From: Gracilaria domingensis
Lineage: Eukaryota > Rhodophyta > Florideophyceae > Gracilariales > Gracilariaceae
Length of the DNA: 64,000 nucleotides
NCBI GenBank assembly: GCA_022539475.1
Contig: VCMS01000241.1
Coordinates: forward strand, 62,001-126,000
Direction of reading: 5' to 3'
Position numbers and translations under genes: made by a program. The number at the start of each line of letters is the position of its first letter. Position 1 is the stretch's first letter. Positions 1 through 64,000 of this stretch are shown here, piece after piece. Below the pieces are notes generated by a model. It did not search any database and was not told the origin of the DNA. It worked only from the letters and a program-made list of their open reading frames with translations.

Positions 1-17
1 TTCACGCAAACCGAGGA

Positions 18-437
18 TTGAACTCTCAAAACCACGACAGACAGCGGTACTGCGTAGCGGCGCATTTTTTTCCAGAAACTTCATCCAATTACACGATATC
101 AAACAGATCTCAAGATGAACATCTTGTGCATTTGTACTATGGCTGCATCAAGAACATCATTGCAGATTCCAAAAAAGTCAAACACATGAAGGTCAAGGCG
201 GGTTTTGTAGATATCGGCTGGCAGTTCAATATGGTGGCAGATCTTAACTTTGACATAGTGTACATCGACAAAACAGATCCTGGACAGATGACCACTAAGC
301 ACTTCAGTTGCATTCAGAGAATAGTTGGTTTTGTAGACGTAGAGGAACGGAGATACTTCATCGACCCATCAAGATTTCGAAACGAACAAAAGTTAGCGTT
401 TCAAGAGATATTACAGGGTATCCATCGTCGAGCATAG
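18..437 (+). CDS. Unrecognised 139-residue open frame, probably part of a decayed gene
   Basis: I do not recognise this protein. The frame is open for about 139 codons with mixed, non-repetitive composition and alternating hydrophobic and charged stretches (for example FVDIGWQFNMVADLNFDIVY at about residues 63-82), which reads like a folded domain rather than noise. It lacks a clear signal peptide or membrane segment. It lies at the window edge, so a 5' part may be missing. The next plausible coding stretch on the same strand begins at 511 in another frame, and both could be remnants of one gene. Nothing suggests a function. Confidence 0.35.
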   Translation: MNSQNHDRQRYCVAAHFFPETSSNYTISNRSQDEHLVHLYYGCIKNIIADSKKVKHMKVKAGFVDIGWQFNMVADLNFDIVYIDKTDPGQMTTKHFSCIQRIVGFVDVEERRYFIDPSRFRNEQKLAFQEILQGIHRRA

Positions 438-510
438 ATTTGTCGACCTTCTGGCAGTTTTGATTAACAAGATCGTTCACCATTACTCATCGCCAGAACA
501 TATCGTTTGA

Positions 511-723
511 ATGAAGAAATTTGGAGACCGCGGGAATGATGTGAGCCATTCACGCGTCGAAAAGTATGGTGGGTACACCATATTCGTTCAAGTTGCAATC
601 GATGAGCGTAGATTGTTACGTAAACGGCCTCTGTATTACAGCAGAGAAAATTCACAGGTTCGCATTACAACCAAAACGCAGAAGGAACGGAGCGCTTTAG
701 AAAGTTTCTTCCGCGCGTTTTAG
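511..723 (+). CDS. Unrecognised 70-residue open frame
   Basis: A short frame with protein-like composition (KYGGYTIFVQVAIDERRLL, then a basic stretch ending LESFFRAF). It follows the 18-437 frame after a 70-base break and is in a different frame, so the two may be parts of one broken gene. Function is unknown, and a chance ORF cannot be excluded. Confidence 0.25.
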   Translation: MKKFGDRGNDVSHSRVEKYGGYTIFVQVAIDERRLLRKRPLYYSRENSQVRITTKTQKERSALESFFRAF

Positions 724-1470
724 AGTCTCCAATGTGGTACTTTTTATATCATATAGTAACATCATCATCAGAAATTTTCATGCCAGAAGACAAGCGCGCG
801 CCAAGCGGTGTTCAGAATATGTGCGTTGTGGAAACTGCGAGCCAAATCCAAAGCGGTTCGTCCGAGCGAGGACAGAATTTCATACTCATTTGCCCCCCAT
901 GTTCTTGAGAAAAGCAACAGACGGAGGTGCCAAATAGAGCAATTCTCAATATCAGTTCCCTCCGTGTTTCACCTTGCGTTTAGCTGATGCGTGAAATCCA
1001 AGATTCGGACATCACTTTCCACACCGCTGCGGCGATGAGCGACCTAGCTAGATTGCACGGAGCTAATCCGACATCAAGAGGTAGAGTCCATCTATAGCGA
1101 GAGCGAAGGCACCGGAAAACGTGAACGGACTACCGAACTGTTGTGGTTGGCTTCGACCTTAAAGGAGGCAGTGGAGATGTGCAGTCATGAAGGTTGTTCT
1201 GTTAGTCCCAATTCCGAAGCAGACGTTTTCTCTGTGGTGTGACGTTCTCCTCTCATCGTATGGTGCGAGCAGAGATCAGGTTCAACCAAACTCTATGGTG
1301 GAAGGTAATGCAAGTTCCCATTGGTCGTCCGAGTACTTCAATAAAACCTTGTTCCGCCACAGGTACACAATTGAACCTGAATGAACTCAAGTTTGGTTCG
1401 CGCCGTGCCGAACCGCGGCGTGATCCACGCCTACGCATAGAGCTCATCTCATCTTCAACGCTTTTGAAGT
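724..1470. other. No supportable gene
   Basis: Mixed-composition sequence with only short open frames in several phases, none with a recognisable motif. I see no repeat, RNA gene or element end here. Confidence 0.5.
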
Positions 1471-2225
1471 ATGTCTGCTTCGGAAGACAATAGTGGCGAT
1501 GCGTTTCGAAAGGTTGGGCTTCATAATGAGATTGGGTCCTCTCTGGAGCATGTAATGGTTCCAAGAAATGCAGCGTTTTTGGTGTGGAAAGAATCTGCTT
1601 CTAACGGGGACCCACGCACTAGAAAACCCAAGATAGAGCATGTGGTTTCCAAAGAACGAAACAATTTGGCAGTAATAGCCCTCTCCAACGGCATTGGATC
1701 ACTCTGAATAGCTAAATGGTGATTGTAAGGCAATAACCGAGAGAAAGAAAACGAGAAATACTGGCAGCGATATAAACTTGCGCAACGTAACGAGTCCGCG
1801 AAACAACGTGCAGTGCCACTTGCCAAACGTCGGTAGAGATACGTATTGAAAAGCGCAAATACCGACATGGATGATGCAGACTCTGAAAGTCTTGTTTCTT
1901 CCAATAGTGATTCGTCCTGTTCAAGCCCGTCGTACTCTCCATTTGCAGAGAGTGAAAATTCTTATTCATCTTCATGTCAGAGTAAAGCGTCTAGTAGCGG
2001 ACTGGAGCACAAATCTAATCCCTTGATGGACAATGGGGCAGTAGAGAACGAGTCAAAAAAAATACGCCTACCAGCTTCATGTGGACATAAAGTTACTGAA
2101 GTCCTACCAGCGCTTTGTTTCTCCCATAGAAACACTCGATGATAATGCGGCTGTACTGAAGATCGACAGGAAGACTAGCAAAGCCTCTGTCTGCAATGAG
2201 ATGTCTACAGGCTCTAACTCAAGTG
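1471..2225 (+). pseudogene. Decayed gene for a Ser/Asp-rich protein of unknown function
   Basis: Coding-like text runs through several frames. An N-terminal part begins MSASEDNSGDAFRKV at 1471. A basic, glutamine-rich stretch (about 1738-1835) reads EKENEKYWQRYKLAQRNESA. A strongly acidic and serine-rich part (1846-2142) contains SESLVSSNSDSSCSS, and a final coding-like segment lies around 2145-2220. The frame changes between these parts, so this is either a broken gene or a gene with unresolved introns; I see no good GT-AG pairs and prefer decay. The serine/acid tract resembles a disordered linker of a nuclear protein, but no domain is recognisable. Confidence 0.35.
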
Positions 2226-2580
2226 TCCCCGCAGCTTATTCATAAGCAGATTGGCAAAATTCTTCTCGAGTACCTGTACGACTTCAGAAGGGGCGACACC
2301 GCGATCTCTTATAATCGCCGCACCGACCTCAGAGTAAAGAAGATTGAGATCGAGTAGACTCATAGCTTTGACTTCCAATGTATTCCAATGAGGCGTATCT
2401 TCCGTTTCAAGGCGCGCAGAGAGTTGCCCTAAGATTCCTCGCACTGCTGCAGTCTTCCCTGTCCTTGGGACAACAATAATATACAAGCACCGCGACCGTG
2501 GCTCTGGAATCAATCTCGGCCCCATTGACGAAATCTAATAAGAAGTCTCGAATGTTCGTTCTGAGAGTCCCGACATGGCA
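2214..2580 (-). pseudogene. ORC1/CDC6-type AAA+ ATPase fragment, frameshifted
   Basis: The minus strand encodes the start of an ORC1-like AAA+ domain spread over three frames: a LSERTFETSY segment (family: L-x-R-E-x-EF), then IRDFLLDFVNGAEIDSR, then RCLYIIVVPRTGKTAAVRG, continuing through TLEVKAMSLLDLNLLYSEVG. In ORC1 the corresponding text is GVPGTGKTATV followed by an NGM-containing strand and a (Y)xEI helix. The glycine of the Walker A loop is replaced by arginine here, there are at least two frameshifts, and Walker B, sensor and winged-helix parts are absent. ORC1 binds replication origins as part of the origin recognition complex; this copy cannot do so. It directly follows the ankyrin pseudogene on the same strand. 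Confidence 0.6.
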
Positions 2581-2772
2581 GAGATGGTATGGTTCTTTAA
2601 TCCGAAGGAAGGGCAAATGGGAAGCGGCCGTGGTACTCTTCTTTTAACGGGCAATCCTTCTTTGCCCAGTTTTTGACAGATTTTGTTTCTTTCGATTGGA
2701 TGCGCTCTTGGCAACCTCTTTGTCGGATGTGCACAACACACCATCATCGCTGCTTGAAATTGAAATGGTATG

Positions 2773-3525
2773 TCACGGGAGAAAATCATCATCCCCAAGT
2801 TCCTCTAGTTGCTGGGTAAGTTTCTCCAGAGGATGAGCAAAGTAATCTTCGTACTTGGAAGTCAGGTAAGTGTGCATTTGAGGATCGTAGAAAAGCATGC
2901 AGTTGTATCCAATCACGCTTTCTTCATAATTATCCATGTAAGAGCTTTGAACTTCAGACTCAGCATCAGATTCATCCTGAATCCTGCACTCACGTTGATT
3001 ACCATACATATCTTTTCCTTCCCGTGAAAATTGTACGCGCAGCGCATGAGGATGCGCTCGCCCTCGTTAACGAGGCGGAGCACATCCATGCGAGCAAGGT
3101 CCGGATCTGCGTCAAAGTCGACGGTGAGTAGATCGCAGTCGGCGTGCAGATCGCAAGCGACGGCCTTCGCACTGTGAATGAAGGTTGGAAAGGTACGTTT
3201 GGTCGGAATTCTGCCCGCAAAGTCCTGCAGCAGGCAAGCGCGATTGTTGAGCAGCCACCGCATCAAGCCGTTATCGCCAACAGCCGCAGCTATGTGCAGC
3301 GCGGTTAGGCCGAAGCGCTGCTTCTGGTGGTCGAAGCGCCAGTCAAAGCCGCCTCACAGCCGCTCCAGTCTGTAGCTGCGCAAAATGTGGTATAATTGCA
3401 CACGTGGAGCACACCGTCGCGTGGAATGAGTGGGCGCAGCGCGGGGCGCAGCGCGGGGCGCAGCCCAGGGGAGTCGCGCGATAGCAGAGCCTTGGCGAAC
3501 ATGGAGACGAGGGAGATAGGCATTC
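2773..3525 (-). pseudogene. Ankyrin-repeat protein, frameshifted
   Basis: On the minus strand around 3340-3235 the translation FGLTALHIAAAVGDNGLMRW is a textbook ankyrin repeat (G-x-TALHxAA-xxG-xxxxxxLL). An upstream segment in another frame (GVLHVCNYTTFCAATDW, about 3415-3365) may be a preceding degenerate repeat. Downstream text contains DADPDLARMDVLRLVNEGER and continues after a one-frame shift near 3010 (GKEKI to YGNQRECRIQ) into an acidic tail ending LEELGDDDFLP at 2773. There are at least two frame changes. Ankyrin repeats mediate protein binding, and nothing shows a specific partner. Confidence 0.55.
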
Positions 3526-4335
3526 GCGTAGTGGATGAAACCCACGCAAAATGGTGGCACGCCGCGAGAGATTACACGTCGGCGACGGCAAAGGCAGGTG
3601 CAGCGCGAGCAGAACGGTGGAGACAGCCGCGAGCGCGATGAGCGACGCGGCCTTTTTCCGGACGAAGATCTAGATAGCGACGGCGGTGGAGACGCGGGCG
3701 ACGGCATGGCGGCGACAGTGGAAACAGGGGCGACGATGGAGACAGGAGCGACGTTAGAGACGAGGCTGACGGGGGTGGTGGCTCCGCGGCAACGTCGGGC
3801 TGTGCGCTGCACGCCGTGGCGTGCGCACGTGCGCAATGCGCACTGCGCATGACGACGTCGCGCGCCTCTTGGCGGGCAGGCGTGAACACGCTTTCATCGT
3901 GCGACGCGCACACGGCACCTTATGCGCACGCGCGCGCGAATGATAAAGCGCAGCCTTCACTACCGCCGACATCAGCTCGTGCGGCCACGCCCGCGCCCGT
4001 GGCCCCACTTGCGCTCACACCCCGGCCCGAGCCACCGCCGGCGCCGCAGTGCGGCCCAAGCCGATCCACCTCGGCGTGTGGGAGGTGCAGCATCACGTCC
4101 TCAAGCCTACGCGCTGCCTGCTCCAGACGCATGCAGTCAGGGTGCACGCTGCGCTGCACCGCCCGCACGACGTTGTCACCTTCGTGTGCTCCAGCCATCC
4201 GCCCAAGCCGCACCCGCCTCCGGATGATGAAGCAGCCGGCCACGTCATTGTGCATCGAGTCCTGCTCGATACTGCTGGCGCACCTCTCTGCTCGGTCGTG
4301 TCCAGCCCCTTCAAGGAGGTCTCCTACAACACTTA
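3526..4335. other. GC-rich block without an assignable gene
   Basis: Strongly GC-rich sequence with long overlapping open frames on both strands, as expected from composition alone. The most protein-like frame is the plus strand around 4049-4336, ending LLDTAGAPLCSVVSSPFKEV, but no family is recognised. Confidence 0.4.
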
Positions 4336-5650
4336 AATAGATCAATTCGTTCTAGAGCCAGTTGTTGCGAGTGCGCCGGACCAGACCACATGCCGAGAAC
4401 GAGCAAACGAGAGCGAAGCACTTACCGTCGAACGGCCTACTGATGGAGACGAGAAGGCGACACCAGTGCACACCCAAACAGCACAGCCCAATGTTGTAGC
4501 GACATTAAGCTCCGGGGAGCCCGTTGGGGAGCAGAATAGAGAAAAGAAAGGCAGTGAGAATTGCCCAGCTACAACCGCCCAGACATGCTCGAATTTGAAT
4601 GGAGACGGAGTCGCAACGAAGGATGCGTCTGCAGAAGAACCAAGCACGACGCTGGCCGCTGCAGATCCTGATCAAGTAACGACAACGAATAAATCCCAAC
4701 AGCCGAATTCCGCAGAAGCTGAAGAAAGCGCTTCACTGGAAGCGCCAGTGGAAGGTATGAAGAAATCGCGATCAGGACCAGACTTTAATGGTGCTGACCG
4801 TGAACGAGACAAAACGACAAACGGTCAACCCGATGAAGGCCATACTGGTCCACGCGATGATGCTGATGCGCAAAACAATGATGAGAGCAATGTCGAGCAG
4901 CCTGATTATCATACCAGTGATGCTGAAGAGAACGACACGGTCCCCAGTACAGAGGCAGATGCAGAAGGAAGCCCTGGTGGAGAGAGAGATGGCGATGCCA
5001 CTGAAAATTTTGGTGTGGAGACTACAGGCGATGATACAACTGCGAACGCTGAAGATAATACGGGAGTTACTGCTGAAACTGTAGATGATGATGGTTCAAA
5101 TGCGAACGCTGAAGATGACGCAAATACGAAAGCTGATGAGGATGCAAATGCTAATGCAAATTTAACTTCTGACGGGTGATCCAAGGATGGTTTTAATGCT
5201 GATGAGAACAGTAACGCAGATAACGAGAGCGACGTGGTTGATAGCGCCAGCCTTGCAGCTTCAGAAGAGCCTGAATTACCAGTATACGAAGAGAATCCTT
5301 CTGAATCAGAACCAAAAGAAAGGCATAAAGCTTTTCATATGTATAACGTATTTCATCAGCGCAACATGCTAGACGATGTCATCCACTTTATATCTAATTT
5401 TGGGTGTGATAACTATATTGCCCTTCTGCTTGATGTTACCTTGAAGCAATTAGAACTACTTTATCCGACGATGAGATTATGCTCTTCCTGCGAAACTGTG
5501 ACTGGGTATGAGACGCACCGGCGTTCTCAGTGTTTTCCGAACTACGCAAGAACTGGGGACAAGGAGTATGGCGATTGCTCTCTTGCGCGCGAACTGGGTA
5601 TTACGGCGATGGGAGATAATACCAGATGTTCTGGAACTATACATATCTAG
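4336..5650 (+). pseudogene. Acidic low-complexity protein with an in-frame TGA
   Basis: One reading frame is open from 4336 to 5650 except for a single TGA at 5177-5179. Composition is continuous across that stop: NANAEDDANTKADEDANAN before it and FNADENSNADNESDVV after it. This argues for a nonsense change rather than a gene end. The first in-frame ATG is not reached until about 4756, so an upstream exon or start is missing or lost. The first two thirds are disordered and rich in D, E, N, A and T; the C-terminal third (HMYNVFHQRNMLDDVIHFIS onward) looks folded and includes a CSSC pair. Further coding-like text in other frames continues to 5755 (RSESESESSHSSAPDD). The family is unknown. Confidence 0.45.
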
Positions 5651-5766
5651 CGGGTCGTATTCGCCTTCGCACCGCCGAGGTTGGCAACAAACGCTCAGAA
5701 AGCGAGAGCGAGAGTTCTCATTCTAGTGCCCCCGATGACGGTTTCGCAGCAATATAGGGACAAAAG

Positions 5767-6168
5767 GTGACGGACGATAAGTTTGAATTCACAATGCCTT
5801 TGAATATTGTTGATGTTGGGGAACCTTGGGACGATCTATCGCCATTGTATTTGAAGATTCGTCTACCAGAGAAGAAAGACTTTGTGATAACCGCTGAGAA
5901 TGCAAAGCGGAAAGTTACAGCACGTGTGAAGGTTATCAAGAGCATCTGTGGTTGTGTTCATGGTGGGGATGCGCCGAAGGTTGGTACTACCGCGTCAAGC
6001 TCTGTCGGCACCATAATACGTTCTGTAATTGATCGTGGTCGGTGTATGTGTAGAAGCCCTAGTGGTACAGGTGGCTACTCGTATTCAGTGACGAATGGCC
6101 TGGCATTCATCAAATCAATTGAATCGTCTAAGACCCCCGACATAGTCGTTCGAATCGGACAAAGTTGA
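5767..6168 (+). pseudogene. Unrecognised folded-looking segment, probably the same decayed gene
   Basis: A 133-codon frame containing DDLSPLYLKIRLPEKKDFVI followed by KRKVTARVKVIKSICGC, a beta-strand-like pattern with basic residues. It follows the acidic gene's remnants by about 110 bases in another frame and could be its continuation. No family is recognised. Confidence 0.3.
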
Positions 6169-6304
6169 TACAAGGGTACGGTGGCCATGGAAGGGAACAA
6201 TCCCCTCATCCTTAATAGATACAAGTCCTCGGACGGGAAGTAGAGCAGCAATACCACAAAGCGCAGGCGTTCGCTAGCTAGAGAGAATTTCTCCCTGCAT
6301 AGCT

Positions 6305-7140
6305 ATGACCCTCTTTTCTTTTCGCAGACCAGACGTGAGGACACATCAAGCAGTTTATTTTGCATTTGATGCTTTCAGGATCAACGTTTTGTGGCCTGGC
6401 AGCGTTGTCCCAATGGGGCTCGAGGCCATTTCCGTTGAAGTCAAATCGTCGGTCGTTGCCGAACAAATCCTATACGCCAGACGCTATGTGATTTCTCGGC
6501 TGTGGGACGAGGTGCAATAAAATCCGTGAGCAACACGATACCACTACACGATCGTTCTCGGTGAAGCGTTTAAGTCATTTCCGTATTCTGGCCGTCTTTC
6601 GAGTCTCATTTACTACCGATGGAAGCCACAAGTGGGTGGATAGTATAAACTCTTTCGATATATCAGCTCCTCCGAGAGGCGTGTGGAGCTTCAAAGAGAC
6701 TCGCGAGAACACCATAGATATAGCTGCGTTGTTTTCTAAGATCCAGAATGTGGCGTACGCGGCCGCAAAACAGGTTCGCGAGTACGCGAAGAAACAGGAG
6801 AATGAAGAGGAAAAAGCTGGTGATCAATCGTTCAACGAGAGCGTCACGGAGTTTGCCATAGGCTTGGAGCGCAGAATTGATGAGTTTTTGCGCTCCACTT
6901 TTGCAGGCTTGAGAATACAGACCCCAAGCAACGACGGTTTCTAAACGGATCTTACTGTCCCCTCTTTCGAGTCGCTCGCTGTGAATGAGCTTCCGCTTGA
7001 AGTTCCAGTTCTAAAACATTTCCGCAAAAGTATCAACGAAGGAAACGCAGGTTTCGGTTCATGTCGTTTGCGACTCAACCGCGCTCTTGAAGAGCGGAGC
7101 TCAGGGCTTGGATATTGTGATCAGGATTACGATTGCTAGG
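6305..7140 (+). pseudogene. Series of coding remnants of an unknown protein
   Basis: Three protein-like segments follow one another on the plus strand in different frames: 6305-6520 (FRINVLWPGSVVPMGLEAIS), 6561-6944 (a helical part with IQNVAYAAAKQVREYAKKQE and LERRIDEFLRSTFAGLRI) and about 6955-7140 (FESLAVNELPLEVPVLKHF). Their spacing suggests one degraded gene. No domain is recognised, and the middle part is predicted by eye to be mostly alpha-helical. Confidence 0.3.
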
Positions 7141-7262
7141 AGATCTGTTGCAGGAGTCTGTTGCCGAGCTCTGTAGATGAGCTTCCGATAGTCGCCGTCT
7201 TGGACGGCGGAATTTAAAATACGCCGCATGGAAGCACGACAAGTCTAGCGAGTGAAAGAAAT

Positions 7263-8125
7263 ATGGCCTCAGTTTTGGTTTCCCCGCTCGCTCAGAAAGG
7301 TTTTGATACTGAAAGCGTCCTAAAATGTGTTGGCGCTACGACAAGAACAGAGGGATCAAAACTCATTATGAGCCACCCAGACCACGACTTCAGTCAAGCA
7401 GCTATGGAAGCCATCGGCTCGGCATCGCGCGGTCATGTCACGGATGTATTTGGAAACAGGTTTCATTACAATGCGCTTAGCGATCGATCTGGCTTCACTT
7501 TCGTTGCGTCTAGCAAGAGTTTTGCCGAAGCACGAAAGGAAACGGCAGATACGGAGCTGTGCCATTCGGGGACGAAAGCCATGGTGTTCGACCAACTGCT
7601 CAAGGATAGCGTGCTAATGGTAAACGGAGAACCGCAAGCCAAAGACATTGCAATGGACACGACAGGGAAGGCAATGACAGCAGCGTGGCTTTCTAACGTT
7701 TTCGATTCACATGTCTTGAGCTTTGAGGCACGTGAATGCACAGCTATGCGTTATTTAAAGTTGAACGCGTGCAGACTGTCACTCAAGTACGAACATGGCT
7801 ATGATGGACCGAAGAACGTGTTTGTAAAGCAGTAGCAATAGATGAACTGGATCACATACGATACAAGATGAAGACGGAGCCGCACAAATTGACACGCGAT
7901 GTGCTTTCGTGTGAGGTCGAAGCGGGGTTTCTCGACACGGCCGAGTGCAAACGGTTTCGAACTGATCGTACTCGAATTGTGACCGCACAATACGTCGAAT
8001 CTAACGCAGCGCCGGAAAATATGGCTGCGATATTTAGTCGTTTTCTGTTCTTGTTGGAAGACTTTGGACAGGAAGATGGTGTAGAGCAAAACCCTGCGAT
8101 AAACGCTATGGGGAATCTCCACTAA
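7263..8125 (+). pseudogene. N-terminal part of an APH/EcKL-type phosphotransferase, frameshifted and truncated
   Basis: The first 190 codons end with LSLKYEHGYDGPKNVFVKQ, matching the N-lobe strand and lysine of aminoglycoside-phosphotransferase/ecdysteroid-kinase-like proteins (family pattern: Y-x-x-G-x-x-GP-x-x-(V/L)FVK). A frameshift follows, and the text continues from about 7838 with DELDHIRYKMKTEPHKLTRD and CEVEAGFL, equivalent to the alpha-C helix region (RE-x-x-F-Y). It then stops near 8125, before the catalytic HGD and DFD motifs. Only the nucleotide-binding lobe remains, so the copy should be inactive. The kinase family assignment rests on these motifs only. Confidence 0.5.
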
Positions 8126-8702
8126 GATGTCCGAGTCCTACTCCCTATGAGAGGTAGACTCAGCGATAGAACCCTCTGTCCGTACTCGAGTCAAGTGAAA
8201 AGCCGGGTGTAAGACCGGAGACGGTGACTGGCTATACCTACAGAGGTAGGATGCAAAGAACGGTGCAGATCCAGTGATGGAGTGTGATCCGAACCTGAAC
8301 AAAGGGAAGAAAAAGGGGACCGTGTAAACGGGGGAGAGCTCACGGTAGAAACCACCGGAGTGGAGCTACGGACCGTGCAAACCGGCGGGAACAGGTCCGA
8401 CAGCGGAGCGACGCACTTAGAGGCGCCAAAAGTGAACCCAATAGTGGGGCGGAAGCGATAACTAAACCAGGTGAACAAGTGTAAACAACGAGACACAACA
8501 GAGTGGCAACAACAAGAATCAACAACGAAAACAAAACAAGAAACAACAAAAGATAACCGACACAACGGTAAAGACAATCAAAGATCCAGAGATGTTGAGA
8601 CAAGTGCTTCCTTAGTGACCCTGAGGGGTAGTAGTGCCAAAACCCGTCGTGGTTACTCTCCAGATGGAGTCGTAGACCTACGAAGGCAGGAAGCTACTAT
8701 AG
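8126..8702. other. Flank of giant transposon copy 1, with a CAA-rich tract
   Basis: No gene seen. At about 8500-8580 there is a CAA/ACA-rich tract, loosely like the CAA-rich leader of copia element A (35110-35215), but I cannot align the two convincingly. The stretch ends exactly where the TIR of the giant transposon begins at 8703. Confidence 0.4.
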
Positions 8703-8718
8703 CGTCTGTGTTCTGCAA
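8703..8718 (+). repeat. Terminal inverted repeat (3' end of copy 1)
   Basis: CGTCTGTGTTCTGCAA is identical to the reverse complement of 49437-49452. It defines the left boundary of copy 1. The flanking bases are AG at 8701-8702; the matching duplication cannot be seen because the other end is in the gap. Confidence 0.75.
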
Positions 8719-9244
8719 AGTGGAATATTGTCTGTTCGCTTTGGAAATTAAGCTAGTTTCTGGGCTATCTGGAGCGCGCGAGGGGGTGGCAGAGGCTGGC
8801 ACTCAAAAAATTAAGAAATTTTGGAATATTAAATTCCATCCCTTGCAGGTTAATGTTGGGGTCTCCTAGTTTTTGTAGAGGTTCTACTTCGCCACACCAC
8901 CCCATCCACTCTTTCCCGCGACCCTCTCCCAAATCTGCGCTTGTGCTAGTTTGCGTTTTCAATTTTCGTTGTGTTGGGATGCAAATCGCATCTCATCCCA
9001 GCTCAATGATCCCACCGTTCCTTCCCATCCAAATCGGCCTCATTTTTTACTCAATGTTTGCCAGTCACGCTTTCGGATCCTCCCTCCCCGTCTCCCCAAC
9101 AGTTATTTTGTAAAAGCACGGGTGGCAACGCTCCCCAACCCCGTACACCTCCGTCGCCCAAAAACGGCCTCCCATTCTTTCTCATCCTTCTCTCCTCCTG
9201 CAACCTCAGAATCCAGTCCATCATCTGCAGCGCCATGCCCTACT

Positions 9245-9740
9245 CTAAAATTCATTCAAAACTGGAGCCCCGATGGCCTCCTGCGGTACCTCTTCCATCA
9301 CCTTCCTCTTTTCCTTACGCGTCTTTTTCAGAAAACTCTTCTTGTCCTCGAACCTACCACCCTTTGTCTTCGGTGTCACAAATGACCGCTTCTGTGCCGC
9401 AACACTTCTCGCACGTCCCATCTCTGCCTCTCCTTCCATATCAAATTTCAACCTCCCCTCTTCCACCAACCCTTGCCTCCTGCCGAACTCTTCCGCCACC
9501 TTCTCCACCACGTCGATCAGGTTCTTAAGGACCGTATTCTCCTCGTGCAACTGTTCATGGTCGCTTCCCGCACAATATAATATGCAATACACATTACATT
9601 TCATCTCCATCCGTTTTACCGGCAAAGAACAGCGCAGGATCAATATCCCTTCAACAAAAAACTCACTACTAGCCCCATTCAGCAGCACGCCGCCCATTTC
9701 ACTCACACTCCCGACGATGCAATAGTATAATAACAAGCCC
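9245..9740 (-). pseudogene. Relic of the element's coiled-coil protein
   Basis: On the minus strand, VSEMGGVLLNGASSEFFVEG and then HEENTVLKNLIDVVEKVAEE, RRQGLVEEGR, KRSFVTPKTKGG and EVPQEAIGAPV align in order with the intact coiled-coil protein of copy 2 at 48085-49014 (there EMGGVVLSG, REENRVLNERLDVLEKEVKE, KGSPVTPKTKGG and EVPREGVGAPVV). The N-terminal part is missing and an unrelated or unaligned segment lies in the middle, so the gene is broken. Its place beside the 3' terminus is the same as in copy 2, which shows it belongs to the element and not to captured cargo. Confidence 0.7.
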
Positions 9741-10079
9741 GAACAGCCCTACACTTGCCTTTATTTTTGTTGCCAAAAAGAATCTCTCTGTATTTTTGCT
9801 TCAATCTCCAAATAGTCTTCAATCTTTAACTTGTCGGCAAACAACACAAAAGGTTTTGTAGCTCTGGAAAGGAAACACAGGATCCCAGAATTTCCACAGG
9901 ACTTCGAGCAAGAGAGACCGGTGCGAGCAACGACGCGGGTCGTGCGCTGTGACAGTAGTTTACTGATGCGGATAGATGTTCCACCAGTAGACGTTGGCAG
10001 TAGATAGAACGGTCAGCGACGCTAAGTAGTGCTGCAGCTCGGGAAAACGCTTCTAAAATAAACAAATATCGATGTCCAA

Positions 10080-10960
10080 GTGATGGCCTATATCGACAAG
10101 AAAAGATGCAACATCGACACGCTGTACAAATCCCTTAGCTGTATCGCTCTCGTACCTTCTATTATGACAACCTCTACCTTCGGTTTTACCTCTGTCTTTA
10201 CTCCATCACCATTTGTTCTCTTCTTTGCAAATATACGTTCTTCATCTACCACTTGCTTGTCGTATGACATCTGAACCGCCTTCGCAATGGCTTTATATGC
10301 GCCTTTCTGCCGCCCAATGGCGTAGGGAGCTTACCATTCCTAGCGTATTCGTTGCACGTATTTAAAACAGAGAGCACCCACCAAATCGATAAGGTCCATG
10401 CCATAAGCTGCAAGCAAAACCTTTTGAGCTATTCGACCTTCTGATCTTGTTTCATGCTTTCTCGTCACCTGAATTTGTCCCCTTTTTCTTATCGGAGTTC
10501 TTATCGGATGCTCTCCTGTACAATTCTCCATCTTTCACTAGTTAGTGCCCACTAATTATCTTTCTACAATATCATTAAATAGTTTTTTAACCACCTTGCC
10601 TTGACCTAGATTACTCTCTCATCGAACGATGAGAACACTTTAAAGCTGCCTTCAGTGATTCACAATTCTCTTTCAAGTTTTGCAAGACAGCTTTGTTTCT
10701 TCTCACTGGTCGTTGTTTCCGAGAGCGCCATGCAATAGTTGTTAATTGTTGTTATGACATATGCATCAGCTATAGGATCGTTAGAAACATGGTTGGCGAA
10801 TGTTGATTGCTGGTCAAGCGTGAAGGATGAGTGGTAACGGCGGAATGGGGAGGATTGTAAAGCAGAAATGTTTGGCTGTGCCCTAAAGCAGCTGTGAACT
10901 GTTTCAGGCGATTTATTATATATGTCTGTTCTACAGTTGAATGAAGACTTCAATCATTCG
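10080..10960 (-). pseudogene. Unrecognised cargo gene remnant
   Basis: The minus strand carries three protein-like segments in changing frames: 10953-10660 (STFANHVSNDPIADAYVITT, then KKQSCLAKLEREL), 10531-10340 (GRIAQKVLLAAYGMDLIDL) and 10270-10088 (EERIFAKKRTNGDGVKTEV). They could be exons or frameshifted pieces of one small basic protein. No family is recognised. Confidence 0.3.
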
Positions 10961-11799
10961 TGCCGTTATGAAAGGTTTATGATAGAGTTGGTTGTTGTGT
11001 TTTTAGAAGACGTATACACGCAGAGATTGGAATTCAATTGAGCAGGACGATGCAAGTAGCTGCAGATTGTTTTTGTTTTGTGTAGCAGAGACATGGTTTA
11101 CATGTGATGAATTGCGGGATATATGTAGTGCGACAGGGACGAGCTCCTGTGCGCTTGCTCTCGTGAAAAGCACGGCAAGCACAATAGCTCGGATGCTGTA
11201 TGGCAGTTAAAAGTGGAGTGTTATAGTTTTACTTCTGGCTTGAATTTTGAAATGAAACTCAACGACGCTTATAAGAGCGAAGATTTCGAGCACTGGAGTC
11301 TTTTTCAAAAGCACAGAGAAGAACTCGCAAGAGCGTAGAGTCACCACTGCGCACGACCAACGTTGGTGCTCTTCACTTGCCAAATGCGGGCAAGAGCGAA
11401 ATGTACGTGCACGCACCGACGCGCACCTGTACACATCTTGTACTGAAAAGGGGCCGAAAGAGAGGCAGCACAGCTACGCCACGTGCGCGCCACCCGCACA
11501 GCGCCGCTGTGCGCTCGAAAACAATCTATCAAACAGCGCCCATTCGCATCGGCGGTCTCGCTCGCCGCGCGCTCGCGAGCTGCTCATCGCTGCCAGCCGA
11601 ACGCCATGGGCGCCGCCTCCTCAATGCACGCCCCACGCCGCCGCGTAGGAGCCTAACATTTTGCAAGTGCAGAGAGTCACCGGCCTGTACCGCGCCGCGC
11701 TGCGCACGTCGCGCGACTGAACCATTGACTACTGCATGTGAGTCAAGGAGTGCGGGCAGATTCAGCAGCGCTTTCCAGCCAACGCTTGCGGAGAATGGT
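10961..11799. other. No supportable gene
   Basis: AT-richer sequence to about 11340, then more GC-rich. Open frames here are short or antisense to each other, and no repeat or RNA gene was recognised. Confidence 0.4.
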
Positions 11800-12036
11800 A
11801 TGGAGGAGCTTTTTAGTATGAGACATCCGGATCCTTACATTCCGATCTATAAGCCGGGCTCTTCTAGCTATCAACAAAATGTGCCGCCGCCTCCGGAGGT
11901 ATGTTTTGCCTTTTGACTGCGCGCCGCTGCCGTCCTCATTGCGTGCTGCTGCTAACTCGCTTGCGTTCGATTCTGTGTCACTGTTTTGTTAGCTTACCCA
12001 CAGTTCATGCCCCCACCGCATGAAGCAATTCAGTAG
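11800..12036 (+). CDS. Small two-exon gene for a 43-residue proline-rich peptide
   Basis: Exon 1 (11800-11898) encodes 33 residues beginning MEELFSMRHPDPYIPIYKPG and ending VPPPPE. It is followed by GTATGT, a CTAAC branch-point-like sequence near 11952, a pyrimidine/T-rich run and CCCACAG. Exon 2 (12004-12036) gives FMPPPHEAIQ and a stop. The proline pattern carries across the junction (PPPPE-FMPPPHE), which supports splicing. The intron is 105 bases, close to the 97-base intron at 62786. The frame is also open upstream of 11800, so the true start could be earlier. I do not recognise the product. It lies in the variable middle of copy 1. Confidence 0.4.
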
Positions 12037-12189
12037 TTCCGTACCAAAGATTCAACGGTAGATCAAGACCAAAGTGCTTCATCAACGTTTTTGTCATCTT
12101 GTACACATCATCTTTGACCACACCATCCCCCGCCGCTTCCCCTCTGCGAATCCCCGCGAAGCTCTTGAAAAAACAAAAACCACAATCAT

Positions 12190-13650
12190 TGGTGCTAGAT
12201 CTTCAACAGCTTATCCTTGCGCGCAGGAACAGCTCTCTTCCCATCCGTACTCCAATTCACCGTGAACACCTCATCACTATGTCCAGGCAGATCCATCTTC
12301 AATTTCTTCGTCCCCATATCCCAAACCTTGCAGGTACTATCCTTCGAACCACTCATCAACAACCGTCTATCCGCCGACCAAACCACTCCATTCACGGCCG
12401 CAACATGCCCGCGGAACGTGAAGCAAAAATTGCCAGTCTTGGCATTCCAAAGTCTCACACTCTTATCAAACTGGCCGACGCGATATAATGTCCATACGGA
12501 CTTAACGCCACGCAGTTGACCGGCTGCTGATGGCCGGTCATGTGCGAAATGGGCTGTATGCCCTCAGAGTAAAATCATCAGAACCACTTACCCTAAGTTC
12601 CTTCTTGCCCGTACTTTGCGTCTTCATCTTTTCAAAGCGCTCCAACGCTTCTTCTTGCGACAACTTGACCGGCGTGTATCCGTTCTGCTCGTCCAGAGAT
12701 GCAAACGCATCGCATATGAGCACGTAGTTGGTAGAAACCGTGATGGAATTCACCGAGTGAGCATGTGCATTTATAGTAGACACAGGATGGCCCGTATCAT
12801 ACCGGCCATCCTGTGTCTACTGATGATCAGCACTCCAGATCTTTATACTACGATCTTGAGAAGCAGAATAAATAGAACCGTCTCCACTCTACCCAGCAGT
12901 CGTGACGGCGGTATTATGTCCCGCGATCATCTTGACCGCGCTCATGCTAGCCGCGTTCCAAACTTCGACGTAGCATCTTTCGAAGCAGACACAACCAAAC
13001 AACATCGTTCATCCAAATGATACGGCTTCCAACACAAATCTGCCACCCATTTGCGATAGGAAGCCAAGCTCTTACCCGTTCCCTTCTCAACGTCCCAGAT
13101 CCACACCCGACCTTCCTTCGAAGCAGAAGCCCATCGACTCCCCTCTGGGGATAACCCCAACGCCAGCACCCAATCGCGATGATCGATAAAAGAAAGCTTC
13201 GGCAACTACGCCTTCGCACTTCACAATCTGACGCTAGTATCGCCAGACCCCGTCGCTATCAAACGACAATCCGGCGAGAAAACACGTCACCAAAACCGCC
13301 TCCTTGTGTCCCGGTAAGCTTGAGCTACACCTCAAAACAGACTACATGCGAAACAACAACAGCGGCACAAATTCCAGCTGCGCCACGCTCTCTCTCACAT
13401 GCGAAGCAGCCTTCAAAGTGGCTTCCAAGCTTCGGTCACTGGCTTGCGCGAAGATCGCAGAAAGAATTCATACGGCAACGGCGTGTCATTGTTCAGAAGG
13501 TGGTTGAGGAATCCCGCGAGCTGCTTGGGCGCGGAACCAGGTCTTACGTCAAAGACAGCGCGTAGGGGGTCGACCTCTTGCGGGAAAAGCTGCACGAGTG
13601 GGCTTGAATGCGCGCGCGGCGCGTCGTCGGCGCCATCCGACTGCACCGCG
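12190..13650 (-). pseudogene. Notchless homologue NLE1 (WD40 ribosome-assembly factor), full-length but frameshifted
   Basis: Minus-strand translations follow the order of NLE1. The NLE domain is at about 13650-13450 (PGSAPKQLAGFLNHLLNNDT, then PLPYEFF). WD repeats follow: FSPDCRLIATGSGDTS, DHRDWVLALGLSPEG, KEGRVWIWDVEKGTGK, KKELRVSGSDDFTLRAYSPF, then RLWNAKTGNFCFTFRGHVAA, SGSKDSTCKVWDMGTKKL and LPGHSDEVFTVNWSTDGK. The span of about 1.46 kb equals about 485 codons, the family's normal length, so the copy is full-length and intronless. The reading frame changes several times, and an 18-bp palindrome (12775-12821) interrupts one repeat. NLE1 acts with the Rea1/midasin ATPase in 60S maturation. 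It lies inside giant transposon copy 1 and looks like captured host cargo. Confidence 0.8.
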
Positions 13651-16600
13651 CGCCGCCCAACCCGGCGAAGAGGACGGCGCAGAAGCAGACGCAGTATGGA
13701 AGACTCAACGACGACGACGCCGTGCACATGGCAAGTGACGCGTGTATTCGAGCAGGCATTCACAGCCGTAGCGGCCCCAGCCTGTGGCTCACTTGCCGCG
13801 GAGGCGTCTCGCGACACCTCCTCCAGCCGACTATTGGTGATGATCGCAACTGCCCATTTACGTGCTGACCTTCGCAGTCCGCCATCATCTGCCGATGCCG
13901 CGCCGCTGTCACGCGACGCGTCGCACCCTCAAGGTGTGCGTGCGGCCGCTCGCAATGAAGGCGACGTACTTCCTCCCGCCGCTTCCGTCGCTTCGGACCG
14001 GGCGTTCTCACGCCACCATGCACGCTCTCCGTCGCATCGCGCTCATTCCCCCCAGCCCCGCACGCCGTGCCTGCCTGTAGAGCGCCGCGACCGCTCATGC
14101 TGCCGGCGCTCACCGACGCGTTGCGCGACGCGCAGCTCACGTTGGCGATTTTCGGCGCCGTCAGGCTGTCGCTGGGCGTCTGGCAACGGGTAACAGCGCC
14201 TGAGCTGGTTTCCTCGCGCACGACGAAGGAAGATTATCCACATCAGTTGTGGGCCAGATTTCCTTGCATTTTGACCACTGTATAGCGCGATCACCCACGC
14301 GCATCTGTGTGCTGCCTGCTTGCCGCTGCTGTTCTCTTCTGTGCTTGTAGTGTCTGGCTTGTCGTCGCACGAGCGACAGCACTACGACCGGTTGCCGTGA
14401 GCCTGTTGCGCATGTGCGATCGATTCGTCGCGCACGGCCTATGCTCTCCTCAGACAGAGCCTCGAATCGTGATCCAGCGTGATTCGCAGGCGACACAACA
14501 AGGCTACGTCCTTCTTGGAGGCGCCCCGAGCCAGCCTGGCGTCGGCGTCGGCCCCCATCGGCGCCGTTGTGAACGGCAGCGCATTAAGTTCGTTTCTCGC
14601 CTTGTTTAGCGGGCTAGCAATGCCCGACAGCTGCACCAAGCAGGTGTTGATCGCCACGCCGCGAACGCGCCAGCGGCGACGGCGTGAGCGGCATGGTCTG
14701 CAAAGGCAAGCTGTCCGTGGTGAGAAACACGCTGCGCAGCAGCAGCGGCTTGTCCGACGCGTCCGATGAAGACGCGCTGCATGGCGGCGACGAAGATGGC
14801 GACAGCGAGCGGCTGGACGGCGTGCGCACGGGCGACACGGAGTACGGCGAGTCAAGCTGTGCGCGCGAGCGCGCTCGAGCTTGCGCGGGAGGGCGAGACG
14901 GTGAGTGCGAGGCGCTTGCAGAGAAGGAGGAGGAGAAGGAGATTGAAAGAATGATGACGGGCGAGGAAGAGAAGCTGAGGGAGGGAGAGGAGGGCGCGTT
15001 TATTGACGGCGACGGGGGCACGCAGTGCATGTTGCGGAGGATGTGGCCCGCGACGCAAGGCGAAACAGCGGCACGCGCGGGCAGCGTTGGCGCGTTAGCA
15101 TGGAGCGCCAAGTGGGCGGGTGCGTGTGGGGGCTGGAGGGGCGGCGTCGGAAAGCTGCGGACAGGCGAGAGTGGCGGCGCGCTACGCAGCGCAAGCTCAA
15201 CAAGTTAGTGCGCAGCATTTCAGTGGGAGAAATTCCACTTGCTTTCAGTCGCGCCTTGCTGCCCTCATTGGTATACAAAGGTATTGCACCAGTACCAACC
15301 AACTGTGTACAAAAACGCGTGTGCGGCTATTTACATCATGTCTACAGACGTTGCTCTCCCTTAAACAGTTTGTATTGTTGCTGTGTTATTCACAGACACT
15401 ACGTTAGCGTTTGACTGCCCCCGCGCGCGGCCATGTACATGCTTTCAGATACATTATGCACGAGCGAGGTTCTTGTAGCGGCGCAGCTGCCACTGACGTA
15501 CAATGTTCCACCCAGCCCCCATGTTGTACTCCTCCCCCGCGCCAAACTCACTCCCCGCCTCAGTCTTCATCTCCACTTGTTCCTTCAGGTGCACCACTCG
15601 CTCGCCTTTCATTTGCTCCTGCCGCACGTCTCCAGCGTCATTCTCATCGCTGCTATCAGCACCCTCAGTCTAGTACGCAGAGCACGCGATTGTTTAAGCC
15701 TGCAGCGGCGGCCCTGGAGACGAAAATTGTGATGGCGACGGACTTCACATTGAACAGCGAGAGAGCGGCTGCAGGTTCCTGACACATGTAATCAAAGCGC
15801 AACAAGAGGGTATTTCTGAGGGTGGTGCCCTGCGTGCCGCCCATCGCGCCAAGCGCCCAAGATGCAACATCCACAGTCCGGTTGCAACACGTCAGCAACT
15901 GTGGAGAGCAGCGGTGTTCGCGACAGATTCAGCGGCGGCCGGCGCGACAGACGCATCAGTTGCTTGCGATATAGCTCCGTGCCGTCTGACATGACGGCGC
16001 GACATACGCGCAATAGTTTGGACGCGGGCATCACCGCGGGGACCATAGCGAGTGCAGCGGCGGAGGCGAGATCGGGAACTGAGACCATGAAGACGGCAGC
16101 AGCTGGTTCGATGTGGCACAGCGGCGTCATAGCAGGCGGCACGCAGCCCGCCGGCCGTGGTCTTGGCAAGATTAGTCACCAGCACACCGCCTCTGTCGTC
16201 GCGTTGACACACCGCGCGCGGCCATGAGTGCGCGTGGTTCGAATGGCCGGCGAACAGCGCGACAGCGATGATGTCTGCCCCGGCGCGCGCGCCCAGCCGC
16301 GTCGCGTGGCTCTTTGTGTCTGGTGGTCTTGAGCTCGCGAGCGGCGCGCGGTGCGCGACAAGCCAGTAGTGCGCAAGTTGGCCGCGCTGCGGCGCCGAGA
16401 AAAGGAGGGGTGGCAGCCCTCGAAATCCACAAAGCCGCGGATTGCACTTCTAGCACAAGCCTGGATCTTACGGTGTCGATGCGCTGATCCATGCAGCCCG
16501 GCGACGGTAGCAGAGCCGAGAGATGGCAGAGAGGCTCGTCATGCAGCGCAGCGGCGAGAAAGAGCGCGGTGACGAAGGCGGCTGGCTACGGCGGTCAAGG

Positions 16601-16950
16601 AGGGACGATAAAGGCGAAGAATATGCCGACAGTGGCGGTGAAACCATGATCATATGCAAATCGCACGGGTACGGCGGCGGTATGAGCGCAATCGTAAGCG
16701 AAGCATGCAGCGACGGCGGCCGTGGTGTATACGACTAAGAGCAGAGAACACGGCAATGGCGGCGGAGGTGGATCCACCAAGGTGCGGTAGCTGCGGCAGC
16801 GTGATCAAGATGCGGTACCTACGGCGGCGCGATCAAAGTGCGGTAGCTACGGCAGCGCTATTGGGGAGCGGTAGCAAAACTAAACTCATAAAGAACGCCG
16901 CAGAGACCAGCATCGCGAGAGGAGAGCGACGCGAGTTCTACGGCGCAACG
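13651..16950. other. GC-rich block with decayed minus-strand reading frames
   Basis: Composition jumps to strongly GC-rich. Several minus-strand segments look coding. One at 15111-14440 is serine/proline-rich (SPSRPPAQARARS, then SSDASDKPLLLRSVFLTTDS) and continues after a frame change as NTCLVQLSGIASPLNKARNE. Another at 16170-15690 includes AAAVFMVSVPDLASAAALAM, GTELYRKQLMRLSRRPPLN and, in another frame, NRTVDVASWALGAMGGTQGT. None matches a family I know. They could be one or two degraded cargo genes. Long open frames on the opposite strand are expected from GC content alone and are not annotated. Confidence 0.3.
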
Positions 16951-17084
16951 ACGCACCGCCTGCAGGAATGGCGCCGCGCGCTCCATGGGCGGCGCGGAGG
17001 TTTGCTGGCGATGGGTTGTTGCAGGCGGGTGTCATCAGATATGTCGTAATGTCATTCTGTCGTATTGGCAGCGCGCGAGATCAA

Positions 17085-17515
17085 GTTGTGTTAGGGTCGC
17101 TACCCTAACACAACTCGACCGCCCTGCCCGCGGGCACGTTACGTTTTGGCTGGATATGCGTGCGGTGTGTGTTTTGGGAGGTCTGTGGACGCTACCAGAA
17201 TGAGGCGAAAACGAGCCCGCGGGCGGGGGGGGTCGGTCGTGTTAGGGTAGGTACCCTAACACGACCGGACCCCCCCGCCCGCGGGCATGAAATCGCACAT
17301 TTTTGAAAAAATCGGCCAAAACGTGCCCGCGGGCGGGGGGTCCGTTCGTGTTAGGGTAGCTACCCTAACACGAACGGACCCCCCCGCCCGCGGGCATAAA
17401 AAAGCACATTTTTTAAAAAACCGGCCAAAACGTGCCCGCGGACGGGGGGGTGCGGTTGTGTTAGGGTAGCCACCCTAACACAACCGATCCCCCCCACGCC
17501 GGCGGGCACGTTCTG
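17085..17515. repeat. Palindrome array 1: four units centred on head-to-head TTAGGG
   Basis: Four inverted repeats with centres near 17100, 17247, 17357 and 17467. Each has a core close to GTGTTAGGGTAGCTACCC continuing to AACAC, extended on both sides by complementary C/G-rich arms that include GCCCGCGGGC, so one unit folds into a hairpin with arms of about 30 bases. Units are spaced by about 110 bases and separated by A/T-rich linkers containing TTTGAAAAAA-like text. The array is bounded by inverted copies of a TTTTGGGAGGTC-containing flank (17175 and 17545). The same array occurs in copy 2 at 43440-44228. Confidence 0.9.
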
Positions 17516-17639
17516 GTCACATTTTCGCACCATGCCGAGACCTCCCAAAACCCCTTCCTCAACACTTTTTGCACTCATTACCATGCACCCGCCCGCGAAC
17601 ACGTTGGCACCGCTGTCTACGTAGATTGGCGGGATGGCA

Positions 17640-20600
17640 AAAAGCTGTACATTAATTAGAGTATATCTTGAGTATTAGGAGCGCTTCAAAACGCATGAAT
17701 GGAGAGCGCTGCCATTGTTCGCATAAATCTACGTCCACCAAAACCCTTTGCTAGAAGGAACATTTTGAGGCCATTCTGTAGCGTTTTGATACCTCCCAAA
17801 ACCCAATCGGTTGCATTCCTTGCAACGATTTTGTTGCGAGCTCAGTACAGGTCTTTTAGAGATAAATCAACTAGTTTTTTCATCCAATTGATGCTCAACC
17901 AGTAACACAATACGCGACCTTGTTACAATTTGTGTAGTTTCTGACACACTACACTATTTAAACTGATCAAAGTGGCGAAGAGACGTACCACCGAAGCGCG
18001 CCAACACCCTCACGCACAAAAGTGGTAATGCGCCGGGATGAGATGCATAAAAAAACAGAGTGACGACAGTATGTAGCTACTTAAATACTCGCCACCACTT
18101 TTTCCGGTGAAGATACAAATTCTACCGATGATGAAGATAAGGTATTATATAATAGCATGAGCGCTTCCGCTCTAGCGTTCAATTTATATATCTGAATCTA
18201 ATTTGTTCGTTGTGACGGTCTGACAAACAGCGATGAAGGCCTCCAACGACCATATAATACCGGATTTATAGGGGTAATAGAGCGAGCTCTCTGCGAACAC
18301 CATAAATAACTAAATGGAGTCCTGATAGGCTAACTACTACATTATTTTCAGAGGTTTAGAGAACGGGGTTTGTAGCAGCTCTTATATGCTAAATTCATTC
18401 AGTATAAAACTCTATGAAACAGAATGGCGACGAGAGTCGTCGCGGAAAGCAAAACAGATGGTAGGCATGAAAACCGTTCAGCCCTGTGTGCTTGAGCTGG
18501 TAGCACATGATTATCGTTCCGATTTTGAAATCGTATCGCTTCACCTTCCGTTAACAAGGCCTGTCACCAACAATACAAGAGAAGACATTAATCGACGTGT
18601 TGCGGAGATGCCGTAAAAGGCTGCCAATGGTGTTAGTTTTTCTTCTGTTGAGAGTCGAGATAGAACCTCAGACTCCCAGTTCTAGAGCTATGAATTCCTT
18701 TCCACGACTTTGTCGAGGAGCGTTAAAGGCTTCAATCTGCCACCGAAGGGACGAAATAGAGTTTTCATTACATCATGCGCCCACGATTGCACCTATAACA
18801 CGTCCAAGCGACGCCCGAGTACTGAGAGAAAACTGTTTTGATTGAAGCCCTGTCCTGCGATCCCTATCAGATTTCAAAGAATTCTTTTACGAAAGGAAAA
18901 CCATGTCAAGGTTTTTGTATGCTTTGGCCTCCATCATTCAAAGGAGATCGGCCTTTGTGAAGGTTCCATTCAGTGACCTGCCTTTCTTCGACGTGAACAA
19001 ATCTATATGTAAAACCTTTGGCCAAAAAAAGTTGCATTGCATTGGGGATAGATTTGCGTTTGTAAAGTTGCTGATTTGAGTACGTATCGTTCGAAAATAA
19101 ACGTGACGTGGATGATTCTATTGCAGTGAGTAGCGTCTCTGACTAGAGGTTTTCGATTTCTGGAGTATTAATCAGCTTCAATTTGTCTGGATGCAAGTGC
19201 GTAACTGTTCGAAGAGAGCTCTCCTTGTTCCCAACAGACTGCATGGAACAACCTCTGGATCAATCCTACCGTCAAGGGGGTTTCGATGAACGACGGAATA
19301 AGAGATATGTAATCAGAACGCTTGAGAGTACCGCCTGAGATATACTCTCCCTCGCAAGACATATACTTCTTCCTGCCTCGTCTTTCTTTGCATATTCTAG
19401 ATAACTGAGTATGTATCTCTAACGCTTTTGGTTTGGTCTTGAGAGGGTCCAGTGAATGAAGTAAGAATACTACTGCATAAAGATGAGGGAGGGGCCTCGA
19501 ATCTATGACCGGAGCTCCCCGTTTTGGTCCCATGAAGAGTTAACAGAATGTCTTTAGCCTCAAAAGTATCCGCACGAAAACTTGCAGAGGATGGCACACT
19601 CGACTTAGTTGGTCTTCGCCGATGAACTGAAAACTTTCTGCGTGAGATTTAGAATTGGCATCAGGACTTGACGAAGAGATTCTTGAAGGATTTGCATCCT
19701 GGACTCGCGTAGAGACTTGCTAGAAACGAATGGCATTGCGTCTGCTTCAGATGCGGAAACCTCGATCAGTGTGGTAGGGAAGTATGCCACTACTGTGAGG
19801 TCATCACGGATGCACTCACGGCGAAGCTCGTCCGAGAAGTTGAGAAATATGAGGTGAAGAGGATAGGCGGTAACCGATGTTTGCTTTAGAGTTGTTGAAG
19901 ACTTATCGGTGTATACCTGCAGAAGACCTACGAAAGATTCACTGTAACTTATTTCTTGGGAGTACCACACTATTCTACTATCCAACGAGCCCATGACCAT
20001 TTCCTTAAGTTTTGAGGTGGCGTCTCTTGCGATAGAGCCGGACATGGGGTGAGATATTTTCGTGGAGTGGGTCTGAGGTATAGGGTGGAAGAATGTGTTT
20101 TCGTTGTTAGCCAACTGGAGCTGTTTCACAAGTGTCTGAACGGGATCTCTCGTGTAGAGGGTGGCGCTGAACTTACATCCTTCTGGCGAGACAGTTCTTC
20201 GATTGAAACCGTCCTTTGAAGCGTATCGTTCGAAATGGCGTTCTTCAGTTCTGTACAGCGCTTGGAACTTGTTATGGTCTCGTTGAATCGCTTTTGCGAG
20301 AATCGCGGGTCCCGAAGTAGCCCAATTAGCTCGTCTGCCTCACGATGACCAAGGTTGGAAGCTACTGAAGCCAGACAAACCGTGAGATAATCCATATGCA
20401 AATCACGAGGGCCTCCTCAGAAGGCACTGGGCGGGAACTGCTTCCGTGTTCTCGCTCTAATGACGCGGGACCGGGGAAGGAGAAACACAATGCGTATTGT
20501 CCGGAATGGGAGGGGCGCACGGAGTGTGGTCAACGATGTCCTCGGACACCGGAGGCTCGGGAAGGCGAAAAGGGGCAGTGACCGTTTCGGAAGATGCGGC

Positions 20601-20870
20601 CGCGTACGCGGAAAGCTTGAGACGCTTGCTTCTCCGAATGGGCCGCCTATTGTCGTCTTCCAGCGCTGCTTTCAGACGAAACGGGCAATGGTTGACATGC
20701 TGTTGAAGAGATAAGACTCCTCGGCGAGTAACGAAGGGGCACCCACGCTTCTTATGTGTACAGTAGTAGACCATGGGAAGAAGAAATGAACGAGAAACGA
20801 CGACAAAGACTTCAAGGGAAGGTCGTCCGAAGGGAGAAGGAGGTCGAGCGACAGTCAAGATCGACGTCAT
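17640..20870 (-). pseudogene. Transposase relic of giant transposon copy 1
   Basis: Minus-strand frames align along the whole length with the copy 2 transposase: YYCTHKKRGCPFVTRRGVL (zinc-finger-like, about 20780), DYLTVCLASVASNLGHREAD (about 20390), SFVGLLQVYTDKSSTTLKQT (about 19900), then SLIPSFIETP (about 19290) and, in nucleotide alignment, the remainder down to about 17640. DNA identity is very high from about 21140 to 19600 and clearly lower from 19590 down, where frame changes accumulate. Frameshifts occur near 20400-20130 and repeatedly after 19600, so it cannot encode an active protein. For function see the copy 2 entry. Confidence 0.8.
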
Positions 20871-20879
20871 GCTGAGAAC

Positions 20880-22995
20880 GGAGATATATTTTGAGTTTAA
20901 ATCACGTGCTTTCGTTCAAAAAGGAACGTAGGTACACGTCGACCTCAACACAAGGGTGTACTTCTCGTAATATCTACCACTGGTTATAAACCTGTGGTTT
21001 TCCAACGTTGTAAGCTGTACACTTGTCCAATCTCGCACAGAAAAATAATCTCTTCCTTCCGCCGCCGCCGCCGCGCCTCCGACGTCCGACCTTCCGTCAC
21101 CGTCGTGATCCGTGCCATCCACATCCTCGCGTTATACTCCGCTCCGTCCTTCTTTTTTCCTCCCTCTACTTTATGGAGGCTCCTTAAAGTAGAGGGCGGA
21201 AAAAAGAAGGACGGAGTCATCCGTAATCTCACGGATGTATTCCGTGCAGTCTATTCGTACGTTCTTCCATATCTCTCCACGTATCTTTGCTCTAACTAAC
21301 CAATCCTCACCACGTTTCTTCGCGCTCTGCGACATGCAAACGGCAGGAAATAAGCTAATCACCCTCAACTTCTTCTATTTGCTCAAGATATAGAACGAGT
21401 TGAGGGTGAAAACGGGAAGCCTGGTGAACCAAAGCGACGACTGTAAGTACGGGCGACCAATGGGTTCATTCGTGCGCGCAAGCTCATAAGTTTATTCGCC
21501 TCTTGCCGCCATACCTATATATCTAAAAAAGTAGCGCAAGACAGAGAAGCAAGAGACCGCCAATATAGCGCAACAAATCCATAGTTGTTTCTTGGCGATC
21601 TTGGATCTCTGACTGTTCGGATGAGACGAATTCTGGGGTTACTTGGTTGCGACCATAAGGCTCTGCTTTCTCGTTCATATCGCATCTTGCCAAATGGTAT
21701 GTTATAGCTTGCCATGGGCATTTCTTGCGTTTTTTCCTTGCTTGTGAGTTTTCTCGCTTCGACACCTTTCGCGCTTTTACGATGATGAGTGGGCTGGTAA
21801 TCTAACCGATCCTTCTTTCTTCTTCTTCCTTTGCGAAGTTACTAGGTCTTCGACTTTCAGCGCGCAACGTTTCTGTTCTGTATTCATTCAATGGTACGTT
21901 CCTATCGCATTTCAAATGTACCCAACGGAGCATGACTAACTTATGGAATACTCTCTGCTTGCGTATACATGGTAGACGACCAATTCATTTCGTCTCGTCA
22001 AAGATTCGATTGTTGACTGTTCGGGATAGGCGATTCTTTGGTCTAATGATTGGACATAGGCTGGACTGCTTTTCGTTATGCCATCTCGCCGGTTTAGTGT
22101 TGCGCTTGAGCATTTCGGGCACCTTGGTGTCCTTGCTGTGAGTTCTCCTTCCGACACCTTTCGCGCTTACGATGATGGTGGGCCTGGTAATCTAAACCGA
22201 TCCCTATCCTTCTTCTTCTTCCCTTTTGCGACGGTTTACTAGGTCCCTGTTGGAACTCTTTCTAGACCGCACACGTCTTCTGTTTTGTTTTATTCAATTG
22301 GTACGTTCCATCGCATTTCAAATGTTATCCAACGGATCTTGACTTAACTTATGAATACTTTCTGCTTTGCGTATAGGAGGTAAACGGATTTGATCGCGGG
22401 ACGTAGCTCACGCAGTTGCAGGTGCAGGTTCCTCAAGTAGGGAACCATTGCATCTAGAGGTCCCTACATCGAGGAACGGAGAGATGAGGCCGTTCGCGCC
22501 TCATCCTCTCGAGGTGCGTATTTGTTTTTACCGATACGCGCACTATCTAATGGTGAAGGGGTGACCCTCTGCGGAGCATTTCCGCAGATTGCGCCTACAC
22601 CCGCTTCCAGCATGGCGAAATTGGTATATGTCAACTAGTACGAAGTAGTGAGGTTAGCAAATAACCGGGCGATAGAAGAACTTAGATACGGAATAAAACG
22701 GTTGATTAATCATGATTTCCGAGTGAGCCAATGGAACATACATCTGGTACTATCAACGAGTATTCCATGTTGGCCTTGTCTGTCTTAGAGCACAGCATCT
22801 CATTCCCCCGGACGCATTGAGTATCGTGTTACATTGTGCACTCAATGGAGAAACTGAATCCACCCTAGACTTCGCGACAATTCACGGCTTCGAGGTAGCC
22901 TCGATAGAAAGAACTAGCACGAGCTTGGAAAAACCCCAGTATTTAACTGCACAGCATTCTGGACGACCCCAAGCTAATTATCTTTCAAATTTTGA
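20880..22995 (-). other. 5' subterminal region of copy 1 with hairpins and a tandem duplication
   Basis: This non-coding stretch matches 38727-40440 of copy 2. It holds a hairpin with 32-base arms (21142-21173 with 21185-21216, one mismatch), imperfect GC hairpins at about 22484-22510 and 22560-22600, and two direct copies of a unit of roughly 250 bases (about 21700-21960 and 22130-22390, each with GGTACGTTCC-ATCGCATTTC text). Identity to copy 2 is lower here than in the transposase N-terminal part. Confidence 0.65.
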
Positions 22996-23799
22996 NNNNN
23001 NNNNNNNNNNNNNNNNNNNNNNNNNNNNNNNNNNNNNNNNNNNNNNNNNNNNNNNNNNNNNNNNNNNNNNNNNNNNNNNNNNNNNNNNNNNNNNNNNNNN
23101 NNNNNNNNNNNNNNNNNNNNNNNNNNNNNNNNNNNNNNNNNNNNNNNNNNNNNNNNNNNNNNNNNNNNNNNNNNNNNNNNNNNNNNNNNNNNNNNNNNNN
23201 NNNNNNNNNNNNNNNNNNNNNNNNNNNNNNNNNNNNNNNNNNNNNNNNNNNNNNNNNNNNNNNNNNNNNNNNNNNNNNNNNNNNNNNNNNNNNNNNNNNN
23301 NNNNNNNNNNNNNNNNNNNNNNNNNNNNNNNNNNNNNNNNNNNNNNNNNNNNNNNNNNNNNNNNNNNNNNNNNNNNNNNNNNNNNNNNNNNNNNNNNNNN
23401 NNNNNNNNNNNNNNNNNNNNNNNNNNNNNNNNNNNNNNNNNNNNNNNNNNNNNNNNNNNNNNNNNNNNNNNNNNNNNNNNNNNNNNNNNNNNNNNNNNNN
23501 NNNNNNNNNNNNNNNNNNNNNNNNNNNNNNNNNNNNNNNNNNNNNNNNNNNNNNNNNNNNNNNNNNNNNNNNNNNNNNNNNNNNNNNNNNNNNNNNNNNN
23601 NNNNNNNNNNNNNNNNNNNNNNNNNNNNNNNNNNNNNNNNNNNNNNNNNNNNNNNNNNNNNNNNNNNNNNNNNNNNNNNNNNNNNNNNNNNNNNNNNNNN
23701 NNNNNNNNNNNNNNNNNNNNNNNNNNNNNNNNNNNNNNNNNNNNNNNNNNNNNNNNNNNNNNNNNNNNNNNNNNNNNNNNNNNNNNNNNNNNNNNNNNN
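22996..23799. other. Assembly gap (804 N)
   Basis: Undetermined bases. By comparison with copy 2, the gap should hold the last 100 or so bases of giant transposon copy 1 with its CGTCTGT terminus, then flanking sequence and part of copia copy C. Frames that appear open through the N run have no meaning. Confidence 0.95.
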
Positions 23800-24285
23800 A
23801 ACGCACGGTCGGTTCACCAGATGACGAAGCCTCATACTTCTGTACATACACCCACTTGGACGAAATCACGTTGCTGTCTGCTGGCCTTGGCACTAGATCC
23901 CACGTGTCATGCTCCATCAATGACTCGTACTCACTCTTCATCGCCTTCTTCCAAGCTTCGGAATCAGGACGTGACACTGCGTCACCGTACGAGGAAGGAG
24001 TATCATCACTGGCTGTAAGGAAAGCACTGGCACCACGCCACCATGAGGATGTCGTCTTTCTCTGATGTGTGGATCTACGAACGGAGTGCGTCTCTGGCAC
24101 TCCTGGCTCGTCATGGGCCTCTGGTGTGGTGTGTTCATCCGTACTGGCAATCGTGGTACTGTCGTGAGAAGCTGGTGCAGAAGGGTCATCTTCAGAATCA
24201 TCGGTGGATGTGTCAGAGGCTGAGGCTTCAGCAGCTCCCGACTTGTCGACCAAGTCGATATCCGCGTAGTCCTCGTGTTCAGAGT

Positions 24286-24937
24286 TGATAGAGGTTGAAG
24301 CTGAAAGGGAAGGTTGAAGAAAGGATAGGGGAATGAAGAGAAGTTCGCCAGCTCTGGCTCGGAATTTACTTGGAGGCGCTCGAGTCACCGCTTATATAGA
24401 ACTACTTTGCGCAACCATCGCACAACTCCAACTCCAAGCAATACCTAAACCACTAGCTAGAGACACTCAATACTACCAATCATCTTCTAACATAACATGG
24501 TAACACTGCCACACTATCATGACAGCTTACAACAACAAAGTACAACAACGCACAACAGTGCACAACCGTGCACATCAAGTTACGTGCCTACACATAACCA
24601 TGACCATGCACAGATTCACATAGTGCCAACACACTGTAATCCGTACCTGCCACCATAACAGTTACGTACAAGCTCACCAACTAACACGTCACCACAAACT
24701 CACTCCAAGTCCTACGTCACCAACAATACCACAGTGTAAACCTCTTGACAGCGCATCTACTCTTCACCATAGTGCCGAAGTCACATGAAGCTGTCCTACA
24801 TGTCCACGTACATACGTGTGTACCCTGTATATCATGTACAGCATGCCCAGTGTATTAGCTACACACGTGTCCCCTGGAAACAACCCATTAGCGCCACAAC
24901 ACTTGTACCAACCACAATGCATATGACCATTTGCAGT
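24286..24937 (-). repeat. 3' LTR of copia element A, distal part
   Basis: The first 652 bases (plus-strand order) of the 3' LTR, cut by element B. The last five bases, GCAGT, are the target duplicated by B. Confidence 0.85.
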
Positions 24938-25458
24938 TGTGAGATATTTGGAGTAGGGTGAGAGACGAAGTGAAGGAAATATCTGGGACTATGAGTGTGT
25001 ATGCAGTCTATATGCTTCTTGTCCTTGCAAGAAATGCATCGGTAATTTGTGCATTGTTGCTACAATGATCTACACATATGCGTGACCTACATGTGTAGTG
25101 CGCCATACCCACTGAGTATGTGCTTTAGTGTTACTAGCCTACTACTTAACGAAAGCTAGAGCATCTATCTAGTGATAGTTAGTAGTCAACTATTATATCG
25201 AATACAATTACAATACCGCGCCCAACAACCTTCGGAAGCCGTCGATACGCCAGCTTTCAACTGCAGGCAGACCAGCCTGTAGAATCGGTAGAGTCAGTAC
25301 CAACCAGTCTATCAGCAGACCGATTGGTAGCCTTTCTCTGCGAGAGTTCAACTTTTGGTGGAACAGTCCGACAGAGGCCCGTCAGCTGAAGTGTGAACTA
25401 CAAGGAACTGTACACCACACTCAGTAGTGGAGTACAACTTCCGTACTGAGTTTCGACA
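24938..25458 (+). repeat. 5' LTR of copia element B
   Basis: 521 bases, TGTGAGATATTTGG...TTTCGACA. Appears identical to the 3' LTR. Confidence 0.92.
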
Positions 25459-25508
25459 GTTATAACTGTGTTAAGGTCGACCACAATTCTAACAGTAACT
25501 CAGTTAAC

Positions 25509-28500
25509 ATGTCAGAAACGGAAGGAAATCAGAACGAGGAAGAAGTGGCACCAGTCAATGTGCCTAGCAACTATGTCTACGGTCTCGATGCAGATGCTTT
25601 GCGTACATTTAACCAAGTCTTATATGATAGAATTGGAGATCCCGACCCCCCACCTCTGAATGCAGACAGTGAATTGAGAAGAGCGTACAAGGAGGAACTA
25701 GAACAGTACTCAAAGGAAATTATGGACGCCATGAAGGACACAGGAGTGCAAAATGAAGTACTATGGTATGAGTTTACGTCGAGTTTCAGACCGGAATCCT
25801 TGGGACATATGGCAACAGCTACTGCATTGCGATGGGTTAACTTCTTAAATGAAGGCGGTGTATGGGTTCGGAGACAACAGGGCTACAGACGCGCCAGAGC
25901 TCTCATAGACTGTCTTGAGCAGTCAAGGTATATACCTGTTGAACGGAACCAGACTCCACCAAGTCAACCAGAAGTCAACAACCCTCACGCCCAAGAATCT
26001 ATTGATGATCGTCAAGCTCAACACAGTAGACAGACTTCGCACGGAGCTGAATCTCATCATGATTCGCCTGCCCAAATCCAAAACAAGGTTTCATCTGAGC
26101 AGCCTGACAGGACCCCCCACGGTAATGAGCCTGGAAAAGAACTTGAAAAGAATTCAAGCGCTGCTCGCACTACTCTCCAGAATGTGCTACCGAATGTATG
26201 CGAAAACTCATTGCATATTTCTAAACGTGCAACAGAAGCTCATAAGCTGCCGGATCGACAATCTTCTGGATATCCGAATGGGTTCAACAGTATGTTGAAG
26301 GCTTGTCAGAACCGTTGTTCATATGGCGGTGGTTTCGACGAAGACCTTCAAGGAGCTATTGACTTCTACGACTCAATGGCTAGACTGTGCCATCTTTCTG
26401 ACGAAGAGAAAGCCGCAGCTCTCCCAGCGATACTCTGCGATGATGCCCTCTCGTTCTATATGAAAGTATACCGTGTCGGTGATTCCTATGAGAGTATTCT
26501 GCAGAAGCTTGTAGACAACTACATAAACGCTGAACAGAGAAACCGCACGCTGATTCTTTGGCAGTCGATGCGACTCTCGCAGGCAATGCGAGAAAACCAA
26601 GACAAGAGCGAGCTGGACGTCTTCAGGTCATTCTGTCACAGACTGGGGCAGCTACAAAATCAGTTAGATCCTGCGTATAGGACTGATAATTTTCTCAGAG
26701 ATCAACTCGTTGTGTCAGCGGATACCCCTCAGATATCTCAATCTCTGAGAGAGCGTGTTCCCGTAACGTCTCAAGAGGCTCGCAGTCGCATTGCTACTTT
26801 TCTTTCTAGTGAGCCGAAGTCTGCAGAAGCATTTGCTGTCTCTACTACGGCCCAGAATCCCACTGATGAAGCTATGTACAGCCTCGGGAGCAAATATGGA
26901 GGAGAGGCCAGGAAGAACCTGAGAGGATTCGGGCGAAAGGGGAGAAATCAACGCCGTGGCAGAAAGATTTCTTCAAGATGGCTCTCTGGTAGGAAGGGCT
27001 GTTATGTTTGTGGTGAGAACCATTTGGCTCGAACAAGACACTCGCAGCAAGAGATTAGAGACGCTATCGAGAAGATGAAGAGTCGAAGACCCTCTGCGTA
27101 CCTGACTCTCGAAGATCTCTCACACATTGTTGATGATTTGACAGCAGACACTGATGCCGTTGATGATGCAAATCTCGTGTGGTCTAGTGAAAGTGATAGC
27201 TCCGACGGCGATGAAGATGCAGATGAAGAGACAGCGTACATTGTCGAAGATGAGATGTCATTACACGAGCTGAATGAGGTATATCTTGCGAATGCAGCAT
27301 TTCTGCACGGTATGGGATATCAGAGAGACTGGGAAATGTCTATGTCCACCATGGACCAAGAACTGAAGCAAGGAGAAGGTGACACATTTCGTGGTCTACA
27401 CATTGACACATGCGCCAATAGATCCTCTGTGATGTGCTACTCACAGTACAAAGCGTACTGCAACCAGTTCGGTGTGCCGTGTAACATTGACCGAGACAAT
27501 GCAAAACGTCTGAGAGGCATTGGAGGCCACAGCGAACCCGTTGGAACTGCTACAATTCCGGTACCTTTCAAGGATCTGAATTTGGTTATCGATGTCACTT
27601 TCCAGATTGTCAAGGACAATATCCCTAGCCTCCTTAGTATGAAGGATATGATCGACAATGGTTTTGAAATCAGTTTGCAGAATCGAGAAGTGATGTACAA
27701 ACATCTACGTCAACCTTTAACCTTCAAGAACTATTTCTTAATTCACAACTGGCGTGCAGAAGACCTTGCTTTCTCATTGTACACCGAGGCAGAACTGCGA
27801 AAGCTACATCGCGCGTTTGGACATCCGACTGTCAATGCCTTCCTGAATGTTCTGAAAAGGGCTCGTCCTGAAGAAATGAACCAAGAAGTGCGTACAGCAA
27901 TAGAAGAACTCACAGCATCTTGCGTTACATGCTCCGAAAATGCTGCACGTCCACGCAGATTCAAGCTGACGATAGGAACTGATGACCTCCAATTCAATCA
28001 CATTGTGGCTATTGATGTCATGTACTTCAATCAAAAGCCTGTACTCCACGCCGTTGATGAAGCAACCCACTTCAATGCCGCATTGTTCCTAAAGCGGATG
28101 ACCTCTTCGGAAGTTTGGAAATCTTTCATACGCTGCTGGTCTCGATTGTATCTCGGCCCTCCCGATTTCCTGCGAATTGATCAAGGAAGCAACTTCGTTT
28201 CACGAGAATTTATGGAATTGTCTGAAGCAGATGGGATTACTGTTCTGCCAGCGCCGATCGAATCTCCGTCAACTATGACACATGTTGAGCGATACCATGG
28301 CCCTCTCCGCGCGGGCTATTTGAAGATACGCTCGTCTATGCCGCGATCAGAAACAGACGCCGACTGTCTACAGCTAGCAGTGAAGTCAGTGAACGACACT
28401 CTTGGTCCGGAAGGATTGTGCCCAACACTGCTTGTGTTTGGTACCATACCGCGCCCAGCGAGACAGACTCCAGCGGAGACGCAACTACAGCGCGCAAGGG

Positions 28501-30386
28501 CCGTCGATAAGGCTATGGATGCTATTCGTAAAGAACAGGCAAAACGTCGTGTTTCATTTGGACTGAAGCGCATTTCAGGTCCTAAAGGAAGGGAAAAGAC
28601 CAATAACCTGGAGAAACTTCCTGCTGGTGCTCCCGTCTATGTCTACAGAAATCCTTCCAAGAAGTGGGAAGGTCCCTTTTCTTTCATCAATGTGGATGGC
28701 GAAACTGTAGTAGTTCAGCTACCACATGGGCGTCGTATATTTCGCTCCAGTGTCGTAAAGCCAGCAACTGGATCTCTGCTAGAACACAAATCCGATACTG
28801 AAATCGCTCCGGCTGATGTTGTTCTGTATGGAAAGGATATCAAAGCAACGAAGGAATCGAATGAAGAACAGAAGAACCATGAGGGAACATTCACTGAAGC
28901 GCGGATGAAGGAAATAACAGGTTTGAAGAAGCGTGGAACATTTGAAGTTGTTGACATCGGAGACATTCCGAAGGGCATGAGGATCTACGGATCGAAGTGG
29001 GTGGACCTGGTCAAGTCTGTCGATGGTAGAGATTACAAGAAGTCACGACTGGTTGCACAGAACTACATGGACAGAGGTGCGTTGGATATTGCTACGAAGT
29101 CTCCAACTGTCAGTCGACTCGGACAGCGGATCGCGATTGCCCTTTCTGTTTTATTCCCCGATCATACACCATACGTTCGCGACATATCACAAGCATATAT
29201 TCAATCTGAGTCTATGATTGAGCGCAATGTTTTCCTACGTCCTCCGACCGAGATGGGAATTGTATCCGGAAAGGTGCTTCGGGTAGTGAAACCTCTCTAT
29301 GGAATTCCTGAGAGTGGCTTGCACTGGTTTCTGACCTACCACACCCATCATATCGAGAAACTGTTTATGAACCCCACTATGGCCGACACATGTGTACTGT
29401 ACCGAAGATCCGAAAAGAACCTTGAAGGTGTAACCATCTTACAGGTAGATGATTCTTTTGGACATGGTAGTCAAAACTTTCTTGATGATGAGGAACGTTG
29501 CTCGAAGAAGTTTGAGTCGAAACCCCGCAAGTGCCTGCAAGAGGGAGATACAGCTACTTTTAATGGCGTCGATATTCAGAGAAGGTCTCAAGGGTGCATT
29601 GCTCTTTCGCAGAGTAAGAAGCTGCGATCTCTGGTTCACCCCCGTACAGCGAAAGAATTTATCAGTGTGCGTGCTCAAGCACAGTACATTGGTTGTTGTA
29701 CAAGACCAGACATATCTGCAGCAGTTCAGCTTTTGGCTAACTCTGTCAATGAACCTCAGCCAATTCACTTTCGAAAGCTGAAAGCTGTGGTAGACAGATG
29801 CCTTGAGACGCCAGACGTTGGTCTGAAATACGTTCCTTTGGATATCAGTTCAGCTCGTTTGATGCTATTCACGGACGCATCGTTCGCAAATGCGGACAAG
29901 ATGAAGTCCCAACTGGGATTTGTATTAGTGCTGGCTGATGGAAACAACAGAGCGAACATAGTTCACTATGGAAGCTGTCGGTGCAAACGTGTTGCTCGTT
30001 CCGTAATGGCAGCAGAAATCCATGCCCTCGTTTATGGATTCGATCAGGCATTCGTTGCCAAGCACATGATCGAAGACATTACGGGTCGGAAGATAGGTAT
30101 CGATGGATTTGTTGATTCCCGAACTGTGTTTAACGTCGTAGCAAAGAATGGCCCAACGTTAGAAAAACGTCTCCACATTGACGTCTCAGCACTGAAGGAG
30201 AGTCATAAGCGTGGTGAACTACGCTACCTAGCGTGGATTCCTGGGGATCAGAATCTTGCAGATAAATTAACAAAGGAACTCGTTCGATTCTCTCACCCGC
30301 TTTGGGTTCTGATGAGAACGAACACTATCTCAATTCAACCGGAAGGATGGGTGGAAGGTACTAGGTTCAATGCCAACATCGTTTGA
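25509..30386 (+). CDS. Gag-pol polyprotein of copia element B
   Basis: A 1,625-residue open frame with a single ATG 50 bases after the 5' LTR. Parts in order: gag-like region with a zinc knuckle near residue 500, protease, integrase with its zinc-binding and core regions, reverse transcriptase, and RNase H near the C-terminus. Integrase before reverse transcriptase is the Ty1/copia arrangement. It belongs to a retroelement and is not a host gene. Confidence 0.88.
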   Translation: MSETEGNQNEEEVAPVNVPSNYVYGLDADALRTFNQVLYDRIGDPDPPPLNADSELRRAYKEELEQYSKEIMDAMKDTGVQNEVLWYEFTSSFRPESLGHMATATALRWVNFLNEGGVWVRRQQGYRRARALIDCLEQSRYIPVERNQTPPSQPEVNNPHAQESIDDRQAQHSRQTSHGAESHHDSPAQIQNKVSSEQPDRTPHGNEPGKELEKNSSAARTTLQNVLPNVCENSLHISKRATEAHKLPDRQSSGYPNGFNSMLKACQNRCSYGGGFDEDLQGAIDFYDSMARLCHLSDEEKAAALPAILCDDALSFYMKVYRVGDSYESILQKLVDNYINAEQRNRTLILWQSMRLSQAMRENQDKSELDVFRSFCHRLGQLQNQLDPAYRTDNFLRDQLVVSADTPQISQSLRERVPVTSQEARSRIATFLSSEPKSAEAFAVSTTAQNPTDEAMYSLGSKYGGEARKNLRGFGRKGRNQRRGRKISSRWLSGRKGCYVCGENHLARTRHSQQEIRDAIEKMKSRRPSAYLTLEDLSHIVDDLTADTDAVDDANLVWSSESDSSDGDEDADEETAYIVEDEMSLHELNEVYLANAAFLHGMGYQRDWEMSMSTMDQELKQGEGDTFRGLHIDTCANRSSVMCYSQYKAYCNQFGVPCNIDRDNAKRLRGIGGHSEPVGTATIPVPFKDLNLVIDVTFQIVKDNIPSLLSMKDMIDNGFEISLQNREVMYKHLRQPLTFKNYFLIHNWRAEDLAFSLYTEAELRKLHRAFGHPTVNAFLNVLKRARPEEMNQEVRTAIEELTASCVTCSENAARPRRFKLTIGTDDLQFNHIVAIDVMYFNQKPVLHAVDEATHFNAALFLKRMTSSEVWKSFIRCWSRLYLGPPDFLRIDQGSNFVSREFMELSEADGITVLPAPIESPSTMTHVERYHGPLRAGYLKIRSSMPRSETDADCLQLAVKSVNDTLGPEGLCPTLLVFGTIPRPARQTPAETQLQRARAVDKAMDAIRKEQAKRRVSFGLKRISGPKGREKTNNLEKLPAGAPVYVYRNPSKKWEGPFSFINVDGETVVVQLPHGRRIFRSSVVKPATGSLLEHKSDTEIAPADVVLYGKDIKATKESNEEQKNHEGTFTEARMKEITGLKKRGTFEVVDIGDIPKGMRIYGSKWVDLVKSVDGRDYKKSRLVAQNYMDRGALDIATKSPTVSRLGQRIAIALSVLFPDHTPYVRDISQAYIQSESMIERNVFLRPPTEMGIVSGKVLRVVKPLYGIPESGLHWFLTYHTHHIEKLFMNPTMADTCVLYRRSEKNLEGVTILQVDDSFGHGSQNFLDDEERCSKKFESKPRKCLQEGDTATFNGVDIQRRSQGCIALSQSKKLRSLVHPRTAKEFISVRAQAQYIGCCTRPDISAAVQLLANSVNEPQPIHFRKLKAVVDRCLETPDVGLKYVPLDISSARLMLFTDASFANADKMKSQLGFVLVLADGNNRANIVHYGSCRCKRVARSVMAAEIHALVYGFDQAFVAKHMIEDITGRKIGIDGFVDSRTVFNVVAKNGPTLEKRLHIDVSALKESHKRGELRYLAWIPGDQNLADKLTKELVRFSHPLWVLMRTNTISIQPEGWVEGTRFNANIV

Positions 30387-30417
30387 ATTTGCTCATTCAA
30401 AAAGGAAAAGCTTGGAG

Positions 30418-30938
30418 TGTGAGATATTTGGAGTAGGGTGAGAGACGAAGTGAAGGAAATATCTGGGACTATGAGTGTGTATGCAGTCTATATGCTTCTT
30501 GTCCTTGCAAGAAATGCATCGGTAATTTGTGCATTGTTGCTACAATGATCTACACATATGCGTGACCTACATGTGTAGTGCGCCATACCCACTGAGTATG
30601 TGCTTTAGTGTTACTAGCCTACTACTTAACGAAAGCTAGAGCATCTATCTAGTGATAGTTAGTAGTCAACTATTATATCGAATACAATTACAATACCGCG
30701 CCCAACAACCTTCGGAAGCCGTCGATACGCCAGCTTTCAACTGCAGGCAGACCAGCCTGTAGAATCGGTAGAGTCAGTACCAACCAGTCTATCAGCAGAC
30801 CGATTGGTAGCCTTTCTCTGCGAGAGTTCAACTTTTGGTGGAACAGTCCGACAGAGGCCCGTCAGCTGAAGTGTGAACTACAAGGAACTGTACACCACAC
30901 TCAGTAGTGGAGTACAACTTCCGTACTGAGTTTCGACA
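30418..30938 (+). repeat. 3' LTR of copia element B
   Basis: 521 bases, same sequence as the 5' LTR. Preceded by the purine-rich AAAAAGGAAAAGCTTGGAG. Confidence 0.92.
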
Positions 30939-31077
30939 GCAGTAGCCAATCAGAAGCCCGTTTCACGTTGAGTTTGCTCAGAGGCGCATATGCGCTTTTC
31001 CAACGGCACCCTCCAAAACAGCCCATGCTCCCCAGCACTTTTGGTTTTCAGTGACAGCACAGGGTCAACATCCAACA
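30939..31077 (-). repeat. 3' LTR of copia element A, proximal part
   Basis: Continuation of the interrupted LTR. It begins with the second GCAGT copy and ends TCCAACA next to the polypurine tract. Confidence 0.85.
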
Positions 31078-31097
31078 CCCCCCCTGTGTCACTGACT

Positions 31098-34000
31098 TCA
31101 AACTTCTATGTGAATCACTCCACCGGCTTCGCGGAACCTCTCGTGCTTCACTCGCGCAAGCGGCTTATTCAGCATGTCGGCAACCATGGAATCCGTCGGG
31201 CAGTAGAACAGCACAATCGACTTGGCCTGCAGAGCTTCTCGAGTGAAGTGGAACCGAATTTCAATATGCTTGGTTCGCCTGTTCACCACTCCATTTCGAG
31301 CAAGGTCAATGCTGCCCTGGTTGTCAACATACATGGGAGTTGGTTCAACCAGCAGCTTTACAGACCCGTCTGCTTCCATGCCAATCACACTGCCGATGCC
31401 GTTCCAAAGTCGCCTAAGCCAGATCGCCTCCTTGGTGCCAGAGCACAAGCTCACGTACTCAGCCTCTGCACTCGACAGAGCAACTACCTCCTGTTGACGA
31501 GAAGACCACGACACAGCACCACCGCACATCATGAACAAGTATCCACTAGTGGACTTGCGGTTGGCAACATCGCCAGCCCAGTCAGAGTCCACATAGCCGT
31601 GCAGTTGCAAATCGGTGCTGGAGCCATACGTCAACCCGAACGTGGTAGTGCCATTGAGGTAGCGAAGAACACGCTTGACCGCCTTCCAGTGAGTGTTTCC
31701 CGGCTTCTCAACATACTTGGCCAGCTTAGCCACAGCATATGAGATGTCTGGACGAGTTCCCACAGACAGATACATGAGGCAGCCAATCGCCTGACGATAC
31801 GGTACATGCGTGAGCACTTCCTCCTCAACAGACAAGTCCACACCGCACTCCATAGGAGTGTCAACGGGTTTCGACAGCTGCATGCCAAATCGCTCCAGGA
31901 CCTTGTTCGTGTACGCTGACTGAGTCAAGTACAGCTCTCGCTTGGTTCTGTCTCGATGGATTTCAAATCCAAGAACCATGCGAGCTTCTTTGAGGTCCTT
32001 CATGCGGAAACGACTTGACAGCTCTGCCTTCACACGTTCCACGGTTTTCATGCTCGGACTCGCAATCAGCAAGTCGTCAACATACAGAGCAATGATAACC
32101 AAGAAACCCAGTATGATCCCGGTGTAGACACACTCGTCTGCGTCATTCGGCTTGAGGTGCATTTCACCAACAAGGAAGGTGTATATCTTGGCGTGCCACT
32201 GTCTTGGTGCTTGTCTAAGCCCATAGATCGCTTTCTTCAGTCGGCTCACCAAGTCCTCCTTTCCCTGCTGTGTGAATCCAATTGGCTGCTCCATGTACAC
32301 TGTCTCCTCAAGGTCACCGTTCAGAAAGGCAGTCTTCACATCCATCTGGTGCAAGTGGAAGTCTAGTACGGCAGTCACTGACAGGATCACTCTGATGGAT
32401 GTGAACTTCACCACAGGTGCATAAGTCTCTGAGAAGTCCACACTCTCGATCTGCAGGAACCCTCTTGCAACCACACGAGCCTTGTAACGCACTGTCGGTT
32501 CACCAGATGACGAAGCCTCATACTTCTGTACATACACCCACTTGGACGAAATCACGTTGCTGTCTGCTGGCCTTGGCACTAGATCCCACGTGTCATGCTC
32601 CATCAATGACTCGTACTCACTCTTCATCGCCTTCTTCCAAGCTTCGGAATCAGGACGTGACACTGCGTCACCGTACGACGAAGGAGTATCATCACTGGCT
32701 GTAAGGAAAGCACTGGCACCACGCCACCACGAGGATGGCGTCTTTCTCTGACGTGTGGATCTACGAAGGGGCTGCGTCTCTGTCACTTCCGGCTCATCTT
32801 GTGGAACTGGTGTGATGTCTTCATCCGTACTGGCATTCGTGGTACTCTCATGAGAAGCTGGTGCAGAAGGATCATCTTCAGAATGATCGGCGGATGTGTC
32901 GGAGGTTGGGGCTTCAGCAGATACCGACTTGTCGACCAAGTCGATATCCGCATAGTCCTCGTCTTCAGAGTGCTCGTCACTTTCAGTTCCAGAGCACTCG
33001 TCAAACCTCACATCTCGTGACACAATCACCTTCTTCTTCTGGCTGTCCCACAACTTGTTTCCGTGGGAGCCTGAAGTGTACCCAATGAAGATGGCCTCCA
33101 CTGCACGCTCTTCCAGCTTCTTCAACTTGTGATCGACCACCTTGTACCAGCAACGGCTACCAAACACACGCAGATTGCTCAGATCAGGCTTCTGTCCATG
33201 CCACAGCTCAAACGGAGTCACGTCACTCGGAAGCGCCTTGCAGGTCACTCTGTTGCGCACATACACAGAAACATTCAGAGCCTCAGCCCAAAAGCTTTTT
33301 GGCACATTCTTGTGATGCAACATTGACCTGACCAAGTCCATGAGTGTGCGATTGAACCTCTCGGCAAGCCCGTTCTGCTGTGGATTGTAGGGCACAGTTC
33401 GCTGATGCTCAATACCGTACTGCTCAAGCTTTTCGGAGAACCGATTGGACAAGTACTCACCACCATTGTCAGTGCGTAATGCACGCAACACACTCTTGCG
33501 AGCGGTGATGGTTAACACTTTCCTGCCCATCTGGTTCTCCACAAACCTGAGCCACTTGATGAACATCCGGAACACCTCATCCTTCGTCTTGAGCATGTAT
33601 AAGAAGCAGTAGCGGCTGTGGTCATCGATGAATGTGACAAAGTAGTGCGAGCCTCCCAAGGACCTCACGTTCACTGGACCCGATATATCAGAGTGTACCA
33701 GGTCCAGTACGTGTTCAGCTCGTTCCCCCCCTTGCTTGGGAGTCGGAGCACGGGTTGCTTTGCCCACTACACATGAGCCGCACACATCCACCTTCTGAGC
33801 GACATCCACATTCAGACCTGACACAACACCGTTTCGAGCCATCTGCTTGATGCCTTCCACCTTCACATGAGCCATTCGAGCATGCCAAAGAGACAAGTCT
33901 GACACAAGCGCACTGTCCGTGTCCGTGAACTGATCTGCAGCAGTGCAAAGGTAGTACAGGTCTTTGACGCGGCGCCCAACGGCAACCACTTTTGACCCCT

Positions 34001-35054
34001 TGTACACCCATACCTTTTCTTTGTCAAACACTACCGTGCAGCCCAGATCACAAATCTGTGACACAGACAACAAGTGGTACCGTAAGTTGGGCACGTGTAC
34101 CACCTGCTTTAGCTTGCACTTACGCTTGGACCCTTCAACTGTCAGATCGAGCTCCACACTTCCGTGACCAACAGACTGCAACTTGGAATCATTGCCGATA
34201 CTCACACCCGACGACACCTTTGTCTCGTACGTTTGGAACATTGAGTCATCATAAGTCATGTGTGCAGTAGCTCCAGAGTCAACAATCCAGTCACTGTTAG
34301 TGGCCTTGTCGGCACCATTCGCAGCATCGATCTGATCCTTCTTAGCCCCATCACGTTGCTTTTTGAAACAGTTCTTCTGGATATGACCCTTTATGCCACA
34401 ATAGTAACACACAACCGACTTCAATGACTTCCTACGAAACTGGCGTCCCAAGAGTGCAGCATCACCACCGGACTCCTCCTTGGCACGATCACTCATACGT
34501 TGTTCTTCTTGCAATAGACGGCTCTTCACAAACTCCATAGTGAGTTGGCGATCTCCGATCGTGGTGTCAATTGCAACAATGAGGTGCTCAAAACGATCCG
34601 GAAGTCCACATAGAGCAGCCATAGCAATGTCCTCTTCTTCAACGTTGACGTCCATACTCTTGAGGTCGGAGGCCAAGTGCCGAACACGATTGATGAATTG
34701 CAACATCTTCTCGTCCTCGCGCATCTTGACAGAGTAGAAGGCACGTCTGGCGTTGATTCGGTTAAGAAGAGTCTTACGTTGAAACACATTGCAAATGGCC
34801 TTCCATGCGTCAGCAGCAGTCTCGATGTCTCGAATGTGATCCAAGTGCTCGTCGGCAAGCGTGAGTCCAATGATAGCTCTGGCCCTTTCGTCGCGGATTT
34901 GCCACTTTACCAGTTCCTCTTCATCCGTGGGTGCAGAAGTGGTGAGATGGTTCTTGAGGTCTTTCAGTGCAAGTACATACTGAATCTTCTGCTTCCAAGT
35001 ATGGAAGTTATCCTCACCCAACTTCTCGATCTTGAGCCCACTAAACGAGTCCAT
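31098..35054 (-). CDS. Gag-pol polyprotein of copia element A
   Basis: One uninterrupted frame in Ty1/copia order: gag with a CCHC zinc knuckle, protease, integrase, reverse transcriptase, RNase H. I prefer the ATG that begins MDSFSGLKIEKLGEDNF over the start 41 codons upstream, because the extra part only translates the CAA-rich leader and because other copies of the family share this start. It ends just before the polypurine tract that adjoins the 3' LTR. It belongs to a retroelement and is not a host gene. Confidence 0.85.
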   Translation of the reverse strand: MDSFSGLKIEKLGEDNFHTWKQKIQYVLALKDLKNHLTTSAPTDEEELVKWQIRDERARAIIGLTLADEHLDHIRDIETAADAWKAICNVFQRKTLLNRINARRAFYSVKMREDEKMLQFINRVRHLASDLKSMDVNVEEEDIAMAALCGLPDRFEHLIVAIDTTIGDRQLTMEFVKSRLLQEEQRMSDRAKEESGGDAALLGRQFRRKSLKSVVCYYCGIKGHIQKNCFKKQRDGAKKDQIDAANGADKATNSDWIVDSGATAHMTYDDSMFQTYETKVSSGVSIGNDSKLQSVGHGSVELDLTVEGSKRKCKLKQVVHVPNLRYHLLSVSQICDLGCTVVFDKEKVWVYKGSKVVAVGRRVKDLYYLCTAADQFTDTDSALVSDLSLWHARMAHVKVEGIKQMARNGVVSGLNVDVAQKVDVCGSCVVGKATRAPTPKQGGERAEHVLDLVHSDISGPVNVRSLGGSHYFVTFIDDHSRYCFLYMLKTKDEVFRMFIKWLRFVENQMGRKVLTITARKSVLRALRTDNGGEYLSNRFSEKLEQYGIEHQRTVPYNPQQNGLAERFNRTLMDLVRSMLHHKNVPKSFWAEALNVSVYVRNRVTCKALPSDVTPFELWHGQKPDLSNLRVFGSRCWYKVVDHKLKKLEERAVEAIFIGYTSGSHGNKLWDSQKKKVIVSRDVRFDECSGTESDEHSEDEDYADIDLVDKSVSAEAPTSDTSADHSEDDPSAPASHESTTNASTDEDITPVPQDEPEVTETQPLRRSTRQRKTPSSWWRGASAFLTASDDTPSSYGDAVSRPDSEAWKKAMKSEYESLMEHDTWDLVPRPADSNVISSKWVYVQKYEASSSGEPTVRYKARVVARGFLQIESVDFSETYAPVVKFTSIRVILSVTAVLDFHLHQMDVKTAFLNGDLEETVYMEQPIGFTQQGKEDLVSRLKKAIYGLRQAPRQWHAKIYTFLVGEMHLKPNDADECVYTGIILGFLVIIALYVDDLLIASPSMKTVERVKAELSSRFRMKDLKEARMVLGFEIHRDRTKRELYLTQSAYTNKVLERFGMQLSKPVDTPMECGVDLSVEEEVLTHVPYRQAIGCLMYLSVGTRPDISYAVAKLAKYVEKPGNTHWKAVKRVLRYLNGTTTFGLTYGSSTDLQLHGYVDSDWAGDVANRKSTSGYLFMMCGGAVSWSSRQQEVVALSSAEAEYVSLCSGTKEAIWLRRLWNGIGSVIGMEADGSVKLLVEPTPMYVDNQGSIDLARNGVVNRRTKHIEIRFHFTREALQAKSIVLFYCPTDSMVADMLNKPLARVKHERFREAGGVIHIEV

Positions 35055-36316
35055 GATGTAAGAGAGGAACTGCAGCGAACCAGATAATGCGGTGGCAGAC
35101 AGGCGGCAATAGCAAACGACAGCGGTAAACAACAACAGCAAACAACAACAACAAACAACAACAAACAACAATAACAACCAACAACAATAACAACAAACAA
35201 CAACAACAATAAAGATGAATAGTCGGGTGCAAAAGGAACTAAGATTCCTGGTACCCTAGGGAGTCGGACCCCTGACCCCCGGAGACTCTCCGGGTAAGAA
35301 ACGACTTCTGCAGTCTACCTCCTCCTGCGTTCTAGGAGAAGGTGCGTCGCTCTCTACGAGACTTCCAGAGGATGGTTAATGACCGAAGATATGCCTTCAC
35401 CAAGTAAAACCCTCTCTGGTCTCTTGCAAGAACTTGCGCGACCCTGAAACTGCAGGTACTATGACAAACCGAGGTACGCTTCTAGCAAGCAAACAATGAA
35501 GTTCACAAGCGGCCTGATCCTAAAAAGGTGGTCAGCCTACGACACGTCGCCTCCCCGCACCACCGAAGCAGTACGGATCAAAAGCTCGTTTCAGTTTGCC
35601 TTCGCCACAGATCAAGAACCCAACACAAAGTCAGGTCAGCAACAATAAAGGTGGACCACCTCCTGTCCAGTGCAGTACGTCACGGCACCCCGTCCACAAA
35701 TGCCCCCGCGAAGAATACCAGGTCTTTCGACCGACACCGTTATCTGCCACTAAGGACCGGTGGGAAACTCGCAAGACGGAACAAATGCTTTGGTTCAAGC
35801 CGCCAGACTAACGTCCCCGATTGCTCGGATCAACCGCTCGTCGCACCGAAACTCAAGTGATCACCACACCTGCCGAGCACACACGCAGTGCACGGACTTC
35901 AACAGAAACGAATGCTGAGCACAACACACAAGTGCACAGACTTCAACAACACAAGGTCCTCAACCTCTCGGATCAGAACCCACAAAGACGACGTGGGGAT
36001 CCCAACAATAATAACAGAGGGAGACCAAACGAAGCGGATAGCGATCGACAACACGGGCAACAACGAGCGCCCAAACACAATCACGATAGAAAGTCAACGT
36101 CGAACCACCACCAACAAAACGCCCTCAGGGAGGAACGAACGACCGAAAGAAGAAAGTCAACACCGACCAACGATACGGTCAACACACCCGACGCAACGGA
36201 GAAGGGAACGAAAGGGAAAACAGCGAAGCGGATGAACGGCGGTGAGGGAGAGCGGCGAGAATCAGCGGCGAGAGGGAACGATAACGGCAGAGGTCAGCGG
36301 GGCTGGGCCCATAACC

Positions 36317-37102
36317 TGATAGAGGTTGAAGCTGAAAGGGAAGGTTGAAGAAAGGATGGGGGAATGAAGGGAAGTTCGCCAGCTCTGGCTCGGAATTTAC
36401 TTGGAGGCGCTCGAGTCACCGCTTATATAGAACTACTTTGCGCAACCATCGCACAACTCCAACTCCAAGCAATACCTAAACCACTAGCTAGAGACACTCA
36501 ATACTACCAATCATCTTCTAACATAACATGGTAACACTGCCACACTATCATGACAGCTTACAACAACAAAGTACAACGACGCACAACAGTGCACAACCGT
36601 GCTCATCAAGTTAGGTGCTTACACATAACCATGACCATGCACAGATTCACATAGTGCCAACACACTGTAATCCGTACCTGCCACCATAACAGTTACGTAC
36701 AAGCTCACCAACTAACACGTCACCACAAACTCACTCCAAGTCCTACGTCACCAACAATACCACAGTGTAAACCTCTTGACAGCGCATCTACTCTTCACCA
36801 TAGTGCCGAAGTCACATGAAGCTGTCCTACATGTCCACGTACATACGTGTGTACCCTGCGCATCATGTACAGCATGCCCAGTGTATTAGCTACACACGTG
36901 TCCCCTGGAAACAACCCATTAGCGCCACAACACTTGTACGAACCACAATGCATATGACCATTTGCAGTAGCCAATCAGAAGCCCGTTTCACGTTGAGTTT
37001 GCTCAGAGGCGCATATGCGCTTTTCCAACGGCACCCTCCAAAACAGCCCATGCTCCCCAGCACTTTTGGTTTTCAGTGACAGCACAGGGTCAACATCCAA
37101 CA
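36317..37102 (-). repeat. 5' LTR of copia element A
   Basis: 786 bases, TGATAG...CCAACA on the plus strand. Near-identical to 57080-57865 and to the split copy at 24286-24937 plus 30939-31077. Confidence 0.9.
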
Positions 37103-37157
37103 AGAGTGCTCGTCACTTTCAGTTCCAGAGCACTCGTCAAACCTCACATCTCGTGAC

Positions 37158-37534
37158 TGTTAGAGGTTATAGCTGGGATCGGAAAGTTGACATGAGGAAG
37201 GATGGGGGGAATGAAAGGAAGTTCGCCAGCTCTTGCTCGGAATTTACTTGGAAGTGCTCGAGTCACCGCTTATATAGAACTACTTTGCGCAACCATCGCA
37301 AACCTCCAACTCCAAGCAATACCTAAACCACTAGCTAGAGACACTCAATACTACCAATCATTGCCTAACATAACATGGTAACACTCCCACACTATCATGG
37401 CAGCTTACAACAACAAAGCACAACAGTGCACAACAGTGCACAACAACTTACGTGCATACACATAACCATCACCATGCACAGATTCACATAGTGCCAACAC
37501 ACTGTAATCCCTACACCACACCATAACAGTTACG
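37158..37534 (-). repeat. Partial variant LTR of the copia A family
   Basis: Begins TGTTAGAGGTTATAGC, the variant LTR end also seen at 61556 and, inverted, at 56213. It follows the family LTR for about 375 bases, then breaks off within the LTR and joins a copia leader in the opposite orientation. It is a rearranged, broken remnant. Confidence 0.7.
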
Positions 37535-38626
37535 TCAGCGACAAGCGGTTGATCCGAGCAATCGGGGACGTTAGTCTGGCGGCTTCAACCAAAGCGGACG
37601 TGCTGTCTAGCGGGATCCCACCCGTCCTTCGGGGCGGATAATGGTGTCGTTCGGAAGACCTGGTAGTACCGCGAGTGCTGAAGTGGACGGGGTGCCGTGA
37701 CGCACTGTTGGACTTGGGTGGCTCACCTTTGTTGTTGTTGACCTGACTTTGTGTCGGGTTCTTGATCTGTGGTGAAGGCAAACCGAAACGAGCTTTTGAT
37801 CTGTGCAACCTCGGTTGAGCGGGGAGGCGACGTACCGAAGGCTGACCTTTTCAGGATCAGGCCGCCTGTCGGCATTATTGTCTGCTCGTTAGTAGCGTAC
37901 CTTGGTTTGTCATAGTAGCTGCAGTTTCGAGGTCGCGCAAGTTCTTGCAAGAGGCCAGATTGGGTTAAGTGGTGAAGACATATCTTTGGTCATTAACCAT
38001 CCTTTGGACGCCTCGTAGAGAGCAACGCGCCTTCTCCTGGAACGCAGGAAGAGGTAGACTGCAGAAGTCGTTTCCTACCCGGAGGGTCTCCGGGGGTCAG
38101 TGGTCCGATCCCCTAGGATACTGGGAATTTAGTTCCTGCCAGTGGTCCCGACTATTGAAGTTTTTGTTGTTGTTGTTGTTGTTGTTTGCCGTTGTTGTTG
38201 TTTGCAGTTGTTGTTGTTTGCTGCTGTTGTTTGCTGCTGTTGTTTACTGCTGTTGTTTGCTGTCGTTGTTTACTTTCGTTGTTTGCGGTTGCTGTCTACT
38301 TGCCGGCGCCGTATTTGATTTGCTCCGCTGTTTCCTTCTGACAACATGGATTCGTTTAGTGGGCTCAAGATCGAGAAGTTGGGTGAGGATAACTTCCACA
38401 CATGGAAGCAAAAGATTCAGTACGTACTTGCACTGAAAGACCTCAAGAACCATCTCACCACTTCTGCATCCACCGATGAAGAGGAACTGGCGAAATGGCA
38501 AATCCGAGACGAAAGGGCTAGAGCGATCATTGGACTCACGCTTGCCGACGAGCACTTGGATCACATTCGTGACATTGACACTGCTGCTGACGCATGGAAG
38601 GCCATCTGCAATGTGTTCCAACGCAA
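37535..38626 (+). mobile_element. Copia A-family fragment: leader and start of gag, split by giant transposon copy 2
   Basis: This is a plus-strand copy of the copia A leader (compare 35850 downward) followed by the gag start at 38346. It is cut at 38626 by giant transposon copy 2. The gag sequence resumes for about 25 bases at 49453 and then becomes unrecognisable. The fragment is broken. It supplies the empty-site sequence that fixes the borders of the giant transposon. Confidence 0.8.
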
Positions 38627-38642
38627 CGTCTGTCTCTTGCAG
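38627..38642 (+). repeat. Terminal inverted repeat, 5' end of copy 2
   Basis: CGTCTGTCTCTTGCAG. It matches the inverted 3' end except at three positions and begins directly after the copia gag text ending ACGCAA. Confidence 0.8.
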
Positions 38643-40447
38643 ATGCTAGTTTTTGGCGAGGGTCGTCCAGAAAGTGGCAAGGGTCGTCCAGTAAATTTTT
38701 TGAAAAAATATCGAGATCAATTATTTCAAAATTTGCAGATAATTGCTTGGGTCGTCCAGAATCGCTGTGCAGTAAATACTGGTGGGTTTTCCACTCGTGC
38801 TAGTTCTTTAGTCGAGGGCTACCTGAACTGTATTTCGCGAAGTCTAGGTTCAGTTTCCATTAAGGTGCACATTACACGATACCTTCTGCGGAATGATACC
38901 CTGCAACGCATGGAATACTAGTGCTAGTACAGATGATGCCCATTATGAAATCATACCGTTTTATTCGTATCTATTCTTCTATCGACTGCTTTTGCTAACC
39001 ACTACTTCGCTATATTACATGTACCATATCCCCATGATAGAGCGGGTGTAGGCGCAATCTGCGGCAGATGCCGCAGACTGCACGTCCACCATCGGCTGTA
39101 TCGGTAGAACAAATACGCACTCCGAGAGGATGAGGCGCGAAGCGCCTCATCCTCTCCGTTCCTCATGTAGGGAACCATGTCCAGATGCATGGTTCCCTAC
39201 TTGAGGAACCTGCACCTGCAACTCGTGAGCTACGTCCGCATCAAAAGTCATTTACCTGTATACGCAAGCAGAAAGTATCCATAAGTTAGTCAATGATCCG
39301 TTGGATACATTTGAAATGCGATGGAACGTACCATTGATAAAGCAAAACAGAAACGTTGCGCTAGAAAAGTCGAGGGACCTAGTAACTCGCAAAATGAAAA
39401 AGAAGAAGGAAAGGGATCGGTTAGATTACCAGCCCACCATCATCGTAAAGCGCGAAAGGTGTCGAAGCGAGAACTCACAACCAAGGACACCAAGAATGCC
39501 CATGCAGCAAACATACCTCAAGATGCGATAAACGAAAGAGCAGCCTATGTCCCAACCAAGTACCAGAATCGCGTATCCCGAACAGCCAGAGATCGATCTT
39601 GAGAGACGAAATGAAATTGGTCGTTTACCTGTATACGCAAGCAGAAAGTATCCATATGTTAGTCAATGCTCCGTTGGATACAGTTGAAATGCGATAGAAC
39701 GTACCATTGATAAGAGCAAAACAGAAACGTTGCGCTAGAAAAGTCGAGGGACCTAGTAACTCGCAAAAGTAACCCAAAGCCGTTTTCTTGCCGTGTACAT
39801 GTCGCAGAGCGCGAAGAGACGTGGTGAGGATTGGTTAGTTTAGAACAAAGATACGTAGAAGGAAATGGAAGCACGTACGAAAAGACTGCACGGAATACAT
39901 CCGTGAGATACGGATGCTGTCCGCTTTATGGAGACGTCCGACGAGGGCGGAGAAAAAGAATGAGGTACGCTTCATGTCCGCTTAATGGAATCCATTCTCA
40001 GCACGCTACTTCGTAATCCGTCGTACTTTTTTCCGCCCTCGCACTTCGTAGCGAGTGCGAGGGCGGAAAAACGTACGACGGAGCGGAGTAGAACGCGAGG
40101 ATGGCACGGATCACGACGGTAACAAAAGGTCGGACGTCGGACGGGCGGGCGGCGGCGGCGGAGGGAAGAGATTTATTTTTCTGTGCGAGATTGGACAAGT
40201 GTACAGCGTACAACGTTGGGAAACTACAGGTTTATAACCAGTGGTAGATAATACGAGAAGTACACCCTTGTGTTGAGGTCGACGTGTACCTACGTTCTTT
40301 TTTGAACGAAAGCACGTGATTTAAACTCAAAATATATTCTCCGTTCTGAGCAAGACGTCGATATTGACTGTCGCTCGACCTCCTTCTCCCTTCGGACGCC
40401 CTTCCCTTGCAGTCTTTGTCGTCGTTTCTTGTTCATTTCTTCTTCCC
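38643..40447 (+). promoter_or_regulatory. 5' subterminal region of copy 2: hairpins and a tandem duplication upstream of the transposase
   Basis: No convincing gene. The terminus-proximal part repeats GGGTCGTCCAG three times (about 38660-38760). Perfect hairpins occur at 39124-39138/39142-39156 (15-base arms) and 39167-39179/39188-39200 (13-base arms). A larger one occurs at 40017-40045/40054-40082 (29-base arms, one mismatch). A segment with CGCTAGAAAAGTCGAGGGAC is present twice (about 39315-39400 and 39690-39770). Copy 1 has the same layout. The region probably contains the transposase promoter and binding sites; that role is inferred from position only. Confidence 0.55.
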
Positions 40448-43400
40448 ATGGTCTACTACTGTACACATAAGAAGCGTGGGTGCCCCTTCGTTACTCGCCG
40501 AGGAGTCTTATCTCTTCAACAGCATGTCAACCATTGCCCGTTTCGTCTGAAAGCAGCGCTGGAAGACGACAATAGGCGGCCCATTCGGAGAAGCAAGCGT
40601 CTCAAGCTTTCCGCGCCCGCGCCCGCATCTTCCGAAACGGTCACTGCCCCTTGTCGCCTTCCCGAGCCTCCGGTGTCCGAGGACATCGTCGACCCCACTC
40701 CGTGCGCCCCTCCTATTCCGGACACTTCGCATTGTGTTTCTCCTTCCCCGGGTCCCGCGTCATTAGAGCGAGAACACGGAAGCAGTTCCCGCCCAGTGCC
40801 TTCTGAGGAGGCCCTTGGTGATTTGCATATGGATTATCTCACGGTTTGTCTGGCTTCAGTAGCTTCCAACCTTGGTCATCGTGAGGCGGACGAGCTAATT
40901 GGGTTACTTCGGGACCCGCGATTCTCGCAAAAGCGATTCAACGAGACCATAACAAGTTCCAAGCGCTGTACAGAACTGAAGAACGCCATTTTCGAACGAT
41001 ACGCCTCAAAGGACGGTTTCAATCGAAGAATTGTCTCGCCAGAAGGATGTAAGTTCAGCGCCACCCTCTACACGAGAGACCCCGTTCAGACACTTGTGAA
41101 ACAGCTCCAGTTGGCTAACAACGAAAACACATTCTTCCACCTTATACCTCAGACCCACTCCACGAAAATATCTCACCCCATGTCCGGCTCTCTCGCAAGA
41201 GACGCCACCTCAAAACTTAAGGAAATGGTCATGGGCTCTTTGGATAGTAGAATAGTGTGGTACTCCCAAGAAATAAGTTACAGTGAATCTTTCGTAGGTC
41301 TTCTGCAGGTATACACCGATAAGTCTTCAACAACTCTAAAGCAAACATCGGTTACCGCCTATCCTCTTTACCTCATATTTCTCAACTTCTCCGACGAGCT
41401 TCGCCGTAAGTGTATCCGTGATGACCTCACAGTAGTGGCATACTTTCCGACCACACTGATCGAGGTTTCCGCATCTGAAGCAGACGCAATGCCATTCGTT
41501 TCTAGCAAGTCTCTACGCGAGTCCAGGATGCAAATCCTTCAAGAATCTCTTCGTCAAGTCCTGGAGCCCATTCTAAATCTCACGCAGAAAGGTTTTCAGT
41601 TCATCGGCGAAGACAAACTAAGTCGAGTGTGCCATCCTCTGCTTGCATGTTATTGTGCGGATATTCCTGAGGCTAAGGACATTCTGTCCATTCTTCATCG
41701 GACCAAAACAGAAAGCCCGTGTCATAGATGCAAAGCCCCTCGCTCATCTTTATGCAGTCCTATTCCCACCTCATTCAACGGACGTTCTCAAAAGCACACG
41801 AAAAGCATCCGAAAGACATACACAGCTATCTTGCAACATGCACAAAAAGACGAGGCGGAAAGACGTCCACGTCGTGCGAGGGAGAGGAGATCTCAAGCGG
41901 ATACTCTGATGCGTTCAAATTCCATATCTCTCATTCCTTCGTTCCTCGAAACTTCCGTAAGCCTTTGAATGCTCCCGGGATTGTCTCCATACAGTCTGTT
42001 CTCATTCGAACCATTACAAAACTTGCATCTCGGCATCTCAAAGTTGATAAAAACGGCCACAATCGAGAGACTGCAGTCAGACACCCTGTGCACCACAATA
42101 GGAACATCTGCATCGCGTTCATTTCGAACGATACGCACCCAACTCCTCAACCATGCAAACGCAATTCTAGCTGCCATAGAACGCGATTCTCCTGCCAAAG
42201 GTTTACATATCGATTTCTCCACGCAGGAGAAAGGCAAATCTTTGAATGGTATCTTCACGAAAGACGGTCTCCGTGGAATGCTGGAGGCCAAAAACTACAA
42301 AGCACTTGACATGGTCTTTCCCTTCATAGGAGCATTCTTCGACATATGCTGTGGAGAACAGGACGTTGCCCCAATCACAACCGTTTTCTCTCAGTACTCG
42401 GACTTGCTTTCGACCTTATTCAGATATAATCGTGACCCGTATTGGACTGAAAGCTCTCTCCTGTGTCTTAGTTCGGAGATTGAAGCCTTCAAGCGTTCCG
42501 CAACAAAGACTCTGGCGGATTTTCATCCCTCCAGACTGGGAACTCTGAAGTTTCATCTTCTCGATCATCTCGTGGACGATATTCGCCGTCTGGGAAGTAT
42601 CAAGTACTACGACGCAGGCATATACGAACATGCACACCTGCTATTTAAGAGACACTACAAAAAGACGTCCAGAAGAACAGCAACGGCTGTGGAGGAGACT
42701 ATTCGCTCCATTGAGCACGGACATGTTAGAAAGCAATGGAATGGCAATACTCCTTACCAGCGTAATCCAGGTTTACCAGGAACTTCCACACAGCTTCCTC
42801 GGTTTGCAATGAGAGGGCGTTCTTTCACTTTACGAGCTCTTCAACATCGTGTTTCAAGTATGTCCAGTTCAAAAACATGGACTGCTGTTAGAGAGATGTT
42901 CTCAAGTACGGACACAAGGTCGATTCTTGATCAGATTGGTGAACAGGCCCTTCCTCCTTTCCTCAGTCTCGTGAAAGAAACACTGGATGAGCACTCTATT
43001 ACATACTTCCCAGAAAAGACAAGGATAACTCTGGTGAATTCGGCCCTCGTGAAAGGCGGTTTCGTTCCGACTCTTGAACACTTCGATTCGTCTTCTAAGG
43101 CACTTAAGCTGGGACGACCCAAATACCCCATCATTCAACGTGTCTTCGCTTCTCCAGCATTTGGTCCCAGTAGAATGCGAAAGTTTTCCACTGTATTGGT
43201 AAGCGGAGAAGATTCAGAGACTTGGGTTGCCCAGGTAGTCGCTCTGATGTCGGCCACGTCGCGATTCGGAGCTATTGCAAAGGTCGCGTACTGTGCTAAA
43301 AGTCGCGGATCAAGTGGGTGTGAAGCGCTAGTTTTCTCTAGTTTGATATGTGTGCACGGCGTGTGCAGCGAAATCACTGCCAGAAGAGCCGGGAGGAGTG

Positions 43401-43474
43401 CTTTCGAAGGTCTCCGGAGGGTGCCAAAATGTGGCCAGAACGTGCCCGCGGGCGGAGGGGGTCGGTCGTGTTAG
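40448..43474 (+). pseudogene. Plavaka/CACTA-like DDE transposase with N-terminal zinc finger, one in-frame TGA
   Basis: The first ATG of the frame (40448) gives MVYYCTHKKRGCPFVTRRGV followed by QQHVNHCPF, a C2H2/C2HC-type finger. The middle has FVGLLQVYTDKSSTTLKQTS with VTAYPLYLIFLNFSDELRR, resembling the Plavaka/CACTA core (VYSDxTxLTNF...WPVYLFFGN). It is followed by HPLLACYCADIPEAKDILS with a C-x2-C pair (PCHRCKAP), and later FEPLQNLHLGISKLIK, like the (D/P)LHxLxLGxxK motif of Tnp2-type proteins. A single TGA at 41966-41968 divides two halves (534 and 501 codons as open frames) that are in the same frame. Copy 1 aligns across the site. The C-terminus reads into the palindrome array. The superfamily assignment is from motif memory and needs a profile search. 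The TGA makes full-length product unlikely unless read through. Confidence 0.7.
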
Positions 43475-44228
43475 GGTAGCTACCCTACCACGACCGGACC
43501 CCCCCGCCCGCGGGCACGTTTTGGGCGATGTTTTGAAAAATGTGCGATATTATGCCCGCGGGCGGAGGGGGGTCGGTCGTGTTAGGGTAGCTAACCTAAC
43601 ACGACCGAACCCCCCCGCCCGCGTGCACGTTTTGGACGATTTTTTGAAAAATGTGCGATTTTTTGCCCGCGGGCGGGGGGGTCAGTCGTGTTAGGGTAGC
43701 TGCCCTAACAGGACCGGACCCCCCCGCCCGCGAGCACGTTTTGAATGATTTTTTGAAAAATGTGCGATTTTATGCCCGCGGGCAGGGGGGGTCGGTCGTG
43801 TTAGGGTAGCTACCCTAACACGACCGGACCCCCCGGCCTACTGGCACGTTTTGGACGATTTTTTGAAAAATGTGCGATTTTATGCCCGCGGGCGCGGGGG
43901 GTCGGTCGTGTTAGGGTAGCTACCCTAACACGACCGGATCCCCCCGCCCGCGGGCACGTTTTGGACGATTTTTTGAAAAATGTGCGATTTTATGCCCGCG
44001 GGCACGTTTTGGACGATTTTTTGAAAAATGTGCGATTTTATGCCCGCGGGCGCGGGGGGTCGGTCGTGTTAGGGTAGCTACCCTAACACGACCGGACCCC
44101 CCCGCCCGCGGGCACGTTTTGGACGATTTTTTGAAAAATGTGCGATTATATGCCCGCGGGCGGGGGGGTCCGGTCGTGTTAGGGTAGCTACCCTAACACG
44201 ACCGACCCCTCCCCGCTCGCGGGCACGT
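43440..44228. repeat. Palindrome array 2: seven units centred on head-to-head TTAGGG
   Basis: Seven palindromes, centres near 43476, 43588, 43698, 43808, 43918, 44073 and 44184, most spaced about 110 bases. The core is TTAGGGTAGCTACCCTAA, flanked by CGACCG/CGGTCG, runs of C or G and GCCCGCGGGC. Linkers are TTTTGGACGATTTTTTGAAA-like and nearly identical between units; one linker is duplicated without a palindrome (about 43985-44045). Compensatory differences keep some arms paired. The array is bounded by inverted copies of a flank of about 80 bases containing AGCGAAATCACTGC (43370 and, inverted, 44275). Despite TTAGGG, it is internal to a transposon and not a telomere. Confidence 0.92.
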
Positions 44229-44652
44229 TTTGGCCACATTTCGGCGCCTTCCCGGGACCTCCCAAAACACGCCGCCCCGCAGTGATTTCGCTACACCCGG
44301 CCGCCGGTACGTTGGCGCCGCTGTCCACGTGTATTCGCGGGAGTAGGCTGTACATGGAAGTAAATGAGTGTTCTCTTGACTACTATGCAAAGCATTTGAA
44401 GAGCATGATTAGAGAGCCCGACCATTGCTCGCGTGAGTCATCATTGCGCGAACTCCACGACTCTAAAGCGTACAATCAGTGTGCGAGCGGCCACGGACAG
44501 GACACGGACGAGACTGGCAGTGCGCTGGGAGGAGCTGCCGAAAGCGGGGGTGCCCAGCGTAAATCGCCATTTAAAAGGCTCGCATCCGTTCTTGTATCGT
44601 CCAGAGCGAACGTATTGTTGATATACACCTTTCACTGCAATAGCTGTTCAAC

Positions 44653-45771
44653 ATGAAGCCAACTCGTGTTCGAAAGCGTACGCAAAGCGTGACTCCTCGC
44701 ACTCGGCGGAGCACTCGATTATTGCAAGGTGGAATGCGGGTTTCTCTGCAGATGGATATTGAGAATGAAGGAAAGGTGATAGTGGGGTAAGCGTTTTTGC
44801 ATGGAATTGGAAGTGTTCTACGCCGCGAGTTGCTCGGGAAGCAATTGGACCCAGGTCTTGTGATGGTTCATAATATTCTCATCAGTCGAAGCGGTCAGAC
44901 GTTCTACCCTTACCGGGCGGAGGGCCTGGATCTTCCACAATATATCCAGGATCTCCGGACGGCCGCTCCTTGGGATGGGAAAATGATGGAACCGGTGGCA
45001 GCCAGCATTCCGGCGTCGAAGCGAGGAACGGTGAGCGCTATGAGTGAGGTGATGACGCCGACAAGCCGCACGGAGCCAATTCGAAGTTCATCAACACCGA
45101 GAGGTAGCGCATCAGTAGCACCTCCACGGGCAGGTCCGTCGTCTGTTACGAAGCAGTCTATGAAGACGAGAGCATCCCCAGCTACGAAGCGGACAGGTCA
45201 AACAAAGTCTACCTCCGTTACGAAGCCCCTTGCGTCGAAAAGGGCTTCTCCTGCGATGAATCAAACCGTCGACACAAGGGGATCTTCTGCGTCAAAACAG
45301 ACGGTTCAGCAGGGGACGGCTGTGCAAGAGGAGGAAGATGAGATCATAAAAGGTCCTCTTCCAGACGCGGATGCGCAATCCGCACAAGGAGCTGGTCCAT
45401 CTGTACCCCAAACTGCACCAGAAACTGCGGAGCAGCAGGACGATGACGTTGTGCTTCTGTCCGCAAGAATGGCACGTTCAAGTGTTTCTGGCGAGCGGTC
45501 TGGAACACAAGGGACACCTACTCGGAGCAAGACGTACAGACGAATTCGTCAGAAGGTACCAAAGGTGAACCTCAATTCCAATTTCGTGTACAACAAACTG
45601 TGGCAGTGGAGAGAAGAAGTGGATTCTGCTATTGGAGACCTGTTGCAGAAGATGGATGCGTTTGTTATCTATCCCGGCGATAAAAGTTGCGAAATTGTGG
45701 ATAACTTCCGGTTTTCACTTCGACAGTCCATTGTACGTGAAGTTAGGGAACAGGTCATTTCGATAAAGTAA
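44653..45771 (+). CDS. Unknown basic nuclear-type protein gene, with an in-frame TAA early on
   Basis: A frame starting ATG at 44653 encodes KPTRVRKRTQSVTPRTRRST, then MDIENEGKVIVG, and meets TAA at 44788-44790. The same frame continues at once with FLHGIGSVLRRELLGKQLDP and runs to 45771. The central 150 residues are Ser/Thr/Lys/Pro-rich and include repeated SxxTKxxxxxRASP text, typical of a disordered linker; the C-terminus looks folded (NKLWQWREEVDSAIGDLLQK). The TAA follows GGG and overlaps GTAAGC, a possible 5' splice site, so an intron is an alternative, but I see no good acceptor. The domain layout (basic tail, disordered middle, helical end) resembles chromatin proteins. The family is not recognised. 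Confidence 0.45.
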
Positions 45772-45830
45772 CTTTTATGTTTAACTATCTCTAAAAGGTT
45801 TACAACACCGAAAAGTCATGTTTTCTAACC

Positions 45831-46733
45831 TCAAAGCTGGGGGAATGGGGAGGGGGATAACTTTTCCTTAACAACGTTGACGTAGTTTGTATGAAAAGGA
45901 GCGGGGTCACCGCCTACAATGTTTCTTTCTTGGCGAGAAAAGTCGTAGAAGTACGCGTTCCTAAACTGAAAGTCGGAGAAAGAAGTAGGGAAGCCAACGA
46001 GAGTTTGCCCATATGCAAGAAGTCGCCCAACGGTCTCTTCCAGGTTGAAAGTAGTACCTGTCTTAAGCGAAACTATCTTCAACAGCTCTTTCATTATTGT
46101 GAGCACAACCGTACTGCACTCCGTAGCGACTACGTCCATAGGAATGAAACCTCTTGAGGCCCCGACGATGTTCAACGCTGATAGCCACACGAGCTTCTCA
46201 TAATAGCTTACGAGAAATGTGTCTTCGTCGACAACCCCGCAAGTGAGACCCATAGACCTAAACCTGTCTGCAACGTTGGAGGCCCACTTTCCTGTTACGA
46301 CAGTGAGACCATCCGGACTTTGAGGAGTGACACCATCCTGCGGAGCTGCGTTTCTTGAGGGGACACCAACGTATAAGACAACTTTTGAACATTTGTCCAC
46401 ACCGAGCTTCGAAACCAATGGTATGATGTCTCCATTCTGGAAGAAAACGATATTCTCTCTCAGCGAATAAGGGCAAGCCTGAATTACGGTCTCCAGGGTG
46501 TTCGTTCTTCCACAAACTAGTATCTGTACATCAGAAAGATGAGAGGTAGCAGCCATGCTGTAGAATTCGTGTGCGGAAATGACCATATCTTCTTCGTTCG
46601 CCAGCATGGTACCTATACGCCCCCTTCCAACAATAACGGCCCGAGTCCTTCGGGCGGGAGATGAGGCCTGAGGGACGTCAGAGTATCTGGGACTCGGAGG
46701 CGGAGTCGGAGGCATGTCGGACTGGGAGTTCAT
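45831..46733 (-). CDS. Ketopantoate-reductase-like NAD(P)-binding protein, intact
   Basis: A 300-residue frame on the minus strand. The ATG giving MNSQSDMPPTPPPSPRYSDV is preferred to one 67 codons upstream, because the upstream part is Ser/Tyr-rich and untranslated-looking. After a proline-rich leader, RAVIVGRGRIGTML is a Rossmann-type GxGxxG turn. Then come LVCGRTNTLETVIQ, RENIVFFQNGDI, TVVTGKWASNVADRF, YYEKLVWLSALNIVGASRG and FQFRNAYFYDFS, the order and text of the plant/algal plastid ApbA/PanE-like family. The exact substrate of that subfamily is not established to my knowledge. It is one of the few undamaged genes here and lies inside giant transposon copy 2, convergent with the unknown gene at 44653-45771. 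It is probably captured cargo; a resident gene engulfed by a composite insertion is less likely, because the copia empty site excludes it. Confidence 0.75.
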   Translation of the reverse strand: MNSQSDMPPTPPPSPRYSDVPQASSPARRTRAVIVGRGRIGTMLANEEDMVISAHEFYSMAATSHLSDVQILVCGRTNTLETVIQACPYSLRENIVFFQNGDIIPLVSKLGVDKCSKVVLYVGVPSRNAAPQDGVTPQSPDGLTVVTGKWASNVADRFRSMGLTCGVVDEDTFLVSYYEKLVWLSALNIVGASRGFIPMDVVATECSTVVLTIMKELLKIVSLKTGTTFNLEETVGRLLAYGQTLVGFPTSFSDFQFRNAYFYDFSRQERNIVGGDPAPFHTNYVNVVKEKLSPSPFPQL

Positions 46734-47130
46734 TGCAAGTGTTCGAATGTTTTTGTGTGACGATAGAAATGGAAGATGGGGCGGAGAACTGCTGGGGTAA
46801 AGAGTGATACTTAAGTACAAACGGTTGGGAAGCGCAGAACGGGAACATGGTTCACTTTGTGAAAGTGAGCGAAATGTATGATATGTGATTGTACTGAATG
46901 AATGATAGGGCTTGTATGAGACGACAAGCCACAAAGTGTGATGATGTTTTATGAAAGGTAGGTGGAAGAGTAGAAAGTGTGCAATGAATGAAACTGATTT
47001 CGAACCTGAGTTGTAAAGTAGTTGTAAAGTACGAGTTACGGGGAGCTTGAATACAGGATGAAAGGAGCCATTTTGGCTTCATAAATGACGTGAACGGGTT
47101 CTATAGCTTCACTTGGATTGCCATAATTAA

Positions 47131-47451
47131 AAGGATGGAGTTGGATTGCGCCCGAATACGTCTATAAAGGTCGTAGAAGCACTTATGAACGAAGGAGTTG
47201 TAGACATGTTATTGTTGATGACGGTGGAGCCAGGGTTTGGAGGACAGGCGTTTATGGAGGGTGTTCTTGACAAGGTGCGACATGCAAGGGAGTTGTACCC
47301 AAGAATAGGGATACAGGTGGATGGAGGTATTGGACTGAGTACTGTGAAAGGAGTAGTGAAGGCCGGTGCAAACATTTCAGTTGCAGGATCTGCCATCTTT
47401 GGCTCGAGTAACCCAGCTCATGTCATAGCTGGTTTTCGAAAGGTTGGTTAG
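47131..47451 (+). pseudogene. C-terminal fragment of ribulose-phosphate 3-epimerase
   Basis: About 106 codons from 47131 begin KDGVGLRPNTSIKVVEALM and contain VDMLLLMTVEPGFGGQAFME, PRIGIQVDGGIGLSTVKGVV and GANISVAGSAIFGSSNPAHV. These match the second half of the RPE TIM barrel, including the VEPGFGGQ signature and the catalytic Asp of VDGG. RPE interconverts ribulose-5-P and xylulose-5-P in the Calvin and pentose phosphate pathways. The N-terminal half (about 110 residues with the metal-binding His and Asp) is absent. The first codons follow AATTAAAAG, which could be a splice acceptor, so this may be a captured last exon. No upstream partner exon is visible. It is part of the variable cargo of copy 2. 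Confidence 0.85.
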
Positions 47452-47520
47452 AGATAGTAGCATAAATTTATTGTTTATTACATTGTTACCTTTACGTGTT
47501 ATCACGACTATATTCTCCGT

Positions 47521-47596
47521 GTCCATTGGAGATGTATTTCTCTTGTATCACAACCGGGAAAGGATGTGAGAGAACATAAATATATCCCCAGTGGAC
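47521..47596 (+). ncRNA. Pre-miRNA-like hairpin 1
   Basis: Arms 47521-47555 and 47562-47596 pair over 35 positions with 29 base pairs (including G-U), no bulges and a 6-base loop. It is the first of three similar tandem hairpins. Transcription is not shown. Confidence 0.45.
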
Positions 47597-47649
47597 GCTG
47601 AGAGGGAGGATGAACTACTCTACGTGCTACCATTGTTACCCATCCGGTG

Positions 47650-47723
47650 TCGAGTGGTGACATATTCTTTTTTTGTCACAACCCACAAAGGATGTGACGG
47701 AAGAAGAACATGCCCCCAGTCGA
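47650..47723 (+). ncRNA. Pre-miRNA-like hairpin 2
   Basis: Arms of 34 positions around the loop near 47684-47688 form about 29 pairs with single mismatches only. The sequence differs from hairpin 1 but the fold is the same, including the terminal CAACC/GGATG inner stem. Confidence 0.45.
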
Positions 47724-47768
47724 GACAGAGGGTGAGCAACTCTAAGTACAATCACTAGTCCCTAGCTT

Positions 47769-47851
47769 GCCTCCACTGGCAATATCTTCCTGTTTTGCTA
47801 TAACCATCGAGTGAGGTTATGGTGGAAGAGAAAAATATCGCCGGTCGAGGC
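47769..47851 (+). ncRNA. Pre-miRNA-like hairpin 3
   Basis: Arms of 37 positions form about 32 pairs around a 9-base loop (47806-47814). Relative to hairpin 1, the inner stem shows paired changes (C-G to T-A at the fifth pair, T-A to C-G at the eighth), evidence that pairing is maintained. Confidence 0.45.
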
Positions 47852-48084
47852 GAGGTGGGTGGGGACTATGTGAAGAGAGGACAGAGAGATGGCGCTTAAA
47901 TATTGGAAGGTGCGGAGGTGTACAGTAGATGTTTTGGCGGGAAATGGGATGAGCGAAACAGGGACAATCATGGTGCTGGATATAGCCCGTGTGGTTGGAC
48001 AGTGGGGGTGGACAGCACAGTTTAGCTCGATTGCACTGTATCGCAGCGGAAACTTCGATCCAACTACTACTTCTTTTTCTGAAG

Positions 48085-49014
48085 ATGTCGAACGGATACG
48101 TGAAGGATGAGGAGCTGTTGGCGCTGTTGGAGAGGGAGGAGGTACCGCAGACGCCGTCACCAAAGCGGGAAGAGGACGTGATTACGGCGGCTGGTCGGAT
48201 GTCGCAGAAGAAGGAAGTGGCCGATGAAGGAAAGAAGTGTGAGGCGAGGAGAGGGGATGGTGATGAGGTGGAGAAGGGGGTAGAATTGGAGGTGGAGGGG
48301 GTCGCAATGGAGAGAAGGGGTGCGGTGCATCTGAGTCAGTTAGAGGTTGGAGACCAGATAGAGAGTGGGGGCGGAGAGGGTGACAGGGAGATGCCGTTTG
48401 TGGGGGAGATGAAGGCGAGGGTGGGGATGTTGGGGTTGGTGATGAAGGAGCAACTGGAAGATGGAATTGTGGAGATTGTATCGGAAATGGGCGGTGTGGT
48501 GCTGAGTGGGGGTGGTAGTGGTGTTTCGGTTGAGGCGATTTCGAGCCTGCGGAATTCGTTGTCGGTATTGGGAGTGGAGATGAGAAATCATGTGTATGGG
48601 ATAGTGGAGTGTGCGGGAAGGGAGGTTGGAGAGTTGCGGGAGGAGAATAGGGTTCTGAACGAGAGGTTGGACGTGCTGGAGAAGGAGGTGAAGGAGCTGT
48701 GCAAGAGGCAAAGATTGGTGGAAGAGGAGACGGTGAAAGGAGGTGTGGAGGGAAAGACGGAGAAGGGAAGTGTGGGAAGGGTGGCGGTGCAGAAGGGGTC
48801 TCCTGTGACACCGAAGACAAAGGGTGGTGGGGTTGGGGATGGGAAGAGCCGTCTGAAGAAGAGGCGTAAGGAGATGAAGAAGGTGGAGGAGGAGGTGCCG
48901 CGGGAGGGAGTGGGAGCTCCGGTGGTGACTGGGTTTAGGAGTGCGGCGGAGGTAGCGCGGACTGCGAAGGGGATTCTGAGGGGACAGGAGGAGAGAAGGA
49001 TGGGAGGGATTTGA
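48085..49014 (+). CDS. Coiled-coil protein encoded near the 3' end of the giant transposon
   Basis: 309 residues from ATG 48085 (MSNGYVKDEELLALLEREEV). The N-terminal 60 residues are acidic with TPSPKREED. The middle contains MKARVGMLGLVMKEQ and a heptad-rich segment (REENRVLNERLDVLEKEVKE, about residues 190-215) expected to form a coiled coil. The C-terminus is basic (SRLKKRRKEMKK) and ends with a helix (RSAAEVARTAKGILRGQEER). A decayed homologue sits at the equivalent place in copy 1 (9245-9740), so this is a constant element gene. By analogy with the second protein of En/Spm-type elements it could bind DNA or assist transposition; that is inference. Codon use is strongly G-rich. No known family. 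Confidence 0.7.
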   Translation: MSNGYVKDEELLALLEREEVPQTPSPKREEDVITAAGRMSQKKEVADEGKKCEARRGDGDEVEKGVELEVEGVAMERRGAVHLSQLEVGDQIESGGGEGDREMPFVGEMKARVGMLGLVMKEQLEDGIVEIVSEMGGVVLSGGGSGVSVEAISSLRNSLSVLGVEMRNHVYGIVECAGREVGELREENRVLNERLDVLEKEVKELCKRQRLVEEETVKGGVEGKTEKGSVGRVAVQKGSPVTPKTKGGGVGDGKSRLKKRRKEMKKVEEEVPREGVGAPVVTGFRSAAEVARTAKGILRGQEERRMGGI

Positions 49015-49436
49015 AGCCGTTTTGGGGCGAGGCGGGTATACGAGAAGGGGGAGAGTTGGGCACCTGACTTCTACAAAATGAACGCGTGATGGGCGAGAAA
49101 TGGGTAAATAGCGGGGGTGGTGTGGACTGGGAAGAAGTGATGGGATGATTGAGGTGGGATGAGTTGCGATTGGCATTGCAACATGGGAGAAAATGGCAAC
49201 GCAAACTAGCACGAGTGCAGTTTTGAGAGAGGGTCGCGGAAAAGAGTGAATGGGGTGGTGCGGCGAAGTAGAACCTCTACAAAAACTAGGGGACCCAAGA
49301 ACTAAACTGCGCGAGATGGAATTTAATATTCCAAAATTTCTTGATTTTTTGAGTGCCAGCCTCTGCTACCCCCTCGCGCGCCCCAAATAGACCCAAAACT
49401 AGCTTAGTTTCCAAAGCGAACAGACTATATTCCACT
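49015..49436 (+). other. 3' subterminal region of copy 2
   Basis: Non-coding. It matches 8719-9245 (inverted) at roughly three quarters of positions or better, including GTAGAACCTCTACAAAAACT and GGAATATTAAATTCC-like text (inverted here, about 49318-49333), itself a small palindrome. This is the shared right end of the family. Confidence 0.7.
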
Positions 49437-49452
49437 TTGCAGAACACAGACG
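49437..49452 (-). repeat. Terminal inverted repeat, 3' end of copy 2
   Basis: The reverse complement reads CGTCTGTGTTCTGCAA, identical to the copy 1 terminus at 8703. Copia gag text AAGACTCTTCTGAACCG resumes immediately after it. Confidence 0.82.
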
Positions 49453-49477
49453 AAGACTCTTCTGAACCGAATCAATG

Positions 49478-50400
49478 TTGGAAGTCATGCTGTCACTGAC
49501 ATCAAGCAGTTGAGATGTGTGGAGTCTAGAATGGTACCTTGATACGTGAAACCGAGATTGATGTTGTTCTGTTTGGTATACTACGTTGCTGTGTGGTATA
49601 CTCAGTATGGGTTGAACGTTTATGGCTACACTGGAACGCTATCGTTCAGCTGGGATGACCACAAGGTACAACGATGACAGGTTGTACAGTGGTCATGAAG
49701 TACAGGGTTGAAGGCTATGTATGTGCACACAAGGTACAGGTGGCAGCACTGTCAGTGTTGTGAAGTTTACACCATGTTTGAGTTGTGCTACATGCAAATG
49801 TGTGTGTATGGATGAATGGAACATGTTGCAGCTAAGTGACTGACGTCATGTGGTTTACAGGTACTTGTTGATGATGTGGGACTTGGGTATCTGGCACGTA
49901 CACATTACGGTGTGGTGTACAGATTACAGCGTGCCAGCAACACGTGAAGTGTGATGTGATGTTCCGTAAGCATGGCTGGTCATGATGGTGAGGTGTTGCA
50001 TTGTGTGTATGCATGGTGGTGTTACTATGGTGGGCTGTCATATTGTTGACTGCGTTGATGTGTGGTGCTCGTTAGAGTTTTAACCGGACGGCTAGCCGTT
50101 CGATTGTGTCCATGTTGTTCAAAGAAAGGGTGAAATTAACTATAACCGAATAGGCAAACGTGTCCAAGTGCTCTCCATCAGCGCCCAAAAATTAATCAAT
50201 GCTTGCAGCAAAGATACAATTTGTCTTCAATTTTGAAAACGTATTGAGACATCAATGTCCATTCTCACGCAGCAAAACAGAGTACCATACCCCGCCACTC
50301 AGATACTTAACCGGATATCCGAGATCACTCCATTCCAGAGTACTTACCAAAATCCGCTTAGATCCGTTTGGTCTCCTCGCACCAGATATCTTGAGCTCTC
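49478..50400 (+). other. Diverged copia-type LTR relic and flank of the hAT gene
   Basis: After about 25 bases of copia gag the sequence becomes GT-rich (49500-50060) and at places parallels the plus-sense LTR of copia family A (ACAGATTACAGCGTG and GGTCATGATGG text near 49915-49990). I read it as an old broken LTR. From 50070 on, the sequence leads into the hAT gene without recognisable features. Confidence 0.3.
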
Positions 50401-50526
50401 CCATTGAAAGAAAGTGATTATTACTCTTCAAGTTCAGTACTTATCACAAGACTCAAACTTTCCCACGATACTTGTTACCCACAAATATCCAGTACGTTTC
50501 CATATCCGAATTCATCTTTATCCAAA

Positions 50527-52656
50527 ATGGATCGCACCAGAATCCAAAAATCATCGCGAACCGATCCCAACAAATCCAATCGTTCCTTTCTTACTATTGA
50601 ATCCAAAGAAGCAGCTGTTGAGGTCGTGCGCAAACTAATGGAGGCAGAAACGACAGAATATGAACTAGTAGAATGGAAGGAAATGCGCAAGGTTCGCAAA
50701 ATGCGTTCCGAGCACTACAACAACTACGCTGTTTTGTGTCATTTGAATACAAAAAAAGACGCCGGTTGGCTGGTTTGTTCGTATTTGATCAGTGGCCAAT
50801 GCTCTTTGCACGCTTCCGTCAAACGATTTGACCCTGAACTGGGAACCAGTTTCTTGAAGAATCACACTAAGCTCCACAACTCGCTCAAAACAAAGTCGTT
50901 CCAAGACAATGTTCTTGTTAAAGTGAGCGAAACGCAAAAACGAAACATTATTGATGCCGCCGCCTACGCCGTATCATGTGGGCTTCTCCCGTTGTCATTT
51001 GCTTACAAAAATGTAATGATGGAAGGCTTTGTGAGATCATTAGTTGATGCGGGAAGGTCGGTTCCAGTCAACGCAGAACTGGATGTCAAAGATATGCTAC
51101 CGTCTAATAATACTGTTCGGGATGGAATCCGTCGTATAGCGCAATCCGCCCGTTACAACTATCGCACAAACATTGTCAAAAATGTCCTTGAACTGGGTGG
51201 AGGAGTCACAAGTGACGGGTTGAAAAATGACGTGAATGGAACCAAGTTCTATGACTTCACAGCACATTACTTCGAGATTGGAGCACCACATCTGCTGACA
51301 AGAGCCAGAGAGTTTTCGTTGGTGAGTAGGAACATTTTCCTTATCGAACATAAGGGAGTAGAATCTGCGAGTGCGTTACGTTCAGCTTTCGATCATGCTC
51401 TTTTGACCAGAATTGGATGCGAGCTTGATGAGTTCATGAAGAACTTTACCTTCGTTACTGATTGTGCGTCTACAATGCCATGTATTGTGGGAGCATCCGC
51501 CTCTAGTCAGCGCGTTCCATACACAGAGAAATGGATGGGATGTATATCGCATCAACTTAATACGGTTATGAAGCATGCTATGGAGAAAGAAATGGCCTCA
51601 AATTCTGTCATTGCAGCTGATCTGCTTAACGTGAAAACAGTTGTACGTATCTTCAAACAGGGCAACTGGAATCAAGCTTTGCCAGATGGTTTTGCGTTAG
51701 TTCAAGAAATCGAAACACGTTTTGGTACTGTGTTTGGAGTTGTGGAGAGATTCCTGAAGTCTAGCAAAAATGTCGCGTCCCTCATAGCCCGTAAGGATTC
51801 AGAACCAGCAAAGAAGGCATTCGATTCTTTAATTACAGAAACAACCATTGAAGGTGATATAGTTTACCCGGCGCTTGAAGCAATTGTAACTTGCTTTCGA
51901 CCGATATGTCATGTTCAAAAGCAATTAGAAGCGCAGAACAAGCCGACGATGCACCTTATTCTGCCAATGTTAGAGCAACTGGAGACGCAACAAAAGCAAA
52001 TTAGCAATGGAATGGTCAAAGGTCCAAACTTTCAAATGCCACACGTGCTGAGCCAGCAGTTTGCAAAAGTTGTTTTGCAGTTCCTCTCCCAGATCGAAAT
52101 TCATAGTTTGTGGATCGCAGGCAGTTTATTGCATCCGAGAATGCGTTCTTTAAGCTTTGTGAGAGACACAGCAAAGCGTAATGTTTATAGGGGCAAGGGA
52201 AGCGTGTTGGTTAAGCGCATGTTGCGTAACTATGATAAGGTTGAGAAAAAGGGTAATGAGATTGTGGCGACTGACGTGGTTGCGCCCAAAGAACTTGGTA
52301 CGGATTCGTTTTGTTTGTCGGATATGTTTGACGTCGCCGATACAAGCGAAGGAGATATTGATTCCTTTGAGAAGTACATGAGTCGCAAATTTCCTCTGTC
52401 GATTTCAAAACCACTGAAAACCTCTGCTAGTGACGAAGATCACGGCACAAAGTTAATCCGATTCTGGATTAATCAAGAAGCTCATTATCCAGATCTCTCG
52501 AAAGTGGCTTTGCGTATTTATGCCACGCCAGTTTCTTCTTCAACTAGTGAGCGCAATTTTAGTGCTGTCAATAGAATCTTGACTGCAGAAAGGTCTAGAC
52601 TTAAGAGTGATGTTATTGAGGATATGTTGTATCTTCGGTCCATTGCAAAGAAGTAG
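50527..52656 (+). CDS. hAT-family DNA transposase, intact frame
   Basis: An uninterrupted frame of 709 codons from the ATG at 50527 (MDRTRIQKSSRTDPNKSNRS), preferred over an ATG 41 codons upstream because the basic leader begins here. The C-terminus carries the hAT dimerisation domain: HYPDLSKVALRIYATPVSSS, TSERNFSAVNRILTAERSRL and DVIEDMLYLRS. The central part has VTSDGLKNDVNGTKFYDFTA and FVTDCASTMPCIV, corresponding to RNase-H-fold strands with acidic residues, and MGCISHQLNTVMKHAM, the (C/H)xxHxxNL-type helix of hAT transposases. Length is typical for the family. An N-terminal BED finger is not evident; a VCSYLISGQCSLHASVKRF segment may be a diverged zinc region. I could not identify terminal repeats or an 8-base duplication with confidence. 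Confidence 0.85.
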   Translation: MDRTRIQKSSRTDPNKSNRSFLTIESKEAAVEVVRKLMEAETTEYELVEWKEMRKVRKMRSEHYNNYAVLCHLNTKKDAGWLVCSYLISGQCSLHASVKRFDPELGTSFLKNHTKLHNSLKTKSFQDNVLVKVSETQKRNIIDAAAYAVSCGLLPLSFAYKNVMMEGFVRSLVDAGRSVPVNAELDVKDMLPSNNTVRDGIRRIAQSARYNYRTNIVKNVLELGGGVTSDGLKNDVNGTKFYDFTAHYFEIGAPHLLTRAREFSLVSRNIFLIEHKGVESASALRSAFDHALLTRIGCELDEFMKNFTFVTDCASTMPCIVGASASSQRVPYTEKWMGCISHQLNTVMKHAMEKEMASNSVIAADLLNVKTVVRIFKQGNWNQALPDGFALVQEIETRFGTVFGVVERFLKSSKNVASLIARKDSEPAKKAFDSLITETTIEGDIVYPALEAIVTCFRPICHVQKQLEAQNKPTMHLILPMLEQLETQQKQISNGMVKGPNFQMPHVLSQQFAKVVLQFLSQIEIHSLWIAGSLLHPRMRSLSFVRDTAKRNVYRGKGSVLVKRMLRNYDKVEKKGNEIVATDVVAPKELGTDSFCLSDMFDVADTSEGDIDSFEKYMSRKFPLSISKPLKTSASDEDHGTKLIRFWINQEAHYPDLSKVALRIYATPVSSSTSERNFSAVNRILTAERSRLKSDVIEDMLYLRSIAKK

Positions 52657-53547
52657 ATAATACTCTTTAACGAAACGCCTAGTAAACCTTCCAAACAATA
52701 TTTTGGGAACTTGGAACTTGTATGGTGTCTGTTTATTGCGCGCGCTCTGTACAAGGTGAACAAGATTCCCATAGTATTATCTTGAGGCAGTGAACATGCT
52801 ACTGATAAATTACGAGAGCTTTTTCTTTTTTACAATCCAGCCAGCACAGCGTTGTACAAAGGTACTATAGATACTTCGAACCGAGGGTCGCGAAGAGTTC
52901 TTTACCTTCTTACCATAAAACATATACCCACAGAAGAACCAGTGAGCTGCTGTGTCCAGCGCACGGATAGTTTTCAACACAGACGGGGGCTGGCAGAATC
53001 TCTTGCTCTCAAAAGGTTAACCTGTGCGATCTATTGCTTAACATGACTGACGCCAAAACAACGAGATGATATGTAGCCAGAGTAAGATTCCATAGCCACA
53101 ACAATTCGTAGCCGTAACTATGGGCGCAAAGCTTACAAGATGGATAGATAACGGTTTAGGTTTATTACGGCCAGTCACACAGTGAAAATAGAAGACCATC
53201 CGATGAAGTTTATCTATGAGCACACGTACACGCTTTGATGCAGAGGTTTGATAATTGCTCCGTAGCCTCCGGATAGAGCCCTTCACACGGGACTCGGGTG
53301 TACGAAGTAGTTCGCAAAAGTTATTGGGCTGGAGGACGTCGCTTCCGTCCTTCGACTTCTCTGCGTAGCAGCAACTTGCTTAAGCTTTCGTTGAACTAAT
53401 GTTTCTCGTCGCCTCTCAATACAGTTGCCAGCTTGTTAACAATCACTTGGTGCCACGAGCCCACAAGTCCATGTCATCATTTCGGCGTATAGTTAAGAGT
53501 GCCGTTTGATGGGCTTGTCGAATTGCGACAATCTTTAGATACAGCCT
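52657..53547. other. No supportable gene
   Basis: 3' flank of the hAT gene and AT-moderate spacer. No open frame longer than about 80 codons has a recognisable motif, and no repeats are seen. Confidence 0.45.
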
Positions 53548-54520
53548 CTATGGTCGTGCAGCGACAATATCACGCGACGTTCGCTTGAACATGTCACCGC
53601 CGATTCTTTCAGCAATCATGTAAACGGTCATATGAGAGTGTTTGCGGATCGTAGCACGAGAAGCGTGTGTAATTCGATCGAGATTGGAGTCCGCGAGGTC
53701 AAGGGATGGTTCGTTCCTTAGCTGCTCTATAGTATCCCATATTCGGAACGTGTACCAGTTCCTACCAAAAATGGTCTGCAATCCCAAAGTCGACACATGG
53801 GCGGCCAGCCCGGTTGTGAGCCAGTCGTCTTCAAGAAGACAGGGGCGAAGAAATCTTTCGCTGTACGTCATCACGACACCGTCTATAATGGCCTCTCTGG
53901 CAGCAAATGCCTCGTCAATACATCTTGGTGTATGCAGCAAGTCTCCCGAAAGTACGACTATGCCACCAGCTCCAGTTACGGTAGTGTTTGGATCAAGGCC
54001 AAGTGGGCCGACGAAAAGCTGTTTGTATGAGTTTATTGGAGGGTCGGCGCCGAAGTAATCGCGACAGAAAGCAAGGGATTTGGCGAGCAACGGAGGTGGA
54101 CTAGCTCTTTAGCGAAGCCCGGAAGGCAGAAATGAGTTATTGAGTGAGGTACGGTTGGGTCAGGTAAAGGGATGAATGAACCAACAGCGAGAATGATCTC
54201 AGAAGCCAGAGCCGGAGCGTACAGACTGTATCTGAACAGCTTGGCCCGCGCCTCGGACGGCGAAGCTTCGGGGGGCAGTGCAATTGTCTCGTAAAGCTCG
54301 CCGGATGCTACAGCAAACAAGTGGGAATCAACCGTGGTCATACCAACTTATAGTGTCTAAACATGGCATCCAGAATCGAGCCATGCCGAAGTGACTCTCA
54401 GTGAGCATGTAGAGCGGATCAGTGACTGGGTTTTCGGCCTGAAGATTGCCGTAGAACATGGCACCAGATAGCGAAAGCCGAAAAGCCGGCGCGGGGACGG
54501 AAGCGGGGCGAAGACCGCGA
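53548..54520 (-). pseudogene. TAF2 (TFIID subunit 2) fragment, frameshifted and truncated
   Basis: On the minus strand, successive frames give MLTESHFGMARFWMPCLDT, then EIILAVGSFIPLPDPTVPHS and ITHFCLPGFAKELVHLR, then AFCRDYFGADPPINSYKQLF, GGIVVLSGDLLHTPRCIDEA and LEDDWLTTGLAAHVSTLGLQ. This is the order of the M1-aminopeptidase-like domain of TAF2 (SARCWFPC..., THFCLP..., SYKQVFV, SSNLLHSARIID, DAWLVEGIAGYL). As in TAF2, the HExxH zinc site of true peptidases is absent. At least two frame changes occur (near 54340 and 54080). Only about 320 of the usual 1,000 or more residues are present, ending TSRDIVAARP at 53548. TAF2 binds promoter DNA within TFIID. This copy is a relic. Confidence 0.75.
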
Positions 54521-55130
54521 CCGAGAGGCGCGCCGCTCCGAAATGGTCGCATGCGGGGTAAAGGCGCGCCGCGCCGAATGCAGTAGATGCAAGGACGGGT
54601 GGCGACAAACACAATGCGGCAGTGTGTAGAGAATGGTGGGAGGGGGATGAAAAACCCGGGGCTGAAATTTGCACGGGGGAGGTAGCCGGCGGGGTGCTAG
54701 CAAACGAGGGTGCAGGCGCAGAGGGGGAGCGCGGAAGGTACGCGCGGAGAAGTAAGAAAGCGGAAGCAAGCGCTTGTTGGAGCGGGCGGAGAAGAGGGAT
54801 GGGAGGAGACACGGTAGAGGGTGCGCTGGGGGGGTGTGGCGGGAAGGGGGGGCCTCGCGGCGGCAAAAGCTGACGGCTCGGAAGCGGTACGCAAGAACGG
54901 TTACGCGGGCGCGCGCGACGGCAAATGCGCGCTCCAGCGCGCTTTTATTGCAATTAGCAGCGACACAAACAAATTGGCGCTGCGCGCATGGGAGAGAGGC
55001 GCTGAATTCAGCAGGTTGCGGGACGGGCGGCGACTAGGGGCGACAAAGACAATGCGGCAGAGTGTAGATAAGGTATGGGTTTGACAGACTGGGAGATAAA
55101 ATGAGCACAGGTGAGTGAGCAAGCAGGGGT
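54521..55130. other. GC-rich spacer with a direct repeat
   Basis: GC-rich. The text GACAAA(C/G)ACAATGCGGCAG occurs at about 54604-54622 and again at 55048-55066 with similar sequence around each copy, a direct repeat about 445 bases apart. No gene is assigned; long frames on both strands reflect composition. Confidence 0.4.
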
Positions 55131-55790
55131 AGAACAAAATATTAGAGATGCTGGCGTTGGAAGGCGCAGGATAGAACTGTTGATTTTGGGTGCTGAGAAA
55201 CGGTGGAGTTATTATAAATTGATGGCAATTATGTTGTTAATATTAAGTTAGGAAAATAAGAGAAATCTATTTAGGTCTTCAGAAAAAATACAATGCGAGT
55301 CTTGAACCCGAGTACATCGCGGGGGCGCCCGCCCAACCCCCGGTCTCCCCTTATCCACCCGGCCGAACGGCCACACGCCAACGGGCCGGTTCATTGACAG
55401 GATGGGCGAGTTTGTAGGAGGTATATGAACCAGAATTTGAAAAAATCCGGTGTACATATTTCAACCAGCTGTAACAATTCAGTTTCTGAAAATTACCTGT
55501 TTTTCATATTTGATTCTGTTTGAGAATACGCATCGTATTTACCAGTGCTATTCATATCTATTACAATTGAAGCATTATTTGAATGAAAATATTTAATGTT
55601 TCACCTGACACTGTAGGTATTGAAACCGGTTTGTTTGTTTGAAGCAAACAATTTTTTCAGACGCAGCTACTTCTTTCTGTGGAGATATTACTGTTTTGGT
55701 TTTTTGCATTGCCTTGCGCTCAAACTGTAACAATGGTTGTTTCAAACTGACCGATTGTACGAAAGAATGCAGTTCGTCTTTGGATAATAT
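55131..55790. other. AT-rich spacer, no gene
   Basis: AT-rich sequence with a GC-rich island at 55318-55395. The island has a tRNA-like TTGAACCCGAG motif but no full tRNA fold. Nothing else is supportable. Confidence 0.4.
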
Positions 55791-56213
55791 CTGTCCGATT
55801 AAACCCCTAGTGCTCGTGGTGTGCTGTAGAAATGTGTCGGTACACTGTCAGGGACGTGCATGGCTACTACATTGGTGTGCATTGTTGTGCATTGTTGTGC
55901 ACTGCTGTGCAGTAGTGTACGGAATTGTTGTGCACTGTTGTACACTGTTGTGCGTTGTTGTGCACTGCTGTTGTAAGCAGTTTGGCACTGTTACCATGTT
56001 ATGTCTGTAGATGATTGGTAGTATTGAGTGTCTCTGGTTAGTGAGTTGCATGTTGGTCAGAGTTGGAGTCCCATGATGGAGTAGCGAAGAAGTGCTATAT
56101 AGGTTGTGACTCAAGCACCTCCAAGTAAATCTGAGCTAGAGCTGGCGAACTTCCTTTCATTCCCCCCATCCTTCCTCATGTCAACTTTCCGATCCCAGCT
56201 ATAACCTCTAACA

Positions 56214-57079
56214 TGCAATTCATCAATCGTGTTCGGCACTTGGCCTCCGACCTCAAGAGTATGGGCGTCAACGTTGAAGAAGAGGACATTGCTATGGCTG
56301 CTCTATGTGGACTTCCGGATCGTTTTGAGCACCTCATTGTTGCAATTGACACCACGATCGGAGATCGCCAACTCACTATGGAGTTTGTGAAGAGCCGTTT
56401 ATTGCAAGAAGAGCAACGTATGAGTGATCGTGCCAAGGAGGAGTCCGGTAGTGATGCTGCACTCGTGGGACGCCAGTTTCGTAGGAAGTCATTGAAGTCG
56501 GTTGTGTGTTACTATTGTGGCATAAAGGGTCATATCCAGAAGAACTGTTTCAAAAAGCAACGTGATGGGGCTAACAAGGATCAGATCGATGCTGCTCACC
56601 CAAGTGTACATACCGCGCTCAACGATGAGCAAGGTACGGGCGGCAGCGATTCTGACTTTGTATGCCTCATTGCAAATGGTGCCGACAAGGCCACTAACAG
56701 TGACTGGATTGTTGACTCTGGAGCTACTGCGCACATGACTTATGATGACTCAATGTTCCAAACGTACGAGACAAAGGTGTCGTCGGGTGTGAGTATCGGC
56801 AATGATTCCAAGTTGCAGTCTGTTGGTCACGGAAGTGTGGAGCTCGATCTGACAGTTGAAGGGTCCAAGCGTAAGTGCAAGCTAAAGCAGGTGGTACACG
56901 TGCCCAACTTACGGTACCACTTGTTGTCTGTGTCACAGATTTGTGATCTGGGCTGCACGGTAGTGTTTGACAAAGAAAAGGTATGTGTGTACAAGGGGTC
57001 AAAAGTGGTTGCCGTTGGGCGCCGCGTCAAAGACCTGTACTACCTTTGCACTGCTGCAGATCAGTTCACGGACACGGAC
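56214..57079 (+). pseudogene. Copia gag fragment, left arm of the composite
   Basis: A gag part with a zinc knuckle and the start of the protease region, cut by the LTR at 57080. It is the inverted counterpart of the sequence ending at 61555. Confidence 0.8.
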
Positions 57080-57865
57080 TGATAGAGGTTGAAGCTGAAA
57101 GGGAAGGTTGAAGAAAGGATGGGGGAATGAAGGGAAGTTCGCCAGCTCTGGCTCGGAATTTACTTGGAGGCGCTCGAGTCACCGCTTATATAGAACTACT
57201 TTGCGCAACCATCGCACAACTCCAACTCCAAGCAATACCTAAACCACTAGCTAGAGACACTCAATACTACCAATCATCTTCTAACATAACATGGTAACAC
57301 TGCCACACTATCATGACAGCTTACAACAACAAAGTACAACAACGCACAACAGTGCACAACCGTGCTCATCAAGTTACGTGCTTACACATAACCATGACCA
57401 TGCACAGATTCACATAGTGCCAACACACTGTAATCCGTACCTGCCACCATAACAGTTACGTACAAGCTCACCAACTAACACGTCACCACAAACTCACTCC
57501 AAGTCCTACGTCACCAACAATACCACAGTGTAAACCTCTTGACAGCGCATCTACTCTTCACCATAGTGCCGAAGTCACATGAAGCTGTCCTACATGTCCA
57601 CGTACATACGTGTGTACCCTGCGCATCATGTACAGCATGCCCAGTGTATTAGCTACACACGTGTCCCCTGGAAACAACCCATTAGCGCCACAACACTTGT
57701 ACGAACCACAATGCATATGACCATTTGCAGTAGCCAATCAGAAGCCCGTTTCACGTTGAGTTTGCTCAGAGGCGCATATGCGCTTTTCCAACGGCACCCT
57801 CCAAAACAGCCCATGCTCCCCAGCACTTTTGGTTTTCAGTGACAGCACAGGGTCAACATCCAACA
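57080..57865 (-). repeat. Family-A copia LTR inside the composite
   Basis: 786 bases, TGATAG...CCAACA on the plus strand, near-identical to 36317-37102. Confidence 0.88.
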
Positions 57866-57885
57866 CCCCCCCTCTGTCACTGACT

Positions 57886-60800
57886 TCAAACTTCTATGTG
57901 AATCACTCCACCGGCTTCGCGGAACCTCTCGTGCTTCACTCGCGCAAGCGGCTTATTCAGCATGTCGGCAACCATGGAATCCGTCGGGCAGTAGAACAGC
58001 ACAATCGACTTGGCCTGCAGAGCTTCTCGAGTGAAGTGGAACCGAATTTCAATATGCTTGGTTCGCCTGTTCACCACTCCATTTCGAGCAAGGTCAATGC
58101 TGCCCTGGTTGTCAACATACATGGGAGTTGGTTCAACCAGCAGCTTTACAGACCCGTCTGCTTCCATGCCAATCACACTGCCGATGCCGTTCCAAAGTCG
58201 CCTAAGCCAGATCGCCTCCTTGGTGCCAGAGCACAAGCTCACGTACTCAGCCTCTGCACTCGACAGAGCAACTACCTCCTGTTGACGAGAAGACCACGAC
58301 ACAGCACCACCGCACATCATGAACAAGTATCCACTAGTGGACTTGCGGTTGGCAACATCGCCAGCCCAGTCAGAGTCCACATAGCCGTGCAGTTGCAAAT
58401 CGGTGCTGGAGCCATACGTCAACCCGAACGTGGTAGTGCCATTGAGGTAGCGAAGAACACGCTTGACCGCCTTCCAGTGAGTGTTTCCCGGCTTCTCAAC
58501 ATACTTGGCCAGCTTAGCCACAGCATATGAGATGTCTGGACGAGTTCCCACAGACAGATACATGAGGCAGCCAATCGCCTGACGATACGGTACATGCGTG
58601 AGCACTTCCTCCTCAACAGACAAGTCCACACCGCACTCCATAGGAGTGTCAACGGGTTTTGACAGCTGCATGCCAAATCGCTCCAGGACCTTGTTCGTGT
58701 ACGCTGACTGAGTCAAGTACAGCTCTCGCTTGGTTCTGTCTCGATGGATTTCAAATCCAAGAACCATGCGAGCTTCTTTGAGGTCCTTCATGCGGAAACG
58801 ACTTGACAGTTCTGCCTTCACACGTTCCACGGTTTTCATGCTCGGACTCGCAATCAGCAAGTCGTCAACATACAGAGCAATGATAACCAAGAAACCCAGT
58901 ATGATCCCGGTGTAGACACACTCGTCTGCGTCATTCGGCTTGAGGTGCATTTCACCAACAAGGAAGGTGTATATCTTGGCGTGCCACTGTCTTGGTGCTT
59001 GTCTAAGCCCATAGATCGCTTTCTTCAGTCGGCACACCAAGTCCTCCTTTCCCTGCTGTGTGAATCCCATTGGCTGCTCCATGTACACTGTCTCGTCAAG
59101 GTCACCGTTCAGAAAGGCAGTCTTCACATCCATCTGGTGCAAGTGGAAGTCTAGTACGGCAGTCACTGACAGGATCACTCTGATGGATGTGAACTTCACC
59201 ACAGGTGCATAAGTCTCTGAGAAGTCCACACTCTCGATCTGCAGGAACCCTCTTGCAACCACACGAGCCTTGTAACGCACTGTCGGTTCACCAGATGACG
59301 AAGCCTCATACTTCTGTACATACACCCACTTGGACGAAATCACGTTGCTGTCTGCTGGCCTTGGCACTAGATCCCACGTGTCATGCTCCATCAATGATTC
59401 GTACTCACTCTTCATCGCCTTCTTCCAAGCTTCGGAATCAGGACGTGACACTGCGTCACCGTACGACGAAGGAGTATCATCACTGGCTGTAAGGAAAGCA
59501 CTGGCACCACGCCACCACGAGGATGGCGTCTTTCTCTGACGTGTGGATCTACGAAGGGGCTGGACAGAAGCCTCATCTGAGCAATCTGCGTGTGTTCATC
59601 CGTACTGGCATTCGTGGTACTCTCATGAGAAGCTGGTGCAGAAGGATCATTTTCAGAATGATCGGCGGATGTGTCGGAGGTTGGGGCTTCAGCAGATACC
59701 GACTTGTCGACCAAGTCGATATCCGCATAGTCCTCGTCTTCAGAGTGCTCGTCACTTTCAGTTCCAGAGCACTCGTCAAACCTCACATCTCGTGACACAA
59801 TCACCTTCTTCTTCTGGCTGTCCCACAACTTGTATCCGTGGGAGCCTGAAGTGTACCCAATGAAGATGGCCTCCACTGCACGCTCTTCCAGCTTCTTCAA
59901 CTTGTGATCGACCACCTTGTACCAGCAACGGCTACCAAACACACGCAGATTGCTCAGATCAGGCTTCTGTCCATGCCACAGCTCAAACGGAGTCACGTCA
60001 CTCGGAAGCGCCTTGCAGGTCACTCTGTTGCGCACATACACAGAAACATTCAGAGCCTCAGCCCAAAAGCTTTTTGGCACATTCTTGTGATGCAACATTG
60101 ACCTGACCAAGTCCATGAGTGTGCGATTGAACCTCTCGGCAAGCCCGTTCTGCTGTGGATTGTAGGGCACAGTTCGCTGATGCTCAATACCGTACTGCTC
60201 AAGCTTTTCGGAGAACCGATTGGACAAGTACTCACCACCATTGTCAGTGCGTAATGCACGCAACACACTCTTGCGAGCGGTGATGGTTAACACTTTCCTG
60301 CCCATCTGGTTCTCCACAAACCTGAGCCACTTGATGAACATCCGGAACACCTCATCCTTCGTCTTGAGCATGTATAAGAAGCAGTAGCGGCTGTGGTCAT
60401 CGATGAATGTGACAAAGTAGTGCGAGCCTCCCAAGGACTTCACGTTCACTGGACCCGATATATCAGAGTGTACCAGGTCCAGTACGTGTTCAGCTCGTTC
60501 CCCCCCTTGCTTGGGAGTCGGAGCACGGGTTGCTTTGCCCACTACACAAGAGCCGCACACATCCACCTTCTGAGACACATCCACATTCAGACCTGACACA
60601 ACACCATTTCGAGCCATCTGCTTGATGCCTTCCACCTTCACATGAGCCATTGGAGCATGCCAAAGAGACAAGTTTGACACAAGGGCACTGTCCGTATCCG
60701 TGAACTGATCTGCAGCAGTGCAAAGGTAGTACAGGTCTTTGACGCGGCGCCCAACGGCAACCACTTTTGAACCCTTGTACACACATACCTTTTCTTTGTC

Positions 60801-61555
60801 AAACACTACCGTGCAGCCCAGATCACAAATCTGTGACACAGACAACAAGTGGTACCGTAAGTTGGGCAGGTGTACCACCTGCTTTAGCTTGCACTTACGC
60901 TTGGACCCTTCAACTGTCAGATCGAGCTCCACACTTCCGTGACCAACAGACTGCAACTTGGAATCATTGCCGATACTCACACCCGACGACACCTTTGTCT
61001 CGTACGTTTGGAACATTGAGTCATCATAAGTCATGTGCGCAGTAGCTCCAGAGTCAACAATCCAGTCACTATTAGTGGCCTTGTCGGCACCATTTGCAAT
61101 GAGGCATACAAAGTCAGAATCGCTGCCGCCCGTACCTTGCTCATCGTTGAGCGCGGTATGTACACTTGGGTGAGCAGCATCGATCTGATCCTTGTTAGCC
61201 CCATCACGTTGCTTTTTGAAACAGTTCTTCTGGATATGACCCTTTATGCCACAATAGTAACACACAACCGACTTCAATGACTTCCTACGAAACTGGCGTC
61301 CTAAGAGTGCAGCATCACCACCGGACTCCTCCTTGGCACGATCACTCATACGTTGCTCTTCTTGCAATAAACGGCTCTTCACAAACTCCATAGTGAGTTG
61401 GCGATCTCCGATCGTGGTGTCAATTGCAACAATGAGGTGCTCAAAACGATCCGGAAGTCCACATAGAGCAGCTATAGCAATGTCCTCTTCTTCAACGTTG
61501 ACGTCCATACTCTTGAGGTCGGAGGCCAAGTGCCGAACACGATTGATGAATTGCA
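57886..61555 (-). pseudogene. Copia gag-pol remnant, right part of the composite
   Basis: Minus-strand parts in family order: partial gag, protease and integrase (61555 to about 59600), then reverse transcriptase and RNase H (59451-57886). It is in two open pieces and lacks the beginning of gag. It is closely related to element A. Confidence 0.8.
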
Positions 61556-61680
61556 TGTTAGAGGTTATAGCTGGGATCGGAAAGTTGACATGAGGAAGGA
61601 TGGGGGGAATGAAAGGAAGTTCGCCAGCTCTAGCTCAGATTTACTTGGAGGTGCTTGAGTCACAACCTATATAGCAGGGA

Positions 61681-62425
61681 ATTTAGGGGAATTTATATTA
61701 CAAACGCGGCGAGCAGGAGAAAGATGATAATACGGTTCCTCCTGATGAAGAAGTCCAAGAGGTTAGAGCGATAGTAACGACTTGAAGAGCTTCCAAGATT
61801 GAAGATGAGAGGGCTGTGCAGTGGGGATCGATTGAAAGCTGAAGCACTTGAACCACACCAGGCTCCTTAAATAGCCACTCGACCGCAGGACTCAGGAGAG
61901 GTGTGCAATAATCTCCTAAGCGGGAAAGACACTCACTTCTAGCGCACAATTATCCTATCATGTTGGATCGTCAACTTTCCTGGATACAAAATGATTAACC
62001 TCTCAGGAATGGGTGCAGTACGACAGTGTAAACCTATTCAACTTGCACTCCGAAGCCGAAAATCGTATTATATCGCCGGGATAAGAGGTTTCCAATCTCA
62101 CTACCGTAGAGAACCAATTTCCCAAAGGCTTCAAGGCGTGTGATCCAACTGCAGGGGCGGCAGCAAAGTGACGACATCTTACCGAAGCATACCCAAATTA
62201 TTAACGTTGCCTCGAGAGCGAGCTCCATCACCATTCTGTTCGCTTCGCTATTTCGCAGTCAACATTATCATCCCTATTTGATTGCACACACGACACCCGG
62301 CTTTTGTGCTGTATCCAGTGAAACACGTCCACCACATTGCAACACGCAGAGAGGGCACTACAATCTAATCATTTCATATCACTTTAGCACCATTACCATT
62401 CAGATAAGAACATGAAACTCGGACC
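61681..62425. other. No supportable gene
   Basis: Spacer between the copia composite and the multicopper oxidase remnant. Short frames only; no element end or RNA gene was recognised. Confidence 0.45.
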
Positions 62426-62429
62426 CAGC

Positions 62430-64000
62430 CATCGGAACGAAATCTTGGGTATATGCTGGGCTGTTCGGTGCCACTGTGGTGGTGGCGAACGACGTCGCGT
62501 TTGATGAGCACACCTTGCTGCCGACGGACGGGACGAGGGAGGTGTTCTTGCACATGAGCGTCATGAATGAAGCTGAGAGCTTTCATTTTGAGGAGAATGT
62601 GTTGAGGGGCAAGAGGAACAGACCGCTTTCAGCCGAAGAGCTAGACGAGCTGATGGAGAACGAGGACTTTCAAGAGTCCAACTTGATGCACTCTATCAAT
62701 GGGTATGCCTACTGCAACGGGCCGCTCATCACCCTCTCTCAGGGACAACCAACGCGCTTCTACTTCTACGCGTTGGGGACGGAAGGTAAGCTTCTTCTTT
62801 TCCAGCAACAGCGTGGCGTATGCGTTCTTTCTTCTTGTCAACCTGCTAACCACTTTCTTGCGTGAGAACTTCTTTGCGACAGTGGACCTGCATACACCCA
62901 TGATTGGGAACGAGGTGTTGCAGCTTGATGTCAAGGCCAGCCGCGGCTCTGGTGCCCTACTTGCGGGCTCTTTTTCTAGCGCTCTCGTGTTCCCGCGCCA
63001 CAAGGGATTGAACGAACTGCGGTGCAATATGAATGACCACGTCATCGCCGGCATGAGGGCCTTATATTTTGTTGATACCAAGGGTAGCGTGTCAACATCA
63101 GTGGTGGTCCATCCCGAGGATGTTGATGTCACGCACTACATTGCGGCGGATGAGATCGACTGGGACTACGCACCTCCCGGAAGAGATCGGTGCACTCGCG
63201 ACCCTTTCGGCGAAGACTAACAGGTCTTCACGGAACCTGGCCCAGCTACGCCCGGCTCGCGTTATATCAAGGCCGTTTATCGAGAGTATCGTAACGCTAC
63301 ATTCTCCCGTCTAAAGGGCCGCGGATAGCGCTCCTTCTCCGGCGTGGTTGGTCCTCTACTGCATTTTGAGGTTGGAGAAGTTGTTCGAATTGTGTTCCAA
63401 AACAACTTGCGCTTTAGTACTAATATCAATTTTGTTGGTCTGGAGCTGCTCAATTCTACTTCTGCAGGTGCGTTAGCAGTTTCTCTCGGCCGTAAGGTGA
63501 CCTATCTCTTCCGCGTGAGACGCGAGGCAGGTCCTTCGAGGTCGGATCTTAGTGCTGTGCCGTATGTCTACTATTCCTCCGTGGACCCTATTTCTCACAC
63601 TGCGGCCTGCCTAACTGGCGTCATTGCTGTGACCAAGCGTGGTCGATTGCGAGGGAGAAGCAGGCTACCCAAGGGCACGAGAAGAGCCTACCCGTTGTTT
63701 CTCCAAATCTTTAGAGAGAATGATTCGCCGCTGATTCGGAGAAGCTTGCAAAAGTTTGCGCTGAACGCGGGCAATGCCACATTGACGCTTCTGGAGCAGC
63801 TGGCGGAAGATGAGGATTGGTTGGAAAGCAATGCTATGCATAGTATCAACGGGTACCTGTACGGCAACAATCCGCTGATTAGAGCGAAGGCTCCGTCGGT
63901 TATCCGCTTCTACGTTTTTGGATACGGCAGCGAGGCATCAATGCATTCGCCGGTTTGGATGGGTCAGATTGTGCACAGGACAGTTTACACGGGAAACGCG
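62430..64000 (+). pseudogene. Ceruloplasmin/hephaestin-type multicopper oxidase, degenerate; runs off the window
   Basis: From about 62430 the text SWVYAGLFGATVVV, then LPTDGTREVFLHMSVMNEAE and MHSINGYAYCNGPLITL matches a cupredoxin repeat of ferroxidases. A GT-AG intron (62786-62882, 97 bases) joins YALGTE to VDLHTPMIGNEVL in frame. Next come DPFGED, TEPGPATPGSRYIKAVYREY, then GVVGPLLHFEVGEVVRIVFQ and YVYYSSVDPISHTAACLTGV, a second repeat with HSINGYLYGNNPLI to the window end. TAA (63218-63220) and TAG (about 63326) lie in frame. Copper-ligand histidines expected in HTxHFHG, IHPHG and YHSHVD are replaced (HTPMIGN, INFVGL, YYSSVD). It is either a dead gene or an ancient non-catalytic paralogue that later acquired stops. 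Functional homologues oxidise Fe(II) at the cell surface during iron uptake. Confidence 0.75.

What the first reader, a model, noticed from the sequence alone, without database searches (positions are those of the whole stretch)
8703..49452. A giant TIR transposon family with constant ends and variable gene cargo
Two inverted copies (8703 to about 23.1 kb, and 38627-49452) share the same termini, hairpin-rich 5' region, zinc-finger plus Plavaka/CACTA-like transposase, TTAGGG-centred palindrome array and a coiled-coil gene beside the 3' end. The sequence between the array and the coiled-coil gene is entirely different: NLE1, a 43-residue ORF and GC-rich genes in copy 1; a ketopantoate-reductase-like gene, an RPE fragment, an unknown basic protein and three hairpins in copy 2. 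That is the pattern of a transposon that picks up and carries host genes, on the scale of known cargo-carrying giant elements. I know of no description of this combination.
Basis: partly seen in the sequence, partly recalled or inferred. Interest (0 to 1): 0.92.

Follow-up and report, generated by a model that had tools for sequence, protein, structure and literature searches.

The report
Giant gene-collecting transposons of a seaweed
Hundreds of copies of a very large jumping DNA element in a red seaweed share the same ends and the same mobility gene but carry different stretches of the alga's own chromosomes, and some copies seem to show in what order the stretches were picked up.

Summary
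The finding holds. The 77.9-Mb assembly (probably the red alga Gracilaria domingensis) has 601 left and 573 right termini. On contigs C1-C60, 46 correctly facing pairs bound elements of 6.4-24.3 kb; 11 of 14 tested pairs share a 2-bp duplication. The transposase is Plavaka, CACTA-like. Cargo sits between the left end and a TTAGGG-centred palindrome array. One class carries a colinear ~7-kb piece of locus C113 (part of ECM29, a lectin gene, a cyclophilin fragment). Copy 1 carries 3.7 kb matching the NLE1 locus C91, plus two segments with separate matches elsewhere. In one search, copies with one, two or three segments form a nested series, the last piece nearest the array. On C1-C60, 13 of 13 NLE1/ECM29/HAD matches and 28 of 35 RPE matches lie inside left ends. 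Giant CACTAs of a red alga and Pack-CACTAs are known, so this is a new variant; the capture mechanism is inferred. Corrections: the coiled-coil gene is not universal, copy 1's right end is in an assembly gap, copy 2's middle recurs elsewhere.

The parts
8703..9027 (+). Left terminus of copy 1 (CGTCTGTGTTCTGCAAAG...); all classes read share its first ~137-327 bp
9245..9748 (-). Decayed counterpart of copy 2's coiled-coil-type gene
   Evidence: ORF; 72.8% to the copy-2 gene over positions 400-921 of its reading frame
10710..14366 (.). Captured segment 1, matching C91:169713-173415; contains NLE1 in - direction, about 12195-13900
   Evidence: 87-89% identity; WD40 in 12195-12563, NLE in 13413-13928; 507-aa open frame at C91
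14365..15674 (.). Captured segment 2; stand-alone match C133:131515-132863, 88%
   Evidence: C133 itself not read
15744..16953 (.). Captured segment 3; stand-alone match C305:40738-41943, 91%
   Evidence: C305 itself not read
17077..17512 (.). TTAGGG-centred palindrome array of copy 1 (4 units)
18658..20915 (-). Decayed Plavaka transposase region of copy 1 (6 stop positions against an open reference frame)
20916..22995 (+). Right arm of copy 1; its terminus is hidden by the N run 22996-23799
49128..49452 (-). Left terminus of copy 2
47986..49014 (+). Coiled-coil-type gene (open frame 342 aa; 309 aa from MSNGYV); found in classes A and B, not in the ECM29 class
47131..47451 (+). RPE gene fragment (106-aa frame, C-terminal part)
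   Evidence: PF00834 2.8e-25; the same 106-aa form in many other places
45831..46733 (-).
   Evidence: 97% to G. domingensis FGB62_89g16 over 73% of the query; others 31-41%
44791..45771 (+). Basic protein whose C-terminus equals the tail of a HAD-like protein in the longer element C9:35606: read as a deletion fusion
   Evidence: tails compared by eye
43430..44240 (.). TTAGGG-centred palindrome array of copy 2 (7 units)
40448..43474 (+). Plavaka transposase with N-terminal Cys/His motif; open frames of 547 and 501 aa in this copy
   Evidence: PF18759 1.7e-20; frames; alignment
38627..40170 (-). Right arm of copy 2 ending in the right terminus (CGTCTGTCTCTTGCAGAT at 38627)
38625..38626 (.). Target-site duplication AA (partner at 49453-49454); the insertion lies in a copia element

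Best explanation
This is a high-copy TIR DNA transposon family with a Plavaka (CACTA-like) transposase in a red alga, very probably Gracilaria domingensis. Shown: the copies read share the left end (first ~135 bp or more in 30 of 30) and the right end (first 294 bp or more in 30 of 30), most tested pairs have a 2-bp target duplication, and the six elements read have a palindrome array of 3-7 units followed by the transposase region. The left half holds host chromosomal DNA: in the ECM29 class a genomic, multi-gene piece cut off inside genes, present in dozens of elements. Inferred: elements with an intact transposase (~1100-aa frame, including one 22.8-kb element) mobilise classes whose transposase is broken. 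New host DNA enters repeatedly just left of the palindrome array, so older pieces lie toward the left end. Most likely two nearby copies lose complementary inner parts, with breakage favoured at the hairpin-forming array, and become one hybrid element that keeps the host DNA between them (the model published for Pack-CACTA, passage seen in PMC13317346). Internal deletions then make shorter derivatives.
For: Termini: 601 and 573 matches at up to 2 mismatches against 12 and 2 for the reversed patterns. Of 90 neighbouring end pairs within 30 kb on C1-C60, 46 are correctly facing left/right pairs. 2-bp duplication in 11 of 14 pairs, against 19 of 182 non-partner combinations; no 3-bp match. Plavaka PF18759; genome-wide 672 candidates, 123 scored, 21 of 123 with an 1100-aa open frame. 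ECM29 class: cargo colinear with C113:43255-50289 across an 1884-aa ECM29 frame, a lectin gene and part of a cyclophilin gene; no terminus at up to 3 mismatches in 10.8 kb around that locus. NLE1 class: cargo matches C91:169713-173415, where the best and longest NLE-domain frame lies (507 aa). Of 40 scored rows, 20 hold segments 1+2+3, 2 hold 1+2, 15 plus C91 end with segment 1, and C133 and C305 hold only segment 2 or only segment 3; in that call the partial rows break at the same points. Cargo inside left ends: 13 of 13 (0.9-3.9 kb) and 28 of 35 RPE matches (2.05-2.31 kb) on C1-C60. Copy 1, C6 and C5 have stop positions in the transposase region. 6 of 60 outer flanks match other element copies, so close or nested insertions exist.
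Against: 3 of 14 pairs lack the duplication, among them C9:35606, my reference for the longer class A. Only 40 of 55, 103, 226, 96 and 645 candidates were scored. In one search, 17 of 42 rows share only about window 10128-11545 at 80-83% and end inside segment 1, not at a segment border; this is unexplained. The host C91 (87-89%) is slightly closer to copy 1 than the segment-1-only copies are (81-84% for those with a row there, 85-87%). 7 of 35 RPE matches on C1-C60 have no listed zero-mismatch left end nearby; three look like host genes, four are unexplained. The left part of the ECM29 cargo is 68-80% like the host while most of the right part is 88-98%, with a few windows at 62-80%; one capture does not explain this. 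Seven further ECM29_N loci do not fit this class. The hybrid-element mechanism and the array's part in it are untested.
Confidence: 0.86

Rival explanations
1. Separate solo ends and element fragments happen to flank ordinary chromosomal genes, so there is no mobile cargo.
For: 44 of 90 neighbouring end pairs within 30 kb on C1-C60 are not facing left/right pairs (neighbours belonging to two different elements are counted among these).
Against: Cargo is multicopy, much of it at 95-100% identity, lies inside left ends, and the element flanks show a 2-bp duplication.
Confidence: 0.02
2. The elements descend from one ancient giant element with a large fixed gene set; classes differ by loss only, and similarity to host genes comes from the host taking over element genes.
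For: Class A shows internal deletions (10.3 kb from ~14 kb; fusion gene). RPE is shared widely and often has a full-length open frame. The rows that end inside segment 1 could be losses.
Against: The ECM29 cargo includes neighbouring genes and intergenic DNA in the order of locus C113, with genes cut off at the ends; segment 1 runs past NLE1 on both sides in the order of C91; the three segments of copy 1 match three different contigs with shared sharp breaks.
Confidence: 0.07
3. Capture happens by copying during gap repair or replication restart at the hairpin array (template switching to other chromosomes), not by fusion of two neighbouring elements.
For: Apparent repeated additions at one side of a hairpin array; short unmatched stretches of about 70 bp between segments 2 and 3 and about 120 bp between segment 3 and the array (coordinates). 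The host locus C113 looks undisturbed.
Against: A contiguous ~7-kb segment is long for template switching; no junction microhomology could be measured for segments 2 and 3. My data do not separate the two models.
Confidence: 0.35

Closest known systems
Plavaka DNA transposons (CACTA/EnSpm-like CMCT clade), PlavakaA and PlavakaB of fungi (PMC12730594, passages seen)
   Same: PF18759 transposase; CxxC motif after the second presumed Asp; 2-bp duplication; some fungal Plavaka families also carry an extra captured gene (TET/JBP).
   Different: Termini CGTCTGT..ACAGACG, not TGT..ACA or CATCA..TGATG; many different host segments as cargo; palindrome array; red alga.
Enlarged EnSpm/CACTA families of the red alga Chondrus crispus, 16-20 kb with 4-5 ORFs (Kojima et al. 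2013, as cited in PMC6431247; passage seen)
   Same: Giant CACTA-type elements in a red alga with extra genes; possibly the closest relatives.
   Different: I saw no sequence of them; the passage names no host donor loci, no graded series of captures and no array.
Pack-CACTA / Pack-TYPE elements, Tgm-Express of soybean (PMC8903248 and PMC13317346 passages seen; PMC1947982 search listing only)
   Same: TIR elements that capture host gene pieces and spread them.
   Different: Pack-TYPE are described as non-autonomous; here the elements read keep a transposase region, are mostly 10-24 kb long, and one class carries a contiguous multi-gene segment.
Starships of fungi (recalled, not looked up)
   Same: Large cargo-carrying elements.
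   Different: Tyrosine recombinase instead of a CACTA-like transposase.

Membership tests
Plavaka transposons | Plavaka transposase domain (PF18759) | tested here: met
   1.7e-20, 74 bits against a cut-off of 26.3
[quoted passage not shown]
   CHRC follows the ADIPEA Asp and HLLDH lies before YEHAH in the translated frames; which residues are catalytic was judged by eye
Plavaka transposons | 2-bp (A) or 2-3-bp (B) target duplication | tested here: met
   11 of 14 pairs share 2 bp, 0 of 14 share 3 bp
PlavakaA / PlavakaB subgroups | Termini TGT..ACA or CATCA..TGATG | tested here: not met
   Termini CGTCTGT..ACAGACG: a separate terminal type
Pack-TYPE transposons | Captured host coding DNA between TIRs | tested here: met
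Pack-TYPE transposons | Non-autonomous, without a functional transposase of their own | tested here: not met
   As a family: transposase sequence is present in the six elements read and 21 of 123 scored places have an 1100-aa open frame. Single classes (copy 1, C5, C6) with stops in it may be non-autonomous
Chondrus giant EnSpm | Sequence relationship of transposase and ends | not testable with these tools
   I had no sequence of these families
Starships | DUF3435 tyrosine recombinase at one end, no TIR (recalled) | not tested
   No direct search was made; the Plavaka transposase and TIRs argue against membership

The most novel reading that the evidence does not exclude
The TTAGGG-centred palindrome array is a standing acceptor site: the element repeatedly takes up kilobase pieces of host chromosome directly beside it and so lays down a time-ordered series of captures, a eukaryotic cut-and-paste element that works somewhat like a cassette collector.
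Probability: 0.3. Interest if true: 0.82.

Novelty: new variant of a known kind. Interest (0 to 1): 0.66.

Why it matters
How TIR transposons pick up host genes is an open question; the work I saw concerns gene pieces in plants. Here one genome holds hundreds of element ends, elements of 6-24 kb, traceable donor loci, and element classes that look like stages of one capture series. Junctions, order and age of captures could be read directly. It also warns that gene counts and apparent gene families in this alga (RPE, the ECM29 and NLE1 pieces, HAD genes) are inflated by transposon cargo.

Tried and rejected
Telomere association: several ends lie within about 10 kb of contig starts, but contig C16 begins inside an element, so I read these as assembly breaks and dropped the idea. 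A ParB-like label for part of the C9:35606 cargo rests on my reading alone (no such Pfam domain; no homologue) and is not used. A solved-structure search for the PanE-like gene gave nothing significant (best E 0.5). dN/dS of the PanE-like cargo among four copies (0.41-1.08) is too weak to claim selection. The protein search with the transposase gave one hit, unnamed; one search named the organism. The Pfam scan of five open frames from segments 2 and 3 found no family. Paper searches: Plavaka, G. domingensis + transposable elements (none) and + genome, CACTA + capture, Gracilaria + CACTA (none), red alga + giant transposon, Chondrus + EnSpm and Rhodophyta + gene capture; in their listings I saw no description of this family. 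Most listed papers were not opened. The G. domingensis genome paper (Nakamura-Gouvea 2022, cited in PMC10388701) was not read.
Full report
OBSERVATION. The two inverted copies are real. Reading both strands gives one layout, from the left end: terminus; coiled-coil-type gene; variable middle; TTAGGG-centred palindrome array (most units about 110 bp apart, 4 units in copy 1 and 7 in copy 2); Plavaka transposase on the opposite strand; right arm; right terminus. Copy 1's right terminus is hidden by an 804-bp run of N (22996-23799). Copy 2 sits in a copia element with AA on both sides; its joined flanks align with an intact copia copy in the window across the junction, though only for about 20 bp on one side.

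GENOME-WIDE. The window is C241:62001-126000 of a 77.9-Mb assembly. The left terminus has 601 and the right 573 matches at up to 2 mismatches, against 12 and 2 for the reversed patterns. Only the first 100 of each were listed, all without mismatch; the 191 of them on contigs C1-C60 give 46 facing left/right neighbours within 30 kb, 6.4 to 24.3 kb long, out of 90 neighbouring pairs within 30 kb. 11 of 14 pairs (13 plus window copy 2) share a 2-bp duplication, against 19 of 182 non-partner combinations. All 30 left ends read share the first 135 bp or more; 24 belong to copy 2's class by sequence (one over 754 bp only), 2 to the ECM29 class, 2 resemble copy 1, and C6:443019 and C9:35606 stand apart. 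All 30 right ends read match copy 2 from the first base over at least 294 bp.

ORGANISM. The cargo protein of copy 2's class matches FGB62_89g16 of Gracilaria domingensis at 97% over 73% of its length. PMC10388701 (passages seen) gives that genome as 78 Mb.

TRANSPOSASE. PF18759 matches at 1.7e-20. Genome-wide there are 672 candidates, 123 of them scored; 21 of the 123 have an 1100-aa open frame, one of them inside the 22.8-kb element C23:11734-34552. Copy 1, the short C6 element and the ECM29 element C5 have stop positions in this region (5-8 per comparison with class A copies), so they probably move in trans. That is inference.

CARGO CLASSES. Class A: copy 2, C8:197779 and C2:399366 share the same middle. 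C9:35606 (14 kb) has extra HAD-like genes (PF08282, 4.7e-10 and, just under the cut-off, 3.8e-4), and copy 2's basic protein ends with the tail of one of them, so I read the 10-kb class as a deletion product. The 22.6-22.8-kb elements at C23, C29 and C34 carry the HAD region at 97%. Class C: C5:482900 and 39 other scored places carry an ECM29 piece at 97-100% (40 of 103 candidates scored). Class B: copy 1's NLE1 middle. On C1-C60, 28 of 35 listed RPE matches lie 2.05-2.31 kb inside a left end; several of these have a full-length open frame of about 259 aa. The NLE1 (4), ECM29 (3) and HAD (6) matches on C1-C60 lie inside a left end in 13 of 13 cases, at 0.9-3.9, 3.25-3.26 and 3.74-3.85 kb.

HOST DONORS. 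C113 holds an 1884-aa ECM29 frame without a stop (Pfam 2.4e-47 and 8e-37), then an opposite-strand legume-like lectin gene and a cyclophilin gene. The C5 cargo follows C113:43255-50289 in order, with about 1 kb missing and the cyclophilin gene cut. The match stops at element position 8020; similarity to copy 1 begins at 8024, about 105 bp before the first palindrome centre. No terminus lies in the 10.8 kb read around C113's genes. C91 holds the best-scoring and longest NLE-domain frame, 507 aa; a second one of 419 aa at C6:245497 is probably another gene of that domain family. C91 matches copy 1 over window 10710-14366 at 87-89%; I know C91 from these matches only.

ORDER OF CAPTURE. For the query window 13331-17060, 40 of 226 candidates were scored. 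20 rows hold the whole query; 2 stop at 2341-2344; 15 rows and C91 stop at 1035-1037; C133 matches only 1035-2344 and C305 only 2414-3623. Partial copies thus break at the same points as the stand-alone matches. The simplest reading: segment 1 came first, segment 2 was added beside it on the array side, then segment 3. Identity agrees only loosely: rows with segment 1 alone are 85-87% like copy 1, rows with 1+2 are 85-88%, 19 of 20 rows with all three are 95-100% and one is 86%; C91 itself, at 89%, is slightly closer to copy 1 than the segment-1-only rows. Against a fully tidy series, 17 of 42 rows share only about window 10128-11545 and end inside segment 1.

ORIGIN OF THE SHORT ELEMENT. C6:443019 joins the first 137 bp to a point inside copy 1's segment 3 (about window 16709) and is 94.7% identical from there on, so it is a deletion derivative and not a cargo-free ancestor.

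MECHANISM. Close or nested insertions exist: 6 of 60 outer flanks match other element copies, at 66-97% over 239-1500 bp. A hybrid of two neighbouring copies, as proposed for Pack-CACTA (PMC13317346, passage seen), explains contiguous multi-gene cargo. Additions next to the hairpin array and one deletion ending near it suggest that it is a weak point. Copying at the array is an equally open alternative. No step of the mechanism was tested.

UNRESOLVED. The left part of the ECM29 cargo is 68-80% like the host while most of the right part is 88-98%, with a few windows at 62-80%: two captures or gene conversion could be the cause. Seven other ECM29_N loci exist; the three read are 97-99% alike, about 72% like the host and match the ECM29 class only over 71 bp.

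NOVELTY. Enlarged CACTA elements in Chondrus (cited in PMC6431247), Plavaka with captured genes in fungi (PMC12730594) and Pack-CACTAs in plants are known. The combination of Plavaka ends of a third type, a palindrome array, donor-traced multi-gene cargo and a graded capture series did not appear in the listings of my searches.

Noticed in passing
window 31098-35255 (-): A copia-type retroelement with one 1385-aa open frame; copy 2 is inserted in a related copia copy.
   Followed up: partly
window 25428-30386 (+): A second long retroelement-like open frame of 1652 aa.
   Followed up: no
C105:152381-156172, C248:47601-51392, C180:127420-131205 (L081, L079, L080) and four more loci: Multicopy ECM29 N-terminal genes, the three read being 97-99% alike and about 72% like the host gene, hardly matching the ECM29 cargo class; two of the seven (C105, C510) have a Plavaka match about 9-10 kb away.
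   Followed up: partly
C22:687175, C12:68428 and others: What looks like a second Plavaka lineage, with open frames up to 1110 aa, matching only profile positions ~105-317.
   Followed up: no
C320:26901, C21:524044, C17:505039-505686: Probable host RPE genes among 151 RPE matches (444 candidates); many copies keep a full-length ~259-aa RPE frame, which might still be expressed.
   Followed up: partly
C22:258082, C6:10027, C42:135559 and 14 more rows: Places sharing only about window 10128-11545 with copy 1 at 80-83%, ending inside captured segment 1; possibly another cargo class.
   Followed up: no
window 56093-57079 / 60690-61676: A 987-bp inverted repeat, 99% complementary, 3.6 kb apart.
   Followed up: no
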